From: Membranipora membranacea | Lineage: Eukaryota > Bryozoa > Gymnolaemata > Cheilostomatida > Membraniporidae | DNA length: 64,000 nt | Reading direction: 5' to 3' | NCBI GenBank assembly: GCA_914767715.1 | Contig: OU612074.1 | Coordinates: 6,713,501 to 6,777,500 of the forward strand | Shown: piece after piece, positions 1 to 64,000 of the stretch | Layout: every line of letters starts with the position of its first letter | Position numbering within the stretch: the stretch's first letter is position 1 | The notes under the pieces: model-generated | The model's database searches: none | What the model was told of the DNA's origin: nothing | The model's input: the letters and a program-made list of their open reading frames with translations, nothing else | Made by a program: the position numbers and the translations under genes

Positions 1-1694
1 TTGAGTTTCGGGTGTTACAGACTATCAAAATTTCGGTTTTCTAGTAAAAGATGATTTGTATTTGATTGTTATAATTTCCTTCTTTGTAAGCTAAAAATCC
101 AAATCAGGTTCAAGTTTGATTACAAAGTGACCTATTGCATTCTTCCTGATGATCAAACGTTGAAGAAATAACTTGGAGTGATAGTAATTTTGTGGATAAG
201 ATGACAGATAAGACTGAAATTGTTTCACATGAATTAAGCACCAATATTATAACTAATCGATTCATCATAATGGGGCATGAGGGCATAAAAAAGACAGCCA
301 GGAAAATTAAAAACGGACATTGTAAAAGTTTTAAAGCCATGAATTTGCACTTGCCCGAATCGAAGTAACGGCAAATAACCAGTTTTAATGGTGTGAGGCA
401 AACTTTGAAAAATTCATCAAAACGAAAATGCTAGAGGGAAGTTGATGCTCATGATTTTCTCAATCCGTCAAGATTTGTATTTATTTGTGCCATACTCTCA
501 CTGTCACTGATATTGGTTTAACAGACTAGTCAGCAGATAAACCAAGGAGTACGCCCCTCAACAAGGAACTTTTGTGACCATCTGAGTCAAATAATAAACG
601 TTTAATGTATTAACCATTATTGTTATGAGCAGTCTTTATCAGAACACAGCAATCTTCATGCTAGAAACTTATCATTTATTGATGAGATTTTTATTTAGAA
701 TCAACACCAATCACTGCTCTGGGCAATCGTGTTTTTCCTGGTCCTAGACTGTTATTGCCTCAGATGCTTACATCCATCCGTGAATCATTGGCTATCTCTG
801 CAAACTGGGCAATAATTTGCAGTCATTTATGTGAATGTTTTGAATAAGGAAAATTATGGAATTCTAAGAACTTATGAAGTTTATATTGGGAACAAAATTT
901 CCTTCTGATTCATTCAAAATTTAGTGAAATTATAGATTGATCTGAACCGGATCCTAAATGAGTTTGACCAGCAGCTTTGACAAGGAAAATCAATGTTCAA
1001 TCAATACATGGGATTAACGTTTAGGTAAACTTTCGCATGCATAGAAACCCATTTCTGCTTTCGGAGGCAGGACCGTTTTGATTAAAAACAAATGAATAAG
1101 GCGGCTTGCATAGAACAACAGTTTCTTTGAGGGAGCCCCGGGTTCAAATCCCGGCCGTGGCAGAGCTCTTTTCACGTTTTTTCATCATGAAAATCATTAG
1201 CATTCATCATTCGACATGGGAGTGGACCACCAATTAGAAGCATGGGACCATAGTGATTGTCAGCTTGGAAAATCGGTGTAGACTGCTATAATAGTCTATT
1301 GTCAGAAGCCAATTATCTTTCAAGTCTGCAGAAAAAAATGAGTATATACCTTGTTTTGATTGATTCCAATGTAAAAAATGATGGAGATTTTAATGGCATA
1401 GGTGTGCCATTAATATTTTGTCACTAAAACTATAAATTCCAAATTACTCTCAAATTTGAGGAGTTGTCCCCTTTTTAATTCATTTTCAAATTGAGTTGCT
1501 AACATAACCGTTTTTCTAAAGTCAGAATGAGTGACTGCGTTGGACAATCGTTTTGGATGTAAGATCTTAGCCTACTTTTTTCAGAATGAGGCTGGATGAT
1601 TTGAGAATTTTGTTTTTATTAGAAAATGTTGCTTTCTTCATCATGCTAGCAATGAAATAAACCTAAAGGTTTAGTTCATTGATGCTAGCAGGTT
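1..1694. other. Non-coding flank, no gene seen
   Basis: AT-rich sequence with only short chance reading frames. The one recognisable item is a tRNA T-arm/B-box-like stretch at about 1136-1154 (CCGGG, TTCAAAT, CCCGG on the + strand). No matching A box or acceptor stem could be found upstream, so it is probably a fragment of a tRNA-derived repeat and not a tRNA gene. Confidence 0.5.
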
Positions 1695-3577
1695 TTGTCC
1701 ATAAGTAGGATGGAGTGTGTGTGCCATTTAGAGCATAAAGGCTCAGTGGAGACCCTAGTACCACTGAGGAGTGAAGGAAAGCTGAAGAAAGTCATCAGCA
1801 GTGCTGCTGAGAAATGGGCAGCCTTATTAGATATGGAGCCATCATCATCCACTTCCAGGATGTCTGCTCAGATTTGCCAGTGACAGCAAAATACAAGCGG
1901 CTGCAGAGTCAACCAAAAGGAAGACAAAAGTGAGTGCTTACAAACCAAACCTGTCTTCTTCTCTTCTTCTTCTAGTGATGTGCTAGTGGCTTTCAAGCCA
2001 TATAAACGCACAATCTCTTACTAATGTACTTAAGTTACACTATAGAAAGGTCTAGTGGTCAGCACTGAATTGAATTTCTTTCTGAAATAAGTTTTTGACT
2101 CAATTTTACCATTAATTAAAATGCAAGTGACCTCTGGATCACCAACCAAACTCACACAATGAGCCAGTGTTGTAAGAAGTTGTGCCCTTAGGCTGCTCGT
2201 GAGTTTACTTTTCTTCAGTTTCACATCATAATAATTATAATAGGCTATATCTATTGTAAATTTGTACCCATATGTATTTTACCAGAAACAATATTCCATT
2301 TTTATTTGTGGTCCTGCTACAAAGAGGTATACCTAATTGGCTTTTCTTGTTCTATGGGAATATGATGAGCCTGAGGAAGACATATGTAATGTCAGCACAC
2401 CGGTGTAGTCAGCAAAGTACACTAGGTCTCAGGCAAATACCCATATTAACCCTGGTCCCGCGCTACCCAAAGTATGTGTGGTCTGTCGGAAGGAGACAAA
2501 ATATGTAAACAAAAGGCGAGAGCAACTCCATCAGATTCAGACACTAGAAGGAGGTAAGGTTTGCATTGATGTGCACCATACTACAAAATGATGTCCTGAT
2601 GACGGACACATACATGTAATTCCCTTGAAGACTGATTGAAGGCAGATGGGGCCTACAGGTAATTTAGATGCGCTAAACTTTGCTAAAAGTGAAGCTAGTA
2701 GCGTTGTACTAGTGCCAATTTGGCGAGGCTTAGCGTGCCTAAACTATCTTATAGAGAAATATCGGTAAACATACTGTAGCCTAATTGCGCAAACTTTCAA
2801 TACTCTTTGCCTTGTCACGAGTAAAACAATTATGTCTTCAGGTGAATTGATAGAAGCCGCACGATTCATTGAGGATCAGCAGCTACTCTCTTTTGTCAGC
2901 TCACAATCACATGACATAGCTGCCGCTGATGCTCAATACATCTCTCATGTAGGAGCAAATATGTTATGGCATACAAGCGGAGGCTTGAGCAACTTCAACC
3001 TGCTTCACTGTAAGTATCGATAAAGCAAGCAGATATTATTAAATTGATAAGATTAAAGAACCTGTCCATAAGACCTACTTCTGCTTTAAAACCTGGGTGT
3101 TATCAACATTATATGTCGGGTGGTATGTAGGATACCGGCAGTCTCCATTAGTTTAAGTACCCTAATAAATTTTGCCAGAAGTGGAGCTAGTGGCATTTTA
3201 GTATCAATTTACTCTTTTTCCTCTTATTGGAGGTCGATAGCAAAAACGCCACTAGCTCAATTCTTGGCATACCTTAATCTAGTGGTACATGCATGTATTG
3301 TTTGCTTTTCTCAATCCAGGTCTGAAGTAGAAGAAAGGTCTAAAGCCAATGATGACCACATCACTGCTCTGCAGCTGCTAGGAAAGGAGTTTGCTCTCTC
3401 CTCACTTCCCCCAGGAATTGAGAAACCGACCTGTGCATTGTATGGTAGCAGCGCTTCAAACATCAATGATGCTCGATTTGATGCATTCAAGAATGGCACA
3501 ACTGAGAAAGCTCTACCACCGAACGCTGATTACTTACTACTGCACACCAAACGAGCAAACTATCAGTCCAAAATCTG
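1695..3577 (+). pseudogene. Decayed multi-exon gene of a Cys-x2-Cys invertebrate protein family
   Basis: Four exon-like pieces sit in order. (1) About 1709-1929 codes MECVCHLEHKGSVETL, then continues in another frame (CLLRFASDSKIQ) to a GTGAGT donor at 1930. (2) A piece ending at 2553 before GTAAGG codes KVCVVCRKETKYVNKRRE. (3) 2842-3009 follows a TTCAG acceptor and codes ELIEAARFIEDQQLLSF and SHDIAAADAQY, then a GTAAGT donor. (4) About 3320-3577 codes PGIEKPTCALYG and LPPNADYLLLHTKRANYQ before a stop. From memory, this order (CxxC module, KYV.KRE CxxC module, DI.AA.A.Y helix, PGIEKFTCALYG-like block, LPP...LH.KRANYQ tail) resembles uncharacterised proteins scattered through invertebrate genomes, often in transposon-rich DNA. 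The frame change in piece 1 and the phase clash between pieces 3 and 4 argue for decay. Function unknown. Confidence 0.4.
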
Positions 3578-3869
3578 AGGCATTGATCTAATTAAATAGA
3601 AGTCGATGATATCCATCATTGACTTTATTTGCTTTTGAATGGATTAATGAATGGTGAAATTCTGGTACTTCAAGTGAGTACGTGAGCTACTTTGACAAAC
3701 CTTCAATTCCTTAGCATTCTTTGCTGTTGTCTGATTAAGCGACGGTGGTCATGTGTCCAGTTCGGTTAACCATTTATAAGCCAAGTGCAGTTGTATATAA
3801 TATGTTTACACAATACCAAACGGTAGGAGAAACGATAATCGATGAAATATCTTTTCTCAACTTATACAG

Positions 3870-6800
3870 AATGTCACATGGCAGACGCTTTGTACTGTGA
3901 GAATCTAAGTAAGGCGGAATCTGGTACCTGCAACAACTTAACACAGTGAGTTATTATTTTGACTTGAAGTATAGGCCAACTCCGTGACACTGCTTGGGTA
4001 ACGAATTGGATTGATTCGCCATTTGGTGCCTTAGTGGAATTTTGCAAGCTAAGGTAGATGTTTTAGTGTGATTATTCATATTTTCTAGTTTTAAGCTGAG
4101 CTCTAAAGCCAAAAAGTGATGATGAAGCTATTGGTGTCTTTTCTGACAGTTCAAAGAACACCCAGATACTTGAAACAGGAGAACTTCCTTTGTCTAGAGT
4201 CAACGCGCCTCTCATAAAACTGGATTTTGGTTACCCATGAGCCGCTAGGACAACAAAATAGAGTAGATTTTTAGAATAGCATAACATTCATGTTGTTTTA
4301 TATAATCTAGATAGAAAAGTACTGGTTCTCATTACCCAATATCTATCTTATCTTTACAAGCCAACCATATTCCTTAGATCACTATGCAGCTTAGGCACTG
4401 TGATGCAATTTAATTTGTGAACTTTTGGGTACACTTTAACATCTAAGGTTGGACCTGTCAAACTTTAACCACTGACCTTCCTATTTAGATAGGTCATTCT
4501 TGCACCATGAATAATTCCCAAAATTTCTCAAGCCATTGGTCTCTAGTTGAAAGAAATTTGGGAATATGATTAATTCAATGATGTTTTTCTATGTCATCTC
4601 AATTCTCTATGGCACAGATAGCGCCACCAACAAATTTATCAATGATTCCTCTTTTATAGGTGGAGAGATTGTGTCAGTGAGGTCACTGAAGGTTATCCCC
4701 TTTGTAATACTTCTACATTCTGCCAGGCTAAGGAGCGATGGCATCACTCCTATAAACTACAACATGAGGTAAGTCTGCTTCAGCTCATGTTAGCGGATCT
4801 GAACCCTGTGAGATACACCCTAGTTCGGACATGTTTGTATGTCATTTAAAGTGACTTGACTCTCAATTGCCTGATTTTGAGTTCTCAAGTTCTTTTTATG
4901 AGTAACATCACTAAGTGAGGACAACATTACTGTGTTAATGTGGTAGATGTCCTATTTATTTTGTACCAAATACCAAGAGAACTCACAGCTCAGACTTTCA
5001 ACAATAGAATAATCATTCACATTACTTAGGGATGGATCAAGGAGTTGAGTGTTGAATTAAAAAGTTGAGTCAAGTCCTGATTTTTTTAAGGACAAAGACG
5101 CTTTTGCGACCATCCACTTTATCATGTTCGGAAATATGTGGAGATACTGCAGATAATTGACACATTGAAGTCTTTTGTTAATCTCCTTGCCCATATTCAT
5201 ATGCTTATAGTTTTAGTTTGTGGTAAAAATTAAGGTCCTACCGAGACTTGAGACTTGAACTCGGATCGCAGGATTCAGAGTCCTGAGTGCTAACCATTAC
5301 ACCATAGAACCTTTGTGTGCAGGTCTGAAAGTTGATAAGAAAATTGCAATAGTATTGCGACATAGGCTAATTGATTATAATTGAAAGCAAATGTAGTTGA
5401 CTGAAAAAACATGGGTGAAACAACAGGGTGCTTATTATCTAATTGTGTAAGAAAACCATTACTAAGCATGGTACAATACGGATTAATCAAAGTACAAACT
5501 TAATAAAATAATATTCACCTACTGGTAAAGTGGATACATACCTTTAAACCCAAATGTGATGAGATTAGGATTCATGCCTAGCTTTGGCTTTCGTTCAGCA
5601 AGCCTAACTGATGCTAAATTGACAAGCAGATGATCAATGTTTAAAAATATCCAATTTTAAACCAACCTAAATTTGTAATAGGCTCTCATAACTAAATTGA
5701 TCATGACATAAAACAGATAGTTGTTTCCTGTGTTGTTCAAATCAAGTCAATCAAGTCAAACATAAGTCCTTGCCCATCTCATCTGTTTAGTCGTTTAAAC
5801 TGTCAGTGTTTTGTGCGAAAGTTGGCATACTGCATTCTAGACAGGCGGGGGGGGGGCCCTAAGATCTAGGGCTGGCAGGGAGGCACTGGCCTCCCTAGAA
5901 TGCTAAATATAGTGGCCTATAAGACTATAATAGAGTATTCAATGTAAAAATCAGCTTCTTCAGGATTTCAATTTGATATGTACCGTATAATTCTTCCGGT
6001 GTTGCTTTGCTCCTACCCTGAATCTTTGTCTCCCCTACAACTTTTCTAAACTACGGCCCTGGTAGATCATCTCAACTTACACATCTTACATGTTACTTTA
6101 TTTTCTGCAGCTTGCCTGGCTGACACTACAGACAGTTGTATAACAGAGATGCAGCAGTGCCTTCATAGTCAGTTTGGATATTCTCTGAACTCTTCACAGG
6201 ATTTGCATTACGTCATCTCGTGGGAATTCTTCTACGCTAATACACCCAGTGTGGACAGAGCATCCAGATGCCTGTAAGTACACAAGTGCTTGGTCATTTC
6301 CTCATTATGATTTGAGTCTGGCATTAGACTGAGCCCGTAAGACTCTTGCACTCCGCCTGACGGCCTCATATGTGTTGCTCTTCGTTTAAATGCCCTTCAG
6401 TTAATTTCAAATGCACAGCCAATCTTCTGAATTTACTCAAATGATTTGTGCTTCGGGATGGGAGGGGTCCAAAGGATGGTTTAAGTGATGGCTGGATGGT
6501 TCGTAAATGAAAAAAATGTCTGAAAAGTACCAGTTTATTTTCACCATTTTTTGTATCCTTCCTTTAACTAAAGACACGATCAGCCCTGAAAATCCTCTCA
6601 CAAACAGATGCAAAAGTTTCCATATTTCCTCATTTCCTATTACTTTCTTTATTATAGAGGGTATGTGACAGCAGAGTTGTGTTTCAATCAGACACAGTGT
6701 AGTGCTGCTGCTGACCAGACTGATATACTCAGGCTAAAGGAACTCTATAAGAGTGGATATCAGCATTACTGTTACAGCTCTGAGGACCCTTGTGGTGGGT

Positions 6801-9800
6801 ATATAAAATACTTTCCTATCATGATACTATGTTATATCAAGAGCCAGCCCTGTATGATACATGCAAAGCCTAGCGCAGCCATAGGTGGTCATAAAGGGTA
6901 AGGCCTACAGTGTCACATTCATCAAAGGCAGGCTGCAGTTATACCCACAATGCATTGTGTATTTCGCATTATCATCGTCATTGTGTTTGCAGTAGAGCGA
7001 TCTGTATTAATGTCTGCTTCTAACTAAACGAGTTTAGTAGGATAGCAGGCTATGTTAAAACAACGCATGCCTCTGGTTATATCTTCTACCCAATGAGAAC
7101 ATCGGACCTTTAGTTCTCATGCTGGTATCCAAGAGGAGGCATGACCTTAAAATAACTTGAAGATTTGATTTTATGGTTAAATACAAGCCTGTGATCGGTT
7201 TCAATTAGAATGTGGTTAGCTGGTTGTTAAAAAGTCATTCAAATAAGATTATCCAACGATCATCAAGATCACTATAAAAACCTCAATTATAGCAACCGCA
7301 AGGATTAGGTTACTACTTCACCATACCTATTGAATAAGTTTTTATGGCAACTTTCCGTTGTATGTACTGAGGCTGTTGGTTTGTGGCATTATGTTATTAC
7401 TCAGCGATTTTTTAAAGAGGATGTTGAAATCTGGAAACCAATACGATTGATACAGCTCTTACCATATTATAGGAGCCTCTATAATCTTTGAAATTCAAAT
7501 CTCGTTCTTACCCTATTGACAATTTGTTTACCACTAACAACAGGTTAAATGGTCCCTGGACAGGCAACATTAATTGACTGTTAATCCTTCATAAATACCT
7601 ATTTGAGCAACAACACATCAAAATTAAATTAAATTTAATTTATAAAAAAGGTTCATTACTAAAAAAATATCATTCATATTGTAGCTGATTTCTCCACGAC
7701 ATCCACCTCTACCACAACACCTGAGCCAACAACAGCACAGGCTGCGGCGGTCGCGGCCACACAAGGCAGTAAGTTACTTAATTTTGTCAGTACAATTATT
7801 AATACGATTTTGTGTCGTTGAAAATTATTCATTACAACAATGAGAGTTTGAAAATTGACTGTGTTAGATGGGGCAAGACTTGCTTGTATAGACAGACTAG
7901 GCCCAAACCTGGTGGTTTGCAAAATAACCCAGACTGCAACCAAAACCATTATCATTTCATTATGTAAATGATTCTAATTTCAAGAACCAAACATGCTACC
8001 GATCTCTATAAGTTTGATGTTGAGTCATCAGTTGTGGGTAACATGATAACTGCAGAGGTAGCTATGTACACTACATGTATTTATTTATATAATCTGGTCT
8101 GTTGTTATTTGTTAAGGTTGTGAACTTTGCGATGTGACTGCCTTACAGAGTGTGACACTCTCAAACAGCTACTTAGGATTCAACAGAACTTGGTTTGGAC
8201 AGAGCACTTGCAAGTAAGTGTGATCTGTCTTTGATCAGTCTCGATATGCTGTATCTTCAATAAATTGCTTTAAAACATACACCAACGGATATTCATATGC
8301 ATATCACAAGAAAATGTAGGTACTGACTAAGATGACGTTCAATGTGATGTCTTTGCTTTGATCAGGAAACAACTGATATTGCAAACATTGAAAACTATCA
8401 CTTTAAAGTTACATAGTCACAGCTGGAGCATTGGCGTTAGTTTCTTTTATACACCGGATTGCATCAATTATGAACTTACAATGTGTACAGAATGGTCTTC
8501 ATCAGTTTGAACAGACACCCCAAAAAATTGTGTTGTTATGTTTTTTAAATCATAGAAACTATACAGAAGCTTTTGACTGTTACACAAACTGCTCGATAGA
8601 TGGAATCTATGAAAATTTGGTAACCAAGGTAACATTTAACAACAAAACTGCTGGACACGAAATACTCGGCCAGCAGAGGTATGAAATGATGTCGCTCCTG
8701 AGAACTCAACTAATCATCAGCTGCAATCCAAGTGAGTTATCACATACAAACCTTGCCAATGTGTTGGCTCTGATTTACTCATTGACCCATTGGCCAACAA
8801 AAACTTCCTGGTTTTATATTGGCTGCTACAACCAATCAACGCCATATACTCCGCCTAGAATCAGCGTATTATTCGAGTAATTGATTTGCAAACCTAAACT
8901 TTTAGATAAACTCAACAATAAATGCTGTTTGCTAGATACCTCCATTGGTGTTTGTGGATCTGGATGTCAAGTTGTTGTATTTTGCTTTTCCAGCATGCCG
9001 ACATGCAGATCTGTGGGTTTGTGAGAACTATAACACTGGTGACAATCTCTGTGACCCAGAAGCTTATAACAGGTACTGACAATTTTCTACTCATTTTCTA
9101 CTCATTATCCTCTTGATTTACAAAAGATGAGTTCTCTCTTATAGAACATAAAGTAATACATATATGTTTCTATAGAATATGGATGTTGGATTTTGGGACC
9201 TGGACAGAGAAAAGGGACAAAATATAAATTGAGTTCTTTCCAATGGTCTAGTTCCAGCCAGTTTAGTTCCACCAATGATGGTCGTGTTCTGACAACTCCA
9301 AACTATTTATAAATTGTCACGCTTTAACCAGGGAGAATGGAAGGACTGGAATGGAATCCATTCTCCCTGCTTTAACATTCTAAACAGAGTTCCATATACA
9401 GTGATCTGCGTTGCATGTGTTGTGTCAATGGAAAATTAGCTTTCATCTATCCATAGTAAAATACTAAAGAACATAAAAAGCAATTATTATACACCGGGTT
9501 GAATTTCGTGCTGCAGACTGTACATTTTTTGGTTTTAGCTGGCTGTCTTGTTATGAGGCAGGAGTGGAAGAACAGCAAAACTGTAACAAAGCCTGCAATG
9601 TAGCGCAACGTCGTGTTAACTCCTTCAAGGCCATCAGAGAGATAGGCTGTGCTATACAGAGTGTGGGAGACTTGTGTGGCCAGGCAGTAATCAGATGCAC
9701 ACATGAGATGTACTCTTATAACTTTAACCTAGAGAGATTCCTCACCGCTGATCTTACTACAAATCAATCCTGCGAGTGAGTACACTCACAGAATTTTTGG

Positions 9801-12800
9801 TTGGATAATAATCTGACCAATCTATTTGCCAGATTTAAGAAAGCCTATGTTGAACCTTGCAGACACACAGAATATAGTCACATTCATAATGGCGATCCTT
9901 GATCTGATGCAACACATAATCACTGTTTCTAACCTTACAATCACTTCGGAATAAAATTTAATGGCAAACTGAACCATCCGATCGAACCAAATCCGTAACG
10001 GAACCAAGCATATTAGTTGAGAAATGGAAGCCTAGCTATAATGACTCATTTCAAATATCTTTTGTCAGATATTTTATGCTTGGTACCAAGTGCCTGTTGG
10101 GTGATCTGCTGGCGTTTGGACCTGCTGATTCACCTCTAAGCATCAATAGTATCTGTACTACAGACAATGAAAAAGGTATGTGAAAAATCCGCCAAACCAT
10201 AGCTAAGCAGCTCTGACGCCACATGGTAAATCCGCAATGATGAAGTTTTAAAGAGGATTAGCAAAAAATATAGGGCATGCTAGCAAATCATCTACAAATA
10301 CGTAATATATTTCATGCTGTCACTTTTTAGAGACTGTTCAAACTCTGGCAGCGACCTGGAGAAATCTTTATCATCATGATGAATGCGAGAGCTTAGCCTC
10401 AGGTCTCTCCTATCAGGATATTTGTAATATGGAGGCAAACGCTACCGCCCTCAACAACAACTCTTCTTCAGGATTAAATACAACCACAGATGCAGTAGTG
10501 GAGGAGATTGACAGGGAGCTGGAGGGAGTAGATGGTGAGAATGATAATGATGGTAAGTTCATGTTTATCAATGAGTATACCTTTCCCTCCCAACCTTTGC
10601 CTCATATAATGCAGCAGTTTACAGCTTGAAAAGAGGACATGCCAATCTTTACAATAACAAATTCTGACTATTCTAAATTTGGTGTGTAATTTATAAAAAT
10701 CATCTCTAAGCTCCTATGTTTAAACCAAGCGTTATCAAAGCCATTATGATGATAAATTCCCTCACCAGTTTTTGATGTAGCCTATTTAATTTTAGCATGC
10801 CCAGATTTACTTGGAGCTGGTTCACCGTGCCCTGATTATCCACTGGAAGGGGAGTGTGGAGATAAGTTTAACAGGTTGGTAGATATAATCACTGGATACC
10901 TGTAATGATAATCACATAAAGGTACTACAATTGCAAAAATTCTGCATATGCAATCTACTACTACTTGATGTTGGCAAGGTAAAGCCCTGAAGTCACAAAT
11001 TTTGCATATTCTTTGTTCAGTAGGCTATTTTTGTCATTGCAACAGTTAGAAAAAAGGTTTCTGAACTCATATTTGTAACTTTAACAAAAACTCTGGTGTG
11101 TTGGAATATTTCCTCCCAGACTCTTAATCATTGCAAAGGCAGCTATCAGCTATTGCAGCTGCATATGGGCCGAGAAATTATTTTCCTTTCTTGCAGGTAC
11201 TCTTTTGGATAAAGATCATTGACAAATAATCTTGCAACTCATCGTTCTTGCTTTACTTTTAGTTGGGTTAAATGCTTGGCAATGAATGAAGTATTCACAA
11301 ACTGTGAAGGTTTATGCACAACTAAGAGACGGAAAGCATTCGCTGACTTTACATATAAATATATGGACTGCACATTCAACAAGTCAGCAGCAAACAATAA
11401 CTTCTGTTGGCAGCACATTGAGGAGAACTGCTTGTTAGGTGAATATCTTTTTGTCTTTTGATTAACGAAATGATTTTTTAGTACCAAACATAAAGCTTTT
11501 TAGTGCATCAAAACTTCAAATTGATATGATCGCAGAGGTTTCCTCTTCCTTGGTCATTCTGACTTCCTCCTTGGTGCTGTGACACCTTTGTTGTTCTGAT
11601 CATGATCTCTCTTTTCATAATCGTAATGACTAAACTTGAACTTAATTTATTTGACTGTAACTTTTAAACTTTGTTAACTATTAAATACTTTAGTCAATGG
11701 AGCCAGCGGTCTAGCGTCGATAGCATCCGCTGATGACTTAGGGACAGTAGCTGACTTGTGTGGTAATATTTCACAGTTTTCATACTGCGTTGCTAGCTCT
11801 GTGAATGAGACCAAGACTGTCAGTGGTACACCCATTTCCTCACCCTGTGCTAATCAAATAAGGTAAGGATTAGAACGTCTATGAATAGTTGAAATTGTCT
11901 TTTTTGGGAATGTTGCTGAGCTGATTGGTTGGTTGAACAATGGATCTGCCTATCAGCTCGGCTCCAGTGCAAAGAATGAGCTTGCAGTACAGTAAATGGC
12001 AAAGTGGTTAGATCCAAATTCTTGTGATCTTGATACCCGAATATGATTCCTTCCTGCAGCAGTCTCTTATGAAGTTTGAGAATGATCTCCAATTGTGGAA
12101 AAAACAAACCAAGAGGTGATAACTCAGTTGGATCTAGCTCAAGCTCGAAATGCACATTTTTAATTTGATCCACAGTAACCATTCATACAACCAATACTTA
12201 GCAGCACAATACCGTGTTTGTTGTGTTTGCAGCGCTGTAACAAGTACTGTAGAGATTGTAGCAAATGCTTTATCTAATGGTATGTGTGATGATACTAGTC
12301 TTTACTTTGTGGAAGCTTGTTCTACATCTGCTCAGAACCAAACATCACAGGTGACATCAGGTATGAATGTTCTTGCATGTCTACCTAGCACTGACTAGCG
12401 AGCTAACCAATTTTTCGATGCCTGTTCTCATGAATTTGCTTTAAAAACAGCTGTGCATGTTTTACCAAATAAATCCATAAATATTCTAGATAACTACATA
12501 CTATAACGATCCCATAAACTGCATTGCTTAACAAGCAGACTAATGTCCAACTGCTATACTATACTATATTATAAAAATATGGTTCGCTTATAATATACGA
12601 AGATGAACTTGTTCCAATGGATACCTTCAAATTTAAATACCTTGATTTTGATATATTATTACAGAATGCATATTTACATTCACCTCCTCCGAGATGGCAG
12701 TATGTGACAGGACACACAACATAGAAGACTGTGATATCGGATTTCCAGCCTGGAAGTCATGCGTAGAGACTGCTGCTGGGCCATGCGATGGTGTCTGCAC

Positions 12801-15800
12801 TCAGGCATCACGAGATATGTTTATCAGAACTCTCAGGGTAAGTAGTTCTGCCTTTAAATACAGAGCTCTGATTGGTTACATGGACATTGATCAGAAATGG
12901 CTTTTGTATTCAAGCCTCAGGTCAATTGTGCAAGTGCTTAAAACATGAGGAGTCAGTTTGGTAATCTTTCTCTAAAGTGTGAGATTTTGTAATTGTAGGG
13001 GGAGCTAAAATGCTCACTGAACTCCACCACAATCTGCTCACACTTTGCCACCACTTGTGTTGATAATGCAATGATAAACTTTGTGACGCTACCAGAATCT
13101 ACCGAAGCTCAACAAGTCTGCCAGTAAGTATCTATGTCCTGACCATCCATTACAGGCCCATAGTTGTAGGGAAGACAGGGATGCATTGCCTCCCGTAGTA
13201 TGCTGAACGAGGTGGCCTCAAGTGGACACTCCATGTCAGATTCAGCTTATTTGAGACTTACATTTGCTAGTAATATCCCGTTTTGAGGCTCGGGCTTTAC
13301 ACTCAAGGATTTTTGCCTCCCATACCAGTTTTTCCTTCTTTTAAAACTACGGCTGTACATTAAACTTTTTTATTTGGAGAATCACCAAAGCAATATAGAA
13401 ATTCATAGTATTAGTATCAATATACAGATTATATCCTATATTTACTGAACGTTTATCACTCATTTTCATTTTTCCAACATTAGGGCTCTAGTTGATCTGA
13501 GAGGTTGTTTTAATAGCTCTGCTACTGGCACACTATCCAATGGACAAAGTACGGTAGAGCAGGTCTGCAGGAGTGAATTACAGTGTGTAAATTGATGTCC
13601 CACAGAAATTATTTGTTTCCCTGTTTTCTAATAAACAGTTACGGTGCCGATCAGTGAAAATCATCTACCAGGAGTCATCCTCTTTTGCATCATTAGAACA
13701 TAACTCGCTTCGATCATTCACTTTGTGGCCCGATACTGTCAGCGTTCTAGTTGGTCTCAATCTTAATCGAATTTTGTTTGGTAAACTTCATAGAATCCTG
13801 ATCAAACTCCAAACCTACTAGTCTTAAATCTTTGCTTTTCCTCCCGGTGTAACAGTCGAAGCTCACTTAGTGATTGTAACCTCAGAGGTTCATACGACGT
13901 CACCATTGTTAACATGTATATGCTGACTGCAGTCTCAGCTGATCCTCAGAGGATTGATCAGCGGTTTCAACCTCAGTGCAGAAGGGCTTGCATGATCTCA
14001 CATTACTAACATTGATGTGTGTATAAAAACTAATTGAGGATCTGCTGAGTAGTTTGCAACCGCGTCAGTGTGTTTAGACAATAAAGGTGATGAATTTTGA
14101 CAACTGAAATAATGGGAGTACTGATCAGAGTAGGACACACTGTATTTAAACCTCATTGAAATCTATTTAATCCTCGAGAAACATTTTGTTTTGCTGTGGA
14201 ATTTTGCTGCAAATCATTTTTACCTGATAGACAGTTGGGGGAGGGGGCTTGGGTCTGTCGATCAAATCTTCTTATGGCAAGATAATGGGACTGCTATCAC
14301 TCTAATCTCTAGGCAATGTGGCTTGCATTTAATCTTTTTACTTTCTTTCTTTTACAAAAATAACAAACGGACCAAACATGTAAACAGAACCTAATGAATT
14401 GGAGTGGTTAATCATACTTGGAGTGAATCAGAAGTTTCAAGCAAAATCAACAATCTGATAATAATTCAATGTGAACATTTTTTTTCACCAGGACTATACA
14501 GTTTTATATGGATAAGGTCAGTACATATCACTCACAAGTAGGCTGTGATACTGAGACCTCTAATACTTGGACAGAGCTGTGTCCAGGTGGTCACGTCAAC
14601 CATGAGGCTGTACTACCAGGAGTTGTACAACCAGGTGATACAGAGCAAGAAGATGAAGATGATATCGGCCTCCAACCAGCTAATGCTCTATATGGTGAGT
14701 GGCCGCTGTCATTTACTTATTTTTGGATCAATAAAAAAAAGTGAATCATTTGTTTACATCATCTGTCTGTTTTGTAAGCATTGCGTTAATGAGTTAGCAA
14801 GACTTCTGATATACACAAGCCTAGAGAAAGTGCCCAAAAAGATAATTTTTACAATTTTCTTTGACGAGGTAAGGAAAAAATAATGGGTACAAAAAACCAT
14901 ACGAGCTTGATTGACATCCACTGCCAGAGTTTAATTCTATATTTAATAACATCCGAGTATCCAATGTTCCGAAACTTCTTATTTATCAATAGATTTAGAA
15001 GGCGTTGCAGCTTCCTGTCCCACCTGTCAGACTCTCTATACAGACATTAACAATATAACCTGTCTGGAGCTGTCAGCTTTGATGGACTGTCTTAATGAAT
15101 ACACAACAAACTGTGCCTCCGCTGATCATCAAGAGCAACTTGTGTGAGTAGATTCATACACCATATGGTGTAATTTCGTAGTATAGATGCGCTTAAAGGA
15201 TGAGATTGCAACTAACTTTTTGCTATGATCACCTTGAGTGATAAGGAAGGAATAAAAGTGTCCTGCTAGATCCATAAGTGTCTTGCAAAACTGATGATTT
15301 GGCTGGTTGAGGCATTTTTACCTCGACCTATGCTACTTAAGTGGACTGACAAAGGTGTGGGACTCGGACATTGAATAACACTGAGTGTGTCATTGAGCCA
15401 GCTCGCTACACGGACATTGCGATTTAAAGCATCCCTGTATCACTGATTGTAAATTTGTGTTATCTCTCTTGTAGCAAAAATGCTCATGCTCAGAGGCTGT
15501 TCAAGAAAGTCTGTGATCCTGTCTGCCCTATGATTGAGTCTAAACAATGTATGGATGGATTTGTGGTGAGTGAAAACATAGAAGAAAAGTTCCCTGCTAT
15601 TCAATAGATGATGCAATCCTATTCTAGACAAATTCGATAATTGAACTAACGGTCTATATTTCAAGTTTTCCATGCCCGCTGATGGTGATGACAACCTGCA
15701 ACAAAGTTATTAGACCTTGTTTTGATGAAGTTGAGTTTGGATATCAAAGACTTATTTCCAAAGAACACCAAAGAATTATTTTCCACTGTGTTCTATCGCC

Positions 15801-18713
15801 ACTGATAATGGACAGCCTCAGTAGACATAACCAAGTTATGAAAATTGTAATATTTTTTCTCAGGCTGATGAAGGATTTATCCCATGTTCAGACCTGTCAG
15901 ACTACAGACAGTGTGTGGTCGATGCTATGAGCAGCTATGAGGGCTGTACTGAGCAGGGACTCTGTTCTGAAGGATCAGCTTATTACCATGCGGAGGTTCA
16001 CTACCTTCATTCACTCAGGTACTTCAGACAGGCTGAAACTGACAACTTGTAAAACCTGTGTACTTATGAACTTTTTTGGTATCGATCGGTATTGTCCTCC
16101 ATTTTGCCTCACTGCTGTCATTTAGAGAGATGTGTGCCCATAAAATGTCAATTCTGAAATGAAACCCTCAAACAGTTATTGTTGAGCTATTAAGAATTCT
16201 ATGAGCACACAATTTCTTGGATGAGAGCGGTGGTGCAGGCATCAGTATGTATTATAGGTTTGTTTTGATGTGGTTGATATAAGCAAGCCTTGATATAAGG
16301 TATGTAAATGGACTTTTTTCACCTCTATACTGATCATTCCTGGGTTTGAATCTTGTTTGATAGTAGCTTGGTAGCCGTTTTCATATGCAACAAATTGCAG
16401 TAAAAAATAGTGCTTGGATTTTTGTTTTCTACGAACGCTACTAATTACTTTCATATCTTAATATGCTAACAGAGGTAATTTGTGTTTGTTTCATTGTAAG
16501 ATGTGACATACAAGACAGTGATGACAGCTGTCTAGAGGCAATTGATGATGCATGCTGGAGTCCAACGATAAGAGAAAATCTAGTTAATATGAACGCCTTC
16601 ATGACTGTAGAAACGTTTTGTGGGTAAGTTAGTACATTGCTGACTGATAATGCAAACAAATCAAATAATCCTCTTTATTGGAGTAACAAAATATAAATAT
16701 CATTGACTGAACCCATTCTTCAGCTTTCTGATCGAGCTTGTTTTGCACTCAAGGGAAGTTTTGATAAACTTGAGACAATATTCAGTGAGTGGAATTGTGG
16801 CATTTGTTTGAAACTCTTAACAGGGGTTATTAGTTGTCTGATTTTTATTACAGAATGTTGGACACGTTTGAGGATTGTACCACTAAAGCTGTGTTATCAG
16901 AAGTGAACCTCATGAATGGTGACTCAGCCTCTACACCATGTCAGGGACAGGCCGACTCAGTCGGTACCTTCACACAAAGAATACTCACCTCATATAACAG
17001 AACAGTCTGCTCCAGACCAGCTGATCATATCTGGGGTGGAGTTTGTAACACAATGATACCTCAACATTCCAATGAGGAAAGTAAGTGTTCATTGATATCT
17101 CACAACCATAGAGGTGTGATTTTTGTGTTATGTAGACTTTGTCCAAATAATTTTTCTCCCAAATGAGTAAAACAAGTGAATGCTCAACACTTTCTCTTGG
17201 TATACAGCAGCAATATTCAGATACAAAATCCAAAAATGACTGTTTTGATGAATTGGAGAGGCTGTTGTTACTGCGAACACTGATTAGGTTTCTGCACCTT
17301 GTAACAAACCATCTGTTTTGTTTTGCAGCTATGCAGCATCAAGTGTCCGTTGAGATATCACTTGACGCTGATTATACTACAGTGGTAGGTGACAACTCTG
17401 ATGAAGTGATCAAACAGCTAAAGGCTCAGTTGGCTTCCCTACTAGGAGTACCAGTCGAAAAACTCCAGAACATGAAAATAACTCCAGGTTTGTAATGTTG
17501 TGAAAGACATCTTAGGTGATAAAACTGCTCAAAAAAGAGCGTGGCGATACACAAGCTGGAATAGGAGTGAAGAAATAGGAGAGGTATACACCCAAGGGTG
17601 CTGGGGGCTGGAACAATCAACAATGAAAACTCCCCCAGTGGGACTCAAACCCACAACTCCTGCGGCACTAATCGCCTGGCAGTGAATAGCAAGCGCTAAC
17701 CGATTGCGCCATCTCACCATCCCCAAAAAAGAATGGGTCTATGGCGCTAATTAGATAGCCCGCTATTCACAACTCGGAGTTGTGTTCTCTCAGCCCACAG
17801 CACATTCCAATCCACCATTGCCACCTTATGAAACACAGCGTACGTGTTAGGGTTATTGGCCTTACATGGCCCATTGCTGGGACCCCGTGTAGTAGGTTTA
17901 GCTGTCTTTCCAGCTTGTCAGCATGTCTTTCAATGCTGTCACATGTCTTTCCATGAGTCAGTCAGTAGACAAGTACACAGGAGAGGTATACACCCGAGGG
18001 TGCTGGGGGCTGGAACAATCAACAATGAAAGCTCCCCCAGTGGTAAGAGTAAATGTAAACACTCATTTGAAATATTGAGACAGCAGAAATAATTTCATCG
18101 GAAATTGAGATGTCATTTGAATTGTCACCCTTTGTATGAGTCCTGGGTCATGAACTAATTCAGAATCGTTTTGACTTTTACAGGAAGTATAAAAATAGAG
18201 TTCGATCTGATCACCACAGAATCAGGAGAAGTCAACTCCACACAAACAGCGCTGAATAATCCCCTGCCTCCTTTAGTTATAAATGGTCAATCATATGATT
18301 CAGAGGTTACATCTATATTGACTGTGTCACAAACACCGATCTCTACAACAGCTTCATCTACTACTAACTCAACTACATCTACTAGTGACACAATTACAAC
18401 TACTACAGCCGTACCAAAATCATCAGATCATACAGAAGCTAGCACAGCTGATGATAAAGATAGTACTATCACGCCACATGTATCTACATCAACATCAATG
18501 GAGGATGACTCCTCTAATAATATGGATGATGACACTTATTTGACAGAGAAAATAAAAACAACAGAGAATCCTGAGTCAGACAACTCCGGACCAAAACCTG
18601 CTAAGGATGCATCTGTAGACAGTTCTGCCACACTGACATACAGTAGCTCATCAATATCAGTTACTCTAACATTATTGTCATTAGTGCATATATTTTATGA
18701 TAGTTCAATATAA
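3870..18713 (+). CDS. Large Cys-rich modular extracellular protein, probably GPI-anchored
   Basis: Exons read by splice signal and phase: 6111-6273, 6658-6794, 7685-7768, 8117-8213, 8556-8731, 8994-9072, 9539-9775, 10069-10175, 10331-10552, 10796-10874, 11263-11438, 11694-11862, 12233-12360, 12665-12837, 12999-13123, 13484-13582, 13856-13975, 14492-14694, 14993-15143, 15475-15565, 15864-16018, 16501-16623, 16854-17080, 17329-17487, 18184-18713. Every junction from 6111 to the stop keeps frame with GT-AG borders, which is strong evidence for a real gene. An earlier exon, 3870-3945 (CHMADALYCENL), is likely, but the link to 6111 and the signal-peptide exon were not found; 4727-4768 is a possible small exon. 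The product (about 1,360 visible residues) has repeated modules of 4-8 cysteines, many N-x-S/T sites, Thr-rich linkers and a C-terminal stalk. It acts outside the cell or at its surface. I do not recognise the Cys module; nematode DUF19-like secreted domains are only a loose analogy. The least certain borders are 13582 and 13975. Confidence 0.75.
5233..5311 (-). tRNA. tRNA-Gln(CTG)-like gene or pseudogene with a 7-nt T-arm duplication
   Basis: The minus strand reads as a near-perfect animal tRNA-Gln. The acceptor stem is GGTTCTA pairing with TAGGACC, the D arm contains TGGTGTAATGGTTAGCA, the anticodon stem is CAGGA/TCCTG with loop anticodon CTG, and the T stem is CCGAG/CTCGG. The T loop should be seven bases (TTCAAGT), but CTCAAGT is repeated, giving a 14-base loop and a total of 79 bases. 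All stems are otherwise intact, so the duplication is recent or the copy is a young pseudogene. It lies in an intron of the Cys-rich gene, antisense to it. Confidence 0.75.
7685..7768 (+). other. Thr/Ala-rich mucin-like linker exon of the Cys-rich gene
   Basis: This symmetric phase 1-1 exon codes 28 residues with no cysteine, beginning ADFSTTSTSTTTPEPTT and then Ala-rich. It looks like an O-glycosylated spacer between Cys modules. An exon that begins and ends in the same phase can be gained or skipped without changing frame, so alternative splicing is possible. Confidence 0.6.
17329..18713 (+). other. SEA-like domain, Thr/Ser stalk and hydrophobic C-terminus of the Cys-rich gene
   Basis: Exons 17329-17487 and 18184-18713 code a Cys-free region. 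It starts QVSVEISLDADYTTV, continues QLASLLGVPVEKLQNMKI and, across the junction, PGSIKIEFDL. The alternating beta/alpha pattern and the PGS-hydrophobic strand recall SEA-like ferredoxin folds. About 100 Thr/Ser-rich residues follow, then a final hydrophobic stretch (ISVTLTLLSLVHIFY) next to the stop with no basic cytoplasmic tail, which suggests a GPI-attachment signal more than a transmembrane anchor. A possible polyadenylation signal, AATAAA, lies at 18880-18885. Confidence 0.5.
17577..18043 (-). repeat. tRNA-derived SINE-like repeat with flanking 65-bp direct copies, intronic
   Basis: On the minus strand, from about 17727 down, there is an RNA polymerase III A-box-like TGGCGCAATCGG and a B-box-like GGTTTGAGTCCC, as in a SINE head derived from a tRNA. 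The adjoining stretch at about 17577-17641 (containing GGTGCTGGGGGCTGG on the + strand) recurs at 17980-18043. The whole lies between the last two exons of the Cys-rich gene. No intact tRNA fold was seen. Confidence 0.55.
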
Positions 18714-19141
18714 AGGATACAGTGCATAGAAATGTCTTCCCTTTATGACACAGTGATACTCTTTTTGACCTGTATTTTAACTCACACTTGATCAGAACAT
18801 TTACATTATGCTGTGCTGCAAACAAGGAAATCAGTCCACGAAGCGTTTTACATTGCTGTCGTTCGACTCTTCATGATATAATAAAAGATGTAACAATACA
18901 TTGTGAAAAACTCATCCAGTACACATGCGTAATAAGTTAATCGTTTTGCCAGTATTATTTTTTATAAAGCGATAGGTTGTATTATCTACTGGCTGCTTTA
19001 TCAGGTAAAAGCTAAGTTAGAAAGCGCTGAAACAACGAGTAGGTTAGAATACTACATATTAATGTATCAGATATGCTCTTATTGATCTAGAATACTTAAT
19101 ATGTGGGTGTTTTACTTGTGGATACATCGGAAAAATTAGTC
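18714..19141. other. Convergent intergenic gap between two gene 3' ends
   Basis: This is the space between the + strand Cys-rich gene and the - strand lectin gene. It holds the AATAAA at 18880-18885, placed to serve the upstream gene, and no reading frame of note. Confidence 0.6.
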
Positions 19142-21461
19142 TTAGAACGGTTTTTGACAAATAAAATACTTGGAGGTGTTACAATCGACTCCACTATCAT
19201 TATTTGCGTGCCAACCTCTACCACTATCATCAACCCGGTATTCTAAGCAGTCAGCCCCAGCATGATACTGATACCATTGTGAACCAGAACTTCCATTTGC
19301 AGGAACTCGTCTTGTTGTGATGCCCATCCAGTAGAAAACTCCAGATACTTTCTTAGCACCAATCCACCAGTCTCTAAATGTACTTTCTGAAAGAAAGCAG
19401 TTTTAAATTTTCTAATAGTAGCTTCAGTATGTAATTTTTCTTACTCTGCATTAGATAGAAAAATCATTACAGAGGTTTTAGCATTTGAATGAACAAAAAT
19501 CAATCATGTCAGCAGATAAGCTTCATACTAAAACAATCTTTTGTATTTCAGTGTAAGCCAAACTTCAGTTTACTGTGAAGACCATGACAATGAAAGGGAC
19601 ATCATTGTTACAACATTAAATGATTGAAACTGATAACGGAACATTGGGGAACATACCTTGGGAATAAAGATATTCTCCAAACTTCTTAGACGTATATTTA
19701 GAGTTGAAGGTTAGAAGATATGCTCCTTGATTTTCACAGTACTGCTTAGCTGATGCCCAACTACGACCAAAACTTGGAATGTAGATACATTTGCCCTCAA
19801 CAATTCTGTAAGGTAATGGGCATCTATCTACAATAAGAAAACAGTGACTGGTTTAAGTTTATCTTGTTATAATGTCCTGAATTCACTTGCATAGTTTTGA
19901 TGAAATCCTCAGCATTTATTTAGTTTTGCCTGTTTGAAATTCTGAATGGTATGCACAAAATTTTCGCTGCAAGGCCAAAGGATCACATTGTAGTTGTAAA
20001 TGAGAGCTTATATATATACTTTTATTGTCATTCTACATCATCTTTAGGAATGTTTTTCATGCAGTGACAGAACAAAAAAGAAAAAACTTAAGCGGAGAGA
20101 AAAAATACTCAAGTAACAAGAATTAATAGGATATAAACGGCTTACATTAATAGTACATTAATTAATAGTACATTAATAGCTTACATTAATAGAATTAATA
20201 GCTTACATATTAATATATTTTTATATAATAAACACCTTTCCAAAACATGGATGTTGCATTGAAATAATGTACTGGGAGAACCAGCAGCTCCAACAGCACC
20301 CGCATATCCATTTCTACCATTAGATCCGGGGACACCATCTCTACCATCAGCACCACGCGAGCCAATGGGACCTATTGAACCGGGGATACCTTGCTGTCCA
20401 TCTGAACCATCTGTGCCATTGCGCCCATCTTCGCCTGCAAGGCCTGGAGGGCCAACTTCACCTTGGGGACCTATTGGACCTTGGGAACCATCAAAACCAT
20501 CTGTGCCATTCTTTCCATCTTCACCGGCTGGACCGGGTAGACCAATCGGGCCGGGAGAACCGGGTGACCCATCTGAACCAGGGGGGCCAGCTTCACCAGC
20601 AGGACCAGGGACTCCAGGCGCACCAGCCTGACCCCTCTGTACATTTGATATAACTGAAAAATAAAAATCACCACCAACATCAGGCAAACGCAAACGGTTT
20701 ATTTAGAACAAAGAATTAAGTTGGGGTGTGCTGACAGTCCGACCTTTATCAGTAGAATCATAGAGGTGATCAGTGCAGAGCATTGATCATTGGACTTTGA
20801 ATTTTTCTGTAAAGGAAAAACTTTCAAAATCTCACCATGTACATTTATCACTGATTGGAGCTCATCATCAACAACTTGTTCACTGATTGGTTCCTCAACA
20901 GCCTGGCGTTTAGACATTATGTGCGGTTGCTCATGTTGTTCTGTAACTGCGAGCTGAAATCATAAACATTGTGGAAGAGATAAATGACGGAAAAAGATAG
21001 CATGGAAACATAGAATGAACCATAACTGCATTTATGAACTGAATCTAAGTTCTTTGACGCAGGCTTCCCTTGATGGGAAAGCACACAATGAGTGAGTTAT
21101 CAGACTACTGCTGTGATTGATATGATATGCCCGCTATAAGTAGTACACAAATTCATAAGGTTTATAATTGAAAATTAGAACTCTGCATCACCGTAGTGAT
21201 TTACAAAAATAATATTCGCTATTTTCTGTTGAGATATGTTTAACTTACCCTTGTAACAAGTTCAGCTACAAAATTTCGAGTTTGTGTCATCAGCTCTTCT
21301 AGTATAATGATACGACTATCAAAATCCTCTGATCTCTTTACTCTCTCTTCAAGGTGCATCAACCGAGTCTCGATATCTGAATGGCCATCAGGTAAGTTAG
21401 CTGCTGAACCAATGGAGGCACAGTACACAACTGCTACTACCACCAACACAATGGAATTCAT
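19142..21461 (-). CDS. Secreted collagen-domain C-type lectin (collectin-like)
   Basis: Five coding exons join in frame with GT-AG borders: 21249-21461, 20836-20953, 20273-20653, 19657-19827, 19142-19386, giving 375 residues. The product has a signal peptide (MNSIVLVVVAVVYCASIGSA), a coiled-coil-like heptad stretch (about residues 30-70), a linker with an SKR basic site, about 35 Gly-X-Y triplets with GRDG/GEDG-type charged repeats (about 115-235), and a C-type lectin domain with six cysteines, the pattern of the long form (RC, KC, YC, DC, DC, IC). Known relatives are oligomeric secreted sugar or pathogen binders. The coiled coil lies before the collagen region; in vertebrate collectins it follows. 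No EPN or QPD motif is visible, so classical calcium-dependent mannose or galactose binding is doubtful. The exon 1 acceptor at about 21468 implies an untranslated first exon upstream. Confidence 0.88.
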
Positions 21462-22202
21462 TTTGCCTGTAAGCATAATGTATACAATCGTTTATCAGAG
21501 ATGTTTTCCTTAGAACTTGAGGGTCCAAAACCAAAAATCAATTGCGTCTGACCCAGTAGGGAACACATGCAGAGTTTATTCTTGTTTTATATTTTTTATA
21601 TTTTTATGTTTTTTATTGAAGGAAATCAAGTTATCCAAAAAGCTAGTTACTGGTAGTTGCCATGTGGTTATTTTAGAAGCTCACGCAGAAGCGATATGTA
21701 TTAATAAATTTTCTTGTATGTAAATGGTATTTATGAATCACATTGCTAAATCCTACCAAAACCCTATGGTTGATTGTGAAGGTATCAGCCCTTTAAGGTG
21801 GATATAACTGCTTTATCAATAACGGTCATCCCTAAAGGATGTCAAACATAATTAAAGTGACCACTATACAGGTCATAAGAAAAATTGGTTCATTGTAAAG
21901 TCACAGTCACTAATTGTACTTATATACCAATAATTGAATCATATAACTTGTGAATGCTTTGAGTTTATATAGAAATTCTGAGTTCAAAATAAAAAAAGTT
22001 GTCAGCTAGATATAAAAAACATTGACGTTGATATTGTAAGTTACAAGAAGATAAGATTAAGGCAAGTTTTGCGCATGCGTTATCAAAGGTTTTAATAATG
22101 AGAAAAGCACCATTCATATGTTCACTGCAACATTCAGACTCTCCTTTACGCGCTATTATTAACATATTAGCCTTCTCATACCAAATTTCCAAAATCACTC
22201 AC

Positions 22203-22480
22203 AGGAATGACCTTGACAAAAGGGAATACTGTTTCTAGAGTCAGGAGCTGTAATTGAATTTTTTGAAATGTGATTGGGCTATTTTCCATCCATTCACTGC
22301 TCTTTCTTCTCTACAAACATCAATTTCAACTCATTTGAGCAGCATAGAACTTTCATTTCTTCTGTTATTAACATCATAACAACAAAAAATTTGACATTGG
22401 ATAATCACTGCTGTCAATTGGACATGACAGATCTTTGGCAGTAAAAAGTTAGCTGTGAGTCAACTAAAAAGTGAAAACGA
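22203..22480. repeat. 275-bp dispersed repeat, copy 1
   Basis: Matches 22597-22873 and 24627-24902 over its whole length by eye, sharing blocks such as AAATGTGATTG, CATCCAATCAATG-like text, GGACATGACAG and GTGAGTCAACT. No open frame or terminal inverted repeat was recognised. Probably a local duplication or a short non-autonomous element. Confidence 0.6.
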
Positions 22481-22596
22481 CAAACATTTTAAAACCTTCC
22501 TTATTGCATATTGGAGAGAAGCACAATTCATAAAGTAACTCCTTTATGAGCTTTACTAAACATGGTTCATTGTCATACCTATAGCACAGACTTCAG

Positions 22597-22873
22597 TCAA
22601 TAACCTTGGCAAAAGGGAAAACTGATGCTGGAGTCAGAAAGATGTAATTGATATTATTGAAATGTGATTGCGCTATTTTCCATCCAATCAATGCACTTTC
22701 TTCTCTATAAACATCACTTTCAACTTATTTGACTAGCGTAACACATTCAGTTCTTCTGCTATTGACATCATAACAACAAAATATGTGATGTTAAATAATC
22801 ACTGCTGTCAATGGGACATGACAGATCTTTGGCAGCAAAAAGTAAGCTGTGAGTCAACTCAAAAGTGAAAACT
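22597..22873. repeat. 275-bp dispersed repeat, copy 2
   Basis: Second copy, about 120 bp beyond the first in the same orientation, so the two form a loose tandem pair. Confidence 0.6.
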
Positions 22874-23056
22874 ATAAACATTTCAAAACCTTCCTAATTG
22901 CATAGTGGTGTTGTTGAATATGTTATAGCATATCCACAACTGCTCTTGGTCTGCCAGAGAGGCAGTATACACAAGGATGATCTCATCAGGTTCTTAATAT
23001 CAATAGTTTAAACCTGCTGTCCCATGAAAATTGGTTTCAAATTTAGTTTTGAGATT

Positions 23057-23242
23057 TGTGATAAGTAGATACATTTGTCCTCAACAGTTTTGTAAGGTGA
23101 TGGGCTTTTATCTACAATAAAAAAACAGTGACTGGTTTTAGTTTATCTTGTTATAATGTCCTGAATTCACTTGCATAGTTTTAATGGAATCCTCAGCCTT
23201 TTTTAAAATTTTGCCTATCTGAAATTCTGAGTGGAATGCACG
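23057..23242 (-). pseudogene. Duplicated fragment of the lectin gene (start of exon 4 plus intron)
   Basis: This stretch matches 19770-19955 closely by eye. It contains the first part of the C-type lectin exon (the region coding CPLPYRIVEGKC), its acceptor and about 125 bp of upstream intron. Only this scrap is present, without the rest of the domain, so it is a non-functional partial duplication. Confidence 0.65.
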
Positions 23243-23699
23243 ACATCGTAACTGCATAGCATAGCATAGCAAAAGATGAATGATCTTCTCAGGTTTTTAA
23301 TATCAATAATTTTTATCTGCTGTCCCATAAAAATGAGTCTCAAATATAGTTTTGAGATTTTTGAGATTTTTTTCAGATTTTGATCTTCCACTATGGCCTT
23401 TTGGCCTATAAGTTATCATTAATTTTCCTACCATATGTTTATTTTTTATTTCCTGAGAGCAACCCGGTAATATTGTTTGCACTGAAATCTCACTTCCTTA
23501 CCAGCCACAAATACATATGCTGCACAAATATACAGATTTTCCAAAACTCTCAAACAGAGATTCAGAAAACATTATTGTTTGAATGTCAATACTATATCGC
23601 AGAATAAAAATCCTCACAAGGCCTTTGATTGATATTATAGGTACTTTTGAAGGCATATATATCCAATAATTTATAAGTATAGCTAGATAGCTAGTGGCT

Positions 23700-24060
23700 T
23701 GAAACAGGCATGTGGACCAATTTAAGCCACGCAACATATGCTTGTTATGTGGACAACAAAGACAGAATATTGGCATCAACTTTGCTTGGAGCAATCCACT
23801 GCTTGGCACAGGGTTGACACGCATGTTGATTAAAACTTCCAAGGTTGTACGATGTATTGGACTGAGATGGTACCATCTGGGTCAGCATTCTTTCGGAATC
23901 AACGAGCCAAGATTTTTTTAATGGAAAGTTCCTCCTTTCTTTTTTTGCTAGGATATAAGTTATTTGAATAACAGTTTGGCATGATTGGTTTTAGTATGAC
24001 ATTGTCATAAAATTGGCAATCAGGACAGGCTAAAATTGGCGGCATCTTGTATTGAATGTA
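23700..24060. repeat. Ancient repeat related to 25.5, 27.3 and their unit copies
   Basis: By eye it aligns with 25530-25820 and 27320-27670 through shared landmarks: TGATGCCAT/TGGTGCCATCTGGGTCAGCA, AAGTTCCTCCTTTC, GATAGGATATAA-like text and GACATTGACA-like text. Minus-strand frames of the copies give related peptides (KFADQDGT versus KFADPYGI; VDVTLKL versus VNVTLKA). This suggests a decayed coding element or exon family. Identity unknown. Confidence 0.4.
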
Positions 24061-24626
24061 CTACACTGATGTTTTATAAATAACCCTATTATAAAGCTTC
24101 AGATGATGGGTCAGCAGTAAATCATAGGATGTACGTGTTTAGACATTTTATCCCAAAAATGCCATATATCCCTTTATACTCGTGCAGATTATTTTGGGGT
24201 TGTGAAGTATTAGCTTTTTGTCGAGCACGCTCACAAAATGCCCCAATATAAGGCTGCAATAATATCTAGATACCCACCCTAAAAAGCCAAAATTAAGTGC
24301 TAGATTACGTAACGTAAATTTATAATGTTAAATCTGACTATACTGGCAAAATCTTTTTATTTAGTATGTGTCACTCAATTATTTCATGTCTGATTAGTAA
24401 GCATGATCAATGAGAACTATGTTATTGGGAAATCAATATTCCGGTTTTTTATTTATTTGAGACATTAATAGATGAATTTGATAAAGATCGCTTTTTTGAG
24501 ACACCAGGTTTTGCGCATGCCTATCAAAGGGAGAAGCAAAGAAGTCACTTTTAAAAATCAGCTTCTCGATTATGTGCTATCATTCAAATAATTTGTTCTC
24601 AAATCCCAATAGTATTTTTATGAGTC

Positions 24627-24902
24627 ACAGGCAATAACCTTGTCGAACTGTAGTGGTGATACTAGAGTCAGGAGCTGTAATTGATTTTATGGAAATGTGA
24701 TTGGACTATCTTCCATCCAATCAATGACCTTTCATCTCCACAAATATCACTTTCAACTCGTTTGACCGGCATGACACCTTCGTTTCTTCTGTTATTAATC
24801 TCATTATGAAAAATCAGCATGTTAGATAATCACGGCTGTCAATGGGACATGACAGGTCGTTGGCAGCAAAGAGCTAACTGTGAGTCAACTGAAAAGTGAA
24901 AA
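24627..24902. repeat. 275-bp dispersed repeat, copy 3
   Basis: Third copy in the same orientation, more diverged, about 1.7 kb away. The lectin-fragment copy (23057-23242) lies between copies 2 and 3. Confidence 0.55.
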
Positions 24903-25571
24903 CGATAAAGAATTTTAAACATAAAACATTGATGCTTCGAATATTTTATAGTAATCCACATCATCTCCTTGTCTCCCAGGGAGGCGGCAGTGCATAGGAT
25001 TAGTTCTCTCACTCTATATCACAGGAGATGAAGTATCTGTTTTGCTTGTTCAGATCGGTAATTCTTATCTGCTGCCTTACAAAAACGAGCTTAGATTTTA
25101 GTATTGAAATTTTTTATATTATTTTCAGAATTGAATTGTCCGACTTCGCCAATCAATTATCAGTAATTTCCTGGTGTTGTCTTTGAGAAGTCTTGAGGGA
25201 AGCTCGATAATATTGTTTGCACTAAAGCCCCGTATCCTAACAACCTCAAATATATGTGCTACACAAAATACCGATTTTACAAAAAAAAAAATTATGGAGA
25301 TTCAGATAACATGCTGCATGTTAGTATAATAGCAAAGAATGGAATCCAACAATTCAGGTCTTCGGCTGATATTTGGGTACACTTTAAGTAACAATCATTG
25401 AATCATTTATAAGTGAAGTTAAATAGCAAATGATTTTAAACATGAATAAAAATCTGCCCCCCTTAGATGATAGACAAATAAATTTGGCCTTGTTACATAA
25501 AATAGTTGTGTGATGCTGACAACATTGCTGTGGCAATCAACTGCCTGACACTGGAATTTAACGCTTGTTGA

Positions 25572-25820
25572 TTAAAATTGGGGTTCCCTTGCAATGTATG
25601 CAACTGAGATGGTGCCATCTTGGTCAGCAAACTTTAGAGGCATCAAAGCTGAGATAAAAAGTAAAAGTTCCTCTTTTCCTATCTTGAGAGGAAATGAGTG
25701 ATGACAGTTTGACATGATTAGTTTTAGCGTCACATCGACAGAAAGTTGGCAGTCAGGGCAGGCTATATTGGCTTCATGTCGTGCTGTATACTTATACTGC
25801 TCTTTGATGAAGAGATTCAT
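25572..25820 (-). other. ORF in an old repeat, function unknown
   Basis: The frame contains ANIACPDCQLSVDVTLKL and IGKEELLLF. The same region recurs in units B (about 38820-39090) and C (about 47880-48140), and a diverged relative lies at 27353-27667. The related peptide pattern between diverged copies hints at former coding. No start, splice signal or known domain could be assigned. Confidence 0.25.
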
Positions 25821-27201
25821 AAAGTTCAGAAAAAAAGATGCTTTGTGTGTAAGCAGTATATCATAGGAGGAAGGAGTTTAGACAATACCCCATATAACAT
25901 ATAACAGGCTTTCAATTGATGTTATTGAAACTTTTCAACATAAAAATTCCAGCATATATCCAACCATTATGATAAACTTGCTATAAAGGTATGTTAATCA
26001 TAACCCACCCAGCACCAATGCATTCACGTTATATACAAGGAAAAATCTAATTTTGCGAAAATTTACCTCCCTTTATATGACGTTATATTCATTCTTCCTG
26101 GGTTTGGGAGCGTTGGCTATTTTTCTGACACATTCACTGGATACCAAATATAAATGCTGTAGGAAAAATCTGAAGTAGTAGGATTTAAGGCTTATTTACA
26201 TTCATTTACCCTCTTTACTTATATCCAGACTCCCACTTCAACTAGCGATAATTAAGTGCCAGCTAACATGAAAACACCTAACCTAGCTTAACTTACAAGT
26301 AGCCTTCTTTGGGGGATTTACTGTACTATTTTTACATGCTGCAGAAAGCTCAACAGAAAATTAAGGTCTGGATATTAAATGTGCACCAAGATCACTTTTA
26401 TGCAAGCTATGCCAGCAATACAAGCAATACCAGACCATACAAGTCAAATATCACAAACAACTGAGGTCTTGAGCCAGGCTTCATCCCAGACTTATTTGCC
26501 ACCTATAAAATTATCAATTGAAACGGCCAATTTGAGACTGCATAACTGTAAAAAAAAAGGAAATGAGGAATTTCTACAGGAAAACTCTTTTTTTTCTTAT
26601 CTAACCAATAAGGTTTTTCAAAGGTCCAGTCTATTTGCTGGCCAGATTGTGTGTATGGTCAGGTTATATCACCACAAACATAGATTATTCTCTCTCATTC
26701 CGTCCAACCAGCTCCTAATAAGAAATCACCATGAATTTGTTAAAGATGGTTATTGGAAAAGTCTTGCATCACATTGTCTTGAACCAACACTCTATGTTTT
26801 AATGCCCTGTCAGCAGTGATCAGCCTTATATGGCTACACTGCCTGATGGTAGAGGCAGAGGTTAATGGTAAAACATTATCATCATATTGGAACTCCTAAA
26901 CATGTTTCGTCATGGATTGGAGTAGTCATGAGCGCAATACAAAGCTGTGGTTCACAGTAAATCATGCCGGCAGTCAAAAATGCTTCAGTAATATCACATA
27001 AACTATCTGCGATACACACATATGTGCATCTATTTATCTTTACTATTATAGTGTGCTATTATCCAGACAGATAAAGGACTTTGTGTTTCTCAAAAATAGC
27101 CAAAGAAATATGCTTTGCTATGCTTTCAATCTAAAGTAATTTGCTTAAAATTGTAAGATCAACAGCATATTGTGATTGCTGACCAGATTCCCATAGGGAA
27201 A

Positions 27202-27667
27202 TCAGGGAGCATGTGAGGCAAATAGCCAAGGCTCCAAGACCTGGGAATTACTCTTTTCAGAATTATAAAGGGAGTTGAAAAAGTAAATATCTAGGACTTT
27301 CCTTGAACACCCTGTGTGCAGATCATGGCCAATAAATTTTGGGAATGTGACATCAAATAGCTGTGTAATTGGGACAACAAAGACGTGGATTGGCATTGTA
27401 ATTGATGAGAGCAGTAACTGTCTGACACAGGCATGGCAGATGATGCATTGGGATGATGCCATATGGGTCAGCAAACTTTGTACACATTCTACCAAAATTA
27501 TGTAGGGCAAGTTCCTCCTTTCTTAGCTTGATAGGATATAATTGATTGAAATCACAGGTTCTTATGCTTGCTTTCAGTGTGACATTGACAAGAGGTTGGC
27601 AACCATGCTCGTCTCTGGCTTTCAACTTAAAAAGCTTCTTGTAGATTTGTATGTTCTTAACCCTCAC
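27202..27667 (-). pseudogene. Decayed ORF, relative of the 25.6 kb ORF
   Basis: Two overlapping minus frames carry the message. The first has ARDEHGCQPLVNVTLKA, KLRKEELALHNF and KFADPYGIIPMHHL; the second continues with SSQCIICHACVRQLL and LFDVTFPKFIGHD. The change of frame inside one homologous stretch suggests a disrupted coding sequence. Unit C carries the same at 54463-54877. Family not recognised; a transposon-derived ORF is possible. Confidence 0.3.
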
Positions 27668-28989
27668 CTTTCAAGTTTTCAACCCACCCAATGTAGGAAA
27701 AAATTAGCCACATCAAAAATCTTGATCTGGAAAAAACATCAGTTTTCCATAAATTAATTAGGAAATTTAATAGTATTTTACTTGGTCTGTATTTCAATTG
27801 GTATTTTATAGGTTTGTTTTGACTGTTGAAATTGCTTGGAGGCTGTGGATGAGATGTATTATGAGGAATTCTTGGGGGCCCATGAGCTCTACCTTGATCA
27901 GTTAACTGTACCTTAAAACAAGTGATACTAGGTAAGCAGCTTAACATCCTACCCCATCTAACATATATCAATCAGATATAGTAGGATAAATACTGCAAAA
28001 TGTATCACTGCCGACTCAGGTTGGCTTCTCAGTCAAAACTTCAACTGTTAGTAATCTGATAATATTGCTCTCTTCATTTCCACTTGACTTTTTGTGCAAA
28101 TTACGATCATGCTTCTCCGGTTTGGACGATGTAGATGCGCCCCAATGTAGGATGTATAACTTTGAGAACAAAGTCTCAAACGTATGAGAAGACAACTCTG
28201 TATTTAAATAAATATAAAAAAATAAATGTTTTGACCCACCAACAAAAATATGAGAAATATGAGGGAATGGGGTAGAGTGACGTGAGGTCCTAGTAATGAT
28301 TATGTGCTCAAAACATTGGCCAATGATAGGTAGTTATAAATGAAGTGCAGATAGTAATGACAACCAATTTTATAGAATTACCTGGATGTGAATTCATCTG
28401 AGCAAACACATTTCGATCATATATGCTCAAGAACAGACACGCAGGTAAATCACGACATATTTCAAATCCCGGTTGATGATAGAACTAAAGGTTTAGATTG
28501 TAAATATCAGGAGCAGGCCAAGATGTCTTAGACTCAGAAACCAAAATTTAACAGATACTAAAAACTTCGGAGAGTAAAATATGAATTTTTAAAAATTACT
28601 GAGGCATTTCTGTTTTGTCTAAACTTAATGACAACAATCACATTGGGTGTGAGTATCATGGGTCACATCACCTGTATTCAAGAGGGGATAACTTAGACTG
28701 AGAGGAGGATAGCTAGTTGTTAGAAAGGGGAGGATGGATAAAGACTTACTATTATCAGAATTATTTCATCTGATTAAGATATAAGATTTGAAGTTGGTTG
28801 GTTTTGAAGTGAATTCAGTAGGCTGCTTAATTATGTTTGCTGTGAAGTTTATTGTTTAATAATTTAAGTGAAGTTGAAAACATGGAATTTCTCTTATGTT
28901 TACATTTTGTCAGGGACTTCTAGACTACGGAAAAAACGTTAAACTCAAAAGTGTTCATGGATGCTGGTCGCTGACTATTTTTGAATATT

Positions 28990-31196
28990 TTAATTTTTGT
29001 TTTTGTGAGCTGGAGATCTTTCTTGCTTGGGTGCTGGTCTTGGGCCTGCTGCGCTTCTCTTGTTTCTGTGAGCTGGTGATCTATCTTGCTTGGGTGCTGG
29101 TCTTGGTCCTGCTGCGCTTCTCTTGTTTCTGTGACCTGGTGATCTACCTTGCTTGGGTGCTGGTCTTGGGCCTGCTGCGCTTCTCTTGTTTCTGTGAGCT
29201 GGTGATCTATCTTGCTTGGGTGCTGGTCTTGGACCTGTTGCGCTTCTCTTGTTTCTGTGAGCTGGAGATCTTTCTTGCTTGGGTGCTGGTCTTGGTCCTG
29301 CTGCGCTTCTCTTGTTTCTGTGAGCTGGTGATCTATCTTGCTTGGGTGCTGGTCTTGGTCCTGCTGCGCTTCTCTTGTTTCTGTGAGCTGGTGATCTATC
29401 TTGCTTGGGTGCTGGTCTTGGTCCTGTTGCGCTTCTCTTGTTTCTGTGAGCTGGTGATCTATCTTGCTTGGGTGCTGGTCTTGGTCCTGCTGCGCTTCTC
29501 TTGTTTCTGTGAGCTGGTGATCTATCTTGCTTGGGTGCTGGTCTTGGTCCTGCTGCGCTTCTCTTGTTTCTGTGAGCTGGTGATCTATCTTGCTTGGGTG
29601 CAGGTCTTGGTCCTGCTGCGCTTCTCTTGTTTCTGTGAGCTGGTGATCTATCTTGCTTGGGTGCTGGTCTTGGTCCTGCTGCGCTTCTCTTGTTTCTGTG
29701 AGCTGGTGATCTATCTTGCTTGGGTGCTGGTCTTGGTCCTGTTGCGCTTCTCTTGTTTCTGTGAGCTGGTGATCTATCTTTTTTGGGTGCTGGTCTTGGT
29801 CCTGCTGCGCTTCTCTTGTTTCTTTGAGCTGGTGATCTATCTTGTTTGGGTGCCGGTCTTGGACCTGCTGCGCTTCTCTTGTTTCTGTGAGCTGGTGATA
29901 TATCTTGCTTGGGTGCTGGTTTTGGTCCTGGTGCGCTTCTCTTGTTTCTGTGAGCTGGTGATCTATCTTGCTTGGGTGCTGGTCTTGGTCCTGGTGCGCT
30001 TCTCTTGTTTCTGTGTGCTGGTGATCTATCTTGCTTGGGTGCTGGTCTTGGTCCTGTTGCGCTTCTCTTGTTTCTGTGAGCTGGTGATCTATCTTGCTTG
30101 GGTGCTGGTCTTGGACCTGCTGCGCTTCTCTTGTTTCTGTGAGCTGGTGATCTATCTTGCTTGGGTGCCAGTCTTGGACCTGCTGCGCTTCTCTTGTTTC
30201 TGTGAGCTGGTGATATATCTTGCTTGGGTGCTGGTCTTGGTCCTGGTGCGCTTCTCTTGTTTCTGTGAGCTGGTGATCTTTCCTGCTTGGGTGCCTGTCT
30301 TGGTCCTACTGCGCTTCTCTTGTTTCTGTGAGCTGGTGATCTATCTTGCTTGGGTGCTGGTCTTGGTCCTATTGGGCTTCTCTTGTTTCTGTGAGCTGGT
30401 GATCTATCCTGCTTGGGTGCTGGTCTTGGTCCTGTTGCGCTTCTCTTGTTTCTGTGAGCTGGTGATCTCTCCTGCTTGGGTGCTGGTCTTGGTCCTGCTG
30501 CGCCTCTCTTGTTTCTGTGAGCTGGTGATCTATCCTGCTTGGGTGCTGGACTTGGTCCTTTTGGGCTTCTCTTGTTTCCGTGAGCTGGTGATCTATCTTG
30601 CTTGGGTGCTGGTCTTGGTCCTGTTGCGCTTCTCTTGGTTCTGTGAGCTGGTGATCTATCTTGCTTGGGTGCCTGTCTTGGTCCTGCTGCGCTTCTCTTG
30701 TTCCTGTGAGCTGGTGATCTGTCTTCCTTGGGTGCCTGTCTTGGTCCTGATGCGCTTCTCTTGTTTCTGTGAGCTGGTGATCTATCTTGCTTGGGTGCTG
30801 GTCTTGGTCCTGCTGCGCTTCTCTTGTTTCTGTGAGCTGGTGATCTATCTTGCTTGGGTGCTGGTCTTGGTCCTCCTGTCCTCTCACTACCATTTTCTCT
30901 TGCTACATGGTCACCTGTTTGCTTTCTACCACCAAGTACAGCACCTAAAACATAGAACAGCTAACTCATAAACTGCAAGGCTTATGAGATAATTTTTAAA
31001 ATTTCATTTAGAATGCCTTGCTAATGGAAAAATTTTTTCATTTAAAGTGTTATTCTGTTCAACTCGAACAGCCATCAATTACAGCTCTGAATTAAATGGG
31101 AATCCTAAAAAAAAACCAACTTATGCTGACATTCATAAAATACTCACTGGCACCAAGGATAGTGAAAACCAGGGCGATGAGGATCAACTTATTCAT
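28990..31196 (-). CDS. Multi-peptide secreted precursor, copy A (30 repeats)
   Basis: CDS exons 31148-31196 and 28990-30944, 667 residues. Exon 2 codes MNKLILIALVFTILGA and splits a Ser codon at a GTGAGT donor; the acceptor TTTTAG before 30944 completes it. A 22-residue spacer with an N-glycosylation sequon (ENGS) follows, then 30 copies of a 21-residue unit: core GPRPAPKQDRSPAHR, then NKR, then SA plus a variable residue, ending in NKN and TAA. Four prolines, a PRP motif and net positive charge mark each unit. R-N-K-R before Ser fits the furin consensus R-X-K/R-R; Lys-Arg is kept at all internal junctions as read by eye, though one lacks the distal Arg. Such precursors are cut in the secretory pathway into many peptides. 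Apidaecin-type antimicrobial precursors are the nearest known analogy in design, not in sequence. No Gly precedes the cleavage site, so amidation is not expected. A polyadenylation signal AATAAA (minus) lies at 28848-28853. Confidence 0.85.
28993..30873 (-). repeat. 63-bp coding minisatellite, copy A (29 full units plus one partial)
   Basis: Head-to-tail 63-bp units encode the 21-residue peptide repeat. Unit length is a multiple of three and no indel breaks phase, so several frames on both strands stay open. Substitutions are unevenly spread: the units between about 30240 and 30760 are the most varied, and the rest are close to consensus. Confidence 0.95.
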
Positions 31197-31197
31197 T
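31148..31197 (-). other. Signal-peptide exon of peptide gene A
   Basis: A 50-nt exon between a TTTTTGTAG acceptor and a GTGAGT donor. It holds one untranslated base, the ATG and 16 codons (MNKLILIALVFTILGA), and ends in phase 1. The same exon occurs in units B (43009-43058) and C (57878-57927) with identical protein sequence. Confidence 0.85.
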
Positions 31198-31462
31198 CTA
31201 CAAAAACAATAACATGAGTTGTAAAGAACAGACGCATCAGAGATAATATATTGTTCCAATTTTATTAAAATAATAATAATAATGATGTCAATTTGAAGGA
31301 TAGATTCTCAAGAAAATAATCACTTGGTGTGTAGGCTTTGATCTGAATGGCTTGCTATTTATAAATGATAAATATACAATATTACTAGATAATTGACTAC
31401 GCATACCAATTTAATGATTGGTTCAGTATACACCAATATGTATAGGAGTTCAGGAAACTTAC

Positions 31463-31530
31463 TTGCTCTGCGTTGCTGACTGGTCAAACAGACATGTGTG
31501 CCTTCTCCAGATCTCTCCCAGCCTTTTATA
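31463..31530 (-). promoter_or_regulatory. TATA box and untranslated exon 1 of peptide gene A
   Basis: TATAAAA on the minus strand at 31524-31530. About 30 bp downstream a short non-coding exon should begin (near 31498) and end at 31463, directly before a consensus GTAAGT donor (31457-31462). Distance and order match a focused RNA polymerase II promoter. The block is conserved in units B and C. Confidence 0.7.
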
Positions 31531-32289
31531 CGTCTATGACTCCTGTCCGGACTTCTTTTGACATGATTCCTCAATTAGTTAATATTAAGATACTCATTAT
31601 GATCAAACATGGTAAATCAGAAGGATAAGGCTGTCTTTTATCATGTAATTTGGGTATTTTTGTAAATAATCCGAAAGAGGAAACGAAATGGAAATGACCT
31701 CAATGAGCATTTTCAGAGCCTAGCTAAATTCAATTTTCCAACAATCAATTGTGAAGCTTTTTTTTGACAGATATTGAAATATAGGAAACCCTTAACTTTA
31801 ATGCTCTTTTCATAAACAACATTACATCATGCCATCTACTAAAAGAAAAGTTGTTAGTGGACATCCTGTATCCTGCTCAGTCCTGCTTGCATATCCCTTG
31901 ATGAATATGTCTAGCGCTTCCAATGAACAATTACTTTAGCTGTCTCGCATAAAAATCCTGCTAGTATATTTTCACTCTCTCCAGTTGTAGCTGATGCGGT
32001 CGATTAAGATCTGGTAAACCATTTGGCAAGACAAAAAAATTGAGTTGGGACCGTTTCTGAACTCAATTACAATTACCAATGACTAAACAGGCCACTCGAA
32101 TAATATTTTCTTATTATTGGTTGGCATGAGCCATTATGAATCAATTCTTATTGCTTTCAGTAGAGGAAATGAGTTAATTAAATATTTTATTACGTTGTCA
32201 ATATGAGCAGGAAAGGCTCGTTTCTTATATTGCACAGCCTGTTCCAAGAGACATCATAATGGAGAGAATGAGAGTTGCCGCCCTTCAGG

Positions 32290-34925
32290 TTATATATACT
32301 TTTTATTGGCATCAAAAGTCATCTCATTCGAAATGTTTTGCACTCAGTGCCAGAAAACAATTTTTTTTTATAACAAAAAAGAGAAACAGAAGGGAAATAA
32401 TATCATCAATGATGCTGGTCAAGTCGATAATATATGGTTGAAAAGTAAAGTTTTGAATGAACTGAACTTCTCTTTAGATCTCAAATGTAACGGTAAAGAA
32501 TTGTATGTAGCAGAAACTTTGTATCTTAGATTGTCTGTATGATATAAAAGTAAATGTTTATCACGAAAATTGAACTTGGTAGTGTTTTTAAATCCTCTAT
32601 ATATAAATGGAGGTGTTAAAAAATTGTTTATCTTATGCGCAAAAAGTGAAGTGAAATAACAAACAAGCTTAGGAAGAGGTAGGAGTTGTAATGATTGTGT
32701 AATGGATTCGGTTGAAATGAGATAATATGGGATGTAATGCACATTGGCGATAATGCGTAAAGCCCGTTTTTGCAACAAAAATAATCTATTGAGGGCATTA
32801 TTGCAGGACAAGTTGCCAATGATATGGATACCATATATAAGGTGACAATAGATAAACTGGAAGTAAAATGTGCGGGCACTTGCTATATCCAAGAAGTATC
32901 TCAAATTTTGAAGTAGGTAAACAATCCGTTGTACCTTTTTATATACATACTCTAGATGATCCTGCCATGAAAGCGAGTCATTCAACACAAAACCCAGAAG
33001 CCTTGTAGTTCTCTGTCTGTTTAGTTTTTCATGCCCTATGTACAGTTCCAGGTCATAAAGCGGATCTGAGATGTTAAGTAGCATGTAATGAGATTTCTGA
33101 ACATTTATAACCATCCGGTTACGATTGCACCAATCCAAAATGCCACTTAAATCTTCAGATGCCTTTGCCTTTAGTTGCTGAAGGTTTTTATTAGATGACA
33201 GGAACACTGTATCATCAGCATATGCATATGATGATGAGTCTGATTTTGATGAAGTTAATAAATCATTTATGAAGATGAGAAATAAAGTTGGTGCTAGGAT
33301 TGAACCTTGAGGGACCCCTATTGTGATAGGCAATCTACAAGATTCAATATTATTGAGTTTAACAAACTGCCTTCTGTCTGTCAGAAAGGTGTCAAGAAGT
33401 TTTAACATATTTCCTCCGATGCCGCAAGCCTTCAACTTGTTGTGTAGTAAAACATGGGATACACAGTCAAATGCCTTTTTAAAATCCAGAAAAAGTAATG
33501 TCATAACTTTTCCATTAATTTTCTCCACCAAAGAGTCTGAAATAATTTTAAATAAACTGTCTGAACAAGAATGGCCTTTTCTAAATCCACATTGAAGCTC
33601 ATGGATGATTTTGTTCTTAGTGAGATATTCTTGCAGATGGTGATTTATGTGTTTCTCAAATATTTTTGAAAGAACAGGCAAGACTGAAATTGGCCTATAA
33701 TTTGATGGGTTATTTATATCCCCAGATTTATGTATTGGTGAAACTCGAGCTAGTTTCCATGTTGAAGGGAACTGTCCTTTGCTTAAAACCCTGTTAAACA
33801 TATCGGTGACAATATCCACAATATAAGGCCAAACAAGCTTCAACATCTTCACTGTAATTCTGTCAGGTCCTGTACTTTTACTATCAGGAATGTGGAACAA
33901 TATTCTTGTACATGTGAAAGGGGTGAATTGTGGTATGTCTGTCAAATTATGTTTGGATACGGGAAATGTCATCTCATCTGTTACAACAAGGTTCTTTGTG
34001 ATTGATTTTGCAATGGATGTGAAATGGCTGTTAAATTGATCTGCACTCAAATTTGTCGCAGGGAAAGTCTCCTTCTTTTTATTCTTTAATACATCCCAAA
34101 CAGGTTTTGTATTACCTTTAGACTCTTTAATAGTATTAGAAATAGCTCTTTTCTTCTTTTGTCTGATCATATTAGTGACATAATTTCGCTGTTTTTTATA
34201 TCCTTCCCAATCACCGTTTTGTTTGAGTTGATCTCTGAGTTTGATGTTCATTTTTACCTCATCATCCAACCATTTTGGAAGATTATGCGTTCTTACAAAA
34301 CGAGTCTTCTCAAACACGAGTTTTGATATAAGATGATTCAAATGGCTATAGAACTTCTCAAACATTGAGTCTATTGATCTTTCATACAGTACGTAACCAA
34401 AATTTTCCCTTGAGAATGTGTTAAAAATGTTTTCAGGTGTTGCAAATGAATAATCCAAAAATGTTACCTTACATCTTTGTTTAGATATTTTAACATTTCT
34501 ATCAATCTCTCTTGAAGCTACTATCATGAAATGATCACTCAGTGAATATTTGATGACACCAGATTTAGCAATATTGTCACTTTTACTTGAATAGATGTGG
34601 TCAATTAGTGTCCTTGATGAATTAGTTATGCGAGTGGGTTCAGATATAAGTTGATTCAACAGTAGTGGAGAGGTAACATTATCTAACCACCTGTTTTTCG
34701 AAGTTGGATTCAGCAAATCAATATTGAAATCACCAAATATTATAATTTCATCGTTCAAACCATAACAACGCTCGACAAACTCTGAAAAGTCTGTGTTCCA
34801 TGATGCTTTTGATTGGGGAGGTCTATATAAGTATGTGATAGTTATATAGTTTATATATGTTAAATATGTTGTTAAATATAGTTTATATATATATGTTTAT
34901 ATATAGTTAAATATGTGTATATATA
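32290..34925 (-). mobile_element. 5'-truncated LINE retrotransposon in unit A
   Basis: Units B (near 44250) and C (near 59010) hold the uninterrupted site, reading straight from the CCCTTCAGG/CCCTTAAGG side into TTTGATAGTTATTGTA, so the insertion limits are clear. Similarity to the related LINE in unit C ends at about 34838; a further 85 bp of TATATA-rich filler precedes host sequence. The 3' end lies at about 32290. Loss of the 5' part is typical of target-primed reverse transcription. Confidence 0.85.
32419..34758 (-). CDS. LINE ORF2 fragment: C-terminal endonuclease plus reverse transcriptase
   Basis: 779 uninterrupted codons, of which the first is not a true start: the frame runs on upstream as YLYRPP and SKASWNTDF, part of the endonuclease domain, to the truncation at about 34838. 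Visible motifs are GDFNIDL and SDHF of an APE-type endonuclease, then reverse transcriptase blocks (STGPDRITVKML, YRPISVLPVLSKIFEKHIN, LFLDFKKAFDCVSH, GVPQGSILAPTLFLIFINDL, and YAYADDTVFLSS near residue 510) and a C-terminal region. The style fits the Jockey/CR1 assemblage. The catalytic YADD is intact, but most of the endonuclease is missing, so it cannot move by itself. An unbroken frame implies a young insertion. Confidence 0.85.
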   Translation of the reverse strand: MNDEIIIFGDFNIDLLNPTSKNRWLDNVTSPLLLNQLISEPTRITNSSRTLIDHIYSSKSDNIAKSGVIKYSLSDHFMIVASREIDRNVKISKQRCKVTFLDYSFATPENIFNTFSRENFGYVLYERSIDSMFEKFYSHLNHLISKLVFEKTRFVRTHNLPKWLDDEVKMNIKLRDQLKQNGDWEGYKKQRNYVTNMIRQKKKRAISNTIKESKGNTKPVWDVLKNKKKETFPATNLSADQFNSHFTSIAKSITKNLVVTDEMTFPVSKHNLTDIPQFTPFTCTRILFHIPDSKSTGPDRITVKMLKLVWPYIVDIVTDMFNRVLSKGQFPSTWKLARVSPIHKSGDINNPSNYRPISVLPVLSKIFEKHINHHLQEYLTKNKIIHELQCGFRKGHSCSDSLFKIISDSLVEKINGKVMTLLFLDFKKAFDCVSHVLLHNKLKACGIGGNMLKLLDTFLTDRRQFVKLNNIESCRLPITIGVPQGSILAPTLFLIFINDLLTSSKSDSSSYAYADDTVFLSSNKNLQQLKAKASEDLSGILDWCNRNRMVINVQKSHYMLLNISDPLYDLELYIGHEKLNRQRTTRLLGFVLNDSLSWQDHLEYVYKKVQRIVYLLQNLRYFLDIASARTFYFQFIYCHLIYGIHIIGNLSCNNALNRLFLLQKRALRIIANVHYIPYYLISTESITQSLQLLPLPKLVCYFTSLFAHKINNFLTPPFIYRGFKNTTKFNFRDKHLLLYHTDNLRYKVSATYNSLPLHLRSKEKFSSFKTLLFNHILST

Positions 34926-35644
34926 GTTTGATAGTTATTGTATAGGGTTTCTGCATTACTTCCTTCATCCTCTCTCCGCTATAATTGTTACAAAATTTTC
35001 TTGGAAAGATATTCTATCATATTTCAAAGCTTTATTTACATCACATTTTTGCATCCCGCTACAAAAAATTTGTCCTGATTGAGCTTTCAATATCAAACTA
35101 CAGCTGTGATCCAAAGGATATCCTGTACCGGTTGTCATTTCTAACTGGTAATAATTTGTGCATAATATAATGACTCTTACTCACTTCCACATTCAGTTGT
35201 CATTAAATACAAAAATTACAATACAGAGCAGATCCTGCAATATAGGAAACACACCCAGTAAAAAGACTTACTTCCAATCAAGTATAATTATTGTTGATAA
35301 TTTAGTGATACAATTCTTATACAATATAAAATGGCAAATCCGGTTTATTAGCAGTATTTGAATGTATACCATAATGGCGTTGTGCTTCATAACGCCAAAA
35401 ATAACTTCTATTTGTCCACTATAGCTGAAGTGTTTTGGTAGAACTTGTGATAAAACTGACTCATTGTGATGCCGTATTTAATGCTTTGCTAACCGACAGC
35501 TAACTAAAATTGTTAGAATGATTTCGTAATTGTGTATTAATGTAATTATACCCAACATAGATTATTTTGAGCGGTTATCAGTGCATCCCATCCCTGAGTT
35601 AAGACTTTTTAGTTAATCACTTCCTCAAAATTTAACAAGATTGT

Positions 35645-35900
35645 TGATTAAAGGTTGATTAAAATCCGATGTCTTATCACTCGCCCATCCCGAGGCATGG
35701 GCGGCGAAATATTATTGCCTTATTGGAGAGGCCGCAATATCTGCGCCAAATTGCTCTCAGTTTGCAGGCAGCTCGGAGCACACCTGGGGGACCAACCAAT
35801 CCCGAGTAGAAGATGGACTGCAGTGGGATTCGAACCCACGACCTTCAACACTTGCGTGTTGAAGTCCGGCACTCTAACCAACTGAGCCACCTCCTACTCC
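35645..35900 (-). mobile_element. tRNA-derived SINE, unit A copy
   Basis: On the minus strand it begins near 35900 with a tRNA-like head: A box TGGCTCAGTTGG (35878-35889) and B box GGTTCGAATCC (about 35826-35836). A 160-bp tail unrelated to tRNA follows. The head has no acceptor-stem pairing, so it is not a tRNA gene. The matching place in unit B (about 44965) is empty; unit C carries the same insertion. Confidence 0.75.
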
Positions 35901-38002
35901 TGTTGTTGCATTTAATGTATAAAGCATTCTTTACCAGATGCAGTGTCTTGTATTTCACCCTTGCCATGAAGTCTATAATAGCAGAAAAAAAATAACATCC
36001 AGATACAAATATGATTCATGCCAAAAATGTTAGAATATTGTGTCAATATGCTTGTATCCTTTTAAGACATCATAAAGCAAGACCCATTTATTTTTAATCG
36101 CCTTTACATATTAATTTATAATTATCACAACTTCCGCTTCCAAATTCCAACTTTTATAACAAAAAAAAAGAAACAGAGAAAATGACAATATTAGTTATAA
36201 TTCAGCATATAATCTGACAACCTTTGATCTCAGAAGCATACCAGATTATCAGTCTGGCAGCTAGTTATACAGCAAAAATTCAAGAATTTCATCGAAAAGT
36301 TTGTTAAAAACTATATATAGTATAAGAAATTGTCCCCTCATCGCATATACAAGGTGCCCATAGACCTACTAATAATAATAATAATAATCTCTATGAGAAA
36401 AATGCCATTATAGCTAATAATCAGTCACGCTCAAAAAGTAAAACCATTCATTGCAACATGCACTGTGCACAACACAGTAACGTTCTGTCATTGGGGAATT
36501 CCAGTTATTATAGGCCTCACTGCTCAATGTATAAGCTCTATATCTGTCACCTGTCTAGGTTTATTGTTAGTAGGTCTATGATTCAGCACAATAAAAAATT
36601 ACTTTAATGTACTTTGATTTATTGATTTTTTTTCGATATCAGTTATAAAACAACTATATTTATATAGGGTAAGGAGACCCCATCTCATTTTTTTTGGTGC
36701 AAAAATATTGCATAACTATTGCAGAACTTGCTGCCATACTTGATATTACTTTTGAATCTATGTAGCCTTTAATCATTACTGATCATAGCATGCAGTTCCA
36801 TAACTATGTGTTGGATGCATATTTATTAATGTTTTATTCATCTGAAACTTGTGATTTGGCTAAGAAATTAAACTTACTAAATTCAGACAAATTTTATCTA
36901 GGTCAGGTCAGAACGCTTCATAATGCTATTATGTCTTCCACTGAGATGGGCAACAAGCTTTATTTTGACAGAACTCTTGTGCTTGATAATTGTATAGAGT
37001 ATTTACTCCCTGCTGAAGCCTTGAAGTCTTCTCCTTGCCAATGATATTCATCCAGATAAGCTAATGAAGAGCAAACAGGTATAGGCAAATGGAAATATCA
37101 TTATAGCATTAGCTCATTTCCTCTACTGTGCACAATAAAGTTTGTTTGATTATGGGTCATGCCGACCAATAATTAAACTGAAAAACATATTTGCCAGGCT
37201 AGTGAGTTGGTATAAATGATGTAGTTTGGCAATCCTGTTTGACGTATGCAAGCAATTTTGATGTTTTTTTATCAAACATCAATTTGTCTTATTCCATCTT
37301 GAGATTGTCTTCCATAAGAAAAAAATTTACTTTTATGTCAAACTTCTGCTAGAGTGACAGAGCATGTAAATATGTGTTACAACCCCTACAGTGCCTTATT
37401 TACATCTCGTACATAAATTATATACCCTGGAAAATCCAAAGACATTCTGCAAATCAATCCCGTTTTGCAATTGCGGAGTCTTCGAACTGGCTATGTCTCA
37501 GCGAATAAATGCTAGGTCTTTTCACCAGTGGTGTATTAACAGCGAGCCTTCCGCAATCGAAATTGTGAAAATTCATCATCACACAGATTTCCCTCTCAAT
37601 ACACATTATTCAACAACCTGTTTTTATTTGTGTGACTTGTTATTGGTTAGGCCCATAAACTTTCCAATTATCCAATTATCTAATTCCATTACATGTACTG
37701 AGACTGTTATTTTCACCGTCCATGACTAAACTCAATGATGTGGTTCCGTGATCTTGTAAGTCTAATATTTGTTTCACACATCGAGAAGGTAAAAAGCTAG
37801 AGAAGCATTCAACTCCAGCAGGAGAGAGAGAGCACACAGCATGAAATGATAAAGACATACCTCAAGAGTATTTTGCTGAGGCGTCATGTTTCAATTATCA
37901 CAGATATTCATATTGTTTACATGTTTAGGGTGTAGCAACACTTCACATCTCAATCTGAGGCTACGTTTTTTAAAGTTCTTCTTTTAATCTGCTCTTCAAA
38001 AA

Positions 38003-38515
38003 ATGAGCAATTTTAGCCTTTTAATGCTGTTTAATGTAATAGTCATCAGTTCAAACCTACACCATCTTAAAGATCTCGTCAGCAGCAACACATACATGGT
38101 AAATATGACATCATCTACCATCACATACACTAGAGAAGAGCTGCCGAAATTCAAGGATAGTACACAAAGAGACAATTTATTCAATTGGCGCCATGTTGAC
38201 ACTTTCGTACGCCCGACCTTTCATAACTCAGGTCAAAGAATCTTTACAATTATAAGTAGTAGGCTACCAGTGTCAAACCATGTCGACATTCCATACCAAC
38301 AAAAGAGGTACTCTAATCTATTAACAATACCCACATTCCAATCCATTGTGGATTATAAAATAGATAGGGCCGGATCCACGAGTGTGATTGGGAGAGCAGG
38401 GGTTGCGGAAGCGCCTTGGTCGATCCCCCACTGTGGCTATGGCCAGCCGTTACTGACCGGCGCACAATGCCAGAACATTAGCTTTAGGTCTGAGGGTGAT
38501 AGAAGCTGTAGTTAG
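38003..38515 (+). other. Hypothetical ORF, 170 aa, unit A
   Basis: ATG-started frame with a hydrophobic beginning (MSNFSLLMLFNVIVISS), then YTREELPKFKDSTQRDNL. The YTREEL.. phrase recalls N-terminal text of some LINE ORF2 proteins, so this may be an old retroelement scrap. In unit B the same frame stops after 118 residues (47054-47410) because of a TGA following IVDY. Unit C lacks the region. Function unknown. Confidence 0.25.
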
Positions 38516-41399
38516 ACTCAGTCAGAATTGGCAGCAGTACGTCAGCACAACAAGTCATCTAACCCTAATCTAATTCCGTTGTGCCATGTCAGAATAGACA
38601 ACTCCAGACAGCACCACCATCCCGCTGTTATGGTGACAAACTGTCAATCACTGACATCTGAGTTATTGAAGCATTAATAAGTGACGTTAAATAGCAAATG
38701 ATTTTAAACATGAATACAAATCTGCACCCTTTAGATGATAGACAAATAAATTTGGCTTGTTACATAAAATAGCTATATGATGCTGACAACATTACTGTGG
38801 CAGTCAACTGCCTGACACGGGAATTTCACGCTTGTTGATTAAAATTTGGGTTCCCTTGCAATGTATGCAACTGAGATGGTGCCATCTTGGTCAGCAAACT
38901 TTAGAGGCATCAAGGCTGAGATAAAAAGGAAAAGTTCCTCTTTCCAATCTTGATAGGAAATAAGTGATGAGAGTTTGACTTGATTGGTTTTAGCGTCACA
39001 TCGACGGAAAGTTGGCAGTCAGGGCAGGCTATATTGGCTTCATGTTGTGCTGTATACTTATACTGCTCCTTGATGAAGAGATTCATAAAGTTCAGAAAAT
39101 ACGATGCTTTGTGTGTCAGCAGTATATCATAGGGTGAAGGAGTTTAGACATACCCATATAACAGGCTTTCAATTGGTATTATTGAAACTTTTCAACATAA
39201 AAATTCCAGCATTTATATCAAACCATTATGATAAACTTGTTATAAAGGTACATTAATCAAAACCCACCCAGCACCAATGCATTCACGTTATATACAAGAA
39301 AAAATCTACATTTGCGAAAATTTACCTCCCTTTATATGACGCTATATTCATTCTTCCTGGGTTTTGGAGCGTTGGCTATTTTTCTGACACACTCACTGGA
39401 TACCAAATATAAATGCTGTAGGAAAAATCTAAAAATTTAAGGCTTATTTATATTCATTTACACTCTTTACTTATATCCAGATGTCTACTTTAACTAGCGC
39501 TAACTAAGTGCCAGCTAACATGAAAACACCTAACCTAGCTTAACATACAAGTAGCCTTAGGGGATTTACTGTACTATTTTTACATGCTGCAGAAAGCTCA
39601 ACAGAAAAGAAAGGTCTGGACATTAAATGTGCACCAAGATCACTGTTATGCAAGCTATGCCAGCAATACAAGCAATACCAGACCATACAAGTCAAATATC
39701 ACAAAAAACTGAGGTCTTGAGCCAGGCTTCATCCCAGACTTATTTGCCACCTATAAAATTATTAATTAAAATGGCAAATTTGAGACAGTAACTGACTGAT
39801 ACAGGCATGGCAGATGATGCATTGGGATGATGCCATATGGGTCAGCAAACTTTGTACACATTCTACCAAAATTATGTAGGGCAAGTTCCTCCTTTCTTAG
39901 CTTGATAAGTTAAAATTGATTGAAATCACAGGTTCTTATGATTGCTTTCAGTGTGGCATTGACAAGAGGTTGGCAACCATGCTCGTCTCTGGCTTTCAAC
40001 TTAAAAAGCTTCTTGTCGATTTGTGTGTTCTTAACCCTCACCTTTCAAATTTTCAACCCACCCAATGTAGGAAAAAATTAGCCACATCAAAAATCTTGAT
40101 CTGGAAAAAACATCAGTTTCCAATAAATTAATTAGGAAATTTAATAGTATTTTACTTGGTCTGTATTTTAATTGGTATTTTAAAGGTTTGTTTTGATTGT
40201 TGAAGTTGCTTGTAGGCTGTGGATGGGATGTATCATGAGGAATTCTTGGGGGCCCATGAGCTCTACCTTGATCAGTTTCCAATTCAAATACAAAATCGTG
40301 TAAGACAGCCAACTACAAGCTAACTGTACCTTAAAAAAGTGATACTTGGTAAGCAGCTTAACATCCTACCTCATCTAACATCTATCAATCAGATATAGTA
40401 TGATAAATACTGCAAAAGGTATCACTGCCACGTCAGGGTGGCTTCTCAGTCAACATTTTAACTGTTAGTAATCTGATAATATTGCTCTCTTCATTTCCAC
40501 TTGACTTATTGAGCAAATTACGATCATGCTACTCCGGGTTGGTCGCTGCAGATGCGCCCCAATGTAGTATATATATCTTTGAGAACAAAGTCTCAAACGT
40601 ATGAAAAGACAACTATGTATGTAAATAAAATATAAAAAAATTAATTTTTTGACCCACCCACAAAAATATGAGAAATATGAGGGAATGGGGTAAAGTGACG
40701 TGAGGTTCTAATAATGATTATGTGCTCAAAACATTGGCCGAGGATAGGTAGTTGTAAATGAAGTGCAGATAGTAATGACAACCAATTTTATATAATTACC
40801 TGGATGTGAATTCATCTTAGCACATTTCAATTACATGCTCAAGAACAGACGCGCAGGTAAATCACGCCATATTTGAAATCCCGGTTGATGATAGAACTAA
40901 AGGTTTAGATTGTAAATATCAGAAGCAGGCCAAGATGTCTTAGACTCAGAAACCAAAAGTTAACAGATACTAAAAACTTCAGAGAGTAAAATATGAATTT
41001 TCAAAATTTACTGAGGCATTTCTGTTTTGTCTAAACTAGATGGCAACAATCACATTGGGAGTGAGTATCATGGGTCACATCACCTGTATTCAAGAGGGGA
41101 TAAATTAGACTGAGAAGAGGATAGATAGTTGTTAGAAAGGGGAGGATGGATAAAGACTTACTATTATTAGAATTATTTCATCTGATTAAGATATAAGATT
41201 TGAAGTTGGTTGGTTTTGAAGTGAATTCAGTAGGCTGCTTAATTATGTTTGCTGTGAAGTTTATTGGTTAATAATTTAAGTGAAGTTGAAAACATGGAAT
41301 TTCTCCTGTTTACATTTTGTCAGGGTCTTCTAGACTATGGAAAAAACGTTAAACTCAAAAGTGTTCATGGATGCTTGTCGCTGACTATTTTTGAATATT

Positions 41400-43057
41400 T
41401 TAATTTTTGTTTCTGTGAGCTGGAGATCTATCTTGCTTGGGTGCTGGTCTTGGGCCTGCTGCGCTTCTCTTGTTTCTGTGAGCTGGTGATCTATCCTGCT
41501 TGGGTGCTGGTCTTGGTCCTCTTGCGCTTCTCTTGTTTCTGTGAGCTGGTGATCTATCTTGCTTGGGTGCTGGTCTTGGTCCTGCTGCGCTTCTCTTGTT
41601 TCTGTGAGCTGGTGATCTATCTTGCTTGGGTGCTGGTCTTGGTCCTCCTGCGCTTCTCTTGTTTCTGTGAGCTGGTGATCTATCTTGCTTGGGTGCTGGT
41701 CTTGGTCCTGCTGCGCTTCTCTTGTTTCTGTGAGCTGGTGATCTATCTTGCTTGGGTGCTGGTCTTGGTTCTCTTGCGCTTCTCTTGTTTCTGTGAGCTG
41801 GTGATCTATCTTGCTTGGGTGCTGGTCTTGGTCCTGCTGCGCTTCTCTTGTTTCTGTGAGCTGGTGATCTATCTTGCTTGGGTGCTGGTCTTGGTCCTCT
41901 TGCGCTTCTCTTGTTTCTGTGAGCTGGTGATCTATCTTGCTTGGGTGCTGGTCTTGGTCCTGCTGCGCTTCTCTTGTTTCTGTGAGCTGGTGATCTATCT
42001 TGCTTGGATGCTGGTCTTGGTCCTCTTGCGCTTCTCTTGTTTCTGTGAGCTGGTGATCTATCTTGCTTGGGTGCTGGTCTTGGTCCTGTTGCGCTTCTCT
42101 TGTTTCTGTGAGCTGGTGATCTATCTTGCTTGGGTGCTGGTCTTGGTCCTGCTGCGCTTCTCTTGTTTCTGTGAGCTGGTGATCTATCTTGCTTGGGTGC
42201 TGGTCTTGGTCCTGCTGCGCTTCTCTTGTTTCTGTGAGCTGGTGATCTATCTTGCTTGGGTGCTGGTCTTGGTCCTGCTGCGCTTCTCTTGTTTCTGTGA
42301 GCTGGTGATCTATCTTGCTTGGGTGCTGGTCTTGGTCCTGTTGCGCTTCTCTTGTTTCTGTGAGCTGGTGATCTATCTTGCTTGGGTGCTGGTCTTGGTC
42401 CTGCTGCGCTTCTCTTGTTTCTGTGAGCTGGTGATCTATCTTGCTTGGGTGCTGGTCTTGGCCCTGCTGCGCTTCTCTTGTTCCTGTGAGCTGGTGACCT
42501 ATCTTGCTTGGGTGCTGGTCTTGGTCCTGTTGCTCTTCTCTTGTTTCTGTGAGCTGGTGACCTATCTTGCTTGGGTGCTGGTCTTGGTCCTCTTGCGCTT
42601 CTCTTGTTTCTGTGAGCTGGTGATCTATCTTGCTTGGGTGCTGGTCTTGGTCCTGATGCGCTTCTCTTGTTTCTGTGAGCTGGTGATCTATCTTGTTTGG
42701 GTGCTGGTCTTGGTCCTCCTGTCCTCTCACTACCATTTTCTCTTGCTACATGGTCTCCTGTTTGCTTTCTACCACCAAGTACAGCACCTAAAACATAGAA
42801 CAGCTAACTCATAAACTGCAAGGCTTATGAGATAATGTTTTAAATTTTATTTAGAATGCCTTGTTAATGGAAAAATTTTCTCGTTTAAAGCCATTCAGTC
42901 TGTAGTGTTATTCTGTTCAACTCGAACAGCCATCAATTACAGCTCTGAATTAAATGGGAATCCTCAAAAAAAAAACCCAACTTATGCTGAAATTCATAAA
43001 ATACTCACTGGCACCAAGGATAGTGAAAACCAGGGCGATGAGAATCAACTTATTCAT
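41400..43057 (-). CDS. Multi-peptide secreted precursor, copy B (21 repeats)
   Basis: CDS exons 43009-43057 and 41400-42787, 478 residues: the same signal peptide (MNKLILIALVFTILGA), the same spacer residues, then 21 repeats of the 21-residue unit ending in AHRNKN and TAA. Lys-Arg is present at all 20 internal junctions by eye. Position 21 of the unit alternates over much of the array between Ala (SAA) and Arg (SAR), giving a 42-residue higher-order repeat. One unit has ASKQ for APKQ and one has KRRA for KRSA. The frame is open throughout and the splice phase matches copies A and C. AATAAA on the minus strand lies at 41260-41265. Roles as for copy A: secreted, probably processed into about 20 cationic peptides. 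Confidence 0.85.
41403..42716 (-). repeat. 63-bp coding minisatellite, copy B (20 full units plus one partial)
   Basis: The most homogeneous of the three arrays. Alternation of CTGCTGCG and CTCTTGCG-type junctions on the + strand marks a 126-bp dimer period through the lower-coordinate half. Confidence 0.95.
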
Positions 43058-43320
43058 TCTACAAAAACAATAACATGAGTAAAGAACAGAAGTATCAGAG
43101 ATAACATATTGTTCCAATTTTATTAAAATAATAATAATAATGAAGTCAATTTGAAGGATAGATTCTCAAGATAATAATAACTTGGTGTGTAGGCTTTGAT
43201 CTGAATTGCTTGCTCATTATAAATGATAAATATACAATATTACTAGATAATTGACTACGCATACAAATTTAATGATTGGTTCAGTATACACCAAAATGTA
43301 TATGAGTTCAGAAAACTTAC

Positions 43321-43388
43321 TTGCTCTGCGTTGCTGACTGGTCAAACAGAGATGTGTGGCTTCTCCAGATCTCTCCGAGCCTTTTATA
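43321..43388 (-). promoter_or_regulatory. TATA box and untranslated exon 1 of peptide gene B
   Basis: TATAAAA at 43382-43388 (minus), exon 1 ending at 43321, donor GTAAGT at 43315-43320. Slightly diverged from A and C (for example GATGTGTGG on the + strand where they have CATGTGTGC). Confidence 0.7.
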
Positions 43389-43439
43389 CGTCTATGACTC
43401 CTGTCCGGACTTCTTTTGACATCATCCCTCAATTAGTCA

Positions 43440-46400
43440 ATATTGAGATACTCATTATGATCAAACATGGTAAATCAGAAGGATAAGGCTGTTTCTTATC
43501 ATGTAATTTGGGTATTTTTGAGAATAACTAGAAAGAGGAAACGAAATGGAAATGACCTCAATGAGCGTTCTTAGAACTAGCTAGCTAATTTTACTTTTCC
43601 AACATTCAATTGAGAAGCTTTTTTTGACAGATATTGAAATATAGGAAACCCTTAACTTTAATGCTCTTTTCATAAACAACATTACATCATGCTATCTACT
43701 AAAACAAAGTTGTTAGTGGACATCCTGTATCCTGCCCAGTCCTGCTTGCATATCCCTTGATGAATATGTCTAGAGCTTCCAATGAACAATTATGTTAGCT
43801 GTCTCGCGTAAAAATCCTGCTAGCATATTTTCACTGTCTCCAGTCGTAGCTGATGCGGTTGATTAAGATCTGGTAAACCATTTGGCAAGACAAAAAATTC
43901 GAGTTAGGACCATTTCTGATCTCAATTACAATAACCAATGACTAAACAGGCCACTCAAATAAAGTTTTCTAATTATTGGTTGGCATGACCCATAATGAAT
44001 CAATTCTTTTTGCTTAGTAGAGGAAATGGGGTAATCATATATTTTATTTGCAGATTTATGAGGACTCTTCATCTGTACGCTTATCCGCATGATTATTGTT
44101 TGTTAAGAGAAGGCTTCCAATTTTCTACAGCGCTAAACTCAATCTCAGCATTACGATGTCAATATGAGCAGGAAAGGCTCGTTTCTGATATTGCACAGCC
44201 TGTTCTAAGAGACATCATAATTGAGAGAATGAGAGTTACCCCCCTTAAGGTTTGATAGTTATTGTACAGGGTTTCTGTATTACTTCTTTCATCCTCTCTC
44301 CGCTATATTTGTTACACAATTTTCTTGGAAAGATATTCTATCATATTTCAAAGCTTTATTTACATCACATTTTTGCATCCCGCTACAAAAATTTTCTCCT
44401 GATAGGGCTTTCAATATCGAACTACAGCTGTGATCCAAAGGATATCCTGTACCGTTTGTTATTTCTAACTGGTAATAATTTGTGCATAATATAATGACTC
44501 TTACTCACTTCCGCATTCAGTTGTCATTAAATATAAAAAATTACAATACAGAGTAGATCCTGCAATAGAGGAAACACATCCAGTAAAAAGACTTACTTCC
44601 AATCAAGTATATTTATTGTTGATCATTTAGTGATACAATTCTTATACAATATAAAATGGCAATTCCGGTTTGTTAGCAGTATTTGAATGTATACCATAAT
44701 GGCGTTGTGCTTCATAACGCCCAAAATATCTATTGTCCGCTACAGCTGAAGTGTTTTGGTAGAACTTGTGATAAACTGACTTATTGTGATGCCGCATTTA
44801 ATGCTTTGCTAACCGACAGCTAACTAAAATTGTTAGAATGATTTCGTAATTGTGTATCAATGCAATTCTACGTAACATAAATTATTTTGAGCGGTTTTCA
44901 GTGCAAGCCATCCCTGAGTTAAGACATTTTAGTTAATCACTTCCTCAAATTCATCAAGATTATTGCATTTATTGTATAAAGCATACTTTACCAGATGCAG
45001 CGACTTGTATTTGACTCTTGCCATGAACTCTATAATAGGAGAAAAAAAAAACATCCAGATACAAATATGATTTATGCCAAAAATGTTAGAATAAATTGTG
45101 TCAATATGCTTGTATCCTTTTAACACATCATAAAGCAAGACCCATTTATTTTTAATCGCCTTTACATATTAATTTATAATTATCACAACTTACGCTTCCA
45201 AATTCCAACTTTTATATAAAAAAAAACCAGAAATAGATAAACTGACAATATTAGTTATAATTCAGCGAATAATCTGACAACCTTTGATCTCAGAAGCATA
45301 CCAGATTATCAGTCTTGCAGGTAGTTACACAGTAAAAATTCAAGATATTTCATCAAAAAGTTTGTTAGAAACTATCATATAGAATAAAAAATTGTCCCCT
45401 CATCGCATATATAGGGTTTCTATGATTCAGCCCAATAAAAATTACTTTTACATACTTTGTTTTACTGATTTTTCCCCCGATATCATTTATAAAACAATTA
45501 GATTTATATAGGGTAAGGAGACATTGTCCAATATAAAATAACTTCATTCATCCGTATGTAAAGTTTATTAAAGAAGATGGGATGCTATAAATTTTTTTGT
45601 GCAAAAAGAAATTGCATAACTACTGCAGAACTTGCTGCCATACTTGATATTACTTTTGAATCTATGTAGCCTTTAATCGTTACTGATCATAGCATGCAGT
45701 TCCATCCATAACTATGTATTGGATGCATATATTAATGTTTTATTCATCTGAAACTTGTGTTTTGGCTAAGAAATTAAACAAACTAAATTTAGACAAATTT
45801 TACCTAGGTTATGCAGCAAGGTGTAAATCACTGAAAGTGCACCACAAGTTTACGGTTATTTACTGTGAAGGCTTAGTTTGTTGACATTGGTCATCAGATA
45901 TATAAGGGTCAAGTCTTGATGTGGGGCTGGATTAATGACATATAATTGGCCATAGAAGGTCAGAACGCTTCATAATGCTATTATGTCTTCCACTGAGATG
46001 GGCAACAAGCTTTATTTTGACAGAACTCTTGTGCTTGAAAATTGTTAGAGTATTTACTCCCTGCTGAAGCCTTGAAGTCTTCTCCTTGCAAATGATGTTC
46101 ATCAAGATAAGCTAATGAAGAGCAAACAGGTATCAGGAAATGGAAATATCATTATACCATTAACTCATTTCCTCTACTGTGCACAATAAAATTTGTTTGA
46201 TTATGGGTCATGCCGACCAATAATTAAACTGAAAAACATATTTGCCAGGCTAGTTGGAGTTGGTATAAATGATATAGTTTGGCAATCCTGTTTGACGTAT
46301 GCAAGCAATTTTGATGGTTTTTTATCAAACATCAATTTGTCTTATTCCATCTTTAGAGTGTCTTCTATAAGAAAAAAATTTACTTGTATGTCAAACTTCT

Positions 46401-47053
46401 GCTAGAGTGACAGAGCATGTAAATATGTGTTACAACCCCTACAGTGCCTTATTCACATCTCGTACATAAATTATATACCCTGGAAAATCCAAAGACATTC
46501 TGCAAATCAATCCCGTTTTGCAATTGCGGAGTCTTCGAACTGGCTATGTCTCAGCGAATAAATGCTAGGTCTTTTCACCAGTGGTGTATTAACAGCGAGC
46601 CTTCCGCAATCGAAATTGTGAAAATTCATCATCACACAGATTTCCCTCTCAATACACATTATTCAACAACCTGTTTTTATTTGTGTGACTTGTTATTGGT
46701 TAGGCCCATAAACTTTCCAATTATCCAATTATCTAATTCCATTACATGTACTGAGACTGTTATTTTCACCGTCCATGACTAAACTCAATGATGTGGTTCC
46801 GTGATCTTGTAAGCCTAATATTTGTTTCACTCATCGAGAAGGTAAAAAGCTAGAGAAGCATTCAACTCCAGCAGGAGAGAGAGCACACAGCATGAAATGA
46901 TAAAGACATACCTCAAGAGTATTTTGCTGAGGCGTCATGTTTCAATTATCACAGAGATTCATATTGTTTACATGTTTAGGGTGTAGCAACACTCCACATC
47001 TCAATCTGACGCTACGTTTTTTAAAGTTCTTCTTTTAATCTGCTCTTCATAAA
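43440..47053. other. Downstream part of unit B, no supported gene
   Basis: Shares most of its length with 31580-38000 of unit A, minus the LINE and SINE. Around 44250 and 44965 the uninterrupted target sites are readable. Short frames here (43995-44255, 46193-46405) are not supported. Confidence 0.5.
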
Positions 47054-47410
47054 ATGAGCAATTTTAGCCTTTTAATGCTGTTTAATGTAATAGTCATCAG
47101 TTCAAACCTACACCATCTTAAGGATCTCGTCAGCAGCAACACATACATGGTAAATATGACATCATCTACCATCACATACACAAGAGAAGAGCTGCTGAAA
47201 TTCAAGGATAGTACACAAAGAGACAATTTATTCAATTGGCGCCATATTGACACTTTCGTACGCCCGACCTTTCATAACTCAGGTCAAAGAATCCCTTCAA
47301 TTATAAGTAGTAGGCCACCAGTGTCAAACCATGTCGACATTCCATACCAACAAAAGAGATACTCTAATCTATTAACAACACCCACATTCCAATCCATTGT
47401 GGATTATTGA
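47054..47410 (+). other. Hypothetical ORF, 118 aa, truncated relative of 38003-38515
   Basis: Same start and sequence as the unit A frame (MSNFSLLMLFNV) but ended by TGA after IVDY, where unit A reads on. The downstream DNA still matches unit A, so this is a point change, not a deletion. Confidence 0.25.
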
Positions 47411-48654
47411 TTAGATAGGGCCGGATCCACGAGTGTGAATGGAAGAGCAGGGGTTGCGGAAGCGCCTTGGTCGATCCCCCACTGTGGCTATGGCCAGCCG
47501 TTACTGACCGGCGCACAATGCCGGAACATTAGCTTGAGGTCTGAGGGTGATAGAAGCTGTAGTTAGACTCAGTCAGAATTGGCAGCAGTACATCAGCACA
47601 ACAAGTCATCTAACCCTAATCTAATTCCGTTGTGCCATGTCAGAATAGACAACTCCAGACAGCACCACCATCCCGCTGTTATGATGACAAACTGTCAATC
47701 ACTGACATCTGAGTTATTGAAGCATTAATAAGTGACGTTAAATAGCAAATGATTTTAAACATGAATAAAAATCTGCCTCCTTTAGATGATAGACAAATAA
47801 ATTTGGCTTGTTACATAAAAAAGCTATATGATGCTGACAACATTGCTGTGGCAGTCAACTGCCTGACACGGGAATTTCACGCTTGTTGATTAAAATATGG
47901 GTTCCCTTGCAATGTATGCAACTGATATGGTGCCATCTTGGTCAGCAAACTTTAGAGGCATCAAAGCTGAGATAAAAAGGAAAAGTCCCTCTTTTCAATC
48001 TTGATAGGAAATAAGTGATGAGAGTTTGACGTGATTGGTTTTAGCGTCACATCGACGGAAAGTTGGCAGTCAGGGCAGGCTATATTGGCTTCATGTTGTG
48101 CTTATACTGCTCCTTGATGAAGAGATTCATAAAGTTCAGAAAATACGATGCTTTGTGTGTCAGCAGTATATCATAGGGTGAAGGAGTTTAGACATACCCA
48201 TATAACAGGCTTTCAATTGATATTATTGAAACTTTTCAACATAAAAATTCCAGCATATATCAAACCATATAAATGCTGTAGGAAAAATCTGAAGTAGTAG
48301 GATTTAAGGCTTATTTACATTCATTTACCCTCTTTACTTATATCCAGACTCCCACTTCAACTAGCGATAACTAAGTGCCAGCTAACATGAAAACACCTAA
48401 CCTAGCTCAACTTACAAGTAGCCTTCTTTAGGGGATTTACTGTACCGAAGGTCTGGACATTAAATGTGCACCAAGATCACTGCTATGCAAGCTATGCCAG
48501 CAATTCAAGCAATACCAGACCATACAAGTCAAATATCACAAACAACTGAGGTCTTGAGCCAGGCTTCATCCAAGACTTATTTGCCACCTATAAAATTATT
48601 AATTAAAACGGCCAATTTGAGACTGCATAACTGTAAAAAAAGACAAAAGATAGA

Positions 48655-51600
48655 AACTATATACTTTTATTGGCAACCAAAGTCATCTCATTCGAAATGT
48701 TTTTGCACTCAGTGCCAGAAATTTTTTTTTTAAAACAAAAAAAGAGAAACAGAAAGGAAATAATATCATCAATGATGTTGGTCAAGTCGATAATATATGG
48801 TTGAAAAGTAAAGTTTTGAATGAACTGAACTTCTCTTTAGATCTCAAATGTAACGGTAAAGAATTGTATGTAGCAGAAACTTTGTATCTTAGATTGTCTG
48901 TATGATATAAAAGGAAATGTTTATCACGAAAATTGAACTTGGTAGTGTTTTTAAATCCTCTATATATAAATGGAGGTGTTAAAAAATTGTTTATCTTATG
49001 CGCAAAAAAGTGAAGTGAAATAACAAACAAGCTTAGGAAGAGGTAGGAGTTGTAATGATTGTGTAATGGATTCGGTTGGAATGAGATAATATGGGATGTA
49101 ATGTACATTTGCGATAATGCGTAAAGCCCATTTTTGCAACAAAAATAATCTATTGAGGGCATTATTGCAGGACAAGTTGCCAATGATATGGATACCATAT
49201 ATAAGGTGACAATAGATAAACTGGAAGTAAAATATGCGGGCACTTGCTATATCCAAGAAGAATCTCAAATTTTGAAGTAGGTAAACATTCCGTTGTACCT
49301 TTTTATATGCATACTCTAGAGTCTAGATGATCCTGCCATGAAAGCGAGTCATTCAACACAAAACCCAGAAGCCTTGTAGTTCTCTGTCTGTTTAGTTCTT
49401 CATGCCCTATGTACAGTTCCAGGTCATAAAGCGGATCTGAGATATTAAGTAGCATGTAATGAGACTTCTGAACATTTATAACCATCCGGTTACGATTGCA
49501 CCAATCCAAAATGCCACTTAAATCTTCAGATGCCTTTGCCTTTAGTTGCTGAAGGTTTTTATTAGATGACAGGAACACTGTATCATCAGCATATGCATAT
49601 GATGATTAGTCTGATTTTGATGAAGTTAATAAATCATTTATGAAGATGAGAAACAAAGTTGGTGCTAGGATTGAACCTTGAGGGACCCCTATTGTGATAG
49701 GCAATCTACAAGATTCAATATTATTGAGTTTAACAAACTGCCTTCTGTTTATCAGAAAGGTGTCAAGAAGTTTTAACATATTTCCTCCGATGCCGCAAGC
49801 CTTCAACATATTGCGTAGTAAAACATGGGATACACAGTCAAATGCCTTTTTAAAATCCAGAAAAAGTAATGTCATAACATTTCCATTAATTTTCTCCACC
49901 AAAAGGTCTGAAAAAATTTTAAAAAACTGTCTGAACAAGAATGGCCTTTCCTAAATCCACATTGAAGCTCATGGATGATTTTATTTTTAGTGAGATATTC
50001 TTGCAGATGGTGATTTATGTGTTTCTCAAATATTTTTGAAAGAACAGCCAAGACTGAAATTGGTCTATAACATGATGGGTTATTTATATCCCCAGATTTA
50101 TGTATTGGTGAAACTCGAGCTAGTTTCCAAGTTGAAGGGAACTGTCCTTTGCTTAAAACCCTGTTAAACATATCGGTGACAATATCCACAATATAAGGCC
50201 AAACAAGCTTCAACATCTCCACTGTAATTCTGTCAGGTCCTGTACTTTTACTATCAGGAAGGTGTAACAATATTCTTGTACATGTGAAAGGGGTGAATTG
50301 TGGTATGTCTGTCAAATTATGTTAGGATACGGGAAATGTTATCTCATCCGTTACAACAAGGTTCTTTGTGATTGATCTTGCAATGGATGTGAAATGGCTG
50401 TTAAATTGATGGATGGATGGATTTATTACTATCATAGACAAAAATTTGTCACGAAATACGTTGTTAATACTGACAAGAAAGAAAAACATGGAAAAATCAG
50501 ATCTCTGTTGTATAAAAAGATTTTTAGAATAGTATATTATTAAGTGTATGTATGAGATGTCTTAAAAAGCTGTCTCTACCCCATGTACCCCGATATTTAA
50601 CGGTGCGGTAGCGACCTGAGGGGCATTTAGTTAGAAAGTCATTGGTAAAGTGCTCTTCATCGTGTATGTATCGTAGTCCAAGTGTCTTGATCTGGTTGGC
50701 CACCAGAGCATCTATATCGGGTTGCTCAATCCCTAACTTGGCGGCATCTTTAAATATTTTGCGTAAGGACTTCTTGTTGCTTGCATGGATGCTTGTAAAA
50801 AGTATGGGGAGACAGTAAGTGATGAGGGATACAATAAAACTCTTGAATAACATATGAGAAAGGGGCTTTGAGCTATAGTATACAACATTTTTCACAATAT
50901 ACATGCGTTGAGATGCAGTAGTCACTATGGATTGCACATGATCATGATAGCGGAGTTTATCGTCAACAGTAACACCAAGGTATTTTACTTTGTCACAAAA
51001 ATCAACTTCCGTGCCGTTAAGGATAAGAGTAGGGGTAATGCGCCTAACAAGCTGAGTAGAAAACATCATTTCTTGAGTCTTGGAGGCGTTTGACAATAGG
51101 CTTAAATCACAACATTGCTTTGAAATTCTACTAATCTCATCAAGATAGGCACTAAGATCTGATTGATTTGATATGCATCCAATTATACAGGTCTCGTCTG
51201 CGTATTTAATGACAGTTATATTGCTCAAGTCTGAGGTAATCCTATTGGTATATATTGAAAACAAAAGTGGAGATAAACAGCAACCCAGGGGAGTGCCAGT
51301 GTTGGTTATGATGGGTTTTGAGATATTGCCATCTACTATTGTTCTTTGGGTGCGATTCGTTAGGAAGCTGTATATCCATTCAGTGACATTGGAGTCGAGA
51401 TGTGATAGTTGCGAGATTAAGTCTGGAACATGTATTGTGTTGAATGCAGAAGAAAAGTCAAGGAACAGACACCTGGCATAATTTGAAGCTTTCTTGTCAA
51501 TGAAATCTGTGATGGTAGTAGTGAGGCATTAAAGAGCATCTTGAGTTGAGCGGTTTGCACGATAAGCAAACTGAAGGTGGTCCATAGCTGTATGAGTAAT

Positions 51601-53095
51601 AATGTAAAGTCTCTCCATCATTTTGCACAGGCAACTGGTGAGCGCTATTGGTCTGTATTGTTTAAGTTGATTGGGATTCTTAACTTTGGGTAGGGGTTTG
51701 ATAATGGCCGATTTCCAGGAAGTAGGGGTTGACTTAGACGTGATAGATAAATTGAACAGTTTCGTTATGACAGGCGCCAGTTGATAGGCACATAGCTTAA
51801 GTACTTTGGGGATGAGGCCATCAGGGCCTGGACCTTTCCTCGAGTTCAACGATTTCAACTGCTTTAAGACAGTAGCCTCTTCTATTTCTAAAGGTGGTGC
51901 TATGGTGGCGTTGTTATTGATGTCAGGACGGTCAGTGAGAGGCTTCTCAAATCTTGTGAAGAAGGTGTTTAGGTCATCTGAGTTGAATGGATTTTATTGA
52001 GTTGGTTTTGGGCTATTAGTAGGTAATCCAATAATCTTTTTAATGTCAGTCCAGGCTTTAGCAGGTTCTTTTGCTAGGCTATGCTGTATTTTCCGAGAGT
52101 ATTCATCCATGTGTTCAAGGCTTTTCACTCCTCTAGGCTGGTATATGAGGGTGATTATAAGTGCCAGTATGAACAGAGGCTGCATTAGCTGCGCCATTGT
52201 GTTGAACAGTAAAAGTATTATTTAAATACTGGATTACAGAGAGAATTTGAAAAGACAACCTCACTCTGCAAGAGCCAACTGCCAACTGCACTCAAATTTG
52301 TCGCAGGGAAAGTCTCCTTCTTTTTATTCTTTAATACATCCCAAACAGGTTCTGTATTACCTTTAGACTCTTTAATTGTATTAGAAATAGCTCTATTCTT
52401 CTTTTGTCTGATCATATTAGTGACATAATTTCGCTGTTTTTTATATCCTTCCCAATCACTGTTTTGTTTGAGTTGATCTCTGATTTTGATGTTCATTTTT
52501 ACCTCATCATCCAACCATTTTGGAAGATTATGCGTTCTTACAAAACGAGTCTTCTCAAACACGAGTTTTGATATAAGATGATTCAAATGGCTATAGAACT
52601 TCTCAAACATTGAGTCTATTGATCTTTCATAAAGCACGTAATCAAAATTTTCGCTTGAGAATGTGTTGAAAATTTTTTCAGGTGTTGCAAATGCATAATC
52701 CAAAAATGTTACCTTGCATCTTTGTTTAGATATTTCAACATTTCTATCAATCTCTCTTGAAGCTACTATCATGAAATGATCACTCAGTGAATATTTGATG
52801 ACACCAGATTTAGCATTTTTATTGTCACTTTAACTTGAATAGATGTGGTCAATTAGTGTCCTTGATGAATTAGTTATGCGAGTGGGTTCAGATATTCAAC
52901 AGTAGTGGAGAGGTAACATTATCTAACCACCTGTTTTTCGAAGCTGGATTCAGCAAATCAATATTGAAAGTCTGTGTTCCATGATGCTTTTGATTGGGGA
53001 GGTCTATATAAATATGTGACCAAAAAACTCTTTTGGCTTCTGGGTCTGACCTTGACTGTTATACTCTCATCCATATAAAGATCTAAATTTTCCAG
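48655..53095 (-). mobile_element. Decayed LINE in unit C, same family as the unit A LINE
   Basis: Pieces 48655-50403 and about 52290-53095 are one element split by a nested insertion. It reaches further 5' than the unit A copy, adding endonuclease residues (HLENLDLYMDESITVKV, then YLYRPP). The reading frame is broken: an 8-bp duplication near 49318, a stop just before the YAYADD block at about 49606 (a Ser codon in unit A), and frame changes near 49900. The insertion site differs from that in unit A: host flanks match about 26555-26570 of unit A. Confidence 0.8.
50404..52289 (-). mobile_element. Second LINE (CR1/Rex-like) nested inside the unit C LINE
   Basis: It splits the outer LINE between TTAAATTGAT and CTGCACTCAAA of the unit A counterpart. 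Its 3' end (minus strand) is a short (ATCC)n microsatellite tail, as in CR1-group elements. In one frame it codes SRKGPGPDGLIPKVLK, YRPIALTSCLCKMMERL, LFLDFSSAFNTI, GTPLGCCLSPLLFSIYTN, KYADETCIIG and VKYLGVTVDDKL, ending TLNNILF. Two in-frame TAA codons break it (about 51529 and 51994). YADE replaces the catalytic YADD. Inactive. Confidence 0.75.
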
Positions 53096-54040
53096 ATGAG
53101 GAATTTTCCAAAATGAGGAATTTCTACAGGAAAACTCTTTTTTTTCCTAACCCAGAAGGTTTTTCAAAGGTTCAGTCTATTTGCTGGCCAGATAGTGTGT
53201 TTGGTCAGGTTATATCGCCAAAAACATAGATTATTCTCTCTCATTCCGCCCAACCAGCTCCTAATAAAAAATCAACATAAATTTGTTAAAGATGGTTAAT
53301 GGAAAAGTCTGGCATCACATTGTCTTGAACCAACACTCTATGTTTTAATGCCCCGTCAGCAGTGATCAGCCTTATATGGCTATTGAGTTGTTTTCTGAAA
53401 GTACCCAACAGCTCAGTGAGCTATTGAAATACCTCTCTGCTTGCACTATTTTGCTACCGATATGCAAAAATTTCCGTGCTGGGAGGGCGCTTAAGCGCCC
53501 CTCCCACACCCTCCCCGCCACGCCTACGGCGTGTGGATCGGGCTGCGCCCGCTTATTATGCTCATCTCTGAAAAGTCAGTGAGTGAAATTTTTTCGAATA
53601 TACGCCCCTGCATACAAGTAAAATATCACAAAAAACTGAGGTCTTGAGCCAGGCTTCATCCCAAACTTATTTGCCACCTATAAAATTATTAATTAAAACG
53701 GCCAATTTGAGACTGCATAACTGTAAAAAAGACAGAAGAAAGAAAATGAGGAATTTCTACAGGAAAAGTCTCTTTTTTTTTTTCTAACCCAGAAGGTTTT
53801 TCAAAGGTTCAGTCTATTTGCTGGCCAGATTGTGTGTTTGGTCAGGTTATATCACCAAAATCATAGATTATTCTCTCTCATTCCGCCCAACCAGCTCCTA
53901 ATAAAAAATCACCATCAATTTGTTATAGATGGTTATTGGAAAAGTCTGGCATCACATTGTCTTGAACCAACACTCTATGTTTTACTGCCCTGTCAGCAGT
54001 GATCAGCCTTATATGGCTACACTGCCTGATGGTAGAGGCA
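53095..54040. repeat. Partial tandem duplication inside unit C
   Basis: The host stretch equal to about 26440-26840 of unit A appears twice: once in part after the LINE (53095-53382) and again from about 53622 to 54040, with the GC-rich insert between. Both keep phrases such as CTATTTGCTGGCCAGAT. Confidence 0.6.
53383..53620. repeat. GC-rich palindromic insert in unit C
   Basis: Placed between two partial copies of the same host stretch. It contains a perfect palindrome, GGGCGCTTAAGCGCCC, flanked by GGGAG and CTCCC arms (about 53480-53505), followed by further short inverted motifs (ACGCCTACGGCGT, CGGGCTGCGCCCG). Its base composition stands out from the AT-rich surroundings. Possibly a foldback element remnant. 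Confidence 0.5.
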
Positions 54041-54462
54041 GTGGTTAATGGTAAAACATTATCATCATATTGGAACTGACAAACATGTTTCGTCATGGAT
54101 TGAAGTATTCATGAGCGCAATACAAAGCTGTGGTTCACAGTGAATCATGCCGGCAGTTGATGTCCCTGCTTCCTACAGTAGCAAAAATGTGTCTAAATTT
54201 GGTGATTTATGTCTATCACAGACTTAATTCCTTAGCCAAAAATGCTTTAGTAACATCACATGAATTATCTGTGATACACACATATGTGCATCTATTTATC
54301 TTTACTACTATAGTGTGCTATTATCCGGACAGATGAAGGACTTTGTGTTTCTCAAAAAGAGTAAAAAAATGTGCTTTGCTATGCTTTTCAATCTAAAATA
54401 ATTTGCTTAAAATTTGAGATCAACAGCATATTGTGATTGCTGACCAGATTCCCATAGGGTAA

Positions 54463-54877
54463 TCAGGGAGCATGTGAGGCGAATAGCCAAGGCTCCAAGA
54501 CCTGGGAATTACTCTTATCAGAATTATAAAGGGAGTTGAAATAGTAAATATCTAGGACTTTCCCTGTGTGCGGATCATGGCCAACAAATTTTGGGAATGT
54601 GACATAAAATAGCTGTGTAACTGTAACAACAAAGACGTTGATTGGCATTGTAATCGATGAGAGCAGTAACTGACTGACACAGGCATGGCAGATGATGCAT
54701 TGGGATGATGCCATATGGGTCAGCAAACTTTGTACACATTCTACCAAAATTATGTCGGGCAAGTTTCTCCTTTCTTAGCTTGATAGGATAAAATTGATTG
54801 AAATCACAGGTTCTTATGATTGCTTTCAGTGTGACATTGACAAGAGGTTGGCAACCATGCTCATCTCTGGCTTTCAA
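54463..54877 (-). pseudogene. Unit C copy of the decayed ORF at 27.2-27.7 kb
   Basis: Two overlapping minus frames, as in unit A: ARDEHGCQPLVNVTLKA and MCTKFADPYGIIPMHHL in one, LFYVTFPKFVGHDPHTG in the other. It shares the same change of frame, so the break predates the triplication. Unit B keeps only its 5' part (about 39780-40020). Confidence 0.3.
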
Positions 54878-55916
54878 CTTAAAAAGCTTATTGTAGATTT
54901 ATATGTTCTTAACCCTCACCTTTCAAATTTTCAACCCACCAAATGTAGGAAAAGCCAATTCAAAAATCTTGATCTGGACAATTCACCAGTTTTCCATAAA
55001 TAAATTAGGAAATTTAATAGTATTTTACTTGGTCTGTATTTAATTGGTATTTTATAGGTTTGTTTTGACTGTTGAAGATGCTTGTAGGCTGTGGATGAGA
55101 TGTATCACGAGAAATTCTTGGGGGCCCATGAGCTCTACCTTGATCAGTTTCCAATTCAAATGCAAAATCGTGTAAGACAGCCAGCTAAAAGCTAACTGTA
55201 CATTAAAAAGTGATACTAGGTAAGCAGCTTAACATCCTACCTCATCTAACATCTATCAATCAGATATAGTATGATAAATACTGCAAAAGGTATCACTGCC
55301 ACCTCAGGCTGGCTTCTCAGTCAACATTTTAACTGTTAGTAATCTGATAACTTCCACTTGACTTATTGAGCAAATTACGATCATGCTACTCCGGCTTGGT
55401 CGTTGCAGATGCGCCCCAATGTAGGATATATAACTTTGAGAACAAGGTATCAAACGTATGAAAAGACAACTCTGTATTGACCCACCCACCAAAATATGAG
55501 AAATATGACGGAATGAGGTAAAGTGATGTGAGGTCCAAATAATGATTATGGGCTCAAAACATTGGCGAAGGAGAGGTAGTTATAAATGAAGTGCAGATAG
55601 TAATGACAACCAATCTTATAGAATTACCTGGATGTGAGTTCATCTTAGCAAACACATTTCAATTTTATATTATGCTCAAGAACAGACGCTCAGGTAAATC
55701 ACACATATTTCAAAACCCGGTTGATGTTAGAACTCAAGGTTTAGATTGTAAATATCAGGAGCAGGCCAAGATGTCCTAGACTCAGAATCGAAAAGTTAAC
55801 AAATACTAAAAATTTTGGAAAGTAAAATATGAATTTTTTTAAATTTACTGAGGCATTTCTGTTTTGTCTAAACTAAATGACAACAATCATACTGGGAGTG
55901 AGTATCATGGGTCACA

Positions 55917-57926
55917 TCACCTGTATTCAAGAGGGGATAGCTTAGACTGAGAGGAGGATAGATTGTTTCTGTGAGCTGGTGATCTATCTTGCTTGGGTGC
56001 TGGTCTTGGGCCTGCTGCGCTTCTCTTGTTCCTATGAGCTGGTGATCTATCTTGCTTGGGTGCTGGTCTTGGGCCTGCTGCGCTTCTCTTGTTCCTGTGA
56101 GCTGGTGATCTATCTTGCTTGGGTGCTTGTCTTGGCCCTGTTGCGCTTCTCTTGTTTCTGTGAGCTGGTGATCTATCTTGCTTGGGTGCTGGTCTTGGTC
56201 CTGCTGCGCTTCCATTGTTTCTGTGAGCTGGTGATCTATCCTGCTTGGGTGCTGGTCTTGGTCCTGCTGCGCTTCTCTTGTTTCTGTGAGCTGGTGATCT
56301 ATCTTGCTTGGGTGCTGGTCTTGGCCCTGTTGCGCTTCTCTTGTTTCTGTGAGCTGGTGATCTATCTTGCTTGGGTGCTGGTCTTGGTCCTGCTGCGCTT
56401 CTCTTGTTTCTGTGAGCTGGTGATCTATCCTGCTTGGGTGCTGGTCTTGGGCCTGCTGCGCTTCTCTTGTTCCTGTGAGCTGGTAATCTATCTTGCTTGG
56501 GTGTTGGTCTTGGCCCTGTTGCGCTTCTCTTGTTTCTGTGAGCTGGTGATCTATCTTGCTTGGGTGCTGGTCTTGGGCCTGCTGCGCTTCTCTTGTTCCT
56601 GTGAGCTGGTGATCTATCTTGCTTGGGTGCTTGTCTTGGCCCTGCTGCGCTTCTCTTGTTTCTGTGAGCTGGTGATCTATCTTGCTTTGGTGCTGGTCTT
56701 GGTCCTGCTGCGCTTCTCTTGTTTCTGTGAGCTGGTGATCTATCCTGCTTGGGTGCTGGTCTTGGTCCTGCTGCGCTTCTCTTGTTTCTGTGAGCTGGTG
56801 ATCTATCTTGCTTGGGTGCTGGTCTTGGCCCTGTTGCGCTTCTCTTGTTTCTGTGAGCTGGTGATCTATCTTGCTTGGGTGCTGGTCTTGGTCCTGCTGC
56901 GCTTCTCTTGTTTCTGTGAGCTGGTGATCTATCCTGCTTGGGTGCTGGTCTTGGTCCTGATGCGCTTCTCTTGTTTCTGTGAGCTGGTGATCTATCTTGC
57001 TTGGGTGCTGGTCTTGGTCCTGGTGCGCTTCTTTTGTTTCTGTGAGCTGGTGATCTATCTTGCTTGGGTGCTGGTCTTGGTCCTGGTGCGCTTCTTTTGT
57101 TTCTGTGAGCTGATGATCTATCTTGCTTGGGTCCTGGTCTTGGTCCTGATGCGCTTCTCTTGTTTCTGTGAGCTGGTGATCTATTCTGCTTGAATGCTGG
57201 TCTTGGTCCTGTTGCGCTTCTCTTGTTTCTGTGAGCTGGTGATCTATCTTGCTTGGGTGCTGGTCTTGGTCCTGCTGCGCTTCTCTTGTTTCTGTGAGCT
57301 GGTGATCTATCTTGCTTGGGTGCTGGTCTTGGTCCTGTTGCGCTTCTCTTGTTTCTGTGAGCTGGTGATCTATCTTGCTTGGGTGTTGGTCTTGGTCCTG
57401 CTGCGCTTCTCTTGTTTCTGTGAGCTGGTGATCTATCTTGCTTGGGTGCTGGTCTTGGTCCTGCTGCGCTTCTCTTGTTTCTGTGAGCTGGTGATCTATC
57501 CTGCTTGGGTGCCTGTCTTGGTCCTGCTGCGCTTCTCTTGTTTCTGTGAGCTGGTGATCTATCTTGCTTGGGTGCTGGTCTTGGTCCTCCTGTCCTCTCA
57601 CTACCATTTTCTCTTGCTACATGGTCACCTGTTTGCTTTCTACCACCAAGTACAGCACCTAAAACATACAACAGCTAACTCATAAACTGCAAGGCTTATG
57701 AGGTAATGTTTTAAATTTTATTTAGAATGCCTTGCTAATGGAAAAATTTTCTCGTTTAAAGCTATTCAGCCTGTAGTGTTATTCTGTTCAACTCGAACAG
57801 CCATCAATTACAGCTCTGAATTAAATGGGAATCCTCAAAAAAAAACCAACTTATGCTGACATTCATAAAATACTCACTGGCACCAAGGATAGTGAAAACC
57901 AGGGCGATGAGGATCAACTTATTCAT
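55917..57926 (-). CDS. Multi-peptide secreted precursor, copy C (26 repeats, altered C-terminus)
   Basis: CDS exons 57878-57926 and 55917-57658, 596 residues. Signal peptide and spacer are as in copies A and B, then 26 repeats of the 21-residue unit (core GPRPAPKQDRSPAHR). R-N-K-R is present at 24 of 25 internal junctions; unit 22 reads RNNGSAA and so would stay joined to its neighbour. Other variants are PRQAP, PRPTP, AFKQNRS and DRSSAH. The tail differs from A and B: a deletion of about 285 bp relative to unit A fuses the array to downstream DNA, so the protein ends NLSSSQSKLSPLEYR instead of NKN. The AATAAA kept in A and B falls in the deletion, so 3' processing may be altered. Confidence 0.85.
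55962..57587 (-). repeat. 63-bp coding minisatellite, copy C (25 full units plus one partial)
   Basis: 26 units. Position 21 varies (Ala, Thr, Ser, Pro), and short runs of units recur in the same order, as expected from unequal exchange inside the array. The lower-coordinate end stops inside a repeat unit at the deletion junction. Confidence 0.95.
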
Positions 57927-58192
57927 TCTACAAAAACAATAACATGAGTTGTAAAGAACAGACGCATCAGAGATAATATATTGTTCCAATTTTATTAAAA
58001 TAATAATAATAATGATGTCAATTTGAAGGATAGATTCTCAAGAAAATAATCACTTGGTGTGTAGGCTTTGATCTGAATGGCTTGCTAATTATAAATGATA
58101 AATATACAATATTACTAGATAATTGACTAAGCATACCAATTTAATGATTGGTTCAGTATACACCAATATGTATAGGAGTTCAGAAAACTTAC

Positions 58193-58260
58193 TTGCTCTG
58201 CGTTGCTGACTGGTCAAACAGACATGTGTGCCTTCTCCAGATCTCTCCCAGCCTTTTATA
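58193..58260 (-). promoter_or_regulatory. TATA box and untranslated exon 1 of peptide gene C
   Basis: TATAAAA at 58254-58260 (minus), exon 1 ending at 58193, donor GTAAGT at 58187-58192. Nearly identical to unit A over this block, so copy C probably keeps the same promoter activity. Confidence 0.7.
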
Positions 58261-58319
58261 CGTCTATGACTCCTGTCCGGACTTCTTTTGACATGATTCC
58301 TCAATTAGTTAATATTAAG

Positions 58320-59724
58320 ATACTCATTATGATCAAACATGGTAAATCAGAAGGATAAGGCTGTTTTTTATCATGTATTTTTGAGAATAATCCGAAAGAG
58401 GAAACGAAATGGAAATGACCTCAATGAGCATTTTCAGAGCCTAGCTAAATTCAATTTTCCAACAATCAATTGCGAAGCTTTTTTTTGACAGATATTGAAA
58501 TATAGGAAACCCTTAACTTTAATGCTCTTTTCATAAACAACATTACATCATGCCATCTACTTAAAGAAAAGTCGTTAGTGGACATCCTGTATCCTGCTCA
58601 GTCCTGCTTGCATATCCATTGATGAATATGTCTAGCGCTTCCAATGACCAATTACTTTAGCTGTCTCGCATATAAATCCTTCTAGTATATTTTCACTCTC
58701 TCCAGTTGTAGCTGATGCGGTCGATTAAGATCTGGTAAACCATTTGGCAAGACAAAAAAATTGAGTTAGGACCGTTTCTGAACTCAATTACAATTACCAA
58801 TGACTAAACAGGCCACTCGAATAATATTTTCTTATTATTGGTTGGCATGAGCCATTATGAATCAATCCTTATTGCTTTCAGTAGAGGAAATGAGTTAATT
58901 ATATATTTTATTACGATGTCAATATGAGCAGGAAAGGCTCGTTTCTTATATTGCACAGCCTGTTCCAAGAGACATCATAATGGAGAGAATGAGAGTTACC
59001 GCCCTTCAGGTTTGATAGTTATTGTATAGGGTTTCTGCATTACTTCCTTCATCCTCTCTCCGCTATAATTGTTACAAAATTTTCTTGGAAAGATATTCTA
59101 TCATATTTCAAAGCTTTATTTACATCACATTTTTGCATCCCGCTACAAAAAATTTCTCCTGATAGAGCTTTCAATATCAAACTACAGCTGTGATCCAAAG
59201 GATATCCTGTACCGGTTGGCATTTCTAACTGGTAATAATTTGTGCATAATATAATGACTCTTACTCACTTCCACATTCAGTTGTCATTAAATACAAAAAT
59301 TACAATACAGAGTAGATCCTGCAATATAGGAAACACACCCAGTAAAAAGACTTACTTCCAATCAAGTATAATTATTGTTGATAATTTAGTGATACAATTC
59401 TTATACAATATAAAATGGCAAATCCGGTTTATTAGCAGTATTTGAATGTATACCATAATGGCGTTGTGCTTCATAACGCCAAAAATAACTTCTATTGTCC
59501 GCTACAGCTGAAGTGTTTTGGTAGAACTTGTGATAAAACTGACTCATTGTGATGCCGTATTTAATGCTTTGCTAACCGACAGCTAACTAAAATTGTTAGA
59601 ATGATTTCTTAATTGTGTATTAATGCAATTATACCCAACATAGATTATTTTGAGCGGTTATCAGTGCATCCCATCCTTGAGTTAAGACTTTTTAGTTAAT
59701 CACTTCCTCAAAATTTATCAAGAT
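58320..59724. other. Downstream part of unit C, no supported gene
   Basis: Matches 31620-32290 and 34926-35640 of unit A, joined without the LINE. The uninterrupted LINE target is readable at about 59005-59020. Small frames (59069-59254, 59242-59445) are shared unit DNA without coding support. Confidence 0.5.
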
Positions 59725-59985
59725 TGTTGATTAAAGGTTGATTAAAATCCGATGTCTTATCAGTCGCCCATCCCGAGGCATGGGCGGCGAAATATTATTG
59801 CCTTATTGGAGAGGCCGCAATATCTGCGCCAAATTGCTCTCAGTTTGCAGGCAGGTCGGAGCACACCTGGGGGACCAACCAATCCCAAGTAGAAGATGAA
59901 CTGCAGTGGGATTCGAACCCACGACCTTCAACACTTGCGTGTTGAAGTCCGGCACTCTAACCAACTGAGCCACCTCCTACTCCTG
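59725..59985 (-). mobile_element. tRNA-derived SINE, unit C copy
   Basis: Same insertion at the same place as in unit A, with A box at about 59961-59972 and B box at about 59910-59920 on the minus strand. Because it shares the target site, it was present in a common ancestor of A and C, or was copied by conversion, and was not inserted twice. Confidence 0.75.
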
Positions 59986-62190
59986 TTAATGCATTTATTG
60001 TATAAAGCATTCTTTACCAGATGCAGTGTCTTGTATTTCACTCTTGCCATGAAGTCTATAATAGCAGAAAAAAAAATAACATCCAGATACAAATATGATT
60101 TATGCCAAAAATGTTAGAATATTGTGTCAATATGCTTGTATCCTTTTAAGACATCATAAAGCAAGACCCATTTATTTTTAATCGCCTTTACATATTAATT
60201 TATAATTATCACAACTTCCGCTTCCAAATTCCAACTTTTATAACGAAGAAATAGATAAAATGACAATATTAGTTATAATTCAGCATATAATCTGACAACC
60301 TTTGATCTCAGAAGCATACCAGATTATCAGTCTGGCAGCTAGTAATACAGTAAAAATTCAAGAATTTCAACGAAAAGTTTGTTAAAAACTATATATAGTA
60401 TAAGAAATTGTCCCCTCATCGCAAATACAAGGTGTCTTTGATTCAGCCCATAGATCTACTAATAATAATAATAATAATCTCTGTGAGAAAAATGCCATTA
60501 TAGCTAATAATCAGTCACGCTCAAAAAGTAAAACCATTCATTGCAACATGCACTGTGTACAACACAGTAACGTTCTGTCATTGGGGAATTCCAGTTATTA
60601 CAGGCCTCACTGCTCAATGTATAAGCTCTATATCTGTCACCTGTCTAGGTTTATTATTAGTAGGTCTATGACTCAGCACAATAAAAAATTACTTTAATGT
60701 ACTTTGATTTATTGCTTTTTTCGATATCAGTTATAAAACAACTATATTTATATAGGGTAAGGAGACCCCATCTCATTTTTTTTGGTGCAAAAATATTGCA
60801 TAACTATTGCAGAACTTGCTGCCATACTTGATATTACTTTTGAATCTATGTAGCCTTTAATCATTACTGATCATAGCATGCAGTTCCATAACTATGTGTT
60901 GGATGCATATTTATTAATGTTTTATTCATCTGAAACTTGTGATTTGGCTAAGAAATTAAACTTACTAAATTCAGACAAATTTTTTCTAGGTTATGCAGCA
61001 ATGTGTAAATCATTAAAAGTGCACCACAAGTTTACGATTACTTACTGTGAAGGCTTAGTTTGTAAAAATGTCATCAGATATATAAGGGTCAAGTCTTGAT
61101 GTGGGGCTGGATTAATGACATGTAATTGGCCATAGAAGGTCAGAACGCTTCATAATGCTATTATGTCTTCCACTGAGATGGGCAATAAGCTTTATTTTGA
61201 CAGAACTCTTGTGCTTGATAATTGTATAGAGTATTTACTCCCTGCTGAAGCCTTGAAGTCTTCTCCTTGCCAATGATATTCATCCAGATAAGCTAATGAA
61301 GAGCAAACAGGTATAGGCAAATGGAAATATCATTATAGCATTAGCTCATTTCCTCTACTGTGCACAATAAAGTTTGTTTGATTATGGGTCATGCCGACCA
61401 ATAATTAAACTGAAAAACATATTTGCCAGGCTAGTGAGTTGGTATAAATGATGTAGTTTGGCAATCCTGTTTGACGTATGCAAGCAATTTTGATGTTTTT
61501 TTATCAAACATCAATTTGTCTTATTCCATCTTGAGATTGTCTTCCATAAGAAAAAAATTTACTTTTATGTCAAACTTCTGCTAGAGTGAAGGCTTAGGGA
61601 CAGAGCATGTAAATATGTGTTGCAACCCCTACAGTGCCTTATTTACATCTCATACATAAATTATATACCCTGGAAAATCCAAAGACATTCTGCAAATCAA
61701 TCCCGTTTTGCAATTGCGGAGTCTTCGAATTGGCTATGTCTCAGCGAATAAATGCTAGGTCTTTTCACCAGAGGTGTATTAACAGTGAGCTTGTGAAAAT
61801 TCATCATCACACAGATTTCCCTCTCAATACACATTATTCAACAAGCTGTTTTTATTTGTGTGACTTGTTATTGGTTAGGCCCATAAACTTTCCAATTATC
61901 CAATTATCCAATTATCCAATTCCATTACATGTACTGAGACTGTTATTTTCACCGTCCATTACTAAACTCAATGTTGTGGTTCCGTGATCTTGTAAGCCTA
62001 ATATTTGTTTCACTCATCGAGAAGGTAAAAAGCTAGAGAAGCATTCAACTCCAGCAGGAGAGAGAGCACACAGCATGAAATGATAAAGACATACCTCAAG
62101 AGTATTTTGCTGGGGCGTCATGTTTCAATTATCACGGAGATTCATATTGTTTACATGTTTAGGGCATAGCAACACCTCACATCTCGATCT
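59986..62190. other. Last part of unit C, no supported gene
   Basis: Continues to match 35900-37900 of unit A. It keeps about 135 bp near 60990-61140 that unit A has lost. Frames at 60878-61099 and 61634-61987 are shared unit DNA and show no protein feature. Confidence 0.45.
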
Positions 62191-62689
62191 AGCATAGTAA
62201 ATATCCTCTGGAAATCAGTTTGCGAAATTTATTAAATTGTTGTTACGTGATATTTTCTCGAGTCAGCAATAAAGGATTTCTTCAGGTATTTTTCATTGGC
62301 AACATGAATCATCAGGTTTCCTAGTGAAAGTTTGTGTTTATGATAGCTCTTCTCATGAAAATGATCAATACAGATATTTACAATATAGTGATTCTAGACA
62401 GCTATAGATATATCTCTCATAAAGTACCAGCAGTATATGTTGCCGTAAAGAAAAATCATAAACAGAGGATAAAAATACCCACAGCACTGTTCAGGAAAAA
62501 GGGGCAGGGAATTGATCTCACAGATTGTGAACTGCCCCTAAGTCGGGTAACTTTCTACACAAAATATAGCTGGAAATAGCTGTTAGTGTGAGAGCTCGCA
62601 ACGGTGGTAGCAGGAATGCATCAACCGCTGATGATTGAACAGGTGACCATAATAATGAAAAAATTCCAGCAAATACTTAAAAAATCTTG

Positions 62690-63275
62690 GAAACAATAAA
62701 TCATCGGCTGATTCTCAATACCGTCAACTCATGCAGAGATTCAAAAGACTTCGGCTAGGATAGATTCTATTGAGAAAGAGCAAACTCAGGTGGTAAATGC
62801 GCTAGATTATGTAAGAAAGAATGTAGAAGAATAACCAGGACAAGTGAAAGAACCGACAGTAAAGGTCTCCAATATTCCTATGCTCATTCTTTTAATGTTC
62901 TTGATGCAGTTGAAGAAACCGGAAACAAGATGGAAATCCTAGAGATAGAGAAAATACAAAGTGTCTTCTAGTAGCAAACATGCAAGTCACAAACAACAAA
63001 AACCTCCCTATAACTATCAAACCTTAGGCTCAAAACTCAATTGTTTAAATGCAGATAAAGACATTGAAGCTGCCTTCAGAATCTGTGAACGCGCCCTACC
63101 CTCCTCTGGTCAAGTTCTATCATCTGACTGTACGGGACAAGCTATACTCTGCCAGGAAGATGGAATTATACTCTTACAGAAAGCTGCATTGCTTGTGATT
63201 TTGGAAATACTACTTGGAAAAGTGACATCGAATTTAAAAAAAACTTTCACTCATGCCAGTATCGATGCTGTTTGA
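62690..63275 (+). pseudogene. Decayed ORF, possibly a retroelement gag-like protein
   Basis: Broken frames run in order: a coiled-coil-like stretch (IDSIEKEQTQVVNALDYV), a stop, then from 62961 SKHASHKQQKPPYNYQ and a Cys/His-bearing stretch to a stop at 63275. The order, helical region then basic Ser/Lys/Gln-rich linker, recalls gag proteins of tyrosine-recombinase retrotransposons, but no zinc knuckle is intact and the call is weak. Function unknown. Confidence 0.25.
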
Positions 63276-64000
63276 AAATCGTAATATTCTTTTCTTCTTA
63301 AAACTGGTAAATGTTCACAATTTATACCCTAAATTAAACCATGATGCAAAAAAACAAGCTCAAAATTTAAATATCAATCACTGAGAGCCAACAAATGCAG
63401 AGAGGAACGATCACTGTTGACAAAGGGAGTCAACCAGTTCAACATTTACCTTATGGGGGGGGGGGGGGGAAGGGAGCTGGCTGACAGGGCTGCGGGGTCG
63501 GTCGGGGAAGCTTTGTGGGAGGGGGTGTGTATCTGGTAGAGGGTACTTCCTGGTCGCTGGCATGTTCATGATGGTCTCTGCTTTGTTTAATCGAGTGGTC
63601 CCCACTCTAGTTTTGACCTCTCTGGCATAGACGATCAGACCGCATCGCTGCATTTTATCTTAATTTTAACAAATTACTTCGCTAAACATTTTAAAGCAGA
63701 AACTTAATACAAAAAAAAGCAAGGCAGCCTGTGATAATATTGAATTATGATACTGATGTAAGCAATCACTGGTTAGCTTGGAATTATTATTTGGTTTCTT
63801 AAAACATGGGAACATCATATAGGTATTGCTTATTTACTTATTAATAGACCAGAAAGTGACACTCATTATGCTCCCAATACTCTGATAAAGGTATGTTTTT
63901 ACTAGAACGTTTTTTGGACAGTTTTAGCAATGTTGATGAGTTTTGGGCGTTTTTTGAAAAGCTGTCTACCAATGCAACATTTTTTGAGCGTTTCTACAAA
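63276..64000. other. Non-coding end of window
   Basis: No gene recognised. It contains a 14-base poly-G run at about 63457-63470 followed by further G-rich text, which is unusual in this AT-rich DNA. A minus-strand frame across it (63411-63653) is a by-product of the low-complexity sequence. Confidence 0.4.

Follow-up and report, generated by a model that had tools for sequence, protein, structure and literature searches.

A family of putative multi-peptide precursors with tandem cationic repeats in the bryozoan Membranipora membranacea

The window analyzed here is a stretch of 64,000 nucleotides from the Membranipora membranacea assembly GCA_914767715.1 (contig OU612074.1, positions 6,713,501 to 6,777,500, forward strand). 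Three paralogous genes, A, B, and C, lie on its minus strand and encode 667, 478, and 596 residues after GT/AG consensus splicing (Table 1). In each, a signal peptide and a linker are followed by an array of 21-residue units (GPRPAPKQDRSPAHRNKRSAA), which number 30 in A, 21 in B, and 26 in C with the shortened or chimeric last unit counted. Tandem Repeats Finder gave a period of 63 bp with 0% indels and 29.9, 20.9, and 25.9 copies in A, B, and C, respectively. The unit counts and coordinates of the original prediction, which described three intact genes, were recovered, with the stop codon of gene A ending at 28990 and gene C's ATG lying at 57926. However, “intact” is a loose term for the deletion-fused gene C, which has lost approximately 282 bp 3′ of the array, among them the stop codon and poly(A) signal present in A and B. 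A collagen/C-type-lectin gene is found within the same window and points to an animal.

Table 1. Features of the three repeat genes, in window positions.
Feature	Position	Strand	Remark
63-bp arrays A, B, C	28997-30878, 41407-42721, 55963-57592		Tandem Repeats Finder
Gene A candidate poly(A) signal	28848..28853	-	AATAAA; B has one, C deleted
Gene A coding exon 2	28990..30944	-	linker + 30 units; last shortened, ...AHKNKN stop
Gene A intron 2	30945..31147	-	203 bp, phase 1
Gene A signal-peptide exon, coding part	31148..31196	-	MNKLILIALVFTILGA; phase-1 donor GTGAGT; kept across subfamilies
Gene A inferred 5′UTR intron 1	31198..31462	-	donor GTAAGT, acceptor TTTTTGTAG just 5′ of ATG; consensus only
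Gene A TATA box	31523..31530	-	TATAAAAG
Gene B coding exon 2	41400..42787	-	linker + 21 units; ...AHRNKN stop
Gene B signal-peptide exon, coding part	43009..43057	-
Gene B TATA box	43381..43388	-
Gene C coding exon 2	55917..57658	-	linker + 26 units; last deletion-fused to formerly downstream DNA, ...RNNLSSSQSKLSPLEYR stop
Gene C signal-peptide exon, coding part	57878..57926	-
Gene C TATA box	58253..58260	-

The minimal furin motif R-X-K-R occurs at 72 of the 74 internal junctions (28/29 in A, 20/20 in B, and 24/25 in C), the exceptions being GNKR in A and RNNG in C, and the residue after the cutting sites is nearly always Ser, with GAA and RAT once each. The R-N-K-R-type site originally claimed for nearly every junction is therefore borne out, as is the claimed lack of an amidation Gly, which directly precedes none of the 74 internal sites. 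The predicted 19-mer, SAxGPRPAPKQDRSPAHRN, has 21% Pro, a charge of about +2.5, and one PRP per consensus unit; it includes an Asp and none of F/W/Y/I/L/M/V. Position x among 74 units is A in 41, T in 15, P in 5, R in 5, S in 4, and K, I, V, or G in one each. Predicted mature peptides, with or without KR, include SAAGPRPAPKQDRSPAHRN, SPKGIRPGHRY, and AIKPLNLRFKPLSYRN.

The signal peptide and linker differ among A, B, and C at 0–2 of 118 sites, all synonymously, while the summed non-coding upstream and intron parts show from 25/1276 to 72/1182 differences. Genes A and C are close upstream only (15/740 sites differ, versus 65/806 downstream). Collapsed haplotypes, as an assembly artefact, are an unlikely source of the three genes because A and C are close upstream but not downstream, and because 13 copies exist.

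Array-based tests of the reading frame used 74 clean units, leaving out the chimeric unit C26. The gene frame acquires no new stop among 127 changes, and 15 of 48 distinct changes are synonymous against 11.1 expected, a weak excess (P = 0.067). A control frame containing a stop scored better (P = 0.037), so this test fails to single out the gene frame. Codon 21 carries 33 non-synonymous and zero synonymous changes. Exon 2 constraint was likewise sought among five paralogues at C10 9.95–10.20 Mb, and none was found (pooled pN/pS 0.90, control frames 0.46–1.13). Two other frames are also long-open across the arrays, since 63 is a multiple of 3. These long-open frames and the weak synonymous test would fit arrays that are a 63-bp minisatellite open by chance, or coded in another frame (DQDQHPSKIDHQLTETREAQQ, or LVIYLAWVLVLVLLRFSCFCE on the plus strand). 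However, the rival frames acquire stops (3 and 1 changes; synonymous-excess P of 0.71 and 0.88), the GPRP frame alone joins the signal exon in phase, and relatives with unrelated repeats retain the same exon and join. The other frames and the plus strand were rejected on these grounds, and a chance-open or differently framed array is very improbable.

The strong evidence for the predicted precursors is the comparison of signal exons, the frame tests on the arrays alone being weak. Only 6 of the 1003 ATGs in the window pass a simple signal rule, which was devised with knowledge of this gene and is distinct from SignalP, and three of these six are A, B, and C; in mononucleotide-shuffled DNA, 7/4329 ATGs pass the same rule. 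Between three subfamilies of the wider family, about 6 of 12 synonymous but just 3–5 of 36 non-synonymous sites of the signal exon differ. The resulting pN/pS of 0.14–0.25, obtained from nine chosen exons as means over 12, 8, and 6 between-subfamily pairs, indicates that purifying selection has acted on this exon in all three subfamilies, which lie on two chromosomes. The phase-1 splice, the GTRAGT donor, and the joined Ser codon are identical in all four loci inspected for them.

A genome search for relatives (339 Mb, 18 contigs) showed that the three-gene family of the original prediction, although correct for the window, is too small. Genes A, B, and C are three of 13 copies in one cluster, and relatives occur in two further clusters and at one single place, for a total of at least 34 places. 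Of the ten other copies in this cluster, three have an array interrupted by stops. The three subfamilies have kept the signal exon, whereas their payload peptides are wholly unlike. The C7 arrays consist of units of approximately 63 residues, and the C10 9.95–10.20 Mb subfamily carries short peptides of mixed kinds. At C10 6839501, a 1169-aa array alternates three peptide types, each with a K-R end. The K-R pair is therefore the module border. In related arrays the peptides differ, yet R-X-K-R still stands between them. H/Y-R-N-KR ends prevail in two subfamilies, and RRT-KR and HGN-KK ends prevail in the third. The pattern H/Y-x-N accompanies K-R/K-K pairs in 71/74 cases in the window, 140/201 in the rest of the cluster, 33/61 at C10 9.95–10.20 Mb, and 43/183 at C7 17 Mb.

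The genes probably encode precursors of many peptides, secreted and processed by a furin/PC-type protease. From the signal exon, arrays, sites, common splice, and paralogues seen in the DNA, we infer the following course. Once transcribed and spliced, each prepropeptide would be directed into the secretory pathway by its signal peptide (MNKLILIALVFTILGASA), nearly all junctions would be cut behind R-N-K-R by a furin/PC-type convertase, and the K-R left on the pieces would be trimmed off by a carboxypeptidase. Predicted full-length chains of approximately 51–71 kDa without the signal would thereby yield products of roughly 2 kDa, as many copies of the non-amidated, cationic 19-residue peptide. 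Family members would share the signal exon and splice and carry other peptides between like sites. The precursor plan put forward originally is upheld by the signal-exon constraint, the sites at the junctions, and the related arrays, and it is strengthened by the tandem expansion, conserved signal, and diverged payload of the relatives. Counting against it are the weak array tests, with codon 21 and the cutting-site codons showing no special constraint, the unconstrained exon 2 at C10 9.95–10.20 Mb, the low share of Arg at P4 in the C7 17 Mb subfamily, and the array stops in three copies of the cluster.

It is improbable that the genes encode a secreted protein that stays uncut, a disordered cationic repeat chain of a matrix, mucus, adhesive, or mineral-templating kind with R-N-K-R as part of the charged repeat. 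It would suit the cutting-site codons, which with one non-synonymous change each in 74 units are kept no better than the rest of the unit, and the long C7 17 Mb arrays, where only 45/183 K-R/K-K pairs have Arg at P4; silaffin precursors are also secreted cationic repeats (PMC4557024). It would leave unexplained the near-universal R-X-K-R at the window's junctions and the K-R still bordering unlike peptides in other members. Moreover, A and B are without Cys, Trp, and Tyr for cross-linking, and the repeat has neither an RRIL motif nor a lysine cluster.

Host defence is tentatively favored as the most likely role of the predicted peptides. It gains from the family's expansion in tandem, during which the signal was conserved and the payload diverged, and the lack of any bulky hydrophobic residue and the presence of Asp count against it. 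The same precursors could instead release signals (neuropeptide, pheromone, or epithelial hormone), with the trimmed H/Y-R-N end as the receptor-binding part, which we consider unlikely. Convertase cutting does not need P3 Asn or P5 His/Tyr, yet both recur at the cutting sites of the window, the cluster, and C10, but less so at C7 17 Mb. The missing amidation Gly also speaks against signaling, as do the dozens of tandem copies, some interrupted, which are unusual for a peptide hormone. The family may tentatively be regarded as a lineage-restricted animal superfamily that combines a conserved signal exon with fast-exchanged modules. It would then amount to a modular arsenal, or a set of ligands, whose chemistry is of a new type. 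Although their bodies are unrelated, many of the predicted products have H/Y-R-N in common at the C-terminus, and they may be a new mass-released set. If they are cut as predicted, this would be an animal peptide family new to science in which the precursors amplify the dose and modules are visibly exchanged where the protease sites border them; in synthetic form the peptides would be easy to test.

Searches outside this genome used the window's subfamily as the query. The comparison of the 21-residue unit with all proteins, suggested along with the original prediction, found no relative at E ≤ 0.01 among the best 8000 scored candidates from 5.8 billion proteins, in a database that may hold few animal proteins, and a second protein search found none at E ≤ 1 among its best 8000. 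Pattern stretches in IMG/VR (3) and GTDB genomes (51) yielded no confirmed match, PDB gave a single chance match (E 0.18) and no relative, and Pfam and NCBIfam contained no relative. A search with an RT returned a 96% identical protein from sources coded ena/lgn, and RT scans of IMG/VR and GTDB returned none. The motif letters occur in no paper searched, and the peptide is not described in the titles or abstract openings of the keyword matches listed. Judged against these databases, the family appears to be new.

Bulky residues (F/W/Y/I/L/M/V) number four in apidaecin, three in drosocin, and five in pyrrhocoricin, compared with none in the window's 19-mer, and Pro content is 25–33% in these three insect peptides. 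Apidaecin precursors contain several near-identical Pro/Arg peptides with a conserved spacer and vary in copy number (PMC11678341). The genes described here are similar in being several predicted multi-copy precursors of differing copy number, but they have 21–30 units each as opposed to 18 over all three apidaecin precursors, one PRP per unit, and no sequence relative found. Many copies are in themselves nothing exceptional: cnidarian GPRGamide precursors reach 50, a parallel that would favor signaling, and an incomplete Exaiptasia precursor has 23 GPRPamide copies (PMC7523074). Those X1PRX2amide preprohormones are likewise multi-copy and PR-containing, but they release amidated tetrapeptides, unlike the 21-residue units without an amidation Gly. 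Mussel myticalins and modiocalins (PMC5577615) share the predicted exon-intron plan (a 5′UTR-only exon 1, an intron just before the ATG, and a phase-1 intron 2) and are multigene with a conserved signal and variable Pro/Arg-rich payload. They have one mature peptide and an anionic C-terminal propeptide, in place of arrays; such a propeptide is absent here, A and B ending right after the array, and myticalin signals follow another consensus (MKGXXLLLLTIXXALCMIXECEG). The window genes resemble fungal KEX2-processed repeat proteins (KEPs) in plan, with a signal peptide and repeats parted by kexin sites (PMC9769878), but the window's collagen/C-type-lectin gene indicates an animal. Diatom silaffins are secreted as precursors and cut into cationic repeat peptides (PMC4557024), with RXL/RRIL-type ends and lysine clusters that the repeat consensus here does not have. 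The general precursor plan is already well known from apidaecin and cnidarian prohormones, so what is surprising here is the peptides themselves, how large their family is, and that H/Y-R-N ends keep recurring.

The 63-bp unit forms three minus-strand arrays of 29.9, 20.9, and 25.9 copies with 0 indels (Tandem Repeats Finder), one in each of the paralogous genes A, B, and C. Each array is preceded, in identical order in the three genes, by a TATA box, then an inferred 5'UTR intron, and the coding exon MNKLILIALVFTILGA (the signal exon, with a predicted signal peptide), which a phase-1 intron (203, 221, and 219 bp in A, B, and C, respectively) separates from the array. The spliced predicted products have 667, 478, and 596 residues. 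The gene copies are spaced 11.9 and 14.9 kb start to start. A LINE with endonuclease and reverse transcriptase (32293-34926, open over 825 aa) sits approximately 0.8 kb upstream of the gene A TATA box, at a position that carries no insert in copy C, and a second LINE copy (48658-52969) is interrupted by another RT element (50524-51993).

Features of the repeat family in the window and the genome
Feature	Location	Strand	Description
Segmental triplication with genes A, B, and C	25397-62190		kilobases of flank in common; pieces >1 kb, 87-97% identity
Deletion in gene C	55917-55963 vs 28700-28990		missing stop, 3'UTR, and AATAAA that follow the A and B arrays
Cluster I	C10 6.742-6.875 Mb	both	at least 13 copies, 3 inside the window
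Mixed array in cluster I (L015)	C10:6839501-6843007		open, 1169 aa; alternating types GPRQAPKQDRSPAHRN, SPKGIRPGHRY, RTKGIIPGHRIY
Cluster II	C10 9.94-10.20 Mb		at least 15 places; short genes, heterogeneous peptides, e.g., AIKPLNLRFKPLSYRN, GTEGATLASNQEQPDGHRN
Cluster III (L023-L026, L042)	C7:17.07-17.18 Mb		five long arrays, unrelated units of ~63 residues
Single array	C7 11.39 Mb		family array

Elsewhere in the window, minus-strand gene pieces at 19145-21491 have a signal-like start, collagen repeats (PF01391), and C-type lectin halves (PF00059), one over and one under the Pfam cut-off, and are collectin-like; this gene suggests that the host is an animal. On the plus strand, a string of Cys-rich ORFs (8407-18713) ending in a Ser/Thr-rich stretch is perhaps one large secreted protein; the tested pieces had no convincing Pfam match. 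A tRNA-like Rfam match (5239-5306, minus strand, 36.6 bits) without an ARAGORN call and the sole ARAGORN call (59898-59987), which is odd with a four-base anticodon, are possibly SINE pieces.

The unit reads GPRPAPKQDRSPAH-R-N-K-R-S-A-A. R-X-K-R is present at 72/74 internal junctions of the window arrays, and Gly directly precedes the cutting site at 0/74. In the most probable scheme, the precursor would first be secreted, a convertase would then cut past R-N-K-R, and a carboxypeptidase would trim off K-R, setting peptides free in bulk; the post-secretion steps follow general knowledge of proprotein convertases. An uncut matrix protein appears improbable. Residue 21, three residues past the cut, is one fast-varying position: across all three arrays, its codon has an amino-acid change in 33 of the 74 clean units and a silent change in none. 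At other positions, 50/87 changes are synonymous.

Three frames are open across the arrays, so an open frame is no proof of coding. The within-array synonymous test (dropping C26, the chimeric last unit of array C) is weak: P is 0.067 in the gene frame, the remaining two open frames score 0.71 and 0.88, and a control frame with a stop reaches 0.037, below the gene-frame value. Comparison of the signal exon between loci of the genome is stronger coding evidence. This exon is common to very different arrays, as MNKLILIALVFTILGA in the window cluster, MNKVILITLLFAILGA and variants at C10 9.95-10.20 Mb, and MNKLILISLLFTIIGA at C7 17 Mb. Between these subfamilies, 6/12 synonymous vs 3-5/36 non-synonymous sites differ (pN/pS 0.14-0.25), and the phase-1 junction and Ser codon are identical.

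Mean unit-to-unit differences (C26 included) amount to 3.5 (A), 1.89 (B), and 3.74 (C) inside a gene and to 2.8-3.68 between genes, and thus the units are not gene-specific. As A and C are close upstream only (15/740 differences, against 65/806 downstream, where the A-B pair with 53/844 is at least as close), the triplicated copies are mosaic; the pattern is suggestive of exchange in the arrays or close to them. In gene C, approximately 282 bp are deleted after the array, leaving 29 bp vs 312 (A) and 310 (B) and creating a new 14-residue tail.

The family was searched in the 339-Mb, 18-contig genome that includes the window (C10:6713501-6777500), with locus counts being lower bounds by the search tool's own note. 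The signal exon was located for 12/13 cluster I copies (one match without the first two residues), and stops occur within the array in 3/10 copies outside the window. Two cluster I members have mixed peptides; in the 1169-aa array, K-R borders each of three peptide types, which, as read from the sequence, is module mixing inside one precursor. The signal exon occurs in 7/8 cluster II search loci, and all five long cluster III arrays have the same kind as the window genes, with further pieces at C7 16.78-17.20 Mb. A joined signal exon was looked for at the C7 11.39 Mb array and not found there.

Counting all K-R/K-K pairs, including internal ones, Arg is at P4 (fourth residue before the cut) in 72/74 (window), 159/201 (remainder of cluster I), 41/61 (II), 45/183 (III), and 9/11 (C7 11.39 array). 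R-X-K-R is therefore dominant in clusters I and II and at C7 11.39 Mb, and III has mostly other basic sites. H/Y-x-N precedes the pair in 71/74, 140/201, 33/61, 43/183, and 5/11, respectively. The peptides could be signalling molecules, as predicted products have an H/Y-R-N end in common and ligand families look like peptides with such a shared end; on this ground we give signalling some weight as a rather unlikely function.

The multi-peptide precursor plan is already known. No relatives were found in protein collections (8000 top candidates), GTDB, IMG/VR, PDB, Pfam, or NCBIfam, from which an animal homologue could be missed because they are mostly prokaryotic, viral, and metagenomic. Host defence is our favoured reading, tentatively and at less than even confidence, given that the predicted products are cationic, that the family expanded in tandem and includes interrupted copies, that the signal is conserved and the payload diverged, and that dose would be amplified. 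However, the window's peptide is without bulky hydrophobics, and cluster II exon 2 shows no constraint (pN/pS 0.90). A conserved signal with a diverged payload is likewise described in an account of myticalins (PMC5577615), and the dose amplification proposed for these precursors has a likeness in one of apidaecin (PMC11678341).
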